Shown piece after piece: positions 1-64,000 of a DNA stretch of 64,000 nt. Source of the DNA: Protonemura montana (Eukaryota; Arthropoda; Insecta; Plecoptera; Nemouridae). The position numbers and the translations under genes were made by a program. The stretch's first letter is position 1, and each line of letters starts with the position of its first letter. Under the pieces are notes generated by a model. That model was given only the letters and a program-made list of their open reading frames with translations, was not told the DNA's origin and made no database searches. The DNA lies in the NCBI GenBank assembly GCA_947568835.1, contig OX387612.1, forward strand, positions 10,232,001-10,296,000, given 5' to 3'.

Positions 1-266
1 CCCTCACCACGTCAAGGTGATAGTCCACGAGGGGGTCCTACTTTCAAATACGTTTAGAAAAGTGTAGACGCTTAATAATAAAAATTGAATAGCTGTGATA
101 TTCTTTTGTCTGGCGTTTTAAAAACAGGATGTCGTTTTATTTTAAAATTTCGGCACCGTATTTTTTTATTTCTTCGGTGAGTGTTATTGTGTTACTGGAG
201 ATAGCGTTTGTTTTATCCACCGACTCTAATAGAATGGATTAATTACATTTTCATTAAACCAAACAT
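1..266. other. unassigned flank
   Basis: No convincing gene, RNA or repeat is visible. It is ordinary AT-rich DNA ending where the 33-bp array starts. Confidence 0.5.
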
Positions 267-2790
267 GTGCCAGTGAGTGGGATGTTCAGTGTACATTTGG
301 TGCCAGTGTGTGGGATGTTCACTGTACATTTGGTGCCAGTGAGTGGGATGTTCACTGTACATTTAGTGCCAGTGAGTGGGATGTTCACTGTACATTTGGT
401 GCATGTGAGTGGGATGTTCAGTGTACATTTGGTGTCAGTGAGTGGGATGTTTAATGTACATTTAGTGCCAGTGAGTGGGATGTTCAGTGTACATTTGGTG
501 TCAGTGTGTGGGATGTTCACTGTACATTTGGTGCCAGTGAGTGGGATGTTCAGTGAACATTTGGTGCCAGTGAGTGGGATGTTCAGTGTACATTTGGTGC
601 TAGTGTGTGGGATGTTCACTGTACATTTGGTGCCAGTGAGTGGGATGTTCAGTGTACATTTGGTGCTTGTGTGTGGGATGTTTACTGAACATTTGTTGCC
701 AGTGAGTGGGATGTTCAGTGTACATTTGGTGCCAGTGTGTGGGATGTTCAGTGTACATTTGGTGCCAGTGGGTGGGATGTTCAGTGTACATTTGGTGCCA
801 GTGAGTGGGATGTTCACTGTACATTTGGTGCATGTGAGTGGGATGTTCAGTGTACATTTGGTGTCAGTGAGTGGGATGTTCACTGTACATTTGGTGCCAG
901 TGAGTGGGATGTTCAGTGTACATTTGGTGCCAGTGAGTGGGATGTTCAGTGTACATTTGGTGCTAGTGTGTGGGATGTTCACTGTACATTTGGTGCCAGT
1001 GAGTGGGATGTTCAGTGTACATTTGGTGCTTGTGTGTGGGATGTTTACTGTACATTTGTTGCCAGTGAGTGGGATGTTCAGTGTACATTTGGTGCCAGTG
1101 TGTGGGATGTTCAGTGTACATTTGGTGCCAGTGGGTGGGATGTTCAGTGTACATTTGGTGCCAGTGGGTGAGATGTTCACTGTACATTTGGTGTCAATGG
1201 GTGGGATGTTCAGTGTACATTTGGTGCCAGTGTGTGGGATGTTCAGTGTACATTTGGTGCCAGTGAGTGGGATGTTCACTGCACATTTGGTGCCAGTGGG
1301 TGGGATGTTCAGTGTACATTTGGTGCCGGTGGGATGTTCACTGTACGTTTGGTGTCAATGGATGGGATGTTCAGTGTACATTTAGTGCCAGTGTGTGGGA
1401 TGTTCACTGTACATTTGGTGCCAGTGTGTGGGATGTTCAATGTACATTTGGTGCCAGTGTGTCGGATGTTCAGTGTACATTTGGTGCCAGTGTGTGGGAT
1501 GTTCAATGTACATTTGGTGCCAGTGTGTGGGATGTTCAGTGTATATTTGGTGCCAGTGAGTGGGATGTTCACTGAACATTTGGTGCCAGTGTGTGGGATG
1601 TTCACTGTACATTTGGTGCTAGTGTGTGGGATGTTTAGTGTTCATTTGGTGCCAGTGTGTGGGATGTTTAGTGTTCATTTGGTGCCAGTGGGTGGGATGT
1701 TCAGTGTACATTTGGTGCCAGTGTGTGGGATGTTCAGTGTACATTTGGTGCCAGTGTGTGGGATGTTCACTGTACATTTGGTGTCAATGGATAGGATGTT
1801 CAGTGTTTATTTGGTGCCAGTGTGTGGGATGTTTACTGTACATTTGGTGTCAATGGGTGGGATGTTCAGTGTACATTTGGTGCCAGTGTGTGGGATGTTC
1901 AGTGTACATTTGGTGCCAGTGGGTGGGATGTTCAGTGTACATTTAGTGCCAGTGTGTGGGATGTGCAGTGTACATTCAGTGCCAGTGGGTGGGATGTTCA
2001 CTGTACATTTGGTGCCAGTGAGTGGGATGTTCAATGTACATTTGGTGCCAGTGTGTGGGATGTTCAGTGTACATTTGGTGCCAGTGAGTGGGATGTTAAC
2101 TGTACATTTGGTGCCAGTGGGTGGGATGTTCAGTGTACATTTGGTGCCGGTGGGATGTTCACTGTACGTTTGGTGCTAGTTAGTGGGATGTTCACTGAAC
2201 ATTTGGTGCCAGTGTGTGGGATGTTCAGTGTACATTTGGTGCTAGTGTGTGGGATGTTTAGTGTTCATTTGGTGCCAGTGGGTGGAATGTTTATTGTACA
2301 TTTGGTGCTAGTTAGTGGGATGTTCACTGTACATTTGGTGCCAGTGAGTGGGATGTTCAGTGTACATTTGGTGCCAGTGTGTGGGATGTTCAGTGTACAT
2401 TTGGTGCCAGTGTGTGGGATGTTCAGTGTACATTTGGTGCTAGTGGGTGGGATGTTTACTGTACATTTGGTGCCAGTGGGTGGGATGTTCAGTGTACATT
2501 TGGTGCCAGTGGGTGGGATGTTCAGTGTACATTTGGTGCCAGTGAGTGGGATGTTCAGTGTACATTTGGTGCCAGTGTGTGGGATGTTCAGTGTACATTT
2601 GGTGCCAGTGGGTGGGATGTTCAGTGTACATTTGGTGCCAGTGAGTGGGATGTTCAGTGTACATTTGGTGCCAGTGTGTGGGATGTTCAGTGTACATTTG
2701 GTGCCAGTGGGTGGGATGTTCAGTGTACATTTAGTGCCAGTGTGTGGGATGTTTAATGTACATTTAGTGCCAGTGGGTGGGATGTTAAAA
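267..2790. repeat. 33-bp minisatellite, about 76 units
   Basis: A near-perfect tandem array with a 33-bp unit, of the type GTGCCAGTGAGTGGGATGTT followed by CACTGTACATTTG. Variation is mostly at a few fixed points: GAGT, GTGT or GGGT; TTCAG or TTCAC; GCCAG, GTCAG or GCTAG. Because 33 is a multiple of three and the unit lacks stops in several frames, long 11-residue periodic open frames appear on both strands. These are by-products, with no start context, splice sites or conserved domain. Groups of units recur in the same order (for example 590-760 and 950-1120), which points to duplication of multi-unit blocks. Confidence 0.95.
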
Positions 2791-2882
2791 AACGTCGGGA
2801 AATTTAGTTGTACTTTATTAGCATTTAAAACCCTTTTCAAATAGTTTTTGTTAAATCGTTTGATGCTTTTTTTATTATTATG

Positions 2883-2973
2883 AACACTATAACCGTCTCA
2901 AAAATTGATGCCCAAACGGGGCATCAATTTTTCCCCGTTTGGGCATCAATTTTTGAGACGGTTATAGTGTTGA
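2883..2973. repeat. short foldback element (tRNA-foldback family, copy 1)
   Basis: Two arms starting AACACTATAACCGTCTC face each other around a tiny loop (left about 2883-2920, right about 2931-2973). The right flank to about 3035 (attgcaagcgtttgcaat, then aagatttcatcc) is also shared with the copies at 13085-13220 and 47442-47888, so the mobile unit is larger than the hairpin. This copy has lost the tRNA-like centre seen at 47469-47798. Confidence 0.8.
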
Positions 2974-3412
2974 TTATAATAAAACACCCCGTCTATTGCA
3001 AGCGTTTGCAATTTAAAGAAGATTTCATCCTAACAGATGATGCTTATTCTGAACGTTTAGTTATGAATCTACATGTCTCAATTATTTGTCTAAATATTTG
3101 GACAGGTAGATTTAGAACTTAACGTAATTAATAAGGAATTTTTGGTTTTATCACAAAACGTAAGGAAAACCTCGAAAACATAGCTTTTTTCACATATTTT
3201 ATTGGTAAGTTAGTAAAAGAAAGCCAATTTGTTTGTGGTCATAATTTCAAAACTACAAAATTTGTAAGATTTTTAATAATTGACCCTGGTTATTTTATTT
3301 AGATGCATTTAGGAAGCTTGAACTTGGTAATTGTTATAATTTTGTGTGGTTCTTTTGCAATCGGAAAATTGTCCGGACTGCTTCAACCCTTGATACAGTA
3401 ACAGGTACAAGT

Positions 3413-3525
3413 TACGAAAGGTTGGGAAATTTAGTTGTTCTTAGCATTTAAAACCCACATCAAATATTTTTTTGTCTAAACTAGTGCTAAGGTTAGATAA
3501 AGAAGACGTAAGTCTTTAAATCATC
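3413..3525 (+). repeat. dispersed inverted-repeat family fragment
   Basis: The sequence from gggaaatttagttgtt through AGCATTTAAAACCC to ctagtgctaaggttagat recurs at 2792-2850 (partial), 15938-16050 (reverse) and 18538-18692 (as a foldback). This is a short non-coding interspersed repeat, probably a MITE remnant. No coding capacity is visible. Confidence 0.65.
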
Positions 3526-4262
3526 ATAATTGATATTTTTATTATCACATTGTTTACAACAATTATTTTCTTTGCGAACAGGTAATGAAGCTTACGTCGA
3601 CTTTGTTCATTGATTGACTTTGAAAAACTCGCATGTACATAATAATTACAAACATTTCAAACACGCATTTAAACATTCTTTAAACTGCAAAACCAAGAAT
3701 AATTAAACAAATGTATATTAATTGGTCTTACAATTTACATAGATTGCCATAGCACAAACTTTTCAACAAATATCACAGAACAGCCTTGAATGAGCTTTGA
3801 CATTTGGTATCCCAAAAATCACACTTAGACGTGTCTAAGCTTAGATTACAACTAAATGAATTTAATCTGCTTGTAATCAAAACGACAAATGAATTATAAT
3901 TTAACACATACTTCAAATGCCAATTAATGTTTACAACTGAAATCAGACTTGCTCTCCTTTATTTTCAATTATGTGCTGTGCAGTTATCGACAGCAGCCAG
4001 CTTCTTGCGGCTTAACATCTTAATTCAAACTTGCATTTGATTTCTAAAGAAAAAACTGATTAAAATGGGGAAAAAGTTAATGGTTTTCTGTTATTTGAAC
4101 AAATTTAAAGAAAATTAAGGTGTTCTTGGGTTGATTGATATAAGTATTTAAACTTTGAACAGAGAAATATATTATTTTTACCCTGGCAAATAAAACAGAA
4201 AATTGATCAAAACGATTTAATAAATCAACTCAACTTTGGTGTGGCTAAAAATGAGCTCAAAC
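3526..4262. other. AT-rich intergenic region, 3' flank of the secreted-protein gene
   Basis: No gene is visible. A minus-strand AATAAA (plus-strand tttatt near 3958) lies about 300 bases past the stop codon of the minus-strand gene at 4263 and could be its polyadenylation signal. Confidence 0.4.
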
Positions 4263-5528
4263 CTATCCCTGTTTCCCGGCTGAAAGCTTCCCGGCAACCG
4301 GTGCTCCCCTAGAACCTGCACTGGATGCCCATGGCTTTTTCCCAACTACATTTGCCGGAGCCTGATTTCGTACTATTGGCAAGATCGTACCTCCTAGCTT
4401 ATTGTTCGCTACACCCCCTAATTTGCTTCCCGCAGCATAACCCCCACCGACACCACTCTGCAGCGCTAAATTGTTAACAGTTCCCGCCTGAAAACCGTTT
4501 TGCCCTGTGGAAGGTACAAACCCGGAAGGGACGACCGAACCAGCACCAACTCTCTGGGCGTACTGGTAATTATTACCATAGCTGTACATTTGATTCATCC
4601 CTGTATTAGCTTGATAGGTTGGGTTGATGTTTGAAAGTTGTCGAACAGACCAATCACCGTTGGGGTCTGTGCCACTGAGAGCTAAGTTAGGTTGAACGGC
4701 ATTTCCAGCGGCGTAATAGTTGGTGCCAGTTGTAGAGGGGTTATAATATGTATTTGTAGCCGGGATGGTGTTGGTGGCTTGGGTGTATACGGGCTGATAC
4801 GCAGTGTTTGTTGCTGTCGTTGTCTGACAAGAGCCATAGTAGAGCGGCTGGTAAACTGAAAGATAGATTTAGTGATTTACAATTTTAATTTCACAATTTT
4901 AATCTGTATCAGTATTGTATAAATTGGTAAACTTTTACTATCACACTGTTAGAGCACTTTTAATATTCTGATCGTAGTTTATTATGTAAGTACCGTTTTG
5001 GTTGTTCTGACAGTTGAAGAGGTCCATTTCGCAGAGGCTGATGAACTGCTGAAGGGCGTTTGTGGTTGTGTCCACAACGCAGACGGTTTGCGCTCCGTTA
5101 TTTGGATCACAAGTTGGACACTGAGCGTTGACGTTTGATGCTAGAAGCATGGCAGCCGCCACTGGTGGTTTGTGAAAGTGAAAATTAAATATTGAACTTG
5201 TTGGTTTGTTAAGGTTTTTTTTTTACTGCTCGACAGACTATCACTAAACTTGTAGTGCGTGTTTCGTTTTAAAATCATTTCAAAAATTGCAAAATCATTT
5301 AAAAGTTGCTGAGAATCTTGCAGGTTACATTATCTGACATGAAATAAACGCAATGAAAACTCGAAAAGATAACAAAATAACTATTATTGCGAAACAAATC
5401 TTAGTTACGCTTCCCAATAGCAAAGTTTTCTTGCATTCAACGTAAAATTATATTTGTAAGATGTTGTATCATTCCAAAAATAAAACGAACGTTCAAAATT
5501 ACTTACCAAATGCAAATATTAGAGCCAT
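4263..5528 (-). CDS. secreted Kazal-like protein with Tyr/Asn/Thr/Gly-rich tail
   Basis: Three exons on the minus strand. Exon 1 is 5507-5528, starting at the ATG with a GTAAGT donor. Exon 2 runs from 5161 down to a donor between about 4955 and 4995 (a GTACTT or a GTGCTC site would keep frame; I cannot decide). Exon 3 is 4855-4263. The joined N-terminus is MALIFAFVAAAMLLASNVNA, a clear signal peptide. The mature protein begins QCPTC and has a cysteine spacing (CPTC, TVC, SLCEMDLFNC) like the short Kazal-like modules of insect secreted proteins. The roughly 197-residue tail is low complexity, with YQP, NTYYNPST and GTNYYAAG motifs. The role is unknown; a cuticle, salivary or mucosal matrix role is possible. 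The Kazal call is from pattern only. Confidence 0.65.
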
Positions 5529-5632
5529 TTTGTCGAGTTAATGCTAGCAGCAACGTCGAATGAAAGTACCAGCGAATAAGTTGTCAGCTTTCCAGTCTTT
5601 CCAGTAATGAAAACAGTCGTCACATGAGGCCC

Positions 5633-5642
5633 GTATATATGA
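5633..5642 (-). promoter_or_regulatory. candidate TATA box of the minus-strand secreted-protein gene
   Basis: A TATATA run lies about 105 bases upstream of the minus-strand start codon at 5528. It is the only TATA-like element close to that start and would leave a 5' UTR of about 75-85 bases. Positional inference only. Confidence 0.4.
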
Positions 5643-6328
5643 AGTGGAAAATAATGTACTTGGCCTCTAGTTTTGATTGTTTGTGTTATCTCATACAAGC
5701 ACGAATAACTAGAACGCTCCTAGGGCCAATGTCGGTGATAACGCCCCAAATTATTCGAAATAATCAGTGAGTTTTCTTCACCGTCATGGTTATAACGACT
5801 GTTTAATTACTACGAGCATAAAAAAGCATGCAATGAAATTTATTTTTATGTGCAAGGTTAAAACTTCTTAGCATTCAACAACCAAACTATTTTGATTGTG
5901 CAATTAAGAGAAAATGACTTATATGTGTAGTAATGTTTGTCCCTTAAAGAAAAGAAATCGTACCAATTTTTGGATTCTTCAGTCAACTGATTCTTATCAG
6001 TGCGATCGTTTTAATAACTCCAACACAATCGAAAAAGACTTTTGCTTCAAAATAATCAGAAAACAAATAACAGTTTCTATTCGGTCTTGAAATGGCAGAG
6101 TCGAAACAGGTACGTTGAGTGGTTCGCTGAAAAATCAACCAAGCATTGGCTGTGTTTCCAGCTGTCAACTATTGTTGGTCACTTGATTGTCGGATGTTAC
6201 TCCACGGAAACTAGTTTTAGAGGCTCTTTGCAAATTTTTGTGATAAAATTCTTCTAAATTCTCAGCGTAAATATACTTTTTACATACACTTTTTTCTAAA
6301 TTAGGTAAGTTCTTTTCAAGGATCCGAA
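5643..6328. other. intergenic region between divergent genes
   Basis: Separates the minus-strand secreted-protein gene from the plus-strand aminopeptidase gene, so promoters of both probably lie here or just beyond. Two short overlapping open frames (5983-6257) show no domain or codon signal and I do not call them. No repeat family was recognised. Confidence 0.4.
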
Positions 6329-9300
6329 ATGGCAAACTTCTTGCAACAAAACATCGTCAAGAAAATTGTATCGAGGCAGTTTCCTCAGTTGGCTAGAAAT
6401 TTTAGCGCTCCTTCAGAAGAACCGTACAAAGACAAAAGGAAAGGTGAGCCACGAAACTAATGCCAAAAACAGCAAGTTATGTTCTTTAAGAATGACCAAT
6501 GTTCCAATTAAAGATCGGCTTCTTTCCAAGATTAACTTATCTTTATTGATTTAGCTTTCCACTTTTCTTATCATTGATTTTACCAAACTTGCTATCCTTA
6601 AATCGTATCTTTTTTTCATATGTCCTTCTGATAAAATGGAACGAGGCCATGTTTATAGGCAGTAAAGCTGTAGTAAAGGGTGAACAAGCTTCAATTAAGA
6701 TGATAAACTACTCGGAGTCGATATAAATCTGATCAAAAGACTTTCAGTTGTCAACTTGCAAGCTAATCTTCTTAATTGTAGAAAAACCTCATCAATCAAT
6801 CTCATCAATTTCATGATGTTTTAACTTTAAATTAACTCTTATCTCGTGTTAGTTGAATTTAACTGTTTTTTCTGCTGTTTTTATCCTCTTCACACTGTAT
6901 CTTTATTATAGGATTGGTGCTTGGCGTCTACTCAGATGAGGGTGGAAAAGAACACAAACTGACCGCAGCAGCCCAAAAGTTCAACAGCCAAATCGGAGGT
7001 CGTCTGGAAGAGCTTTTGAAAGAAGGCAGGCATCTCAATCGTGGAAAGTACCATTGCTTCCAGAACTTGGACCCTGAATACTACTCTGTCGCCGTCGTAG
7101 GACTTGGCAAAGAGTAAGTTGCTTCTTTTAATTCCGCCATTAATTTTTTGTCTGGTAGTCTTTGCCCCATACGGATTGGATAAAATAACTGTAAGCTTTA
7201 CCTGTGTACCTGTGCTTTACCTGTGTGGCGTTAACCTTAACGCCATTAGGATAGAATGCATCTGTAAGCTTTAATCTGCAGTCGTTTTTGCCCCATAAGG
7301 TTGCAACATCTGCAATATATTTTCTACCGGAAAATGTTTTTTCGCTTCGCTTATTTGTGATATATTTTCATATATATATATATAAACATTTTTTTGTTCA
7401 GAAACACCGGCTTCAATGCCTTGGAAAACATGGACGAGTGCAAAGAGACAATCCGGGTCGCTTCTGCCGTCGGTGCCAAGGTGCTACGCCAGCAAGGCAT
7501 CCCCTGCGTCCACGTCGAGGCGTTTGGCCACGCCGAGTCGTCGGCCGAAGGCGCCTGTCTCGGCGTTTGGCGTTTCCAAGACCAGAAGGCACCCGAGGAC
7601 CAGAAAGTGGTGCCAACCCTCGACCTCTACTTTGACGAAGACAAGGACGGCTGGACGAGGGGCATTTTCAAGGCCGAGGCGCAGAATTTGGCACGACGTT
7701 TGAGCGATACATCTTCTAATCTGATGACTCCGACGATCTTTGCTCAGGTGAGACCAGTTATTTCTCAGAAAGCTCGTGTAATGATTGTGTTGTATTTTTG
7801 GTATAAACCTTATCTATGTGTTTTATGTCAAGGTTTCACCAATTTGGTTAGTTCCTTTCATTTTCTATTCTGATAAAACAGGTAGGTCAATTTTAATTTT
7901 AATTTTATCTAGCCAATTTATAGTGTCCTTGTTTGAGCGTATTTTGATAATTTTCGAACTGAATGTTAAATAAGTTTTTTGGAAAGGTCGAAAGAGTTCT
8001 AGAAGATAACTAATTCGTATTACGATAATGATTGCCGACTCAATGCCAAACAATGTTTTTTAGCGCCCTCTATTTAGCAGGGCAAGTTTTTTATAAAATA
8101 AAAACCACAATTGAGAATCAAATTCAAATTAAACTAATTTCTCTTCCAGGCCGCCGTCGACGCTCTCTGCCCTTGCGGCGTTAGCGTGGAAATCCGAGAC
8201 AAAGATTGGTGCGAAAACAAGAAGCTAAACGCCTTCCTCTCCGTCGCCCGTGGCTCTTGCGAGGAACCGAGATGGGTGGAACTCGGCTACTGCGGCGGAC
8301 CGGCCGACGAAAAGCCCATCGTGCTCGTGGGCAAAGGGCTGACCTTCGAGTCGGGTGGCCTGTGCCTTGGAAAATGCAGGGGCATGGATGAAAAGCGCGG
8401 AGAGATGGCCGGTGCCGCCATCTGTGTTGCAGTGATGCGAGCGGCGGCGGCTCTTTCTCTGCCGATCAACATCAACGGTCTGTAAAATGGCGGCCGCACG
8501 CTTAAAGTGAAACTAGCTTTGAGAACAACAATGCTCAACCGCCATTTGCTTTGCTTCCAGCTGTGTTGCCTCTCTGCGAGAACATGGTGAGTGGCATGAC
8601 GATGAAGCCTGGTGACCATTGCTTCACGATGAACAACGGGAAGACGATCCAGATCGACAAGACTGACAATGAGGGCCGGATTGTCGTCGCCGACGCACTC
8701 TTGTACGCCAATCAAGTGTTCAAGCCAAAGTTGATCATCGACATTGGATCGATTACCAGTGGTAAGACCAGCGGCCAAACATTATTCAAGTTATTCAAGT
8801 TATTTTTCAATTTCAGTGCTAGTTTGGTCCCTGACGAGCTTAACATTGAGTTTGTTATACCTATGCTTGACAATTCATTGAATCAAAAACAGCGTTTTGT
8901 TGTAAACGGTATGTTAATTACTTTGTACTTTACCAAACGGTTTGGCGTTTTGGAAAAAATTGTTCTCACGTGATCACCGAAATTCAGCAACACTGCACTA
9001 GGTCAGGTATTGGATGGGTGACCATCATGCGCATGACCAGTTCTGTGCGGGAGAGAGGTTGGAGGAATGAAAGTTAGTACAGCAGCTTCACTCGCTTTGC
9101 TTATCAACATCTTGACAGCATGGATTACTATTGTTAGCTTTGTACCGTCCTTCGGAAGTGATTTTAAGCCAATTATCCCCTTGGTACTTTTCGAATTAAG
9201 AAGCTACTTGCTGGCACCGGGTTTTTCCTCCTCCCTTTTAGCTTAGTTACCATTATCATCCACTCATTTACTGAAGCCATTGGACAATAGTCAGAGATCC

Positions 9301-11010
9301 AGTTGTCAAAACTGTGCTTTGCTCAATGCTACGAATTAATCAATCAACTTTGTATTTAAAATGTATACTTGAATTCCAGTCGTCCAAGATCCAGTGACGT
9401 TTAGCCATCAGGATGGAAGCAATCAATACTTGGTTTATCGTTTGCAGGTATCCGCTCGGCTTTGGGCTTCACCGCTACCGGCGTCTTCTCAAACAACGAC
9501 GCCCTTTGGAAGCAACTTGAGAAGGCCGGTGCAGTGACCGGGGACCGCGTTTGGAGGATGCCGTTGTGGAAGCACTACACTAGGAAAGTGACCAATGTCC
9601 GGGCTGCTGACATGACCAACGTCGGGCAAGGAGGTGGCACCCCATGCCGAGCTGCCGCTTTCCTCAGGGTGAGACTTAAAACTGTCCTTGATACGTGATT
9701 GGAAAATAAGGGCTTTGCAAATTGGTTTACTTATTTATTTAATCAGTATAAAGTTTTTATGTTTTTTTTTTTTTTATTATTTGGCCATTTGTTTGATATG
9801 AAACCAGTTTTAATTTTAAAAGTTCGTCAAATACATTTTCCGATAAGATTACCTTCAGACCAGTCTTGAAAATATTGATCTCCATAATAATTCGAATCAA
9901 GTTAAGATTAAAATGGATTTTTTAAATAAGCATTTTTTAATTTCATTGATACAAACTTATATAGCAGTAACACAGGTACAATACCACTGAATTACATCAT
10001 AAATTGTCAGCCAAACAAAGTGTTCAAAATATACCAAATGAACCCACTACGTGCAATTTAACTCCTTGTCACATTTTCTTCTTATCTGTTACAATGTTTC
10101 GATGACATTCAGGTAGCAACTCGCTTATCATGGGTACGATAAGGTGGCATTGGTTTATTTACCTCATTCCTCCTGATATCGAAGTAATATTTGCTGTCAT
10201 GAAACCATTGCCATGGAATATAAGGCAGCCATTTTAAAACGATACTCAACCAATTTTAAACAAATTTCCTCGTTAATCTAAATAACAACATTGTGAGTAG
10301 AAAAACTGGGATAAGTTTTTAAATCAAAACTCTAAACTCAAAACGAAAATGCTATTTCGGATTTGATTGCCATTTTAACTGGTGGACTTCACCATTGCTC
10401 TAATGGGTTAATGTTGCAAGCCAGCTGTGTGGTCGGCCATTCTAACTGGTGGACTTCACCATTGCTCTTATGAGTTAATGTTGCAAGCCAGCTGTGTAGT
10501 CGGTCATTCTAACTGGTGGACTTCACCGTTGCTCTTATGGGTTAATGTTGCAAGACAGCTGTGTGGTCGGCCATTCTAACTGGTGGACTTCACCATTGCT
10601 CTTATGGGTTAATGTTGCAAGCCAGCTGTGTGGTCAGCCATTATAACTGGTGGACTTCACCATTGCTCTTATGGGTTAATGTTGCAAGACAGCTGTGTGG
10701 TCGGCCATTCTAACTGGTGGACTTCACCATTGCTCTTATGGGTTAATGTTGCAAGCCAGCTGTGTGGTCAGCCGTTATAACTGCTTTTTCTTACCCCAAA
10801 TTGACACCAACTGTGACATGTAATGTGTTTTTTCTGCAGGAGTTTGCTGGATGCGTGGATTGGATCCACATGGACACGACCGGCAAGGGGTTGGTCTCAG
10901 ACTGCACGGACTACCCTTACCTGGCTTACAACCGAATGTCCGGGTCTCCTACCCGAACCATCATTCAGTTCCTCTATCAACTTTCCTGCGAACAGGCCGG
11001 CAAAAACTAA
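6329..11010 (+). CDS. leucyl-aminopeptidase (M17 family), S-LAP-like, probably catalytically altered
   Basis: Seven exons: 6329-6443, 6912-7113, 7402-7747, 8150-8477, 8561-8761, 9448-9668, 10840-11010. All junctions are GT-AG and in frame, giving 527 aa. The N-terminus MANFLQQNIVKKIVSRQFPQ is basic and amphipathic, so mitochondrial targeting is possible. Family motifs are clear: KGLVLGVYS, VAVVGLGKE, VGKGLTFESGG, KTDNEGR and GDRVWRMPL. M17 peptidases are hexameric two-metal enzymes that remove N-terminal residues. Against the classical ligand set, K283, D366, E368 and R370 are kept. The Asp of TF-D-SGG is Glu288, the Lys after SGG is displaced (Gly295, Lys296), and the Asp of MRADMGGAA is Glu306. 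Such losses are typical of insect sperm-LAPs, structural proteins of the sperm tail. Activity is therefore doubtful, which is an inference. A SINE lies in intron 5 and a 67-bp array in intron 6. Confidence 0.93.
8962..9350 (+). mobile_element. 5S-headed SINE, full-length, single head (LAP intron 5)
   Basis: Begins with a 5S-rRNA-like head (gatcaccgaaattcagcaac, then ggatgggtgacc). The family body follows (agcagcttcactcgctttgc, gtaccgtccttcggaag), then the tail ending in catcatccactcat and aatcaatcaa. Orientation is the same as the host gene. It is more diverged than the copy at 59187. Confidence 0.85.
10377..10785. repeat. 67-bp tandem repeat, 6 units (LAP intron 6)
   Basis: Units start AACTGGTGGACTTCACCA at 10377, 10444, 10511, 10578, 10645 and 10712, exactly 67 bp apart, with a partial seventh at 10779. 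Alternating variants (GCAAGCCAGC or GCAAGACAGC; GTCGGCCATTC or GTCAGCCATTA) suggest duplication of larger blocks. The array ends about 55 bp upstream of the acceptor of the last exon. Confidence 0.95.
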
Positions 11011-11182
11011 GTGCCATTAGAACGTCATCCATTACAAAGAATACCGGCAAACCCTAGGATGATTTTTTTATATTCAAATTTACACGAACAGACCGTAATT
11101 CACATTTATCTTTGGGTTTTTTTTTACAATTGGAGTACAGCTACAAATTTTAGTGTAGAAATGATTACCTGTGACATCAACC

Positions 11183-11188
11183 AATAAA
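11183..11188 (+). terminator. polyadenylation signal of the aminopeptidase gene
   Basis: Canonical AATAAA 173 bases after the TAA stop, followed by T/G-rich sequence. Confidence 0.6.
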
Positions 11189-11479
11189 AGAGCTATCAGT
11201 GGGATTTACTTGTGTATCAAAGAAATGGTTTGGTTTTTTTTAACATATTATTTCTTACAGTAATCAGCTGATTGCCTGACTACGGTTTCAATACAGTTTT
11301 GTCTATGATTCTGATTAGTTAATGGTCTCTATATTTCTTGTAGCCCTCCAGAGAAGACTTTTTTTTTATAATCACGTGACAATGCCACCTGATTTGATTG
11401 CCATGTGATTACGTGGAAATTTAATTCTCTGTATAACTACTCGCTTTTTAAACAATCGGATCTACTCAAGTACGTGACC

Positions 11480-11582
11480 TGTAGAAAAGCACCAAGGGGA
11501 CCACCGGCTTAACGTCCCTTCCGAAGGACGATAAACGCAAACAACAGGATTCCTCCACAAATCCATGCTGTCGAGATGTTAT
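11480..11582 (-). mobile_element. SINE body fragment
   Basis: Reverse-strand match to the SINE body (accaccggcttaacgtccc, ccgaaggac, aacaacaggattcctccaca, atgctgtcgaga). Head and tail are missing. Confidence 0.75.
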
Positions 11583-12351
11583 TCAACAGAGAATGTGTAG
11601 TGTGAAGATGTAAATATTCCAAATGTCCTGAAAAAATTGGTTTGAATAATGTTAGTCAACTCATCAAATACTTATCGCATCGCAATTTTGCGATCATCGC
11701 AATCTCTAGAACAGGTGATTGCAAAACGTCAAATCCTAACGACAGATTTCAGATAACCTGGGTATCGCCTAGAATAAAATATACACTTCAGCCAAGACGG
11801 CCATTTTGAGAGTCCCTTATTTAGGTTAGTGCTATTTCAAGTGTATTTATCGGTAGTTCTCGTGATTTTAGAAGTTTTCGCCACTTTCATGGTCAAAATT
11901 GATTGAAAACTAGTTGAAAAAACTCTAAAATTAGCATTGATATCATAGGGACACCTCGAATTCAGGGAGTCCTACACATAGTTAACAAAGAATTGCCTGA
12001 CTTATTTGAATTTGAGATCAATGCCCGCAACACGCATGTCCAGTCGAGAGCGTGGTGTCAATGAACAAGTTTTAAACCCGCCCGCCAGTCAAAAACGCAA
12101 TAAATAAAAAATATGGCATGTCATGTCATGGCCCTGCACCCTAACCAAACCCTAACCCTATTATGCCAAAGAGTTAATAATGTATGAAGATTTTTACAAA
12201 AGCAATTATCAAAAGTTTTAGTTCACGAGTTTAGACACCAACGTTAAAAATTGATAGAAATTTCGTAAAAGTTAGTGATCAATACAAAATAGTTGTTGTG
12301 AACACAAAAATACAGTGTAACTTTATTCATCTACAATGAGCAGTGCACTAA
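11583..12351. other. intergenic region
   Basis: No gene or strong repeat seen. It contains AACCCTAACCCTA near 12153-12166, too short to mean anything. It probably includes the former promoter of the odorant-receptor pseudogene. Confidence 0.4.
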
Positions 12352-13070
12352 ATGGAGTTGTTTCTGTCATTCGTCCGCAGAAAAACGACAAACAGTTTAA
12401 ATTGTCTCTTAAATCTGCGTGGAAACAATACTGGTTACATTTACCTCTATAGAAAGGGCCTATTTTACTTAGGTAAGCAAACCAAACCCAAATCCTGTTG
12501 CACCAATTGCAATTGACGCTTCAAAAGTCACGGAAGCTAATAAAAAAAAAATAAAAAAGTTCTTCGTTCGTTAAATAAGTGTTTTGTGCAGTTCTACAGA
12601 TAATTATTTTTAAAACCTACTACATATAATTCGCAGATTTGTTTTAAATATTCTTCATTTTCCATATTTCAGGTTTCTGGGCTTCAGATGATATTCGAAG
12701 CAAATCAGCATCAGATTCCTTGCGTTTTTTATACTCTCGATTTGTCTATGTGACAGCTTGCCTCTTAACATTCATCGTTTTACCATTCGGTGCTCACAGC
12801 CATCGTAACGAGTCGTTAAACGTGCTCGTCCAACCTCTGGTATTCGATATCATAGCCTTTGGTGGTGTAGCCATCGCATGGTCTTTCATGTATCGAAGTG
12901 AAAGATTTGACAACGTTGCATGCAATTTACATAAAAAGTGTGACAATTAAGTGTTTTTATGAAGTGTTTCATACCAAATAATAGGGTAAATCACAAAAGT
13001 ATTTTTTCCCAAACAGATGGCCAAGCTTACCAACTCGTACTATATGTTTTTGATGACAACGATTGAATAA
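12352..13070 (+). pseudogene. odorant receptor pseudogene (7tm_6), internal exons deleted
   Basis: Exon 1 (12352-12472) is 121 bases, the same as in the neighbour at 14558. It encodes MELFLSFVRRKTTN and ends in GYIYLYRKGLFYLG before a GTAAGC donor. Exon 2 starts at 12673 (GFWASDD...) and matches the neighbour through RFDN (about 12917). It then runs into unrelated, intron-like sequence with a stop at 12948-12950. At 13017-13070, after a cccaaacag acceptor, lies the intact last exon (MAKLTNSYYMFLMTTIE, stop). The end of exon 2, exons 3-6 and their introns are absent, removing most transmembrane segments. One deletion explains everything, since no other frameshift or stop is seen in the kept exons. 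It could still be transcribed. Confidence 0.85.
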
Positions 13071-13084
13071 ACAACAATCCCCAA

Positions 13085-13220
13085 GATGAAATCTTGTTTC
13101 AATTGCAAACGCTTGCAATGCGCGGGGAATTTTATTGTTACGAACACTATAACCGTCTCAAAAATTGATGCCCAAAAGGGAATTTTTGAGCATCAATTTT
13201 TGAGACGGTTATAGTGTTTA
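13085..13220 (-). repeat. foldback element (tRNA-foldback family, copy 2)
   Basis: Arms AACACTATAACCGTCTC (13143 on) and its inverse (ending about 13219) flank a short centre. The shared flank with gcaaacgcttgcaat and gatgaaatctt lies on the left here, that is in the opposite orientation to copies 1 and 3. No tRNA-like centre remains. It begins about 15 bp after the pseudogene stop. Confidence 0.8.
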
Positions 13221-14557
13221 TAATAATAAAACAATCCCCTCTTTGATAGCAGGAATCACGCACATTTCAGGCGAGTATATCGTGTAACGATTGCTGGTAT
13301 TGCCTACCTGCCTGTATGTTGTTTAGTGCAGTATTCGAGGCTACCTGTTTGAACCTAGCAGACCGACGAGGCAGTCGTCCTCCAGAGTAAATTTGTTACA
13401 GAGCTTGCCTCGATAACTTTAGCGTTGTCATATCAATTCCGTGGTTGTTACGATTCTTTGCCACCACCTTCCCGAATATCGCTACAATTAATATAATTAA
13501 GTTTACAGTCAGAGGACCGGTTTTAAATTTAATATTGCTGCTGAGTAAAAGAGCCGGCAAAACGTGGTAACGGTCGGTGCCAGGTTGTCTGATGAAAGTC
13601 GCTCTTTAACTGTAAAGAAGTTTGCTGTAATTTGTTGGTTTTGCATAAAATTATGTCATGATATGAAAAGATATGATACAGATAATGATATGTGATGAAG
13701 TAAGGAACGAAAGAGCTACTGAAATTGTTCAAAAATATGTGAAATTGAGAGATGAATGGTTGCTAAGAAAGATAAATGAAAAGGTATGATCAGAAGTGGA
13801 GGGAAGAAAAGAAAAATGGAATGCAATAGAAGAGAAAGAAAACTGGATAGAGAAAGATGTGGGGAAGATGTTGGTATAGAACAATGATGTGATGTAGGAA
13901 GGCAAATGATTGGAAAGAATTTTTTACGGTTCTTAAATATTGTGTTTTTATTCATGTTTCATAAAAAAAATGTGTAAAAAATGAACTAAATATAAAAGAA
14001 ACGAAATGGTTTAAAGAAGGGCACAGCAGTATAATTCTTCAGAATAATAATAATAATAATAATAATAGCTCGTCTGTTTAGCGCATGCGCTAGTAGACGG
14101 TAAAACAGATTACATCGCGTTACACAACGCATATTACAATACATTAAATAGCTACATTAGCTCAAAAAAAGAATTGAATTCATTTTTTCTGTCCCCAAAA
14201 CAGCAAAGTTGTAAAATAACACATAAATTTTTGCTTTTATTCCACGAAACGAGAGACAAACTTGGACAAGTACAAACAAAGTAGTAATTGGTGTTGTTTA
14301 ATATTGCGTATGAATCATAACTCAACATGAAACCACGGCTTTAAAAACAACCACGCAACCAATATTGCGTATGTATAATTTTCAAATTCATTAAAGCAAA
14401 GTTAAATTTTTCATTAACTTTAGAACTATAACATGTTTGTGACAGCAATCTAAAAATGAACAACTCGCAGAAGCTAAAACAATTGAAAGCCATCACTCGA
14501 ACACGCGGGTTACATAGGGCAGTGTTCGACAGTTAGGTGCAGACTTGGGTGCAGATA
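13221..14557. other. intergenic region upstream of the odorant receptor
   Basis: No coding signal beyond short chance frames. It holds purine-rich sequence (13700-13900), an (AAT)n microsatellite at 14045-14067, and a 29-bp near-perfect palindrome at 14072-14100 centred on GCGCATGCGC. The promoter of the gene at 14558 should lie in its last part. No clear TATA box is visible. Confidence 0.4.
14072..14100. repeat. 29-bp palindrome centred on GCGCATGCGC
   Basis: CGTCT...AGACG arms enclose the perfect 14-bp palindrome TAGCGCATGCGCTA. It could be a transposon remnant or a binding site. The core resembles the NRF-1-type GCGCATGCGC motif, but there is no functional evidence. Confidence 0.5.
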
Positions 14558-17500
14558 ATGGAGTTTTCTAAATCTTTCATCCACCGCAAAACAGCGGTTT
14601 ATTACAATTATTTTATGAATCTACGCGCTGATGAAACTGGCTACATTTACTTTTACAAACAAGGATTGTTCTACCTTGGTAAGTAGATTACCTACTCACT
14701 TTTGCAACAACAAAAATCCATACTTTATCAATGTACAAAATTTTCTTGTAAGCAAAGACCTTGTTTTACCCACCCATTACTTTCCTAACTTTGATAACAA
14801 ATTGTGTTAAATTATTCTTCATTTATTCATTTTGCTCAGCTACTTTTCTTTTCCCTAAAATGTCCCCATATTTCCTTTACGAGAAAAATAGCTAACTTTT
14901 AATTATCTACTAATTCGCTTTTCCTGATTTTTTTTAACCCTTGCAAAGTCATTTTGCCTTTTTGTAATTTTTTTTTTATTCACAAAGATTTCTCGTATAG
15001 ATACTTAAAGCAATCATAAGCATGACCAGTTCTGTTCGGGAGAGAGGTTAGAGGGATGAAATTTAGTACAGCAACTTCACTCGCCTTGCTTATCAACCTC
15101 TCGACAGCTTGGATTTGTGGAGGAATCCTGCTGTTTGAGTTGTACCGTCCTTCGGAAGGGACGTTAAGCCGGTGGTCCCCTTGGTGCTCTTCGACGGGAG
15201 AAGGCTACGCGCCGACATCTGGTTTCCCCTCCCTTCTAGTCTAGGTCAGGTTCATCATCATCATCGACTCATTCACCGACGCCATTAGACCAGTGCCACA
15301 TGGCCAGATGTCACAACAGTGCGTCGTTAAACACCACTAATCAATCATCTTACATTTCCAGGTTTCTGGTCATCAGATGAACTAAACTGCAAATCAGCAA
15401 CCTACTTTCTACGCTATCTAAACTCCCGTTTCGTCTTTGGGTTCACGTGCATTTTAGCCTTCATCGTATTACCATTGGGTGCTTACAAACTTCGGCACGA
15501 GCCTCTAAACGTGCTGGTCGAACCCCTGTTATTCGATATCGTGGCATCTGGAGGTGTGGCAATATCATGGTCTCTCTTGTTTCGCATCGAAAGCTTTGAC
15601 AACCTACTCGAGGCTATGGAATTGATGAGAGAGTCTGGAAGCAAATATGAAATGAAACCTCCAGCGAATATTACTAACAGCGCGCGTAGAATGTCCGATG
15701 TGTCGTTCATTGGTGTTTTCAGTTCAGTTGCTTGTATGGTGCCTTTGTTCTTTTGGTTGCTTCACGTTATGGTAAAAAGAAGAAACATTCTTATTGGGTA
15801 AAATACTCTTAATTATCTCAACTTTTTTTTATTGATTCATAGGTTAATCTTATAATTGATTGAAATTGTTGCCATCTATATGTAAAAATATCTTAAAAAT
15901 AGGATTCTATTCTAGAAAACATTCAGAATTATATTAGTTTTAGGACTCATGTCTACTTTATCTAATCTTAGCACTAGTTTCGACAAAAACTATTTAAACA
16001 GGATTTAAATGCTAAGTGAAGAACAACTAAATTTAATTCTAGTAAAATAGTTACTTTACTCAGAGACAGCTTTGCAATATCAATTTTGTTAAAAACCCGA
16101 CTAATAACTTTGATTAACGTGCTGCAAATCTTAAAAGTATTTGATAAGTGTTTTTTATTTTTTTCTTCTTAACGGATGTCATTATGAGAATGAATTAATT
16201 TCTTTAATCATTTTTAGTATATTGGTTCTTGCATAGATTGTCTGTTACTTTATGTTTGCAAGATGATAGCGTTGAGTGTGCAGGTTCTAGGTAGAGACAG
16301 AAAGTCAATGTTGAACTTTCTGCGTGAAAGATGGCCGTCAAATGACCACCTTACCGACAAAACTGCAGAGTACCGGAACATCACGTTAAGTGGAGCCACT
16401 GTCGTATGAAATTTATTTCGATATTTCTCGCAGGTTACTCGCTTTTAAGACCTTTCACGCTCAAAAGATCTCCATCAATTTTTACCTCAACGATTCATAT
16501 ACACGTCACGATATTTTGAGTCGTTATTATTTAATTGTTGAGGTTTGTTTAAAAGGACGGCTACAAGCGCCATCTATGTTCGTCTTCCGTTACCACGTGT
16601 TGCCGGCCTCAATTGCTCAACAGGTAGCTCAAAATTAACGTTATGTCTCTTCCAATGACCTGCTCACTCAAAGGTGTTAGCATGCTTATATAGCCAAACA
16701 GAAAGACGAAACAAAGTTAAACCATTTCTAATTTGTATTTTCAACAGAGGTTGGTACCCATACGATGAGAAGGTGTCACCTTACTTTGAGCTTACGATGG
16801 CAGCAGTGATTGTGAACGCAATTTCCCTCGTCCTAATTTACTGCCTCCTGTGTGTTATGTCTTTAACGTTAGTGTTGCAAGCGTCAGGTCAAATGAGGAT
16901 TCTCAACTATAACTTGGCAAAGCTGAAGGCAAAGTCCATCGGTCTGGCAGGCAGTCACGAACGCCGTCTTGCGCTTGGGTTTGGGACTTTACAGATAGAA
17001 AGTATTTGGGGAGATCTTGAAAATAAGCTGCATCACTGTGTTAAACACCATCAGCACATCGTCAGGTAAGAAAGATTAGATTAGTTAAGAAGTCTAACGT
17101 TTATGGAAGTAGTGAAGCTTTCCACTGTGAAGTTATAAATTGCAATGTACATTCCCTGCAGGAAGTACCTGTGCTGGTTGATACTTTCAATTCTTAACAA
17201 CTACTAGTTAAATGGGCTACTATGCTAGATTGTGGATGATATGGATGATTATTATGTTTAACGACGCACTGTTTTGACTACGGGCCCTGTAGCACTGTCC
17301 TAACTGGAATATAATTATCATAGGACCTCTTGCGTGCCCTTTCCTGTAGACTATTCAAATAATAATGCATAAAAAAAGTTTAATGTAGGTACGCGACAAA
17401 TGCACAATCTTTATGCAAAAAAACAAACGTCCACTCAATGCCAGAACCTGGAACATTATACCGGACAACGGATATATAATGGCTTACCTGAGGAGGTTAA

Positions 17501-19493
17501 GACATTAAATTTGTTACAATTTAAGACTAAACTTCGACAGATTCTTACTCAAAATATATTTTATAGCATTCAAGAATTTAAATTGCACTTTAGTATTTAA
17601 TTTGTAATGAAAGTATTATATATATTTTTACTTTATTTTTATGTTTCTGTTTAACCATGTCTTGCACATCATTTTTGATTATAAAGACAAAAAATAACTT
17701 ACTTACTTACTTACTTACTTACCAAAAAGAAAAAATGATGTTTAATTGGTCAAATTGTTTTCGTTGTTCCAGTTTTGCACGCAAGATCCAGGATGCGTTC
17801 AACCCGATATTGATTTTTATCCTGATTACGAGTACGCTATTCAACGCTATGGGTGGTCTGGTAATATCACAAGTATGAAAACACATTATAGCATTGTGAA
17901 CCATTCATTCGCTTAGTGCCATATTGATTGAAAACATAACAAAAATTGGAAAAATTATTGCTGCTTAATTTTTTTAGCAAGTCAGTTCAGAGAAAAGATT
18001 TATTTTCATTTTTGACTCGTTAAAAATCGGTCTCAGTGCCGGGTTTTCCCTGATTAAAAATGATTGTGAATGAGTCATTCCACTTCAAACCAGCAAAATT
18101 GGAAAAATGTTTGCCCTTCACATCTAAGATTCTTTTAAAAATTTCAGCGTCTGTTAGCTAAGTTACCGGAAGCACAAAAGTAATTTTTTGACAATTTTAG
18201 GCCAACTAGTGTGGGAGATATGACCTTCCAAAGTTAGGCTCTTTTAGCTGTCGAAGCTTGCACGGTTTTGTATTTTAGCCGATATCTAAAAAACTACTCA
18301 AGTTACAGACTTGCGGTTTGCAGTGTTAGAAAGAACATTCACTAAAACAGATTGTTGGATAAACTTTCGAAATCTCTGTTTTTTCAAGCGACTATAACAA
18401 AAATCTATGTCTTCAAAAACGATCCACATTTTCAAAAGAATCTGAGATGTGAAAGTCAAAAATTATTTCCAAGTGTGACAGTTTGATGTAGAATTACCCA
18501 TTTACTACTTTATCATAAAATCTTAACTGTCTTTATGATGGTTTTTAGACTCAAGTCTACTTGATTTATCCTTAGCACTAGTTTTAAGAAAAACTATTTG
18601 AAATGGGTTTTGAATGCTAAGTTGAATAAGTTTTGAATTTAGCTGTCCTTTACTTAGCATTCAAAACCCATTTCAAATAGTTTTTCTTCGTACTGTCTTT
18701 TCTCTTTAATTTTCAAAAGCTTTAAAAAACATAGTTTTTAATAGTTTTTGTTTTTTGAGATGTGTAATTCCTACCCTATTGGCATTTTTTTTCAGGGTGA
18801 TTTTCAAGACGCTATGACCTACCTTTTCCTGACATTGGTGCTGATAACCTTAATGGCGTTGCTTATAATGTCCTTACTTGCCAGCCAAGTTACAGACGAG
18901 GTGCCAAGCATCCTTGATTTTATTTACTTATAAAATACTTACAAAACAAATAAAAATATGAATACTCACTAATTTTCTCCTCACAGAGCGAGCAAGTGAG
19001 AAACGCTGTCTATAGCTGTGATTGGTTCAACCAATCAGAGAGCTTTAAGCAATCAATGAGGATCATGATGTCTTTTAGTAATCAGCCTCTGGTTATTAAA
19101 ATCGCTGGCTTTATTCCGCTATCACTGGAAACATTTCATTCGGTGAGTAAAATAGCAAGTGTTTTATTACAAAAAGGCTCGTCTAAAATCAACAAAGCCG
19201 TAAATAACTTTGCCAGTAGCTACAACTTAAAGTTTTAAGCACTTAACGATGATTTCAACTCTCCATTGTTGACCCGATCCTATTTGATTTTATAAAAAAA
19301 TATATTGAAATTAAACTTTGTTGGGCGACAATGATTTGCAGACGTACAAACAAGCGAACAAGAAGTTTTTTTAAAACTTGATGAACTTGAATTCTTGGGA
19401 TTAACTATAATGTGAACGCTGTAACTTTCTTCATTGCAGTTGGGCAAGCTTACCTACTCGTACTTCATGTTCATGTTGACGACCATCGAGTAG
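14558..19493 (+). CDS. odorant receptor (insect 7tm_6 family)
   Basis: Seven exons: 14558-14678, 15362-15797, 16748-17065, 17773-17872, 18796-18900, 18987-19142, 19440-19493. All are GT-AG and in frame, giving 429 aa, the usual length. Several hydrophobic segments are clear (FVFGFTCILAFIVLPLG, FSSVACMVPLFFWLLHVMV, AVIVNAISLVLIYCLL, ILIFILITSTLF, YLFLTLVLITLMALLIMSLL). The C-terminal half has family hallmarks: LHHCVKHHQHIV at about residues 239-250; CDWFNQSESFKQSM; PLVIKIAGFIPLSLETF; and the last-exon LTYSYFMFM, ending in TTIE. Such receptors are ligand-binding subunits that pair with Orco as cation channels in sensory dendrites. The ligand cannot be predicted. Introns carry a SINE, a MITE arm, a LINE remnant and a foldback repeat. 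The pseudogene at 12352 is its tandem paralogue. Confidence 0.9.
15018..15350 (+). mobile_element. SINE, head truncated (odorant-receptor intron 1)
   Basis: Starts inside the 5S-like head (catgaccagttctgttcggg). It has a complete body (cagcaacttcactcgccttg, gtaccgtccttcggaaggga) and tail (catcatcatcatcgactcat, gtgcgtcgttaaac, aatcaatcat). It ends about 10 bp before the acceptor of exon 2. Confidence 0.85.
15938..16050 (-). repeat. dispersed inverted-repeat family copy
   Basis: Reverse-strand match to 3413-3525 (ctaatcttagcactagt, aaaaactattt, atgctaagtgaagaacaact). Non-coding, in odorant-receptor intron 2. Confidence 0.6.
16270..16520 (+). mobile_element. long-TIR transposon, solo left arm (odorant-receptor intron 2)
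   Basis: Starts CGTTGAGTGTGCAGGTTCTA and follows the left arm of the complete element at 62666-63843 (gatggccgtcaaatgacc, gagtaccggaacatcacg, gtatgaaatttatttcgat). Only one copy of the 47-bp unit is present. No matching right arm is found downstream. Confidence 0.75.
17258..17312 (-). mobile_element. SINE tail fragment
   Basis: Reverse-strand tail of the SINE (gtttaacgacgcactgtttt, then gcactgtcctaa), in odorant-receptor intron 3. Body and head are absent. Confidence 0.55.
17370..17722 (+). mobile_element. 5'-truncated non-LTR retrotransposon (LINE) remnant
   Basis: A short open frame (17400-17600) encodes YTGQRIYNGLPEEVKTLNLL followed by a KLRQIL-type end. This matches the C-terminal tail of many LINE polyproteins (W/YN-x-LP-x-E/V, then F-K-x-KL). 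About 100 bp of 3' UTR and a (CTTA)n repeat (17697-17722) follow, a plausible LINE 3' tail. The clade is not assignable from so little. In odorant-receptor intron 3, sense orientation. Confidence 0.6.
18538..18692. repeat. foldback copy of the AGCATTTAAAACCC repeat family
   Basis: Two inverted arms: about 18586-18625 (aagaaaaactatttgaaatg) and about 18655-18690 (catttcaaatagtttttctt). It belongs to the family at 3413 and 15938 and looks like a MITE with its inverted arms still present. In odorant-receptor intron 4. Confidence 0.7.
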
Positions 19494-19911
19494 TACACAA
19501 TAAGTGATAACGGTCACAATTTAATTATTACATCTCAAAATATCGATACACATGCATATCAATCGTATAGGTTAGTATTAATAAAGATTAATTGAACGAA
19601 ATAATAAAGATATTACATTTCTTTACATTCAAAACGATGGTGGCTTCACTTAGAAGCATCCTCCATTTTTGTCGCGGTGAAGAAGTTATTTGGCGGCCAT
19701 TTTGTTGAGAACACCGTTTAACATCGGCACTATGGTAATAAGCTTCTACGTAGCTTGGTCTATGATTTCACTTTAGTGTATTGGGGCTGAAAGGAAAGAA
19801 AATATATATTATTTTTTTAAACGTACTATCAAGTCAATTTCTAGACGCTTCATATATTTTTCCTCGATAGTATGTTTTTATGCATCTAGCCTGATATGAA
19901 ATGTAGGCAAG
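19494..19911. other. 3' flank of the odorant receptor
   Basis: Probable 3' UTR; AATAAAG strings near 19579 and 19603 are candidate polyadenylation signals. From about 19640 to 19735 there is a diverged similarity to the right arm of the long-TIR element (ggcggccat, tttttgtcg). No gene. Confidence 0.4.
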
Positions 19912-20492
19912 TGATGATGAAAAGGACGGTGATGAACCTTAACTAGCCTAGAAGAAAAGAGAGGAAACTGTTTCGGCCCTTGGTCTTTTTCTGTCCAAAA
20001 TCACCTGCTCAAAATCACCTGGTACAACGCGAACAACAGGATTCCTCCACAAATCCATGCTGTCGAGAGGTTGATAAGCAAGGCGAGTGAAGTTGCTGTA
20101 CTAACTTTCATCCCTTCAACCTCTCTCCCGAACAGAACTGGTCATGTGTTTGATGGTCACCCATCCAATACCTGACCCAGCGCAGTGTTGCTTAACTTTC
20201 ATCCCTCCAACATCTCTCCCGAACAGAACTGGTCATGTGTATGATGGTCACCCATCCAATACCTGACCCAGCGCAGTGGTGCTTAACTTTCATCCCTCCA
20301 ACCTCTCTCCCAAACAGAACTGGTCATGTGTATGATGGTCACCCATCCAATACCTGACCCAGCGTAGTGTTGCTTAACTTTCATCCCTCTAACCTCTCTC
20401 CCAAACAGAACTGGTCATGTGTATGATGGTCGCCCATCCAATACCCGACTCAGCGCAGTGTTACTTAACTTCAGTGATTTCACCGAGAAATA
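19912..20492 (-). mobile_element. 5S-headed SINE with four tandem heads
   Basis: On the minus strand the order is four 5S-like heads (about 20115-20492), then the body (20022-20114), then a partly deleted tail (19912-20021). Each 91-bp head carries the 5S-type A-box-like gttaagcaacactgcgctgg and the C-box-like ggatgggtgaccatc. The outermost head extends to a gatttcaccgag-type 5S start. It ends about 10 bp before Helitron A. Confidence 0.85.
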
Positions 20493-20502
20493 TTGTAAAT
20501 TA

Positions 20503-23416
20503 TTAACCTTATATAAAAGCTTTAAAATGCGATGTTCAACTTTTTAGTTTGTGGGTATGTGGCTGGCTGGGATGTAACCGGCCGCTCTACTGTTTATAGA
20601 AATTGCGAAATGAGACTCAAAACGAACGGAAATGGGCTAGAATTTTTCAGAATTAACTTTTCCATTGGCAGGCGACATTTTCACAGCGATTTAAAATCGT
20701 TTTCATGGTGAAAAGTTGCTAAATATGACGGCAAGATATCTCAGAGCCAGGCGATGCAGCTCGATTTTTAAAACTCTTTTTATACCTAAGTTTTTCTAGC
20801 CTTGAGCTCCACGGTTATTTTTCATGCATTTGTAATAAAGTTGTTGATGTAATTGAGCAAAAACACATTCAATTGCGATCGTTTAACGTGAAAAAGAATT
20901 AATTTTGCTAATAAACTGACAGCTTTGATAAATTGTTTGCTTTTTTGACACCACGGCAAGGTGTACGAAATCGTGAATGTATCTTTTCGGCAGTGCATTC
21001 AGGAAATTCAAACGTCAAATTTAAACGTCAAAGTCAACGTCAATGTCAAATTCAATTTCAAAATCTCCAAAACTGAACGGAAAACGTGTGAAATTGGCTT
21101 CTATTGTTCAAATACAGTTTTACATCTCGCTACGTCTTTTTCACGATAATTTAAAAATGTTTTAGTATAGTAAAGTATCAAAAATATTGTTGGTGTTTGG
21201 CTTGCAAGATACAAAAGAGTCACTTGATTGATCTCGACATTGTATGGTATTGTATATGATTGTAATATACTGCATGGTATTGTATGGTATTTTATTGTTA
21301 TGTATGGTATTCTTTGGTATTGGATGTTTTTGGATGGTTTTTAATATTATTGTTTGATATTTTATGGTATTGAATGAAAATGTACGGTATTCTTTAGTAT
21401 TCGACAGTATTCTATGGTATTCTATGGTATTCTATGGTATTCTATGGTATTCTATGGTGTTCTATGGTGTTCTATGGTGTTCTATGGTGTTCTATGGTAT
21501 TCTATGGTATTCTAGGGTATTCTATGGTATTCTATGATATTCTATGAATTTCTATGGTATTCTATGGTATTGTATGGTATTGTATGGTATTTTATGGTAT
21601 TCTAAGGTATTCTTTGGTATTCTATGGTGTTCTATGGTGTTCTATGGTGTTCTATGGTGTTCTATGGTGTTCTATGGTATTCTATGGTATTCTATAGTAT
21701 TCTATAATATTCTATGAAGTTCTATGGTATTCTATGATATTGTATGGTATTCTATGGTATTCTATGGTATTCTATGGTATTCTATGGTATTCTATAGTAT
21801 TTAATGGTATTCTATGGAGTTATATGGTATTCTTTGATATTTTATGGTATTCTATGGTCTTCTACGGTATTCTATGGTATTCTATGGTATTATTTTGTAT
21901 AATATAATCTTATATGGTATTCTATGGTATTCTATGGTATTCAATGGTATTCTATGGTATTTTATAATATTCTACGGAGTTCTATGGTATTATATGGAGT
22001 TAATGGTATTCTATGGTGTTCAATGGTTTTCTATGGTGTTTAATGGTATTCTATTGTGTTCTATGGTGTTCTATGGTATACTATGGTATTCTATGGTGTT
22101 CTTTGGTGTTCTATGGTGTGCTATGGTATTCTATGGTATTCTATTGTGTTCTATGGTATTCTTTGGTGTTCTATGGTATTCTATGGTATTCAATGGTATT
22201 CTATGGTATTCTATGGTATTCTTTGGTATTTTATAATATTCTATGGTATTCTATGGAGTTCTATGGTATTCTATGATATTGTATGGTATTCTATAGTATC
22301 CTATGGTATTCTTTGGTATTCTATGGAGTTCTATAGTATTCTATTATATACTATGGTATTATATAGAGTTCTTTGGTATTCTTTGATATTCTATAGTATT
22401 CTATGGTGTTCTATGGTATTCAATGGAGTTCTATGGTATTCAATGGAGTTCTATAATATTATATGGAGTTAATGGTATTCTTTGGTGTTCTATGGGGGTC
22501 TTTGGTGTTTTATGTTATTCTTTTGTGTTCTATGGTGTTCTATGGTATTCAATGGTATTCTATGGTGTTCTATGGTGTGCTATGGTTTTCTATGGTATTT
22601 TATTGTGTTCTATGGTATTCTTTGGTGTTCTATGGTATTCTATGGTAATCTATGGAATTCTATGGAATTCTATGGTATTCTATGGTATTTTTATGGTATT
22701 CTATGGTATTCTATGGAGTTCTATGGTATTCTATGATATTTTATGGTATTCTATGGTATTCTATGGTATTCTATGGTATTCTATGGTCTTCTATGGTATT
22801 CTATGGTATTGTTTTGTATTTTATGGTATTCTATGGTATTGTTTGGTATTGTTTGGTTTTGTTTGGAAGTGTATGGTATTAAATGTTTTTGGATGGTATT
22901 CTATGAAATTTTATGGGTTTCTTTGATATAATATGGTTCTCTATGGTATTTGGAGGTATTCGATAGTATTATTTGGTATCCTTTGATGATGTATGGAATG
23001 GTATTTTATTCCATATGTTCCTATGGGTTTCTATATTTTTTTATGGTATTTTTTGGTATCCTCTGGTATTTTATGAGTTTCAATGGATTTCTATGGTATA
23101 AGAAGATACTTTATGGTGTTGTTAGGAATTGAATGGTATTCGATGATACAGTTTGGTATTTTTAGGTATTCTATGGTATTGTATGGTATTGTATGGTTTT
23201 CTATTGTATTGTATGGTATTCTAGGTCCCCTTTGGTATTGTATGATATTGTTTGGTATTTTATGGGTTTGTTTGGTATTTTATGGCATTTTATTGTATTG
23301 TATTGTATTGAATGGAATTTCATGGTTTTCTATCAAAGAAAACTCGAGACACGTTTAAACCAAAATGCCCACTCCCTCAAAATCGTAAGGTGCCGATAGG
23401 CATCGGGTACTGCTAG
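20503..23416 (+). mobile_element. Helitron A, non-autonomous, minisatellite-bearing
   Basis: Left end TTAACCTTATATAAAAGC is shared with the starts of three more units at 23417, 32653 and 43968. The right end has the hairpin TGCC-GATA-GGCA, then CGGGTACTG and CTAG at 23413-23416. The first roughly 480 bp match all units. A short part with GTCAAA-type motifs (21000-21065), shared only with unit B, and a 2.1-kb decamer satellite fill the rest. No Rep or helicase is present, so mobility would depend on C or D. The 3' hairpin plus CTAG and the bases outside the array (A on the left here, T after unit B) are Helitron features. The 5' TT instead of TC is not classical. Confidence 0.8.
21243..23330 (+). 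repeat. decamer minisatellite TCTATGGTAT, about 2.1 kb
   Basis: Tandem 10-bp units with variants (TCTATGGTGT, TCTTTGGTAT, TCTATGGAGT and others). Homogeneous stretches sit inside more diverged ones, and the 3' part (22800-23330) is the most degenerate. Open frames reading YGILWYSMVF are artefacts of the stop-free repeat. The array sits directly upstream of the Helitron terminal segment. Confidence 0.95.
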
Positions 23417-24402
23417 TTAACCTTATATAAAAGCTTTAAATTGTGATGTTCAACTTTTTAGTTTGTGGGTATATGGCTGGGTAGCTGGCTGGGATGTAAC
23501 CGGCTGCTCTACTGTTTATGGAAATTGCGAAATTCGACTCGAAACGTACGGAAATGGGCTAGAATTTTTCAGTGTTAACTTTTACATTGGCAGGCGACAC
23601 TTTCACAGCGATTTAAAATCATTTTCATGGTGAAAAGTTGCTAAATATGACGGCAAGATATCTCAGAGCCAGGCGATGCAACTCGATTTTTAAACTTTTT
23701 TAATACTCAAGTATTTCTAGCCTGGAGCTCCACGGTTATTTTTCATGCATTCGTAATAAAGTTGTTGATGTAATTGAGAGAAAACACATTAAATTACGAT
23801 CGTTTTACGTGAAAAAGAATTATTTTGCTAATAAACTGACAGCTTTGGTCAATTGTTTGCTTTTTGGTCACCACGGCAAGGTGTTCAAAATCGTGAATGT
23901 ATCTTTTCAGCAGTGGATCATCAGGCCAAATTAAACGTCAAAATGGGTTGAAATGTCAAACTATCTACTAAAACCCCTTTGTTTCTGGCGAAAATCGGTC
24001 AAAAACGACAGTAAATGGTTATAATTTGTACATTATTTCAAAGCACTATATGAAACGCGAAATTTTTAGGTGAGTTGATGGGATACGGCGATTTAAACAG
24101 GATTTTAAAAGCAACTTCATATGAAACAGGTAGGTAAAGAAAAAGTTTGACTAAAATACAGACGTGAAATTGTATTTATATTGCACATTTTGTGTTCAAT
24201 TGTGTTTCTTTAATGAGTTTTCAGATATATTTAGTAGTTATTTAACCCGTAATTAATTACCTAACCTCTTAAGACACATTATTATGATCACTGTCCGCAA
24301 TAATTTGACTTCTGACTTCATTCATTTACAGCGTGTAGCATCGACAGCTTCTTATGGCACGTAATTTAAATTGTCGCGCGTGGTGTAAAGTTTGAATTTG
24401 CC

Positions 24403-24410
24403 TGACGTCA
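24403..24410. promoter_or_regulatory. CRE-type palindrome TGACGTCA, Helitron C distal
   Basis: A perfect CREB/ATF-type 8-mer about 680 bp upstream of the Rep/helicase start, followed by ttttacgtag. The same site is kept in Helitron D at 35397. Function inferred from motif only. Confidence 0.45.
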
Positions 24411-24771
24411 TTTTACGTAGCGGGATGTTGGCTTAGCGCTTTTTGATCGGCATCTACGCTCGGCAATTAGTCACACTCCCAAAGCTCGCCAACCGCCATT
24501 TGCTATAGCAGTTAGTATAGCATGAGAGTGCGGATTACCTACACGGCGAAACACTCTTGTGGGGAAGAATTTCGTCGCTATTCAAGGTAATCTTATTTCA
24601 GATTTAATTTGCATGTCACAATATCCACTAATAGTCCACCCCTAATATCATCAAGTAATTCACTTATTTATTGTGATTTTATAGCGTTAAGCTTCTAAAT
24701 TATTATTAAAATTATCGTTCATCATCAAGACTGGAAAGCATACATTTTGCCCGTCTTGTGGATATTTCCAT

Positions 24772-24779
24772 GACGTCAC
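24772..24779. promoter_or_regulatory. CRE-type palindrome TGACGTCA, Helitron C proximal
   Basis: A second perfect TGACGTCA about 310 bp upstream of the ORF, again followed by cttttacgtag. The matching site in Helitron D is at 35765. The pair with shared flanks looks like a duplicated promoter module. Confidence 0.45.
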
Positions 24780-25086
24780 TTTTACGTAGCATGATGCAAT
24801 CGCTCGACGCGATTCTCATCCCCCTCCCCAACCCTCCCATGCCCACCGTTCCAACAATTAGAAGTGTGTTCAACATGGCGTCCAAGCTCGCATTCGAAGC
24901 AAATTAGCATATTTCTTTGTAAAGAAACTGAAGTGATTGTTGTGCATATTAAAGCATGCATTTAGACTGGCATGATATTTGCGTGAGGTCATTTTTACAA
25001 AACATGGCGGTTGGGTCGTGCTCGGCCACGCTCCGCTTCAGCTCGGCGACGCTAGGCACTACTAAAGCCTCGCTTTCTTCACACAG

Positions 25087-28000
25087 ATGCCACCCAAGAA
25101 GCGTGTAAATCTGACGTCTCGGAAGGGCGGGAAAGGTGCAACGGCAAGAGCGGAGAGCGCGGCGGCGAAGAAAAGGGCTGCTGCTGACGAGAGAGCGAGG
25201 ACGAGAGAGACGGCCGAGCACGCCGACCATCAGGCAACTGCTAGCCCGTCGACGTCGACGCTCAACGAGCAGCGTCCTTTTCTTTCCGCTATTCTCGAAG
25301 AAGCCCCGGTGAGTGTCTTAAAGCATGATTCATTATTAGAACAGGCCGCCCCCGCTTCTCTTCCAGCTTTTTATGATCAACCCTCAACAAGCCGCTATCT
25401 GCATTCCTTTTCCGACAATGTGCCGTCTGTACTCCCATCCCTTGACCAGACTCAGATCCTGGAAAATTCAGTTGGCCAGCTCCAAGAGGACAAGAACGTG
25501 CAAGTAGCAGCAAACGAACGAAGTGCCCGACTAGCGGAAAAAGCTAGAAATGCTCGCCAGCGCAGAAAGGCTGAGGATGAGGCCCAGCGTCTTCTGCGTC
25601 TGGCCCAGGTTGCCGAGTTGAAGCGTCGACGACTAGACGAAGCTTCTGAGGGACGACGCCTACAGCTTCTTGCTGAAAAGGCCGAGTCTGAGCGCCTCCG
25701 CTTGGCAAAATGTACGGAAGAACAGCGCTTTCAGCGACTGGCCCTTAAGGCACAGGCAGAGCGTCGCCGCTTGAGTGACGAAGCTGACGAACAGCGCCTT
25801 CAGCGATTGGCCCTTAGGGCAGAGTCAAAGCGTCGCCGCATAAGTGACGAAGCTGACGAACAGCGTATTCAGCGATTGGCCCTTAAGGCAGAGGCAGAGC
25901 GTCATCGCTTGAGTGTAGAAGCCAACGAACAGCGCCTTCAGCGATTGGCCCTTAAGGCAGAGTCAGAGCGTCGCCGCTTGAGTGACGAAGCTGACGAACA
26001 GCGCCTTCAGCGACTAGCCCTTATGGCAGAGTCCAAGCGTCGCCGCTTGAGTGACGAATCTGAGGAACAGCGCCTTCAGCGATTAAGCCAGAAGGCAGTT
26101 CAAACGCAGTCTGAAAGGCAGCATGAGACTCCAGAGGCGCGCGAGAGCCGTATAGTCGCCGCGCGGGAGCAATCTCAGCAGCGTCGAAATGCCGAGACCA
26201 GGGATAAGCTCGCGGCGTTAGAAGTGGAAGTCTCTCAGCGCGCTGAGGAGGAGGCGTCTCAACGCGCCCAAGAGGCTGAACTAGAGCAAAGCCAGCGAGT
26301 CGCGGTCGAGGCTATTGACGTGGCAGATGATCAGTTTGAACCTGATCTTGCTCCAGTGAACCTTCACCCTTTCCACTTGGAGGCTGCACGGCAAGACGTC
26401 ACTGACGTCGCCCTATTTCACTGCGGCAGCATGGACGAAGTATGCAGGGTGTGTGGCGCTCTGTACTTCGCAGGAGAGCGTCCTTCTGACAAAATTTATA
26501 AACTCTGTTGTCACTCGGGCAACGTAATCATTGAGCCTCTCCTCGCGTATCCCGATTTAATGCATGCGTTGCTGACCGGAGATCATTGCGAGTCTAAGAA
26601 CTTCCGCAAAAACATCCGGTCGTACAACAGTTCGCTCTCCTTCGCTTCAGTCGGAGTTAAGACGGACATCCCCCAGGGCCGTGGCACATACTGTTTTCGT
26701 GTCCATGGCAACATCCAGCACAGGATCGGCCATATGGGGCAGGCGGTGCAGAAGCCCCTCTATTCGCACCTGTACTTTCTTGACGCGGAACAAGCGAAGA
26801 CGCATCGAATGGACAGGCGCCAGAATGCTAATCTGCTACCCAACCTGCTTCATGAGCTGGACGCGCTGGTTCGCGAAATAAATCCTTTTGCCCAAGGGCT
26901 TAAAACGCTAGGTCAGGTGGAGGCCGACGACAGGATCCGTGCAGCTGCCGAGGGGCGACCCGAGGTCATGGCCGAACTGCGTTTCGTGGATGACCGACGG
27001 CGGCTGTACGAAAATCCTACGGCCCACGAGGTGGCCGTTGTTTATCAGAGCGTTGACGGTGGCATGCCTCCTCTAGGACGTGATATTCGTATCCATACTC
27101 GTGGCGGATTTATTGAGCAGCTGTCTGTCCTGTCGCCCAACACGGATCCGCTCAGCTACGTGCTGTTGTTCCCGCGTGGAGAACCCGGCTGGCAACGAGG
27201 TATGCCGCACACCAGGCAATCTAAGCACAGCGTCGTCACTCTAATGGAGTTTTATAGCCATCGACTCCACGAGCGTGTCGGCGCCTTTCATCCAGTGCTG
27301 CACGCCGGCAAGCTGACGCAGCAGTTTATGGTAGATGCCTATATCAAGGTTGAGGGCAATCGCCTTGAGTTCGTCATCAGGAACCAGAAAACGCTGCGCG
27401 CCGAACTCTACAGTGGGCTCATGGACCACTTGGCGAACCGTGCTGAGCGGCAGGGCTGCAATGTCGGGAAGATGGTGATTCTGCCTTCCAGTTTCATCGG
27501 AAGCCCCAGGCATTGCCAGCAGCTATATCAAGACGCTATGAGTATCGTCACCAAGTTTGGAAAACCCGATCTTTTCCTTACTATGACGTGTAATCCGAAG
27601 TGGCCTGAGATTCAGACGAGCCTAGCGGCGTACGAAAGGGCAGAAGACCGACCCGATCTCACCGCGCGAGTATTCCAACTTAAACTCAAGGAGCTGATGT
27701 CTGATCTCACCAAGAGGCACGTGCTGGGCGTTCCCATGGCTCACTTCCACGTGATCGAATTCCAAAAACGTGGACTCCCTCACGCTCACATCCTGGTAAT
27801 CCTTCGCGACGAAGACAAGATCCGCACTCCCGAGGAGGTAGACGCACTTATCTGTGCCGAGTTGCCCGATCCGGTGACCGAGGAGAGACTGCACAAGGTC
27901 ATCGTGTCGTCGATGATCCACGGCCCGTGCGGCGCTCGGAACATGTCCTCTGTGTGCATGGAGGACGGAAAGTGTAAGAAGAAGTTCCCCAAGTCGTTCA

Positions 28001-30699
28001 CAGATGTGACTGTGGTCAACGAGGGGGGTTTCACCGTCTATCGCCGTCGAGAGAGCGGGCAGACGCATACCATCTCAGGAAGAGTGGTCGACAACCGAGA
28101 CGTAGTGCCTTACAACAAGTACTTAAGCTCCAAGTTTGACTGCCACCTGAACATCGAGCACTGTGGATCCGCGAAGACGGTCAAGTACCTGTGCAAGTAC
28201 GTGTACAAAGGTCACGACTGTGCCAGGGTCCAGCTCCGCGTCTCTGTCCCCGCGGAGGGCGATCATGAGCCACGTCCAGCGCACGGTGCCCAGCAAGAGT
28301 TGGTGTGGGACGAGGTCTCACAGTTCATCGACTCTCGCTACGTGAGTCCCCAAGAGGCTGCGTGGAGAATTTTCGGATTTGAAATGCACGAAAAGTCGCA
28401 CACTATCATCCGTTTGGCGATCCACCTCGAGGGTGACCACATGGTCACGTTCCGTCCTGGAGACGAGGAAGCCGCAGCAGAACGCGGCAGGGCTGCGCTG
28501 ACTACGCTGACGGCATGGTTTGCGCTGAATAGTAGCAACCCGGCGGCACGGCAGTACAAGTACATCGACATCCCGTACCACTTCCGTTTCGAGGGCAAAG
28601 CGTGGAAGCCACGAAAGCGAGGTGCCGGCTCCATCATCAGCCGAATGTACTCCGTGACGCCCCGGCAGATCGAGCGATACCATCTTCGTCTCCTTTTGCT
28701 ACACGTCGTCGGCGCCACCTCATTCGAGGAAGTGCGCACGTTCCAGGGTAGGGTTTACGCTACCTTCAAGGAAGCTGCCATCGCACGCAACCTGCTAATG
28801 GACGACGACGAGTGGCAGAAATGTCTGCAGGAGGCGGTTGCTATAAAGATGCCAAACGAACTTCGTCAGCTGTTTGCCATCATTTGCGCGTTCTGTCAGC
28901 CTCTTGACCCGCTGTCTCTATGGGAGCGTTTCAAGGGCGATTTCTGCGAAGATTTCGCCCGAGAACACGACCCCATCGAGGCAGAACAGTTGGCCCTGAA
29001 TTCCATCCAGTCCGTCCTTGCCCTACACCGCCTGACCAACGCCGAAATCGGTTTGCCGGCTCCTCGAGTGCCAGTCATCGTTGCTGTCGACGAGCAGTTC
29101 GACCAGACCGCCGAAAGGGAAGAGGCCGAGGAGAACTTGGTGAAGCTCAACGGCAGGCAGCGCGTGGCATTCGACGCGGTGATGGCAGCAATCGACGACC
29201 CGAACGCCGAGCAGAGGTGCTTCTACCTGGACGGCCCGGGCGGCAGCGGGAAGACCTTCCTATACAACACCCTCATCAGCACGCTGCGAGCCCGAGGCGA
29301 GCGAGCCGTGGCCGTCGCGTGGACGGGCATTGCGGCGACGTTACTGAAGGGAGGGAGGACCTGCCACTCGCGATTTCGATTGCCTGTTCCGATTGTGGAA
29401 AACAGCACGTCTGGCGTGAAGCCCAACTCCGCCGAGGGCGCTTCGCTGAGGGCGGCCAAGGTCATCATCTTGGATGAAGGACCCATGGCGCCTCTGCTGG
29501 CCCTGAACGTGATCGAGCGGACGCTAAGAGACGTGACCAACGATGAGCGTCCGTTCGGCGGAAAGGTGATCGTTATCGGCGGGGATTTTAGGCAGTGCCT
29601 CCCAGTCGTTCGAAATGGCAACCGAACGACCATAGTCGAGCAATGCATTAAGCGTGGCGCGCTTTGGTCGTTGTTCCGCACCCTCGAGCTGCGCGCGAAC
29701 ATGCGCGCCAACCCAGGCGAAGTAGAGTTCGTCGAGTGGCTCTTGCGTGTCGGAAACGGCGAGATTTTGAATGACTGCCACCTCCCGGATGACACCATCG
29801 CATTACCTGTCCAATGCGTCGTGGACTGCGTCATTGACGCCGTCTTCGGCACGAGCATTAGTGCTGCCGAGATGACCGTGATGCAAGACCATGCCATCCT
29901 CTGCCCGAAGAACGTGGAGTCTTTGAACATCAATGACAACGTTCTTGAGCGCCTCGAAGGTGACGTGTTCGAATACTGCAGCGCCGACACTGTCGATGTC
30001 AGTGAAGGCGAAGATGGCGACGTTTTGGCTACCGATTATCCCGTAGAATATCTAAATTCATTAACGCCATCCGGGATGCCACCGCACAAGCTTCGTCTGA
30101 AAGTTCATGCAATCGTGATGCTCATGAGGAACGTCAACGTGAGAGCCGGCCTTTGCAATGGGACTCGACTCAGCGTTGTTGCACTCCACGAGCACGTGAT
30201 CGACTGCAGGATCATCGGAGGGCGCTGTGCGGGACGACGCACTTTCCTATGTAGAGTCAACCTAACTCCCTCGGACATTGGCATGCCCTTTACGATGACA
30301 AGGCGCCAGTTTCCGATCCGTCTGGCATTCGCCATGACCATCAATAAAGCCCAGGGTCAATCTTTAAAGAGGGTGGGAATTCATTTAGAAAAACCAGTAT
30401 TCGGACACGGTCAGCTATACGTGGCGCTTTCTCGGGCTCGCTCTTTGGACTCGATCTTCGTGGCAGTCGCCGGTAACGAGGCGCAGGGCAAGTTGATCGT
30501 CTCGAGCAACACCACCTTCACCAAGAACATCGTGTACCAGGAGGTGCTCGAGATTCATGCGCCGAACCACCAGGCAGCGGATCCTTCCTCGCGTAGTGGC
30601 TATCAAGAGGCTGACCAGCAGGCCCTTGAGCAGTCGCTTAGTCAACTCGCTGTATCGGATGCGGATGAAGAAGTTCCAATGGACACCTCCTCCTCCTAA
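25087..30699 (+). CDS. Helitron Rep/helicase protein (copy C), 1870 aa
   Basis: One uninterrupted frame. Order: basic Lys/Arg/Ala-rich N-terminus (1-45); Arg-rich coil of seven 23-residue repeats of the form EQRLQRLALKAE then RRRLSDEAD (about 166-326), like the STPR of silkworm FMBP-1; zinc-finger-like C453-x2-C456...CCH (474-476); helitron-like N-domain; Rep endonuclease with HFHVIEFQKRGLPHAH (886-901, HUH at 899-901) and the two-tyrosine motif KYLCKY (Y1034, Y1038); Pif1-type helicase with GPGGSGKT (1383-1390), ILDEG (D1463, E1464), GGDFRQCLP, TINKAQGQS (about 1750) and VALSRA (about 1779). Rep should nick and rejoin DNA through tyrosines, and the helicase should unwind it, in rolling-circle transposition. 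No apurinic-type endonuclease or OTU domain, so Helitron rather than Helentron type. The ATG follows tttcttcacacag, a possible acceptor of a 5' UTR intron with a donor near 24590. Confidence 0.95.
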   Translation: MPPKKRVNLTSRKGGKGATARAESAAAKKRAAADERARTRETAEHADHQATASPSTSTLNEQRPFLSAILEEAPVSVLKHDSLLEQAAPASLPAFYDQPSTSRYLHSFSDNVPSVLPSLDQTQILENSVGQLQEDKNVQVAANERSARLAEKARNARQRRKAEDEAQRLLRLAQVAELKRRRLDEASEGRRLQLLAEKAESERLRLAKCTEEQRFQRLALKAQAERRRLSDEADEQRLQRLALRAESKRRRISDEADEQRIQRLALKAEAERHRLSVEANEQRLQRLALKAESERRRLSDEADEQRLQRLALMAESKRRRLSDESEEQRLQRLSQKAVQTQSERQHETPEARESRIVAAREQSQQRRNAETRDKLAALEVEVSQRAEEEASQRAQEAELEQSQRVAVEAIDVADDQFEPDLAPVNLHPFHLEAARQDVTDVALFHCGSMDEVCRVCGALYFAGERPSDKIYKLCCHSGNVIIEPLLAYPDLMHALLTGDHCESKNFRKNIRSYNSSLSFASVGVKTDIPQGRGTYCFRVHGNIQHRIGHMGQAVQKPLYSHLYFLDAEQAKTHRMDRRQNANLLPNLLHELDALVREINPFAQGLKTLGQVEADDRIRAAAEGRPEVMAELRFVDDRRRLYENPTAHEVAVVYQSVDGGMPPLGRDIRIHTRGGFIEQLSVLSPNTDPLSYVLLFPRGEPGWQRGMPHTRQSKHSVVTLMEFYSHRLHERVGAFHPVLHAGKLTQQFMVDAYIKVEGNRLEFVIRNQKTLRAELYSGLMDHLANRAERQGCNVGKMVILPSSFIGSPRHCQQLYQDAMSIVTKFGKPDLFLTMTCNPKWPEIQTSLAAYERAEDRPDLTARVFQLKLKELMSDLTKRHVLGVPMAHFHVIEFQKRGLPHAHILVILRDEDKIRTPEEVDALICAELPDPVTEERLHKVIVSSMIHGPCGARNMSSVCMEDGKCKKKFPKSFTDVTVVNEGGFTVYRRRESGQTHTISGRVVDNRDVVPYNKYLSSKFDCHLNIEHCGSAKTVKYLCKYVYKGHDCARVQLRVSVPAEGDHEPRPAHGAQQELVWDEVSQFIDSRYVSPQEAAWRIFGFEMHEKSHTIIRLAIHLEGDHMVTFRPGDEEAAAERGRAALTTLTAWFALNSSNPAARQYKYIDIPYHFRFEGKAWKPRKRGAGSIISRMYSVTPRQIERYHLRLLLLHVVGATSFEEVRTFQGRVYATFKEAAIARNLLMDDDEWQKCLQEAVAIKMPNELRQLFAIICAFCQPLDPLSLWERFKGDFCEDFAREHDPIEAEQLALNSIQSVLALHRLTNAEIGLPAPRVPVIVAVDEQFDQTAEREEAEENLVKLNGRQRVAFDAVMAAIDDPNAEQRCFYLDGPGGSGKTFLYNTLISTLRARGERAVAVAWTGIAATLLKGGRTCHSRFRLPVPIVENSTSGVKPNSAEGASLRAAKVIILDEGPMAPLLALNVIERTLRDVTNDERPFGGKVIVIGGDFRQCLPVVRNGNRTTIVEQCIKRGALWSLFRTLELRANMRANPGEVEFVEWLLRVGNGEILNDCHLPDDTIALPVQCVVDCVIDAVFGTSISAAEMTVMQDHAILCPKNVESLNINDNVLERLEGDVFEYCSADTVDVSEGEDGDVLATDYPVEYLNSLTPSGMPPHKLRLKVHAIVMLMRNVNVRAGLCNGTRLSVVALHEHVIDCRIIGGRCAGRRTFLCRVNLTPSDIGMPFTMTRRQFPIRLAFAMTINKAQGQSLKRVGIHLEKPVFGHGQLYVALSRARSLDSIFVAVAGNEAQGKLIVSSNTTFTKNIVYQEVLEIHAPNHQAADPSSRSGYQEADQQALEQSLSQLAVSDADEEVPMDTSSS

Positions 30700-31004
30700 A
30701 TCCTATCATTGTTCTATCCCTTACATTTGCAATAGCGGTAACATTTCCTAGATAAATTTAAATTCAGTAAGGCTAGGTAGGGCAGACCAGGAACCGTGAC
30801 TAGCACGGCAGGTAGCAACCCAATTCCCATATATTTCACCATGCTGACACGCTTTTCTGCTGCAGGTATAAAGCACCGGACGCCGCATAGCCCTTTAACT
30901 TCACGACCATTGCGCTCGCATGTGGACACTCTAACGGAACTGCTCCTCCCAGAGCTAGACAATTATGCATGTAAATTAATTGATAGATTATATTGTACAT
31001 ACAT

Positions 31005-31490
31005 TTAGTAAAGTAGTTACTTCTAACTAATAGTATTAGAAATGCAGCCTGCTGTTTTCCATCTGCATGTCATGCATGTTCCAAAAAAAATAAAAATAAA
31101 AATAAAAAACATATCGTAGATTTATTAAAGTAGTTACTAAGTAGTAAGTAGTAGTAGTTGGTAAGCAAGTAGTTTATAGTTATGCAACCTGCTGTTTTCC
31201 ATCTGCATGTCATGCATGTTCAAAAAAACAAAAAAACAAAAAAAAAATCATAGATTTAGTAAAGTAGTTACTAAGTAGTAAGTAGTAGTAGTTGGTAAGT
31301 AAGTAGTTAATAGTTATGCAACCTGCTTTTTTCCATCTGCATGTCATGCATGTTCAAAAAAACAAAAAAACCAAAAAAAAATATCATAGATTTAGTAAAG
31401 TAGCTACTAAGTAGTAAGTAGTAGTAGTTGGTAAGTAAGGAGTTAATAGTTATGCAACCTGCTGTTTTCTATCTGCATGTTTGCAATTTT
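31005..31490 (+). repeat. tandem repeat in the Helitron C 3' region, about 117-136 bp unit
   Basis: About 3.5 units, each with tagttactaagtagtaag, atgcaacctgctgttttcc, catgtcatgcatgttc and an A-rich linker of variable length. Unit D has an extra copy (42065-42670). Non-coding. Confidence 0.9.
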
Positions 31491-32502
31491 TTTAAGGTCA
31501 CAATCTTACTTTCGTGTCGGTCTTTTTACTGCATGTTTCTCTTTTCTTGATTCCATCTTGGAATGTCAAACCAACTAACCACCAAGCATGATAGCATTGC
31601 ACCAGTCTAAAAACTGAACAATGCATCCTACCTATCTGACACAGTTGAATATTGCATGAATCCTTGCATGTCCGCACATCAGAGATTCCTGTTGCTTGCA
31701 ACGGGCTGCACAATCTTTGATAGTGTAAGGCAGAGGCGATGTAGTGTGTGACGATCGCCATGCTGCCGGGGCGGGATGGGGGCCCCGGCATAACAATTAT
31801 TTTTAAAATTCTCTCACTTAACAGCTTGAATACATTTAGAAACTTTTTATTTCTCCAAGAATAGTGCCTCTCTCTTGCCGTCTTTTTTTATTTTGTTTTA
31901 GACCCCCCCTCCCCCTGCCAATCGTAGAGAAGGAACTTCTTCATGGCACCATTGCGGAGATTACTTTCAATTACGAATGAACAGTGGCGCTACTGCGACA
32001 TGGCAGGTCTGCATTGACTGTTGCTTTCAAATGGTCAAAGTTTTCAACGCAAATCGTCGTTACCATGTGAATATTTCTTATATTTGTAAGAATGATAATA
32101 ATATTGGCAAATAAAAATTACAATAATTAATAGGTACATTTTTTTTTGTTTAATCTTCAAAAAAAAAACCTTCGTCACTGAAACCAAACCAAAAATATTT
32201 GTAATGATTCCTTTCTGTCCAAAAAGCACACCAAATGGTTGTGTCCCCTTATAAGCAATGCTGCTGGTTAGCCATCATCGTTGAAGGTACTGGCGGAAAT
32301 CAGGTATAGTATGGTATATCAAGTCGTAAGGGCATAATACTTTGTTTTCTTGACATTTTCTCAGTACTTTATTTTGTTGTCCCATAAAAGTTTCTTAAAT
32401 GTATGCGTAGAGGCTACATTAAGTGTAAAGTCTCAGTTCGGTCCCAGGGCTTAGGGACTAGATTTTGGCCTAGGCCCATATATTTTTGTCATGATCTATC
32501 CT

Positions 32503-32534
32503 ATCGGCATATGCCCTATGGGCATAGGGTACTA
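32503..32534 (+). other. internal hairpin plus CTAG inside Helitron C
   Basis: The arms TATGCCC and GGGCATA form a strong stem followed by gggtactag, resembling a second Helitron 3' terminus. The same motif occurs in D (about 43828-43850). It may be a bypassed older end or a nested remnant. The array junction uses the outer hairpin instead. Confidence 0.6.
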
Positions 32535-33978
32535 GAAAAACAGTAGTGAGCTTTTTGTAATTGTTAATCCAAGTTCAAAGACAATACTAATACTAAAATA
32601 AAACCACTAGGGATAAGAACAACAGGTGCCGTTAGGCATCGGGTACTGCTAGTTAACCTTATATAAAAGCTTTAAAATGCGATGTTCAACTTTTTAGTTT
32701 GTGGCTGGCTGGCTGGGTGGGTGGCTGGCTGGGATGTAACCGGCTGCTCTACTGTCTATGGAAATTGCGAAATGCGACTCAATACGTACGGAAATGGGCT
32801 AGAATTTTTCAGAATGAACTTTTACATTGGCAAGCGAGATTTTCACAGCGATTTAAAATCGTTTTCATGGTGAAAAGTTGCTAAATATGACGGCAAGATA
32901 TCTCGGAGCCAGGCGATGCAGCTCGATTTTAAAACTCTTTTAATACTGAAGTTTGTCTAGCCTCGAGCTTTGCGTTGATTTTTCATGCATTCGTAATAAA
33001 GTTGATGATGTAATTGAGCGAAAACACATTCAATTGCGATCGTTTTACGTGAAAAAGAATTAATTTTGCAAATAAACTGACAGCTTTGATCAATTGTTTG
33101 CTATTTTGACACCACGGCAAGGTGTACGAAATCGTGAATGTATCTTCTCAGCAGTGGATCATCAGGCCAAATTAAATGTCAAAATGGGTTGAAATGTCAA
33201 ACTATCTACTAAAACCCCTTTGTTTCTGGCGAAAATCGGTTAAAAACGACGGGAAATGGTTATAATTTGTACATGATTTCGAAGCATTATATGGAACGCG
33301 ACATTTTTAAGGTGAGTTGATGGCATACGGCGATTTGACAGGATTCCAAATACAACTTCATATGAAACAGGTAGGTAAGGAAACAGTTTGACTCTTTACA
33401 TGCGTAAAAATTGTATTTTTATTGCACATTTTGTGTTCAATTGAATTTCTTTAGTTTAATTGTGTTTCATAAAGGTATAAACATCTTGCCGATTTTAGCC
33501 GAAATTGTTCAAATACGACGCATACAACCCCAGCCTAGACAAGATTCCACCACCAATTTCAAACGGAAATGATATTTCCGACTTTTATGCAAATCACCTG
33601 TGGGTTAACTTTCCATTGCTAGCAACCTAAGCATGGAATATGGATTTCTTAACAACCAAACTATACTAAACATGTTTTTTAGAGATTATTCCGACAAATC
33701 TTGATTTTGAGTGACAGATCGCAAAAACAGGTGACAATTCTTTTCCATCGACGTAAGAAGCCCTGAAAAAAATAATAATTTTCAAGACTGCCGTGAATTT
33801 GCAACAGGTTTTCAAACGCAAAGTGTTTAGCGAGAACATTTTTATTTAAATTTGTGTTTTTTTTACCGCGCAAATACGTAATTGGTACCTATATCAAGGT
33901 ACCTATTAATTGTTTTGAATGCGAAAAACAATGCATTCACAATTTCTTTGGCAATTTTAAAGGCTGTCCTGAACATTT

Positions 33979-34395
33979 GGCATAGCATAGGACAGCAAAG
34001 CATAGCATAGCATAGCAAAGCATAGCATAGCATAGCATAGCATAGCATAGCATAGCATAGCATAGCATAGCATAGCATAGCAAAGCATAGCATAGCATAG
34101 CATAGCATAGCAAAGCATAGCAAAGCAAAGCAAAGCATAGCTTATCAAAGCAAAGCATAGCAAAGCATAGCATAGCATGGCATAGCATAGCATAGCATAG
34201 AATAGCATAGCATAGCATAGCATAGCATAGAATAGCATAGAATAGCATAGCATAGCTTATCAAAGCATAGCATAGCATAGCAAAGCATATCATAGCAAAG
34301 CATAGCATAGCAAAGCATAGCAAAGCATAGCAAAGCATAGCAAAGCAAAGCAAAGCATAGCATAGCAAAGCATAGCATAGAATAACAAAGCATAG
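33979..34395. repeat. (CATAG)n / (CAAAG)n pentamer array
   Basis: About 83 units of CATAG with CAAAG variants, plus a few AATAG or CTTAT variants. Minus-strand open frames reading MLCYAMLCYA are artefacts of the repeat. Confidence 0.95.
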
Positions 34396-34484
34396 CAATC
34401 TGACTTTAATGCAAATCACCTGTGGGTTTAATTTCTATTGCTAGCATCCTAAGCATGGAATACGGATTTTACAGGTTTTATATC

Positions 34485-34876
34485 TAGAGCTCTATTCAGG
34501 TTATTTGAGATCAGCTGGCTGGACCCTATGTTCTATCCAGGTTATTTGAGATCAGCTGGCTGGATCCTATGCTCTATCCAGGTTATTTGAGATCAGCTGG
34601 CTGGATCCTATGCTCTATCCAGGTTATTTGAGATCAGCTGGCTGGACCCTATGTTCTATCCATGTTATTTGAGATAAGCTGGCTGGATCCTATGCTCTAT
34701 CCAGGTTATTTGAGATCAGCTAGCTGGATCCTATGCTCTATCCAGGTTATTTGAGATCAGCTGGCTGGATCCTATGCTCTATCCAGGTTATTTGAGATCA
34801 GCTGGCTGGATCCTATGCTCTATCCAGGTTATTTGAGATCAGCTGGCTGGATCCTATGCTCTATCCAGGTTATTTT
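34485..34876. repeat. 41-bp tandem repeat, about 9.5 units
   Basis: Unit of 41 bp containing ctatccaggttatttgag and atcagctggctggatcctat, with one-base variants. It lies inside the insertion in Helitron D. Confidence 0.95.
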
Positions 34877-35396
34877 AAATCAGCAGTTTGTATCTTTACA
34901 TCTATTGGGCAATGGGCTTTAATAATGCCTTCTGAATGTATATTAAAAGACATATTTTAAAAAGAAATATATCCCAGGTCTGAGGACCTAGGTAATGGCC
35001 TAGGGCCATATTTGAGTAATGATCTGGCCATCGGGCATGCCCGCAGAGCATAGGATAGCTACTGGTGAAGAGGCAAAAGGCTTATTTATCGAAAGGGCCC
35101 AAAACTATATTTTCTTATTCATTTTCTTAGTTCTTTAGGTGGTGGTCCCATAAAAGGCTTTAAAAAGGCACAGGTGCACATTTTGTGCTCAATTGTGTTT
35201 CTTTAATGAGTTTTCAGATGAATTTAGTAGTGATTTAAGGCGTAATTAATTAGCTAACCTCTAAAGACACATTATTATGATCACTGACCACAATAATTTG
35301 ACTTCTGGCTTCATTCATTTACAGCGTGTAGCATTGACAGCTTCTTATGGCACGTAATTCAAATCGTCGCGCCTGGTGTTCAAGTTTGAATTTGCG

Positions 35397-35404
35397 TGAC
35401 GTCA
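35397..35404. promoter_or_regulatory. CRE-type palindrome TGACGTCA, Helitron D distal
   Basis: Same site and flank (ttttacgtag) as 24403 in Helitron C, upstream of the second Rep/helicase ORF. Confidence 0.45.
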
Positions 35405-35764
35405 TTTTACGTAGCGGGATGTTGGCTTAGCGCTTTTTGATCGGCATCTACGCTCGGCAATTAGTCACACTCCCAAAGCCCGCCAGCCGCCATTTGCTAT
35501 AGCAGTTAGTATAGCATGAGAGTGCGGATTACCTACACGGCGAAACACTCTTGTGGGGAAGAATTCCGTCGCTATTCAAGGTAATTTCATTTCATATTTA
35601 ATTTGCATGTCACAATATCCAGTAATAGTCAACCCCTAATATCATCAAGTGATTCAATTATTTATAGTGATATTATAGCGTTTAGCTTCTAAATTATTAT
35701 TAAAATTATCGTTCATCATCAAGACTGGAAAGCATACATTTTGCCCGTCTTGTGGATATTTCCA

Positions 35765-35772
35765 TGACGTCA
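35765..35772. promoter_or_regulatory. CRE-type palindrome TGACGTCA, Helitron D proximal
   Basis: Same site and flank as 24772 in Helitron C, about 310 bp before the ORF. Confidence 0.45.
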
Positions 35773-36077
35773 CTTTTACGTAACATGATGCAATCGCTCG
35801 ACGCGATTCTCATCCCCCTCCCCAACCCTCCCATTCCCACCGTTCCAACAATTAGAAGTGTGTTCAACATGGCGTCCAAGCTCGCATTCGAAGCAAATTA
35901 GCATATTTCTTTGTAAAGAAACTAAAGTGATTGTTGTGCATATTAAAGCATGCATTTAGACTGGCATGATATTTGGGTGAGGTCAATTTTGCGAAACATG
36001 GCGGTTGGTTCGTCCTTAGCCACGCTCCGCTTCAGTTTGGCGACGCTAGGCACTAAAACCTCGCTTTCTTCACACAG

Positions 36078-39000
36078 ATGCCACCTAAGAAGCGTGTAAA
36101 TCTGACGTCTCGGAAAGGCGGGAAAGGTGCAACGGCAAGAGCGGAGAGCGCGGCGGCGAAGAAAAGGGCTGCTGCTGACGAGAGAGCGAGGACGAGAGAG
36201 ACGGCCGAGCATGCCGACCATCAGGCGACTGCTAGCCAGTCGACGTCGACGCTCGACGAGCAGCGTCCTTTTCTTTCCGCTATTCTCGAAGAAGCCCCGG
36301 TGAGTGTCTTAAAGCATGATTCATTATTAGAACAGGCCGCCCCCGCTTCTCTTCCAGCTTTTTATGATCAACCCTCTACAAGCCGCTATATGCATTCCTT
36401 TCCCGACAATGTGCCATCTGTGCTCCCATCCCTTGACCAGACCCAGATCCTGGAAAATTCAGTTGGCCAGCTCCAAGAGGACAAGAACGTTCAAGTAGCA
36501 GCAAACGAACGGAGTGCCCGACTAGCGGAAAAAGCTAGAAATGCTCGCCAGCGCAGAAAGGCTGAGGATGAGGCCCAGCGTCTTCTGCGTCTGGCCCAGG
36601 TTGCCGAGTCGAAGCGTCGACGACTAGACGAAGCTTCTGAGGGACGACGCCTACAGCTTCTTGCTGAAAAGGCTGAGTCTGAGCGCCTCCGCTTGACAAA
36701 ATGTACCGAAGAACAGCGCCTTCAGCGACTGGCCCTTAAGGCAGAGGCAGAGCGTCGCCGCTTGAGTGACGAAGCTGACCAACAGCGCCTTCAGCGACTA
36801 GCCCTTAAGGCAGAGTTAAAGCGTTGCCGCTTGAGTGACGAAACTGACGAACAGCGCCTTCAGCGACTGGCCCTTAAGGCAGAGTCAAAGCGTCATCGCT
36901 TGAGTCACGAAGCTGACGAACAGCGCCTTCAGCGACTAGCCCTTAAGGCAGAGGCAGAGCGTCATCGTTTGAGTGACGAAGCTGACGAACAGCGCCTTCA
37001 GCGATTGGCCCTTAAGGCAGAGTCAGAGCGTCGCCGCTTGAGTGACGAAGCTGACGAACAGCGCCGTCAGCGACTAGCCCTTAAGGCAGAGGCAGAGCGT
37101 CATCGCTTGAGTGCCGAATCTGACGATCAGCGCCTTCAGCGATTAAGCCAGAAGGCAGTCCAAACGCAGTCTGAAAGGCAGCATGAGACTCCAGAGGCGC
37201 GCGAGAGCCGATTAGTTGCCGCGCGGGAGCGATCTCAGCAGCGTCGAAATGCCGAGACCAGGGATAAGCTCGCGGCGTTCGAAGTGGAAGTCTCTCAGCG
37301 CGCTGAGGAGGAGGCGTCTCAACGCGCCCAAGAGGCTGAACTAGAGCAAAGCCAGCGAGTCGCGGTCGAGGCTATTGACGTGGCAGACGATCAGTTCGAA
37401 CCTGATCTTGCTCCAGTAAACCTTCATCCTTTCCACTTGGAGGCTGCACGGCAAGACGTCGCTGACGTCGCCCTCTTTCACTGCGGCAGCATGGACGAAG
37501 TATGCAGGGTGTGCGGCGCTCTGTACTTCGCAGGAGAGCGTCCATCTGACAAAATTTACAAACTCTGTTGTCACTCGGGCAACGTAATCCTCGAGCCTCT
37601 CCTCGCGTATCCCGATTTAATGCATGCGTTGCTGACCGGAGATCATTGCGAGTCTAAGAACTTCCGCAAAAACATCCGGTCGTACAACAGTTCGCTCTCC
37701 TTCGCTTCAGTCGGAGTTAAGACGGACATCCCCCAGGGCCGTGGCACATACTGTTTTCGTGTCCATGGCAACATCCAGCACAGGATCGGCCATATGGGGC
37801 AGGCGGTGCAGAAGCCCCTCTATTCGCACCTGTACTTTCTTGACGCGGAACAAGCTAAGATGCATCGAATGGACAGGCGCCAGAATGCTAATCTGCTACC
37901 CAACCTGCTTCATGAGCTGGACGCGCTGGTTCGCGAAATAAATCCTTTTGCCCAAGGGCTTAAAACGCTAGGTCAGGTGGAGGCCGACGACAGGATCCGT
38001 GCAGCTGCCGAGGGGCGACCCGAGGTCATGGCCGAACTGCGTTTCGTGGATGACCGACGGCGGCTGTACGAAAATCCTACGGCCCACGAGGTGGCCGTTG
38101 TTTATCAGAGCGTTGACGGTGGCATGCCTCCTCTAGGACGTGATATTCGTATCCATACTCGTGGCGGATTTATTGAGCAGCTGTCTGTCCTGTCGCCCAA
38201 CACGGATCCGCTCAGCTACGTGCTGTTTTTCCCGCGTGGAGAACCCGGCTGGCAACGAGGTATGCCGCACACCAGGCAATCTAAGCACAGCGTCGTCACT
38301 CTAATGGAGTTTTATAGCCATCGACTCCACGAGCGTGTCGGCGCCTTCTATCCAGTGCTGCACGCCGGCAAGCTGACGCAGCAGTTTATGGTAGACGCCT
38401 ATATCAAGGTTGAGGGCAATCGCCTTGAGTTCGTCATCAGGAACCAGAAAACGCTGCGCGCCGAACTCTACAGTGGGCTCATGGACCACTTGGCGAACCG
38501 TGCTGAGCGGCAGGGCTGCAATGTCGGGAAGATGGTGATTCTGCCTTCCAGTTTCATCGGAAGCCCCAGGCATTGCCAGCAGCTATATCAAGACGCCATG
38601 AGTATCGTCACCAAGTTTGGAAAACCCGATCTTTTCCTTACTATGACGTGTAATCCGAAGTGGCCTGAGATTCAGACGAGCCTAGCGGCGTACGAAAGGG
38701 CAGAAGACCGACCCGATCTCACCGCGCGAGTATTCCAACTTAAACTCAAGGAGCTCATGTTTGATCTCACCAAGAGGCACGTGCTGGGCGTTCCCATGGC
38801 TCACTTCCACGTGATCGAGTTCCAAAAACGTGGACTCCCTCACGCCCACATCCTGGTAATCCTTCGCGACGAGGACAAGATCCGCACTCCCGAGGAGGTA
38901 GACGCACTTATCTGTGCCGAGTTGCCCGATCCGGTGACCGAGGAGAGGCTGCACAAGGTCATCGTGTCGTCGATGATCCACGGCCCGTGCGGCGCTCGGA

Positions 39001-41759
39001 ACATGTCCTCTGTGTGCATGGAGGACGGAAAGTGTAAGAAGAAGTTCCCCAAGTCGTTCACAGATGTGACTGTGGTCAACGAGGGGGGTTTCACCGTCTA
39101 TCGCTGTCGAGAGAGCGGGCAGACGCATACCATCTCAGGAAGAGTGGTCGACAACCGAGACGTAGTGCCTTACAACAAGTACTTAAGCTCCAAGTTTGAC
39201 TGCCACCTGAACATCGAGCACTGTGGATCCGCGAAGACGGTCAAGTACCTGTGCAAGTACGTGTACAAAGGTCACGACTGTGCCAGGGTCCAGCTCCGCG
39301 TCTCTGTCCCCGCGGAGGGCGATCATGAGCCACGTCCAGCGCACGGTGCCCAGCAAGAGTTGGTGTGGGACGAGGTCTCACAGTTCATCGACTCTCGCTA
39401 CGTGAGTCCCCAAGAGGCTGCGTGGAGAATTTTCGGATTTGAAATGCACGAAAAGTCGCACACTATCATCCGTTTGGCGATCCACCTCGAGGGTGACCAC
39501 ATGGTCACGTTCCGTCCTGGAGACGAGGAAGCCGCAGCAGAACGCGGCAGGGCTGCGCTGACTACGCTGACGGCATGGTTTGCGCTGAATAGTAGCAACC
39601 CGGCGGCACGGCAGTACAAGTACATCGACATCCCGTACCACTTCCGTTTCGAGGGCAAAGCGTGGAAGCCACGAAAGCGAGGTGCCGGCTCCATCATCAG
39701 CCGAATGTACTCCGTGACGCCCCGGCAGATCGAGCGATACCATCTTCGTCTCCTTTTGCTACACGTCGCCGGCGCCACCTCATTCGAGGACGTGCGCACG
39801 TTCCAGGGTAGGGTTTACGCTACCTTCAAGGAAGCTGCCATCGCACGCAACCTGCTAATGGACGACGACGAGTGGCAGAAATGTCTGCAGGAGGCGGTTG
39901 CTATAAAGATGCCAAACGAACTTCGTCAGCTGTTTGCTATCATTTGCGCGTTCTGTCAGCCTCTTGACCCGCTGTCTCTGTGGGAGCGTTTCAAGGACGA
40001 TTTCTGCGAAGATTTCGCCCGAGAACACGACCCCATCGAGGCAGAACAGTTGGCCCTGAATTCCATCCAGTCCGTCCTTGCCCTACACCGCCTGACCAAC
40101 GCCGAAATCGGTTTGCCGGCGCCTCGAGTGCCAGTCATCGTTGCTGTCGACGAGCAGTTCGACCAGACCGCCGAAAGGGAAGAGGCCGAGGAGAACTTGG
40201 TGAAGCTCAACGGCAGGCAGCGCGTGGCATTCGACGCGGTGATGGCAGCAATCGACGACCCGAACGCCGAGCAGAGGTGCTTCTACCTGGACGGCCCGGG
40301 CGGCAGCGGGAAGACCTTCCTATACAACACCCTCATCAGCACGCTGCGAGCCCGAGGCGAGCGAGCCGTGGCCGTCGCGTGGACGGGCATTGCGGCGACG
40401 TTACTGAAGGGAGGGAGGACCTGCCACTCGCGATTTCGATTGCCTGTTCCGATTGTGGAAAACAGCACGTCTGGCGTGAAGCCCAACTCCGCCGAGGGCG
40501 CTTCGCTGAGGGCGGCCAAGGTCATCATCTTGGATGAAGGACCCATGGCGCCTCTGCTGGCCCTGAACGTGATCGAGCGGACGCTAAGAGACGTGACCAA
40601 CGATGAGCGTCCGTTCGGCGGAAAGGTGATCGTTATCGGCGGGGATTTTAGGCAGTGCCTCCCAGTCGTTCGAAATGGCAACCGAACGACCATTGTCGAG
40701 CAATGCATTAAGCGTGGCGCGCTTTGGTCGTTGTTCCGCACCCTCGAGCTGCGCGCGAACATGCGCGCCAACCCAGGCGAAGTAGAGTTCGTCGAGTGGC
40801 TCTTGCGTGTCGGAAACGGCGAGATTTTGAATGACTGCCACCTCCCGGATGACACCATCGCATTACCTGTCCAATGCGTCGTGGACTGCGTCATTGACGC
40901 CGTCTTCGGCACGAGCATTAGTGCTGCCGAGATGGCCGTGATGCAAGACCATGCCATCCTCTGCCCGAAGAACGTGGAGTCTTTGAACATCAATGACAAC
41001 GTTCTTGAGCGCCTCGAAGGTGACGTGTTCGAATACTGCAGCGCCGACACTGTCGATGTCAGTGAAGGCGAAGATGGCGACGTTTTGGCTACCGATTATC
41101 CCGTAGAATATCTAAATTCATTAACGCCATCCGGGATGCCACCGCACAAGCTTCGTCTGAAAGTTCATGCAATCGTGATGCTCATGAGGAACGTCAACGT
41201 GAGAGCCGGCCTATGCAATGGGACTCGACTAAGCGTTGTAGCACTCCACGAGCACGTGATCGACTGCAGGATCATCGGAGGGCGCTGTGCGGGACGACGC
41301 ACTTTCCTATGTAGAGTCAATTTAACTCCCTCGGACATTGGCATGCCCTTTACGATGACAAGGCGCCAGTTTCCGATCCGTCTGGCATTCGCCATGACCA
41401 TCAATAAAGCCCAGGGGCAATCTTTAAAGAGGGTGGGAATTCATTTAGAAAAACCAGTATTCGGACACGGTCAGCTATACGTGGCGCTTTCTCGGGCTCG
41501 CTCTTTGGACTCGATCTTCGTGGCAGTCGCCGGTAACGAGGCGCAGGGCAAGTTGATCGTTTTGAGCAACACCACCTTCACCAAGAACATCGTGTACCAG
41601 GAGGTGCTCGAGATTCATGCGCCGGACCACCAGGCAGCGGATCCTTCCTCGCGTAGTGGCTATCAAGAGGCTGACCAGCAGGCCCTTGAGCAGTCTCTTA
41701 GTCAACTCGCTGTATCGGATGCGAATGAAGAAGTTCCAATGGACGCCTCCTCCTCCTAA
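36078..41759 (+). CDS. Helitron Rep/helicase protein (copy D), 1893 aa
   Basis: Second intact copy with the same domain order as the protein at 25087: basic N-terminus, 23-residue repeats, zinc-finger-like CRVC...CCH, HUH motif GLPHAH, two-tyrosine KYLCKY, and helicase motifs GPGGSGKT, ILDEG, GGDFRQ, NKAQGQS and VALSRA. All catalytic residues are kept. It is longer by exactly 23 residues because it has eight 23-residue repeats rather than seven (plus the same degenerate last unit). Outside the repeats I count only about 15 residue differences over some 1400 positions, mostly conservative, alongside silent third-base changes. Both copies therefore look recently active or selected. It starts at the ATG after tttcttcacacag, as in copy C. 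Confidence 0.95.
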   Translation: MPPKKRVNLTSRKGGKGATARAESAAAKKRAAADERARTRETAEHADHQATASQSTSTLDEQRPFLSAILEEAPVSVLKHDSLLEQAAPASLPAFYDQPSTSRYMHSFPDNVPSVLPSLDQTQILENSVGQLQEDKNVQVAANERSARLAEKARNARQRRKAEDEAQRLLRLAQVAESKRRRLDEASEGRRLQLLAEKAESERLRLTKCTEEQRLQRLALKAEAERRRLSDEADQQRLQRLALKAELKRCRLSDETDEQRLQRLALKAESKRHRLSHEADEQRLQRLALKAEAERHRLSDEADEQRLQRLALKAESERRRLSDEADEQRRQRLALKAEAERHRLSAESDDQRLQRLSQKAVQTQSERQHETPEARESRLVAARERSQQRRNAETRDKLAAFEVEVSQRAEEEASQRAQEAELEQSQRVAVEAIDVADDQFEPDLAPVNLHPFHLEAARQDVADVALFHCGSMDEVCRVCGALYFAGERPSDKIYKLCCHSGNVILEPLLAYPDLMHALLTGDHCESKNFRKNIRSYNSSLSFASVGVKTDIPQGRGTYCFRVHGNIQHRIGHMGQAVQKPLYSHLYFLDAEQAKMHRMDRRQNANLLPNLLHELDALVREINPFAQGLKTLGQVEADDRIRAAAEGRPEVMAELRFVDDRRRLYENPTAHEVAVVYQSVDGGMPPLGRDIRIHTRGGFIEQLSVLSPNTDPLSYVLFFPRGEPGWQRGMPHTRQSKHSVVTLMEFYSHRLHERVGAFYPVLHAGKLTQQFMVDAYIKVEGNRLEFVIRNQKTLRAELYSGLMDHLANRAERQGCNVGKMVILPSSFIGSPRHCQQLYQDAMSIVTKFGKPDLFLTMTCNPKWPEIQTSLAAYERAEDRPDLTARVFQLKLKELMFDLTKRHVLGVPMAHFHVIEFQKRGLPHAHILVILRDEDKIRTPEEVDALICAELPDPVTEERLHKVIVSSMIHGPCGARNMSSVCMEDGKCKKKFPKSFTDVTVVNEGGFTVYRCRESGQTHTISGRVVDNRDVVPYNKYLSSKFDCHLNIEHCGSAKTVKYLCKYVYKGHDCARVQLRVSVPAEGDHEPRPAHGAQQELVWDEVSQFIDSRYVSPQEAAWRIFGFEMHEKSHTIIRLAIHLEGDHMVTFRPGDEEAAAERGRAALTTLTAWFALNSSNPAARQYKYIDIPYHFRFEGKAWKPRKRGAGSIISRMYSVTPRQIERYHLRLLLLHVAGATSFEDVRTFQGRVYATFKEAAIARNLLMDDDEWQKCLQEAVAIKMPNELRQLFAIICAFCQPLDPLSLWERFKDDFCEDFAREHDPIEAEQLALNSIQSVLALHRLTNAEIGLPAPRVPVIVAVDEQFDQTAEREEAEENLVKLNGRQRVAFDAVMAAIDDPNAEQRCFYLDGPGGSGKTFLYNTLISTLRARGERAVAVAWTGIAATLLKGGRTCHSRFRLPVPIVENSTSGVKPNSAEGASLRAAKVIILDEGPMAPLLALNVIERTLRDVTNDERPFGGKVIVIGGDFRQCLPVVRNGNRTTIVEQCIKRGALWSLFRTLELRANMRANPGEVEFVEWLLRVGNGEILNDCHLPDDTIALPVQCVVDCVIDAVFGTSISAAEMAVMQDHAILCPKNVESLNINDNVLERLEGDVFEYCSADTVDVSEGEDGDVLATDYPVEYLNSLTPSGMPPHKLRLKVHAIVMLMRNVNVRAGLCNGTRLSVVALHEHVIDCRIIGGRCAGRRTFLCRVNLTPSDIGMPFTMTRRQFPIRLAFAMTINKAQGQSLKRVGIHLEKPVFGHGQLYVALSRARSLDSIFVAVAGNEAQGKLIVLSNTTFTKNIVYQEVLEIHAPDHQAADPSSRSGYQEADQQALEQSLSQLAVSDANEEVPMDASSS

Positions 41760-42064
41760 ATCCTATCATTGTACTATCCCTTACATTTGCAATAGCGGTA
41801 ACATTTCCTAGATAAATTTAAATTCAGTAAGGCTAGGTAGGGCAGACCAGGAACCGTGACTAGCACGGCAGGTAGCAACCCAATTCCCATATATTTCACC
41901 ATGCTGACACGCTTTTCTGCTGCAGGTATAAAGCACCGGACGCCGCATAGCCCTTTAACTTCACGACCATTGCGCTCGCATGTGGACACTCTAACGGAAC
42001 TGCTCCTCCCAGAGCTAGACAATTATGCATGTAAATTAATTGATAGATTATATTGTACATACAT

Positions 42065-42670
42065 TTAGTAAAGTAGTTACTTCTAACTAATAGTATTAGA
42101 AATGCAGCCTGCTGTTTTCCATCTGCATGTCATGCATGTTCCAAAAAAATAAATAAATAAATAAAAAAACATATCGTACATTTAGTAAAGTAGTTACTAA
42201 GTAGTAAGTAGTAGTAGTTGGTAAGCAAGTAGTTGATAGTTATGCAACCTGCTGTTTTCCATCTGCATGTCATGCATGTTCAAAAAAACAAAAAAAAAAA
42301 ATATCATAGATTTAGTAAAGTAGTTACTAAGTAGTAAGTAGTAGTAGTTGGTAAGCAAGTAGTTAATAGTTATGCAACCTGCTGTTTTCCATCTGCATGT
42401 CATGCATGTTCAAAAAAACAAAAAAAAAAAAAAAAATCATAGATTTAGTAAAGTAGTTACTAAGTAGTAAGTAGTAGTAGTTGGTTAGTAAGTAGTTAAT
42501 AGTTATGCAACCTGCTGTTTTCTATCTGCATGTCATGCATGTTCAAAAAAACAAAAAAACAAAAAAAAAATCATAGATTTAGTAAAGTAGTTACTAAGTA
42601 GTAAGTAGTAGTAGTTGGTAAGTAAGTAGTTAATAGTTATGCAACCTGCTGTTTTCTATCTGCATGTTTG
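42065..42670 (+). repeat. tandem repeat in the Helitron D 3' region
   Basis: About 4.5 units of the 117-136-bp repeat described at 31005, one more than in Helitron C. Linkers of A and CAAAA differ in length between units. Confidence 0.9.
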
Positions 42671-42734
42671 CAATTTTTTTAAGGTCACAATCTTACTTTC
42701 GTGTCGGTCTTTTTACTGCATGTTTCTCTTTTCT

Positions 42735-42975
42735 TGATTCCATCTTGGAATGCCAAACCAACTAACAACCAAGCATGATAGCATTGCATCAGTCTAAAAA
42801 CTGAACAATGCATCCTACCTATCCGACACAGTTGATCCTTGCATGAATCCTTGCATCTCTCTTCTTGATTCTATCTTGGAATGCCAAACCAACTAACCAC
42901 CAAGCATGATAGCATTGCACCAGTCTAAAAACTGAACAATGCATCCTACCTATCCGACACAGTTGATCCTTGCAT
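42735..42975 (+). repeat. 120-bp tandem duplication in the Helitron D 3' region
   Basis: The block gattccatcttggaatgcc ... gatccttgcatgaatccttg is present twice (about 42737-42858 and 42868-42978). It is single in Helitron C (about 31550-31670). Confidence 0.8.
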
Positions 42976-43967
42976 GAATCCTTGCATGTCCGCACATCAG
43001 AGATTCCTGTTGCTTGCAACGGGCTGCACAATCTTTGATAGTGTAAGGCAGAGGCGATGTAGTGTGCGACGATCGCCATGCTGCCGGGGCGGGATGGGGG
43101 CCCCGGCATAACAATTATTTTTAAAATTCTCTCAATTAACAGCTTGAATACATTTAGAAACTTTTTATTTCTCCAAGAATGGTGCCTCTCTCTTGCCGTC
43201 TTTTTTTATTTTGTTTTAGACAGCCCCTCCCCCTGCCAATCGCGGAGAAGGAACTTCTTCATGGCACCATTGCGGAGATTACTTTCAATTACGGATGAAC
43301 AGTGGCGATACTGCGACATGGCTGGTCTGAATTTACTGTTGCTTTCAAATGGTCAAAGTTTTCAACGCAAATCGTCGTAAACATGTGAATATTTCTTATA
43401 TTTGTAAGAATGATCATAATATTGGCAAATAAAAATTACAATAATTAATAGGTACATTTTTTTTTGTTTAATCTTCAAAAAAAAACCTTCGTCACTGAAA
43501 CCAAACCAAAAATATTTGTAATGATTCCTTTCTGTCCAAAAAGCACACCAAATGGTTGTGTCCTTATAAGCAATGCTGCTGGTTAGCCATCATCGTTGAA
43601 GGTACTGGCGGAAATCAGGCATAGTATGGTATATCAAGTCGTAAGGGCATAATACTTTGTTTTCTCGCCATTTTTTCAGTACTTTATTTTGTTGTCCCAT
43701 AAAAGTTTTTTAAATGAATGCGTAGAGGCTACATTAAGTGTTAAGTCTCAGTTCGGTCCCAGGGCTTAGGGACTAAATTTTGGCCTAGGCCCATATATTT
43801 TTGTCATGATCTATCCTATCGGCATATGCCCTATGGGCATAGGGTACTAGAAAAACAGTAGTGAGCTATTTGTAATTGTTAATCCAAGTTCAAAGACAAT
43901 ACTAATACTAAAATAAAACCACTCGGGATAAGAACAACAGGTGCCGTTAGGCATCGGGTACTGCTAG

Positions 43968-46900
43968 TTAACCTTATATAAAAGCTTTAAAATTGTGATG
44001 TTCAACTTTTTAGTTTGTGGGTAGCTGGCTGGGTGGGTGGCTGGGATGTAACCGGCCGCTCTACTGGTTATGGAAATTGCGAAATGAGACTCAAAACGTA
44101 CGGAAATGGGCTAGAATTTTTCAGAATTAACTTTTACATTGGCGTGCGACATTTTCACAGCGATTAAAAATCGTTTTCATGGTGAAAAGTTGCTAAATAT
44201 GACGGCAAGATATCTCAGAGCCAGGCGATGCAGCTCGATTTTATAACTATTTTAATACTCAAGTTTTTCTAGCCTCGAGCTTTGCGGTGATTTTTCATGC
44301 ATTCGTAATAAAGTTGTTGATGTAATTGAGCGAAAACACATTCAATTGCGATCGTTTAACGTGAAAAAGAATTAATTTTGCTAATAAACTGACAGCTTTG
44401 ATCAATTGTTTGCTTTTTTGACACCACTTCAAGGTGTACGAAATCGTGAATGTATCTTTTCGGCAGTGCATTCAGGAAATTCAAACGTCAAATTTAAACG
44501 TCAAAGTCAACGTCAATGTCAAATTCAATTTCAAAATCTCCAAAACTGAACGGAAAAACGTGTGAAATTGGCTTCTATTGTTCAAATACAGTTTTACATC
44601 CTGCTACGTCTTTTTCACGATGATTTAAAAGTGTTTTAGTAAAGTAAAGTATCAAAAATATTGTTGGTGTTCGGCTAGCAAGATACAAAAGAGTCACTTG
44701 ATTGATCTCGACATTGTATGGTATTGTATATGATTGTATTATACTGCATGGTGTTGTATGGTATTTTATTGTAATGTATGGTATTCTATGGTATTCTATG
44801 GTATTGGATGTTATTGGATGGTTTTGAATATTATTGTTTGATATTGTATGGTATTGAATGAAATTGTATGGCATTCTATAGTATACGACAGTATTCTATG
44901 GAATTCTATGGTATTCTATGGTATTCTATGGTATTCTATGGTATTCTATAGTATTCAATTGTATTCTATGGTATTCTATGGTATTCTATGGTATTCTATG
45001 GTATTCTATGGAGTTCTATGGTATTCTATGGTAATCTATGGTATTCTATGGTATTCAATGGTATTCTATGGTATTCTATGGTATTCTATGGTATTCTATG
45101 GTTCTCTATTATAAACTTTGGTATGCTTTGGTATTCTATTGTATTCTATGGTATTTTATGGTATTATATGGTATTCTACGGTATTCTATGGAATTCTATG
45201 TTATTCTATCATAAACTATGGTATTCTATGATATTCTATGATATTCTATGTTATTCTATTATAAACTTCGGAATTCTATGGTATTTTATGGTATTCTATG
45301 GTATTCTATGATATTCTATTGTATTATATGGTATTCTATGGTATTCTATGGTATTCTATGGTATTCTATGATATTCTATGGTATTTTATGATATTCTATG
45401 GTATTATTTGGTATTTTATGGTATTTTATGGTATTCTATGGTATTCTATGGTATTTTTTGGTATTCTATGGTATTCTATGGTATTCTATGATATTCTATG
45501 GTATTATTTTGTATTCTATGGTATTCTATGGTATTCTATGGTATTCTATGGTGTTCTATGGTGTTCTATGGTGTTCTATGGTGTTCTATGGTGTTTTATG
45601 GTATTCTATGGTATTCTATGGTATTCTATGGTATTCTATAATATGCTATGAAGTTCTATAGTATTCTATGATATTGTATGGTATTTTATGGTATTCTATG
45701 GTATTATATGGTATTCTATGGTATTTAATGGTATTCTATGGAGTTATATGGTATTCTATGATATTGTATGGTATTCTATAGTCTTCTACGGTATTCTATG
45801 GTATTCTATGGTATTCTTTTGTATAATATAATATTATATGGTATTCTATGGTATTCTATGGTATTTTATAATATTTTACGGAGTTCTATGGTATTATATG
45901 GAGTTGATGGTATTCTATGGTGTTCTATGGTGTGCTATGGTGTTTTATGGTATTTTATTGTGTTCTATGGTGTTCTATGGTATACTATGGTGTTCTATGG
46001 TGTTCTATGGTGTTCTTGGGTGTGCTATGGTATTCTATGGTATTCTATTGTGTTCTATGGTATTCTTTGGTGTTCTTTGGTATTCTATGGTATTCTATGG
46101 TATTCTATTGTATTCTTTGGTATCCTATGGTATTCTATGGAATTTTATAATATTCTATGGTATTCTATGGAGTTCTATGGTATTCTATGATATTGTATGG
46201 TATTCTATAGTATCCTATGGTATTCTTTGGTATTCTATGGAGTTCTATAGTATTCTTTTATAAACTATGGTATTCTATAGAGTTTTTTGGTATTCTATGA
46301 TAATCTATGGTATTCTATGGTCTTTTATGGTGTTCTATGGTATTCTTTTGTGTTCTATGGTATTCTATGGCATTCAATGGTATTCTATGATATTCTATGG
46401 TATTCTATGGAGTTCTATGGAATTATTTGGTATTCTATGGTATTCTATGGTATTCTTTGGTATCCTTTGGTATTCTTTTGGTATACTATGGTATTCTTTA
46501 GTATTCTATGGTATTCTTTGGTATTCTTTGGTATTCTTTGGTATTCTATGGTATTCTTTGATATTGTATGGTATTCTATGGTATTCTATGGAATTCTATG
46601 ATATTGTATGGCATTGTATGGTATTCTATGGTTTTTTATGGTATTCTTTGACAGTGTAGGGTATTGTATGGTATTCTATGGAATTCTATGATATTGCATG
46701 GTATTCTATGGTATTGTTTGGTATTCTATGGTATTGTATGGTATTGTTTGGTTTTGTTTGGAAGTGTATGGTATTAAATGTTTTTGGATGGTATTCTATG
46801 AAATTTTATGGGTTTCTTTGATATAATATGGTTCTCTATGGTATTTGGAGGTATTCGATAGTATTATTTGGTATCCTATGATGTTGTATGGAATGGTTTG

Positions 46901-47340
46901 GTATTCTATATGTTCCTATGGGTTTTTATATTTTTTATGGTATTTTTTGGTATCCTCTGGTATTTTATGAGTTTCAATGGATTTCTATGGTATAAGAAGA
47001 TACTTAATGGTGTTGTTATGTATTGAATGGTATTCGATGATACAGTTTGGTATTTTTAGGTATTCTATGGTATTGTATGGTATTGTATGGTATTCTATTG
47101 TATTGTATGGTATTCTAGGTCCCCTTTGGTATTGTATGATATTGTTTGGTATTTTATGGGTTTGTTTGGTATTTTATGGCATTTTATGGTATTGTATTGT
47201 ATGGAATGGAATTTTATGGTTTTCTTAGGGTTTCTTTGGATTCGAATTGTTTTCTTTCAAAGAAAACTCGAGACACGTTTAAACTAAAATGCCCACTCCC
47301 TCAAAATCGTAAGGTGCCGTTAGGCATCGGGTACTGCTAG
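43968..47340 (+). mobile_element. Helitron B, non-autonomous, minisatellite-bearing
   Basis: Starts TTAACC directly after the CTAG of unit D. It shares with unit A the 5' segment, the GTCAAA-motif segment (about 44470-44530), the decamer satellite and the final tail (actcgagacacgtttaaac, then the hairpin and CTAG at 47337-47340). It is the last unit of the array; the flank starts TATATT. The satellite is about 2.5 kb here against 2.1 kb in A. No coding capacity. Confidence 0.8.
44712..47230 (+). repeat. decamer minisatellite TCTATGGTAT, about 2.5 kb
   Basis: Same unit and overall order as 21243-23330. The degenerate 3' part (46700-47230) aligns closely with 22840-23320, while the homogeneous middle differs in copy number. 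This shows expansion or contraction after the two elements separated. Confidence 0.95.
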
Positions 47341-47468
47341 TATATTAAATATACTTTAACAATAACACTTCATTACATTACATTTTAACTTGCACAATAC
47401 AGTTATGAAAAATATTTCTTTTCTTTTTTTTTATTATTAACAACACTATAACCGTCTCAAAAATTGAT

Positions 47469-47540
47469 GCCCAAACGCGGACTCGAACCCCGATCTCCAC
47501 CTGTCGCGGGTTTTGCTCTGAACCACTGAGCTATTTGAAC
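47469..47540 (-). other. tRNA-like sequence (non-functional), left arm
   Basis: On the minus strand the 72 nt follow tRNA layout: acceptor GTTCAAA with TTTGGGC, TA, D-stem GCTC/GAGC, A-box-like TAGCTCAGTGGTTCAGAGC and B-box-like GGGGTTCGAGTCC. The anticodon stem pairs poorly and position 33 is G, not U. It is therefore a tRNA-derived module with a good pol III promoter rather than a tRNA gene. Confidence 0.6.
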
Positions 47541-47726
47541 ACTGGGTTTTTGAGACGATTTTAGTGTATTTATTTTATGATATTAATATTATATTATATA
47601 CTAAAATATATTATATATATATATATATATATACATTATATAATAACATTTATATTATTATTATTATATTATTATATTATTATTATATTTATTTTAGTGT
47701 ATTTGTAATCGTTTTCAAAATCCAGT

Positions 47727-47798
47727 GTCCAAGTAGCTCAATGGTTCAGAGCAAGACCCGCGACAGGTGGAGATCGGTTTTTGAGTCCGCGTTTGGGC
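47727..47798 (+). other. tRNA-like sequence (non-functional), right arm
   Basis: Inverted partner of 47469-47540. The acceptor GTCCAAG pairs with TTTGGGC, and TAGCTCAATGGTTCAGAGC is A-box-like. The B box is damaged (GGTTTTTGAGTCC). The anticodon arm is also degenerate. Confidence 0.6.
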
Positions 47799-47888
47799 AT
47801 CAATTTTTGAGACGGTAATAGTGTTGTTAATAATAAAATACCCCGCGCATTGCAAGCGTTTGCAATTTAAATAAGATTTCATCCTAAT

Positions 47889-48440
47889 ATTTTTTCTTCT
47901 TTATTTTAGTCCTCATGTAACACAAATTAATTATAACAAATTGTTTTATATAGCATATAAAAAATAAAACCAATGGCAAGTGATGTAAATATATATTTTG
48001 TAAAAACCGGATCAATAATTACATATCTCGGATATAAATACATTATAATAAATTACACAAATTCTAGAATTATTAACAAAGAAATACATTTTTGAAATTT
48101 GTAATTATTCATGGCGATTTGCTTTGTGTATTTCAATAGACCCAAGAAAAGGTAACCATAAATAACGACTCAGCAAATATGCATTTTGCTTCTGCAATTT
48201 TGAGCTATCTTATTGAAATGCAATTCAAAAAAACAGATTCTTTTACTTCCAACACACAATTGAAAATTTTGATATTTCTTACTAGTAAGTCCCTGTAAAA
48301 AGCTTCCAGATAATTGACACGTCAGTAGGTATACATTTTGTACAGCTCGAAAAACCCAATAAGAAAACGACAATTCACAAAAAAGCACAATATTTCTAAA
48401 AGTAATCTGGCCAGTTTTTGTCAATGATGTCGATTTTAAT
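47889..48440. other. AT-rich intergenic region
   Basis: 3' flank of the minus-strand glycine-rich gene. No gene or known repeat is seen. Confidence 0.4.
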
Positions 48441-50485
48441 TTATCCTCCGTAACGATGTCCTCTGGAGAAACCTCTGTTATATCCGCCTCCATAATTTCC
48501 CCTCCTGTACCCTCCATACCCGCCATAACCACCTGAATACCCTCCATAACCTCTTCCATAACCTCCTCCATATCCTCCTCCATATCCTCCATATCCTCCT
48601 CCATATCCTCCATATCCTCCCCCATATCCTCCCCCATATCCTCCTCCATAACCTCCTCCATAACCTCCTCCATACCCTCCTTGGTACCCGCCATAGTTGT
48701 TAATGCCTCCTAGTCCGATGCCAATGCCGAAGCCAAGGCCGGTCTCAGATGTTTCAAGATCGTTAGCATCTTCTTGGTTTGCTTCGCTGCCGACGGTTGA
48801 GTCGGCAAAGACGATAGACAAACAGGCGGCGATGGCAACTGCGATGAGGACCTGCAAATTCAACGGACAGTGGTTTAATATTCTTATCATTATAAGTTTA
48901 TAGGTTATGTCAAAGTCCCAGTGTTCATATTCATATAGTTTTATAGGTTATGTCAAAGTCTCTGTGTTCATATTAATCGTCCTGCTGTTGGGTTTATAGG
49001 TTGTCAGCGCTGATTTTCAAATTTCTTGGCGGATAAGTTTAGTCAGAGTTCTAATGCGAATGTTAATCATTACCGGTAGAACTCTGAAACATTAATATAG
49101 GTTAGATTCCTGCTCTAATGTTTAACGTCAGTTTCTATTAGGTTTCAAATCTGAATCCCAGCGTTAATAATACTTCCTACCGTTCACTTTATAGGTTAAG
49201 TTCCAGTGCTGATGATATACGTTCTAGCAAGCAAAACGGTCACACATGGTAACGCTAGGTACCATCCGATGGTGTTTTTTTATTTAATCTTCAACATTTC
49301 ATAAGAAACTGCTAATGATATTGACAAATGTACATAAATCTTTGAGATGGGCATAAACAATTATTATTTGATTGAAAACTAGTCTCAAATGCGAGTATAC
49401 TGCAAGAAATACTGATTTGAGATATCTCAATTCTCGAAACGAAGGTAGTTTGACCGGTATTTGCCGAAAAGACTCGTTAAAACTTTAAGCGGTCTAATAA
49501 TCTGCTAATTACATGCAATTTCAATTTAAATATGATTTTACAGCATTTCATTATGTGATGGTTAATCGATTGATTAATTAGTGTTAGTTAACGATGAAGT
49601 CTTTTAAAAATGGGCTTTGCGACACTGGTCTAATGGCCTTGACCAATGAGTGGATGATGGTTAAGATGATGTCAAACCTAACCTAGCCTAGAAGCGAGTA
49701 GGGAAACCCGGTGCCGGCACGTAGCCTACTTCTGTCGAAGAGCACCAAGGGAACCACCGGTTTAACTTCCCTTCCGAAGGACGGTACAACGCGAACAACA
49801 GGACTCCTCCACAAATCCATGCTGTCGAGAGGTTGATAAGCAAGGCGAGTGAAGTTGCTGTACTAACTTTCATCCCTCCAACCTCTCTCTCGAACAGAAC
49901 TGGTCATGTGTATGATGGTCACCCATCCAATACCTGATCCAGCGCAGTGTTGCTTGAATTTCATCCCTCCGACCTCTCTCCCGAACAGAACTGGTCATGT
50001 GTATGACGGTCACCCATCCAATACCTGACCCAGCGCAGTGTTGCTTAACTTTCATCCCTCCAACCTCTCTCCCGAACAGAACTGGTCATGTGTATGACGG
50101 TCACCCATCCAATACCTGACCCAGCGCAGTGTTGCTTAACTTTCATCCCTCCAACCTCTCTCCCGAACAGAACTGGTCATGTGTATGACGGTCACCCATC
50201 CAATACCTGACCCAGCGCAGTGTTGCTTAACTTTCATCCCTCCAACCTCTCTCCCGAACAGAACTGGTCATGTGTATGACGGTCACTCATCCAATACCTG
50301 ATCAAGCGCAGTGTTGCTTAACTTCTGACTTTCCTATTTCATCAATAAAACAGCTTATACGCTAAATCTTGAACACATTTCCGAGCATGAAGTAACATTT
50401 TGAAGTCGAACTTTTTGTAAATTAGAAGATGCGCATGCCTATAACAGTGCGTAAAAAAAAGGTAACTTACCTTTTTCGAAATCAT
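48441..50485 (-). CDS. secreted glycine/tyrosine-rich protein
   Basis: Two exons on the minus strand: 50471-50485 (MISKK, donor GTAAGT) and 48851-48441, giving 141 aa. The joined N-terminus MISKKVLIAVAIAACLSIVF with following AD is a strong signal peptide. An acidic linker (about residues 24-45) precedes GLGFGIGIGLGG and a long GGYGGGYGG repeat region ending in NRGFSRGHRYGG. Such proteins occur in arthropods as cuticle or silk-like matrix proteins and as glycine-rich antimicrobial peptides, and the sequence alone does not separate these. The short first exon ending inside the signal peptide is a common layout for insect cuticular genes. Starting at the in-frame ATG at 48890 would read intron sequence and spoil the signal peptide. 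The 1.6-kb intron hosts a five-headed SINE in sense orientation. Confidence 0.8.
49559..50330 (-). mobile_element. 5S-headed SINE with five tandem heads
   Basis: On the minus strand: five 91-bp heads (about 49866-50330), then the full body and tail (49559-49865). The body has gtaccgtccttcggaaggga and agagcaccaagggaacc in reverse. The tail has the reverse of ctaggttaggtt, atcatccactcat and a diverged gttaaac end. Heads 2-5 are nearly identical to each other, so the multiplication is younger than, or homogenised after, the insertion. It lies in the intron of the glycine-rich gene. Confidence 0.9.
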
Positions 50486-51575
50486 CTTGAACGTTCAATT
50501 TAATTAGGGCACACAATAATATCCTTCTTCAGGAACTCTTGAGACAATGAGCAAGAAACAAACGAGAGTTGTTTAATAAACCCTGGCTCCCCACCATTTT
50601 ATTGCATCCTTGTCCTTGGCTAGGCCCGAAAAAACAAGTGTGGGTTCATTTAGCCGCAAGTATCACGTTCTAGGAAGCTGCGACGAGGCTCTCTAGGCAA
50701 CGGCACCAACTCTCCGTTGACTCTCTCAACTGTTTCACCTTGATGTTGAACGTAATCTCGAGCAACAGGTGTTTGTTGCTAACCTAACCTAACAATCTGT
50801 TTATTTTGTTTGGCAATCGCCAATCGGTGTGAACTTTATTAAACGTCAGTTATGTTTTTATTTTATCGGACATTGTTATACTGTTCTATGTTAAGACGAT
50901 GCGCGAAGCGAAGCTCAATTTCACTTAAAAAACAAAAAAATATGTATGTTTGTGTTTTTTTCTCGTTTTTGTTCGCGCTCTGGCGGCCAAATGCCTGCTC
51001 CGATTTGAAAGAAATTTCCAGATCATATTTTTAAGTTTTCGTCTGAGGCCAACTGAAATTTTAACAAAATCAGTCAATTAGATTTGAAACTGTTCAAATT
51101 TTACTACATTTTTCAGATAAACGTTTTAGAATTGTATTTTCAAAATTATTTAATATTGTTTCATCAAACTTTGTTCAGATGTGAAATACATCAAAATTAA
51201 GTAGTTGTGAAGTTTTCGAGTCTGCATGTTTTTTTTTATATACACATTTCTGACTTAATTTCGGGAATTTGGCCTGTTTTGCTTTGACCGATGCAATAGA
51301 TCAGCTTCACATTTTACCATCCCTGACAACGTAACTTTAATTGCGTTCGAAAATTGCTATTTTATTAAATGTCTTACTTAGTTTCAAATGAAAGGAAATA
51401 AAATACATAAAGTTGTACCTACTTTGTTGACAGTTACAATTTTTCTTTTAGCAAATTGCCATAAATGTAAAGAAATTATTTCAAATCTGCTAGTAATACA
51501 CATCAAACCCCGTAACTATTGGCTGGATATACTTTAAGCGACAACTTTGAAACCAAAATAAAATCTTACAAGCAA
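50486..51575. other. intergenic region
   Basis: Upstream of the minus-strand glycine-rich gene, so its promoter should lie near 50490-50600. No clear TATA box. No coding or repeat signal otherwise. Confidence 0.4.
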
Positions 51576-52244
51576 AGGAGGTTCAATGGTAGATTCAACG
51601 TTTGGTAGCCATGGAGATGCTGAGATCGCCTGACAGAGCTTCTCAATTCTGCTATCTTATGTTACCACGGGTATATCATGGCCTAGCATAGGAGGTTCAA
51701 TGGTAGATTCAACGTTTGGTAGCCATGGAGATGCTGAGATCACCTGACAGAGCTTCTAGCATCTGCTTTCTTATGTTACCACGGGTATATCATGGCCTAG
51801 CATAGGATGTTCAATGGTAGATTCAACGTTTGGTAGCCATGGAGATGCTGAGATCACCTGACAGAGCTTCTAGCATCTGCTTTCTTATGTTACCACGGGT
51901 ATATCATGGCCTAGCATAGGAGGTTCAATGGTAGATTCAACGTTTGGTAGCCATGGAGATGCTGAGATCACCTGACAGAGCTTCTAGCATCTGCTATCTT
52001 ATGTTACCACGGGTATATCATGGCCTAGCATAGGAGGTTCAATGGTAGATTCAACGTTTGGTAGCCATGGAGATGCTGAGATCACCTGACAGAGCTTCTA
52101 GCATCTGCTTTCTTATGTTACCACGGGTATATCATGGCCTAGCATAGGATGTTCAATGGTAGATTCAACGTTTGGTAGCCATGGAGATGCTGAGATCACC
52201 TGACAGAGCTTCTAGCATCTGCTTTCTTATGTTACCACGGGTAA
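51576..52244. repeat. 114-bp tandem repeat, about 5.8 units
   Basis: Units starting gttcaatggtagattcaacg at 51581, 51695, 51809, 51923, 52037 and 52151, exactly 114 bp apart. Two variants (aggaggttc and aggatgttc) recur, suggesting block duplication. Confidence 0.95.
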
Positions 52245-52901
52245 GATATGGCTGCGTCGAGTTCATATAAATTACAAGTCACAGAGTTCCGTAGCGTATT
52301 GTTGACCTCTAGAAGTTGTCTTGACCTTGCTTCTAAACTGACCCACCTGACTGCTCTAGATTTAATATTGACAAACAAAAACGAAAATAATTTTTTTTTT
52401 GTGGTTGTGCATACATTATTATGATGAGAGTTTATTTAGGTCACCCGCGCGACTTCTTGTGAATCGATGTCCGAAGGTGATTTAGCCATGAAATTGGTTT
52501 AAAGATGATGACATTGAGTTTAATTTTTCTATCCAGAGCTGGACCAAGCGATGTTGTCATTAGAGTAGTTTAATTGGTTGTGTAATCTGTATTAGGTGTC
52601 TTAATAAATGGGTTTTGGTGCTCATATCGCCGCTAATTAATACAAAAATGTTAGGAAATTACTTCTGTGTCGTGACCTCAAAGCTTGAAGGTTAATTTGC
52701 ACAAAAAAAAAGGCGGAAAAAAGTGAGATTTTGTGGATTGAAAATTGATACGGAACCTTAAATGAATTTACCACTAATTTACCTACACCATTAGACCACT
52801 GCCAGAGGACTTATTGTCAAAGCTATACCACTAATCAATCAAATCAGCCTTTATTGTAAATCTACAAAAAGAAAAACATTTTACATTTAAGTCAGGTATT
52901 T
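52245..52901. other. intergenic region with a SINE tail fragment
   Basis: No gene. Positions 52784-52850 (cattagaccactgccagag, ttgtcaaagc, ccactaatcaatcaa) are a plus-strand tail of the 5S-headed SINE. Confidence 0.5.
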
Positions 52902-53590
52902 AATTCTCGTGAGATCACCGAAGTTAAGCAACACGGCACTGAGGCAGGTATTGAATGGGTGACAATTATGCAAATGACCAGTTTTGTTCGAGAGAGAGTT
53001 TGGAGGAATCAAAGTTAAGCAACACGGCACTGAGGCAGGTATTGAATGGGTGACCATCATACACATGACCAGTTCTGTTCGAGAGAGAGTTTGGAGGGAT
53101 GAAAGTTAAGCAACACTGCGCTGGGTCAGGTATTGGATGGGTGACCATCATACACATGACCAGTTCTGTTCGGGAGAGAGGTTGGAGGGATTAAAGTTAA
53201 TCAACACTGGGCTGGGTCAAGTATTGGATGGGTGACCATCATACACATGACCAGTTCTGTTTGGGAGAGAGGCCGGAGGGATGAAAGTTAAGCAACACTG
53301 CGCTGGGTCAGGTATTGGATGGGTGACCATCATACACATGACCAGTTCTGTTCGGAAGAGATTTTGGAGGGATGAAATTTGTATAACAACTTTACTCACC
53401 TAATCTCTCGACAACATAGATTAGTGGAGAATTAATTTTTACGTTTTACCTCATTTTGGTGCTTCCTGACACCCACATACACAGGATTCATCTTCATTAT
53501 CACCTTCTCATTCACGGACGTCTCTTAACCAAGCCACGTCACCCGTTATCAAAAAATTGCGTCGTTAAACACCGTAAATCAGCCAATCAA
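52902..53590 (+). mobile_element. 5S-headed SINE with five tandem heads, diverged body
   Basis: Five heads with A-box-like starts gttaagcaac at 52923, 53014, 53105, 53196 and 53287, a 91-bp period. The first is preceded by the 5S-like ttctcgtgagatcaccgaa. The body (53378 on) and tail are strongly diverged with internal losses, ending gcgtcgttaaacacc. Heads 1 and 2 share variants (cacggcactgaggcagg) not seen in heads 3-5. Confidence 0.9.
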
Positions 53591-55750
53591 TGTTAATTCA
53601 AAAGGCGATCTTGTATTTCTCTACTCTAAGCAAACGTCCGAAATTAAAACAAGGTCGTGCCTGGTGTCGACTTAGCTAAGCCAACCTTTTAGGTTAGGAC
53701 ACTTCAAGGTATGTAAATTCCTCTAATTCATTTCTATTGTGCCAAAAGCAATACACATTACACACAAGTGAAAGTAATTTCCCCGTTGGCCAGGCTCTTA
53801 GATTGCTTTGCAAATTTTCTTATCTCATAACTTGCTTGATCTGATTATTGATTTAAAATCCATGTTGCTTTTTCGACGCATGTCCTAATTGGAATTTTTG
53901 CTAATTTTCTATCCCAAGCTATCCCAACGAAAATACCGGAACAGTGTTTCACGATTTGAAGTCGAGTAAGTCGTTTAATCTCGATAGCACTTTTTGAGAG
54001 TTTCAGAGTCTGGTGAATATAGCCGAAGATGCGACTGGCAAAGATGCTAGTCCGACGGTGCGATGAAAACTACACTGCGAGCTTCAAATATGTCAAACTA
54101 AGACTGAAAAACAAGATTTTCAGAATTCAAAATGTAAAAACAAAAGACTGGGATTCCAAGAACCAGAAAATTTAAATGTCAGTCAAGTTGTGTTTATCTG
54201 TTCTCCTTTATTGCTAACAATTGTTATCAAATGTAGTAAATTATACCAAAGACCAAATTACACCAAATTATACCTTAGGTCATGTTTATAGTTTGCGCCC
54301 CATTCCTTCATCACGTGACACCCTATACCTTTAACCTCAAAACCGCATGGTTTTAGTGACAGAAATAACCTACAAGATTAGCTCAAAACATTTCTTGCAT
54401 TTCTTGCATTTCTTTGTTACATGAGTACAAATATAATAGCACAATATGAATTTAACGCTTGTTTGGATCGAGTGCTGAAACATAGAAAGTGTTCACGTTA
54501 TATTCTTGGTTTACAAACACGTCTGATATCCTTCACGTCTTGGAGCTGTTGCTCATTAAGTAGACCAGTCTTAAGAGACGATTTACTTTATCTTGTCATT
54601 ACTAAGAAAATGTTGCTTTCAAAGGAAAAGATGATAACTGAAGTATCTGTTGCACGCTCATGCAGCTTTTACTGCAAGTTCATTCTCTTAACGTTGTTAC
54701 AAAGTGCTCTGCGAAGGGTTGTGGTTGGTGTGACATGATGGTACAACAGGTGGCGATATTGGAATAATGATTCAATTTTACTACTTAAAAAGTATGTGCC
54801 TTCCTGCACAGTTATCAAAAACACAACACAGAAACAAGAAATGTCAGTAAAATACATTCAAAATAATGGTTAGTAAGTATGCATTGAAATGTGATATTTC
54901 CCAACTTTTAATAACCCAGAGAATTTTGCCAAAACAAACTAATTGTCAGACTTTTGCATAAATTCACCACATACCTACCAATATTAAACATTCCAAATAA
55001 GTTCTAATCTACCTACTCCTTTATCTGAGTACCACCTATTAGTGTCATAGAATGAAGCTGTTACTGGCGTAAATAGATATTTGAAATGCAATATGTTGCA
55101 GTCTTGAGAACACATTTTACTTTAGTCAGTTTGGTATATTGAAAACAAACTCAATGATGCTGGCTTATTGTGAGCCCAAAATCAGGATTTATAGTAGATA
55201 ACAGGAAGGTTATCCCACATAATGGTTGTAAAATTAAAATCTAAATGTTAGTTGATGAATTCTTACGTTGGTATAGTGTTGACAGCATAAACTATTAACA
55301 AACCATAAGTTCTCTCAAAGGCAGATTAAATTGGGGTGGGATTTGGTGCCTGATACTGCTTACACTCTCACAAATCAATATCTGAATGGTGATAATTTCA
55401 CACCCACTGAGAACTTTTGGTTGCTAAGCGCTAACATCTTGTTGATTCGAGTAGATTTTGTCTTTGATGGCAAAATCGAAAATATCTTGCCGGGCTTGCT
55501 GAAGTTTTTGTGTGGTACATTTTTTAGCAAACTTATGTGAACGTTTAATTTTTTAATTTTTTTTCATTGTATGTGAAAACAAGATATTTTTGTATCGACA
55601 TTGGGTGGGTAAATCAAGCATGTGTTCAATGTCATTACTGTGTTTTTATCATTACAATTCTCATTTTTACATATTTGCACGTCAGAGTAGTTCCAAGGTT
55701 CTTATTCTCAATAAAGTCGTTCTTGATTTTAGACCAAATAAGCAAGCAAA
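53591..55750. other. intergenic region upstream of the dynein gene
   Basis: No gene I can support. An open frame at 54421-54738 (105 aa) has no recognisable domain and lies in ordinary AT-rich DNA. The promoter and 5' UTR of the dynein gene probably occupy the last few hundred bases. Confidence 0.4.
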
Positions 55751-58700
55751 ATGGCAGATGATGCAAAAGCTGAGGAAGAAGATGAGAAGAAAGAAAAGAA
55801 AGAGGAGAAAAAAAAGGAAGAAAGCGATGAAGATCCGCGGATGGAATTTGTCATGTCGTACTTACAAAAGTCGTGGCGCATGAAGCCAGAGAAGTGGCTC
55901 AAGATGGTTGGAAATGAGGAACTCAGGGCAAGACAATTCTTTCTCTCTTATATAAACATGTAACATTGTATCTTTAAATCGACGATACAAATTTTAGTAA
56001 TACTAGTATCCATCAATTTTCTTTTCAGCATGAGTTATTGTTTTGGGTATCAGTGATAATGTTTACACAGATATGTCATACTTTGAGGAACGACTATGAA
56101 AAATAATTCATTTTAAATAGCGTAGTAATCTGTCGCCGTATAGAGTTAGCAGTGCAATTGAGTCAAGAAAAATTGCAAATAATGTTGTCTGCCAGTAAAG
56201 GTCAAACTATATCAAATTGTAAATGAGGGAATGCCATAAACCCATGGTTTTGCATCGTAATTTTAGCCTAGGGTGGAAGATATGACTAAAATTTTCCGAA
56301 AATAAAATGCCAGAATCGACGTTGACCCTGAATACTTGAGAGCAAACAACGAATTTCTGATCGCCAGATGGTCATGATGAATTTCTTCGACAAACCAACA
56401 TCCGGCGACGTCCTCGTGATGACGCTGACTGCTTCCGGAGCGTTGGTGCCCGTCATAGGGTTCCCGGCTTTGATCCGCGCCAAGGCAACGTACTTCATCC
56501 GCAAGCGGCCGGAACCGGTCACCAAGGACAATCTGCGGTCGTTGCTCATCATCGGAGACATGGCACCAAACGCGGTCGAAGAGTTGGCCGTGCTTGTCGA
56601 AGAGGTCGGTTTTGTTTAACCTCTCGTGCCTGATTTCGTCAAAGTTGAGACAAATCAGAATGAAATTTTGTTTAGTGGATGGACCATTTTTTAAACTGTC
56701 CCTGCAACATTTGTCTAATGGCTTCGGTGAAATCGTAGGTTATGACAATGTTGATGATGAACCTACCCTAGCTTATTCAACTCTTTCCTAATTCAAGTTC
56801 CCCTGACAACAAGCGTTACTATGAAAGTTTTGCTATCACCTCGACTCTGGTATTACGAACCGTCTTGATTTGGCCAAACGAACAGTATCGAAAAGAAAAC
56901 TGTTTGAATTTGTTTCCGCAGGTTTTTGTGCCTATACTTTCTAACCCGTTGAACCATCGCGGCTGGCCGCAAGTTGTCGTTGACGACGTCGTAAGACACG
57001 TTCATTCGTACAAGAGCGTCATCTACCAGGTAAAAAAAGTCTGGCCGGACCAAGGAAAGATCTCCAACAGTCCTACACTATTACATTTTCGTTCAAAATA
57101 GCTTATTTTTGGCAAATTAAAATGGTATTTCCAGTGCCAGTCTAAGCTAACTTTATCCTTTACAAAAACTTGCCTCTGAAAGTTGAATATCTGTTGATTT
57201 AAACATAATTTTTATAGTTTAGACGAATTCTTGAATGTTTAATGTCAATTAATCTTGTGTAATATGTGAATATTTTTTAAGTGCTGAACCTGATTCACGC
57301 ATAAAAGCTATGTATACTTGGATTGTAAAATTAAATAAAAAAAAAAAAAAAAAGCTAAATAATGCATGTGCTGTAGAGGTTTCGAAGTATACGTTAAATT
57401 TATAACCTATTTAATTTTTCTAGTTTAACGATTTTAAACATCCCGTATTATAAGACACTTCGTGTCTTATCTTAAAAAAGACTAACGTTGAGAGGAAATC
57501 TCGTTGAAAATCGGTGAAATTCTGCAGGTGCTTGGAAAAATGAGTGGGCAGACGCTTCTGCCGATGCCGGTTGGAATCGAACGCGTCCATCAGGCCGAGC
57601 AGGACGTAATTCAAAGGTAAAAAACTTAACCACCTCGTACGCAATAGTTTCAACAATGGCTCGTGATTGGCTCCCCTAAAAGTTCCAGTGGGAATTTCTC
57701 TTATTCCTGGCGAGGGAATCGGGAGAAAAATCCGTGCAAGCAAATCACATTGTTGTGCGTTTAAAAGAGCCTAACAATGAAGAGCAATGATGTTGCCAAA
57801 TTACATACCTAATGTTACTATTTGGCATCTCAATAAACTTTGCAAAGTTTGCTTAGTTTAACTTTTGGTTTAACGTTTAGTTGGGATTGTTTGGCTGTCT
57901 AAAACACTCGCTAAAGACACAGATTATCATCTCCATAAAACTCGTCAGCAAAATAGCATCTACAAAGTATTGGACAATCACAAAAACTAACTATGAGTTG
58001 GACTTTTAAAAATGATTAAAAAAATTTGTACAGGAAATAATTTTTTGTTATTAAAATCAAAAGGAAAATGTATCTTTTTGTTAAATTAAGAGTAATGTGC
58101 GATTTAGCCAAATGCCTTGTTTCGAGCTACGATTTGATACACATTCAACTGCGGCAACAGGGTCGACAAGGGGGAAATATTAAACCTTCGCAATATTTTG
58201 CCGCCTTTGCAGAAGCCTCACAAACAGCATCATTTTCTAACCATATTTTTGACTCAAAATTTATTTTTTCTCTGGGAGGAGTGCATCAAACCTTAAATAC
58301 TACCCTACATTTGATTTATTTTATTTTAAAAGCGCAACTGAAATGTTTAATTAGAGGTTATGTTCGCATTTTCGACTTGTTTTCCCCTCCATCCTACTTG
58401 CTTTGGTCGAACTCTACGGATATCCCATTGTGCATCCGATTAATTTCCGGACATTTTTGCAACTCTGGTAAAATGTATTCTTCTGACAGTCAAGGGGACA
58501 TTGTGGATCTGCACCTGAAGAGCTCCATCGAAGGAATGGTGATCAAATGGTCGCACCAGATCAACGAAGTGCTGCGACAGGAATCCTCGATGGTCTTCTT
58601 ATCCGGCGCAAATCCCACCCCCCACGAAGGTAAACGAAAAAACTATTTTATAACCGTTACACTTGGCGTTTGGGTAGTCAAGAAATTTCTAGAATTCCCG

Positions 58701-61700
58701 AGAATTTAAACGTTTTTGGCATTGAAACACGCTAAAACGCATATATTCTCATTATTATATTATGTTAGATTTCTTCACCGCTAAGTTTCACCTCAATCAA
58801 AATCGTTTAATTATAAACCTATAAAAATGACTTCCTATAACCTAACATAACCTTGCTGCCAGAAATCGACTTCTGGAACTCAAGGCTCCGCAACTTGGAG
58901 TGCGTCTACGACCAGCTCCGCGACCCGCGCGTCAAGAAGATGGCGTCGCTGATGGAGCTCACAGACTCCGCCTACTTCGCCACGTTTCGTACGCTCTTCC
59001 GCGACGTCGTATCCGCGGTAACGGCCGCTCGGGACATCACGCTCTTCCTTACTCCGCTCAACAAGTATCTCGATATCATCGAGACCAACGACTTCATCGA
59101 CATCGGATGGGTGCTGGAGCCGATGTTGGTTACTGTGAGTAGACAATCTTTAACTGGTCGGGACCGTACGGTTTGTCGTGTTGGAAACACCAGTTCTCGT
59201 TAGATCACCAAAGTTAAGCAACACTGCGCTGAGTCAGGTATTGAATGGGTGACCATCATACACATGACCAGTTCTGTTTGGGAGAGAGGTTGGAAGGATG
59301 AAAGTTAGTACAGCAACTTCATTCGCCTTGCTTATCAACCTCTCGACAGCATGGATTTGTGGAGGAATCCTGCTGTTCGAGTTGTACCGTCCTTCGGAAG
59401 GGACGTACAGCCGGTGATCCCCTTGGTGCTCTTCGCCAGGAGTAGTCTACGTGCCGGCACCGGGTTTTCCCTTCTCCCTTCTAGGCTAGGTTAGGTTCAT
59501 CATCATCCTCATCATCATCCACTCATTCACCGACGCCATTAGACCAGAGCCGCAGGGCCAGTTGTCAAAACAGTGCGTCGTTAAACACCACAAATAATAA
59601 TAATAATAAATAATTTACCTGGTCGGAGACTATTCAATATTCTAGAGCCTTTTCTAGAGCGGAAAACTGGCAATGCTATCATGTTGCTAAATTATGTGGC
59701 CCGTTGTAAACCTCGGCCTAGAGCGGCACTTTTCCACAATGCTTGAGTTTGTTGATAACCAGCATTACGGAGGTGCTACTGACAGTAATGAAAGGGTTAT
59801 ATCACTATATTATTCAGATTTTACTGAAATCGTATGTTATCGTAAAATATTAATGTAAGCCTACTTACAACGGCTGTTTCTTTTACTTTCACAGATCTGT
59901 TTGATTTGGGCAAACAGCCGCTACTACTGCGATACTTCAAGAATCATCAACCTGCTGAAAGAAGTGGCCAATCTCTTGATCCAGGAGTCTGCAAAGATGC
60001 TGGATCCTGGATCGATCTTCCAGGGGGAGATGGACGAAGCCAAGGACCGTGTGCAAAAGTCGCTAAATACGTTTGTGCAGTTTGAGTGAGTGACCGGTGC
60101 CCGCTGGAGATTCGATTTATCTATTTTGTTTATTAATAGCTTTGGTATTACAATAATTCTAATTTACATTACAACATGATGTATTGGTAGGGTATAATAC
60201 TCTTTCTAAGGGTCATGCTATAATAACAATGGCATTAGTTTAAAGTTAGTTTTTTGATAAAGTTTGTACTTAATTTGAGACAACTTTCAAAACTAGGAGG
60301 AGGTTTTATTTTCTTCTGATATCAAGATAACTGATATCTTGCTCTTTTTTAATGTAGGTACCAGATGAAAGAAAAAAAAAACATGGAGACATTTTATTCT
60401 AAGGATTGACTTTGATGCTGTGACCTCAATGCCATAGTCACGTTATCTTTAATCAGAAAAAATAGTCGCCTATTTTTGTGTCCAGATTGAAATTTTCCAG
60501 CATTGAACCGGTGTTAAAATAGGTTATCTTTGCAAGAAGGCTGTGGATCCGGCCATTTTGAAAGTAGGAACACAATTTACTGAAGTTGAAATGCAAGTTG
60601 CAAACGATGGGGAGTGTTTATATCGCCACATATAATCGTCTGCTAACTTTTGTTTCAGGGACACTTTCGAGCAGTGCCGTCGAAACATGCCCAAGTACTT
60701 CAAGGCCGAGGGTGTGGAGGTCGTACCTTGGAACTTTCACGTTCGCGTCGTCTTCGACAGGCTCAAGCAGTACACAGACCGGCTGACGGAGATCGAGGTA
60801 AGCTGGAGCTTTGCAGGACAGAGATAATAATAATAATGGTGGTTTTATTAGCAACTCAGGACTACACACAATAAATTGCACTGTCCAGTGGTTACTATAC
60901 AGTTGTAAATTTAAAGTTGTAAAATTTAACAATTTTACTAAGAGCCATTGTCTCACAACGGATTCAATTAATTTTATTTTATTTTATCAAAAAAAACCAT
61001 GCACATACTGGCATATGACAAATCGATATCTAAAATCTATGTTCTATGCTATCTATAGGTATATAATTTTTTAGCTGAAAATGTAAACTGTCAATTTCAA
61101 TTTCGAAGTGTGTTTATTAACAACTTGGATACAGAGAAGCATCAATCGGGTAGTTGCTAAATGCTATGTACATTTGTACATGTATCTTTATATTGATAGT
61201 AAATTTATCTAAATATGATTGATAAGTAATTGTATATAGCTGTCGGTTACCCTTGAGAGAAAGATGGCCACCAATTAAGGGTGCCGTACAATGCCATTTA
61301 TCCCAAGGAGATCTCGGCAGAAGTTTAAAACACTAATCAAATACTACTTTTCATGATTATAAAATGTTATTCATTTTTTCTAACGGTTTCCTACTATTGC
61401 CCTTTGCAGAAACTGTTCATCACAGCGCTAGAGTTCTCGAAACTGGAGAAGGTCGAGATCGGCAGCTTGAAAGGTCGATCTCTCTCCAACAAAGTGGTCA
61501 CCATATGGAACGAAGCGACCGAGGCGTTCGCTCACTTCCAGAACATCCAGTATGATCCGCTGGACCCGGCAGACATCTCGTTCGTGGTCGACTGCAAGGC
61601 GTACATGAAGAAAGCCGAGGACATGGACAGGAAGCTTGCGGCAATATATCTCCAAGGGTTCGACGATTGCTGCAACCTCGAGAGCGTTTTCAAGGTTTGT

Positions 61701-64000
61701 TATGTTCTTTATTCTGGAGCTGTTTGAAAGTCATACAGAAAATAAAAAAATAGTGCAGATCTACAATTGAAAAATGCAACAACACAGCAATTTTGTGAGT
61801 CAAAAATAGTGAAATAGTACCAAGAAAGCTTGTAACCGGCCAGAAGAAGTTTTTTATAGTTTTTTCTAGTTTTTTCTGGACTGAAGTTAAGGGTTCATTT
61901 GCTATTTTCAAATCCAGCTGTCTTATTTGGTTCTATTTCTGTTCTCTGATTTCATAAGCTGCTACTTTCCTTGCTTTTATTTACTTTTTTGTTGAACTGA
62001 AAATGCTATGGATGCTCATGGGTGGACTGATTCAGAATATTGAATCTTTAGTTATTTATTTTCATTATTTTTTATTATAACTATCTTATAGTTATTTACT
62101 ATTGATTAGTTATTCAGTAACAACGTGGCCAGATGTGAAAACAGTGCGTTATCAAACCCCGACAATCAATCAATCGATCGTGTTTGCCCATCCAGCTGAT
62201 CCAAGTCGGCGGATCGATTCTCGAGCGTGCTCTGATCGCTGAAGAAGTGGACGACAAATATCAAATCGTCGTCGACCTGCTCAACGAAGACATGCAAAAC
62301 TGCAAGGAGATCTACGACCGCTACATGGAATACTACCGCGAGAACAATTACATGATCGTAGATACATTTTACCCACCGGTCAGTAACAGCTTAGCTAATG
62401 CCTTCTTTGCTCATTATTTATTTATTTTTATTTATTTATTTATTCTCATACTTAGGCATGGTACATGTTTTATGATTGCTGGTTGTATGGTGTCCGGTTA
62501 GTGGTATATGAATATCTCTTTCCAAACAATGTCAAATTAAGCATCAACTTGTAATAGCTAGTGATACTTTTGTCCCAAGCTTACTTTAGGTCTTTTTAGA
62601 GCCGCAAACCACGGCTCTGAAATCTTCAGGCAAACACAGTTTTAATCAGAAACCTGCAATCATACCGTTGAGTGTGCAGGTTCTAGGTAGGGACAGAACG
62701 TTAATGTTAAACTGTTGAGTCTGCAGGTTCTAGGTAGAGACAGAACGTTAATGTTAAACTGTTGAGTCTGCAGGTTCTAGGTAGAGACAAACTGTTAATG
62801 TTAAATTGTTGAGTGTGCAGGTTCTAGGTAGAGACAGAACGTTAATGTTAAACCGTTGAGTCTGCAGGTTCTAGGTAGAGACAAACTGTTAATGTTAAAT
62901 TGTTGAGTGTGCAGGTTCTAGGTAGAGACAGAACGTTAATGTTAAACCGTTGCGTGTGCAGGTTCTAGGTAGAGACAGAACGTTAATGTTAAACCGTTGA
63001 GTGTGCAGGTTCTAGGTAGAGACAGAACGTTAATGTTAAACCGTTGAGTGTGCAGGTTCTAGGTAGAGACATAACGTTAATGTTAAACCGTTGAGTGTGC
63101 AGGTTCTAGGTAGAGACAGAACGTTAATGTTAAACCGTTGAGTGTGCAGGTTCTAGGTAGAGACAGAACGTTAATGTTAAACCGTTGAGTGTGCAGGTTC
63201 TAGGTAGAGACAGAACGTTAATGTTAAACCGTTGCGTGTGCAGGTTCTAGGTAGAGACAGAACGTTAATGTTAAACCGTTGAGTGTGCAGGTTCTAGGTA
63301 GAGACAGAACGTTAATGTTAAACCGTTGAGTGTGCAGGTTCTAGGTAGAGACAGAACGTTAATGTTAAACCGTTGAGTGTGCAGGTTCTAGGTAGAGGCA
63401 GAACGTTAATGTTAAACCGTTAAGTGTGCAGGTTCTAGGTAGAGACAGAACGTTGATGTTAAACTTCCTGCGTGAAAGATGGTCGTCAAATGACTACTTT
63501 ACCGACAAAAATGCAGAGTACCAGAACACCCCATAAAGTGGAACCACTGTCATATGAAATTTTATTTCGATATTTCTCGTAAGCTTACTTGCTTTTGAGA
63601 CTTTTCATGCTCAAATTATCTCTATCAATGTTTACCTCAACGATTGATATACACGCAATGATATTCAAAAGCGAGTAACTTATGAGAAATATCGAATTAA
63701 ATTTCATATGACAGTGGCTCCACTTAACGGCGTGTTCCGGTACTCTGCATTTTTGTCGGTTAAGTAGTAATTTGGCGGCCATCTTTCATGCTTAAAGTTG
63801 AACTTTAACATTCTGCCTCTACCTAGAACCTGCACACTTAACGATCATACCAAACAAAAAAGATTATCTAAGCATGACAAATAAATAAAAAATAAATAAT
63901 AATAATTTTACTTGAGCAGGTGGCCGGCGGTATGACTTGGTCTCGCAAGCTACGTCAACGCATCACGTTCCCGCTCTCGTACCTTGACGAGCTCGAGCAC
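55751..64000 (+). CDS. axonemal dynein heavy chain, N-terminal part (probable outer-arm beta type)
   Basis: Partial; continues past the window. Exons: 55751-55927, 56368-56604, 56922-57029, 57528-57616, 58490-58629, 58863-59134, 59895-60085, 60659-60797, 61410-61694, 62196-62378, 63920 to the end; 634 residues so far, all in frame. The first intron appears to use a GC donor (AGG/GCAAGA). The start MADDAKAEEEDEKK opens a Lys/Glu-rich stretch followed by DPRMEFVMSYLQKS. Tail-domain (DHC_N1) hallmarks follow: YFIRKRPEPV, VPILSNPLNHRGWPQVV, GQTLLPMPVG, WSHQINEVL, EIDFWNSRLRNLE, ICLIWANSRYY and AGGMTWSRKLRQRI. This tail anchors the motor in the outer arm of cilia or, in insects, mainly sperm flagella. 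The N-terminal pattern best fits the DNAH9/11/17 (Drosophila Dhc93AB/kl-5) class, from memory of the family. ATPase modules lie downstream, outside the window. Confidence 0.92.
59187..59598 (+). mobile_element. 5S-headed SINE, full-length, single head (dynein intron 6)
   Basis: The best-preserved single-head copy: 5S-like head from ttctcgttagatcacc with gttaagcaacactgcgctg and gggtgaccatcatac; body with cagcaacttcattcgccttg and gtaccgtccttcggaaggga; tail with gctaggttaggttcatcatc, gtgcgtcgttaaacacc and a final (AATA)n. A good reference for the family in this window. Confidence 0.9.
62118..62180 (+). mobile_element. SINE tail fragment (dynein intron 9)
   Basis: ggccagatgtgaaaacagtg, then cgttatcaaaccc and (CAAT)n match the SINE 3' tail. 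It ends about 15 bp before the acceptor of dynein exon 10. Confidence 0.6.
62666..63466 (+). repeat. 47-bp satellite inside the left arm of the transposon, about 17 units
   Basis: Unit of 47 bp: gttgagtgtgcaggttctag, then gtagagacagaacgttaatg and ttaaacc. It is the outermost segment of the left inverted repeat amplified in tandem; the right arm has a single equivalent at about 63797-63843. Most units are nearly identical, and a few carry shared variants (acaaactgttaatg, gttgcgtgtg). Confidence 0.95.
62666..63843. mobile_element. DNA transposon with long inverted repeats and 7-bp target duplication (dynein intron 10)
   Basis: Flanked by ATCATAC at 62659-62665 and again at 63844-63850. The element starts CGTTGAGTGTGCAGG and ends in the complement (cctgcacacttaacg). 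The arms continue inward with gatggtcgtcaaatgac and its inverse ggcggccatctttcat, and catatgaaattttatttcg and its inverse. There is no ORF, so it is non-autonomous. A solo left arm is at 16270. Confidence 0.85.

Follow-up and report, generated by a model that had tools for sequence, protein, structure and literature searches.

The window examined here, a stretch of 64,000 nucleotides from Protonemura montana (C15:10232001-10296000, in a genome of 258 Mb and 34 contigs), holds four Helitrons joined exactly head to tail, and this stack is one of many, drawn from a recently active family of the Helitron superfamily whose members have common 5' and 3' tips. Precise ends, a fixed orientation, mixed lineages and recent movement at the level of the unit are shown by the comparisons reported below. 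The units fall into three classes: autonomous elements of 9-12 kb, non-autonomous elements of about 3 kb with a minisatellite, and short non-autonomous elements of about 1 kb. We assign a probability of roughly 0.55 to the reading that Helitrons of this family repeatedly inserted at the termini of resident copies in one orientation, with some multi-unit copying and recombination in addition.

The four-unit array and its genes

The array runs in the order A-C-D-B on the plus strand. Unit A (20503-23416; 2914 bp) is a non-autonomous Helitron, units C (23417-32652; 9236 bp) and D (32653-43967; 11315 bp) are autonomous, and unit B (43968-47340; 3373 bp) is a non-autonomous minisatellite Helitron. 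No spacer separates them. CTAG/TTAACC is read at all three joints, and an exact search found the junction string CTAGTTAACC exactly three times in the window, at 23413, 32649 and 43964, corresponding to the junctions A-C (23413-23422), C-D (32649-32658) and D-B (43964-43973); the D-B pair is also present on contig C7. An earlier, sequence-only reading of this DNA had described an exact head-to-tail array of four units, and its coordinates and joints were reproduced to the base; the host A at 20502 and the host T at 47341 likewise agree with the outer flanks that it gave, A on the left and T on the right. Its picture of two intact Rep/helicase units between two minisatellite units also holds, with frames of 1870 and 1893 aa in C and D and 10-bp minisatellites in A (about 21274-23333; 206 copies) and B (248 copies). 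A 10/15-bp minisatellite lies within D (33980-34397, plus strand), and 10-bp-phased minisatellites occur in several unit types. Folding placed a 6-bp hairpin at the 3' terminus of B (47313-47328), with the same stem drawn for D; the stem was drawn in all three 3' tips folded, and it is no more stable than in shuffled sequence, 11-33 of 200 shuffles folding equally well. When the two flanks were joined as a 122-nt representation of the empty site, a genome search recovered only the left and right flank of the window itself, and no empty site.

Other repeats surround the array. Satellites of 91 bp resembling the 3' part of 5S rRNA occur in both orientations at 20102-20471, 49864-50324, 52921-53377 and 59164-59282, the last of which is also a complete 5S-like match (RF00001, 46 bits). 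Near the right edge of the array a tRNA-like match (RF00005, 33.7 bits) lies on the minus strand at 47468-47540, and letters like it recur inverted within 600 bp in a palindrome-like arrangement. A 33-bp minisatellite of about 77 copies occupies 267-2786, where both strands carry open frames of 315-372 aa that overlap, and tandem arrays with 114-bp and 47-bp units were observed at 51571-52243 and 62664-63464, respectively.

The Rep/helicase frames lie on the plus strand at 25087-30699 in C and 36078-41759 in D. Both proteins match PF14214 and PF05970 within a single chain, and the HAH motif and Walker A are present. The Helitron_like_N (HUH Rep) domain covers residues 722-904 in C (27250-27798) and 745-927 in D (38310-38858), and the PIF1 helicase domain covers residues 1353-1561 (29143-29769) and 1376-1584 (40203-40829), respectively. 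Residues 326-1822 of the C protein align to Helraiser chain 7lcc with 1279 bits, YLCKY standing opposite YLFKY. Three features place the element in the Helitron superfamily: a protein that combines Rep (HUH) and a Pif1-type helicase, a 3' CTAG (CTRR) terminus, and flanking bases that indicate entry between A and T with no duplication of the target. We file it under the superfamily and not under the TC-starting subtype because the units begin with TTAACC in place of the canonical 5' TC, and A/T targeting leaves the unit edge ambiguous by one base. An alignment of 1870 codons shows 97 nt differences between the C and D genes and a dN/dS of 0.23 (0.16 from codon 701 onward), values as would be expected for genes under selection.

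Both proteins also contain STPR repeats (PF21107), which in C match residues 260-332 (25864-26082, plus strand) and come from 69-bp tandem repeats; the repeat tracts lie at 25720-26098 and 36711-37142. Fibroin-modulator-binding protein-1, an STPR protein of solved structure, was among the structure-sequence matches of the C protein. Many Rep frames in the genome are 1831, 1854, 1877, 1900, 1923 or 1946 aa long, and this ladder of 23-aa steps is expected from gain and loss of the 69-bp STPR repeat. A 91-aa N-terminal fragment of Helraiser matched no Pfam family at E 0.1, and we found no paper in the open-licence literature that joins 'Helitron' and 'STPR'. A part for the STPR repeats in target choice is speculation.

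Junctions and orientation across the genome

With up to two mismatches allowed, the junction 36-mer matched 662 sites genome-wide (387 and 275), and a reversed control pattern of the junction matched none. Chance alone would give about 0.04 exact abutments in the whole genome, by a rough estimate that places 969 insertions at random AT dinucleotides and takes the AT frequency from the window. Head-to-head and tail-to-tail junctions, each sought in the genome with up to two mismatches, were both absent. The tandem joints observed are far above chance, and within this genome a stack of four units is unremarkable; the sequence-only reading had called a mixed, symmetric array unusual, an impression that does not survive the 662 junctions.

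The exact 18-nt 5' end has 969 copies in the genome, and since just 296 of them are preceded by A and the other 673 are not, roughly two thirds of 5' ends lie inside stacks, the 5'-end count and the junction count differing in stringency. Among 58 distinct 5' segments read on contigs C1 and C2, 30 are preceded by A, 28 by CTAG and none by anything else. The exact 3' 18-mer GGCATCGGGTACTGCTAG has 295 copies, followed by T in 294: TT comes next in 269 cases, which cover both junctions and host TT, T and a different base in 25, and a base other than T in one. A wider 3'-end pattern yielded six ends with a base other than T next. When starts were grouped by spacing, and not by reading every junction, the 58 on C1 formed 24 groups (seven single, nine of two, one of three, five of four and two of five), so that 17 of the 24 hold at least two units. 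On C2, among the starts listed and with the start at 27203381 left out, 41 starts gave 18 groups, 11 of them single and one of nine, and three starts were without a group.

At one C2 locus (L035, C2:3103205), 22 bp of a Helitron 5' tip are followed at once by a Helitron 3' end in the opposite orientation, such as would arise if one element had entered another's tip backwards. Apart from the Helitrons, a STING search of the genome yielded one exon whose sole solved-structure match at the cut-off was 7mwy, and a weak one (E 3e-5); Nematostella STING, present in the PDB, was absent from the matches, and Nematostella was rejected as the source.

Partners of the units and proposed insertion at resident ends

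Units C and D are 98.1% identical over 5761 bp of their bodies and 90.3% over the first 803 bp, and the first 480 bp of D show 94.7% identity to B and 91.2% to C. Among the dispersed stacks, 5' segments from the same stack diverge by a median of 5.0% and a mean of 5.1% (74 pairs), and those from different stacks by 5.7% and 7.7% (1579 pairs); pairs less than 1% apart number 3 of 74 and 71 of 1579, respectively. Near-identical neighbours were seen in stack L064 (units 5-6, 99.9%; units 7-8, 99.4%) and stack L066 (units 1 and 2, 99.7%). Apart from these exceptions, neighbours are seldom near-identical, which does not support a homotypic concatemer formed by read-through. Rolling-circle read-through, which the sequence-only reading had mentioned as a way in which tandem Helitrons can arise, is not supported for a single element: the stacks have members mostly of different lineages, and the first 800 bp of C and D are about 9-10% apart, their bodies being 98% identical. 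Nearest-relative distance, our proxy for age, did not differ between first and inner units (p 0.89) and does not reveal the growing side.

The same units recur beside different partners. We compared the first 520 bp of D with eight other loci, picked from the 40 scored of 1137 first-look candidates for the C-D junction, whose units were read at their ends only. Seven of the eight have at most three mismatches; at the remaining one (C2:28257k, L077) there are 22, confined to the first 280 bp with bases 281-520 free of them, and we take this mosaic copy of D to show recombination between units. The left neighbours of D-like units are of at least four kinds: the autonomous type in the window, on C4, at C8:341k and at C2:28257k, the minisatellite type on C12, at C8:532k and at C2:28281k, and different again on C7 and on C33. 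Seven of these loci were also read at the 3' end, which matches that of D at six (1-3 mismatches in 500); the C33 unit has 14 mismatches there, its D 5' end being joined to another 3' end. On the right, the neighbour is that of the window on C7 only (100% over 400 bp; 86-98% at the others), where the copy of B following a D-like unit agrees with that of the window in 3370 of 3373 aligned bases and carries one 160-bp insert. Unit C has a twin on C4, equal in length (9236 bp by junction coordinates) and placed after a D-like unit, which differs by one mismatch in the first 1100 bp and none in the last 1129 bp, the ends alone having been read. The alternative raised by the sequence-only reading, that later copies targeted the junctions, is in our judgement probably right, D-like units elsewhere adjoining other partners; as to its suggestion that the whole array entered a single A/T site, joint entry of several units is plausible for D-B only.

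Rep/helicase recognises and nicks Helitron ends for transposition. According to the mechanism we propose, the ends of resident copies would serve it as targets as well. A new copy would enter between the host A and the first T of the resident, a canonical A/T site that would be re-formed at each round, and the resident 3' end or an existing junction could serve as alternative entry points. Each entry would yield CTAG/TTAACC and leave the outer A and T as before. The orientation would be fixed because, we propose, a single strand of the resident end is nicked. An inner 3' end might sometimes be missed as a stop, in which case two units would travel together (D-B), and exchange between units would change some 5' segments. 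Joints in one orientation favour end targeting, since random A/T targeting of ends should give both orientations. Stepwise growth is our inference, each locus having been observed at a single stage; sections of PMC2267711 supply a precedent for stepwise arrival in maize lines that carry none, one or both of two abutting Helitrons, and discuss A/T and G/T target alternatives for two maize Helitrons. Some observations stand against end targeting: some copies lie within minisatellites of other units and not at ends (L050-L052), within-stack pairs are closer by mean (5.1 vs 7.7%) and not by median (5.0 vs 5.7%), and Helraiser in HeLa cells gave 701 retranspositions with no clustering around donors in the portion of PMC4778049 that describes them.

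Units might instead be assembled before insertion, Rep joining a 3' end to the 5' end of another unit or running past terminators inside a mixed stack formed earlier, so that a multi-unit circle would enter one A/T site at once. Such a route would account for D-B in the window and on C7 with different left neighbours, the two-unit repeat in L064, and the junction that L064 and L023 have alike on both sides (99.5/99.0%), and for Helraiser about 11.7% of events involve read-through beyond the 3' end (PMC4778049, in part). We nevertheless consider it rather unlikely, given the 31 distinct junctions on C1 and C2, a set not chosen by D: of their 465 pairs, none is alike on both sides at 99% or more, and 24 are alike on one side only (right unit 13, left unit 11). 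Nor was the C-D pair of the window found repeated, the upstream units at other C-D-like junctions being 96-99% like the C 3' end and the D units about 99.5-99.8% like D. A wider set of 54 junctions, biased towards D, contained three pairs alike on both sides at more than 98.5%, namely L050/L052, L064/L023 and D-B. The occurrence of D-B in both the window and C7 suggests that two-unit movement also occurs, and this pair, the near-identical neighbours in L064 and L066 and the L064/L023 junction point to multi-unit copying or duplication. An en bloc origin of C-D was rejected separately on the 40 of 1137 candidates scored: full-length matches reach 99%, yet C itself has no close copy among the units upstream.

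Homologous recombination could also enlarge stacks, by joined-end double-stranded circles or unequal exchange between stacks that would add units via the common 5' (about 520 bp) and 3' sequence. The mosaic copy of D at C2:28257k, the C33 unit, the fall in C/D identity from the body to the first 803 bp and the near-identical neighbours in L064 and L066 are all consistent with this. However, a crossover within the 5' homology would in most cases exchange the tip, so the intact tips at seven of the eight other D loci, which keep the D 5' sequence from base 1 beside at least four kinds of left neighbour, count against it, and we regard it as improbable.

Known tandem Helitrons and the long stacks

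Tandem or abutting Helitrons have already been published, as passages of PMC2267711, PMC5876387, PMC4778049, PMC5148889, PMC12628747 and PMC12477314 attest. Abutting head-to-tail Helitrons of bat and maize (PMC2267711 in part, and bat work as cited there) have, like ours, an exact CTAG-to-5' joint, with G/T replacing A/T; the maize pair consists of two different elements and was read there as consecutive insertions. These are single cases as presented in that source, whereas the present genome has junctions by the hundred, units of several classes together and stacks that can be very long. Helraiser/Helibat resembles our elements in about 1500 residues of Rep/helicase (PDB 7lcc, by sequence), in its CTAG 3' end and in its A/T flanks, and circles with precisely joined ends and bat copies directly beside one another are described for it (parts of PMC4778049 and PMC5876387). 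Our elements differ from Helraiser in starting with TT and not TC, in carrying extra STPR repeats N-terminal of the aligned part, and in that stacking is the rule. Plant centromeric arrays, amplified by rolling circle, are also tandem Helitrons, and are described as truncated units with numerous 5' ends for a single 3' end (Xiong et al. 2016, as summarised in excerpts of PMC12628747 and PMC5148889); in our case both termini are present in every unit of the window and in those read in L064-L067, and the genes of two units are intact. Maize Helitrons prefer sites near other Helitrons (Yang and Bennetzen 2009, via a passage of PMC12477314), and the likeness is an attraction to existing Helitrons, although the preference as cited there is for nearness only and here we find exact, oriented abutment. 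In the open-licence literature searched, we found no genome with most copies of a family in exact mixed stacks of autonomous and non-autonomous units.

The origin of tandem Helitrons, by replication past the terminator or by repeated insertion, has so far been argued from single cases. Hundreds of junctions, recent copies, strict orientation and partner swapping at the level of the unit make the models comparable by counting. If self-targeting is true, it would be an unusual target choice for a Helitron, in which host genes would be spared new insertions, and it would show how a transposon can give rise to satellite-like blocks of intact autonomous units.

Long stacks are on contigs C7 (925 kb) and C8 (890 kb), which hold at least 45 and at least 33 Rep matches, respectively, with 150 of 207 candidates scored. 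On each contig the Rep matches form three strand blocks (+, -, +), and exact junctions on C7 extend, among the matches listed, from 18.7 to 868 kb; we claim no unbroken stack on either. Neither contig matches A, B, C or D in its first 1.5 kb. The right ends of both contigs and the last bases of the chromosome-sized C5 fall within Helitron units, and C7, C8 and the contig of the window have round lengths, features that mis-joining of a repeat family during assembly could produce. We hold such an artefact to be very improbable, because 662 precise junctions in one orientation would not come from mis-joins, and stacks of units of about 1 kb are dispersed inside chromosomes with differing host A-flanks. 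Returning to insertion at resident ends, a tentative extension, possible though somewhat doubtful, is that the family is self-homing, with a strand-specific preference for its own termini, and would extend satellite-like blocks with genes to nearly a megabase by end-to-end addition of whole units, possibly guided by the STPR DNA-binding repeats and the 10-bp-phased minisatellites.

Loci L050 (C7:339655-342674) and L052 (C8:276032-279051) have a common junction whose sides are 100 and 99.5% identical, and past a 3' end both have the same sequence, which resembles inverted minisatellite. The two contigs could be duplicates or alleles.
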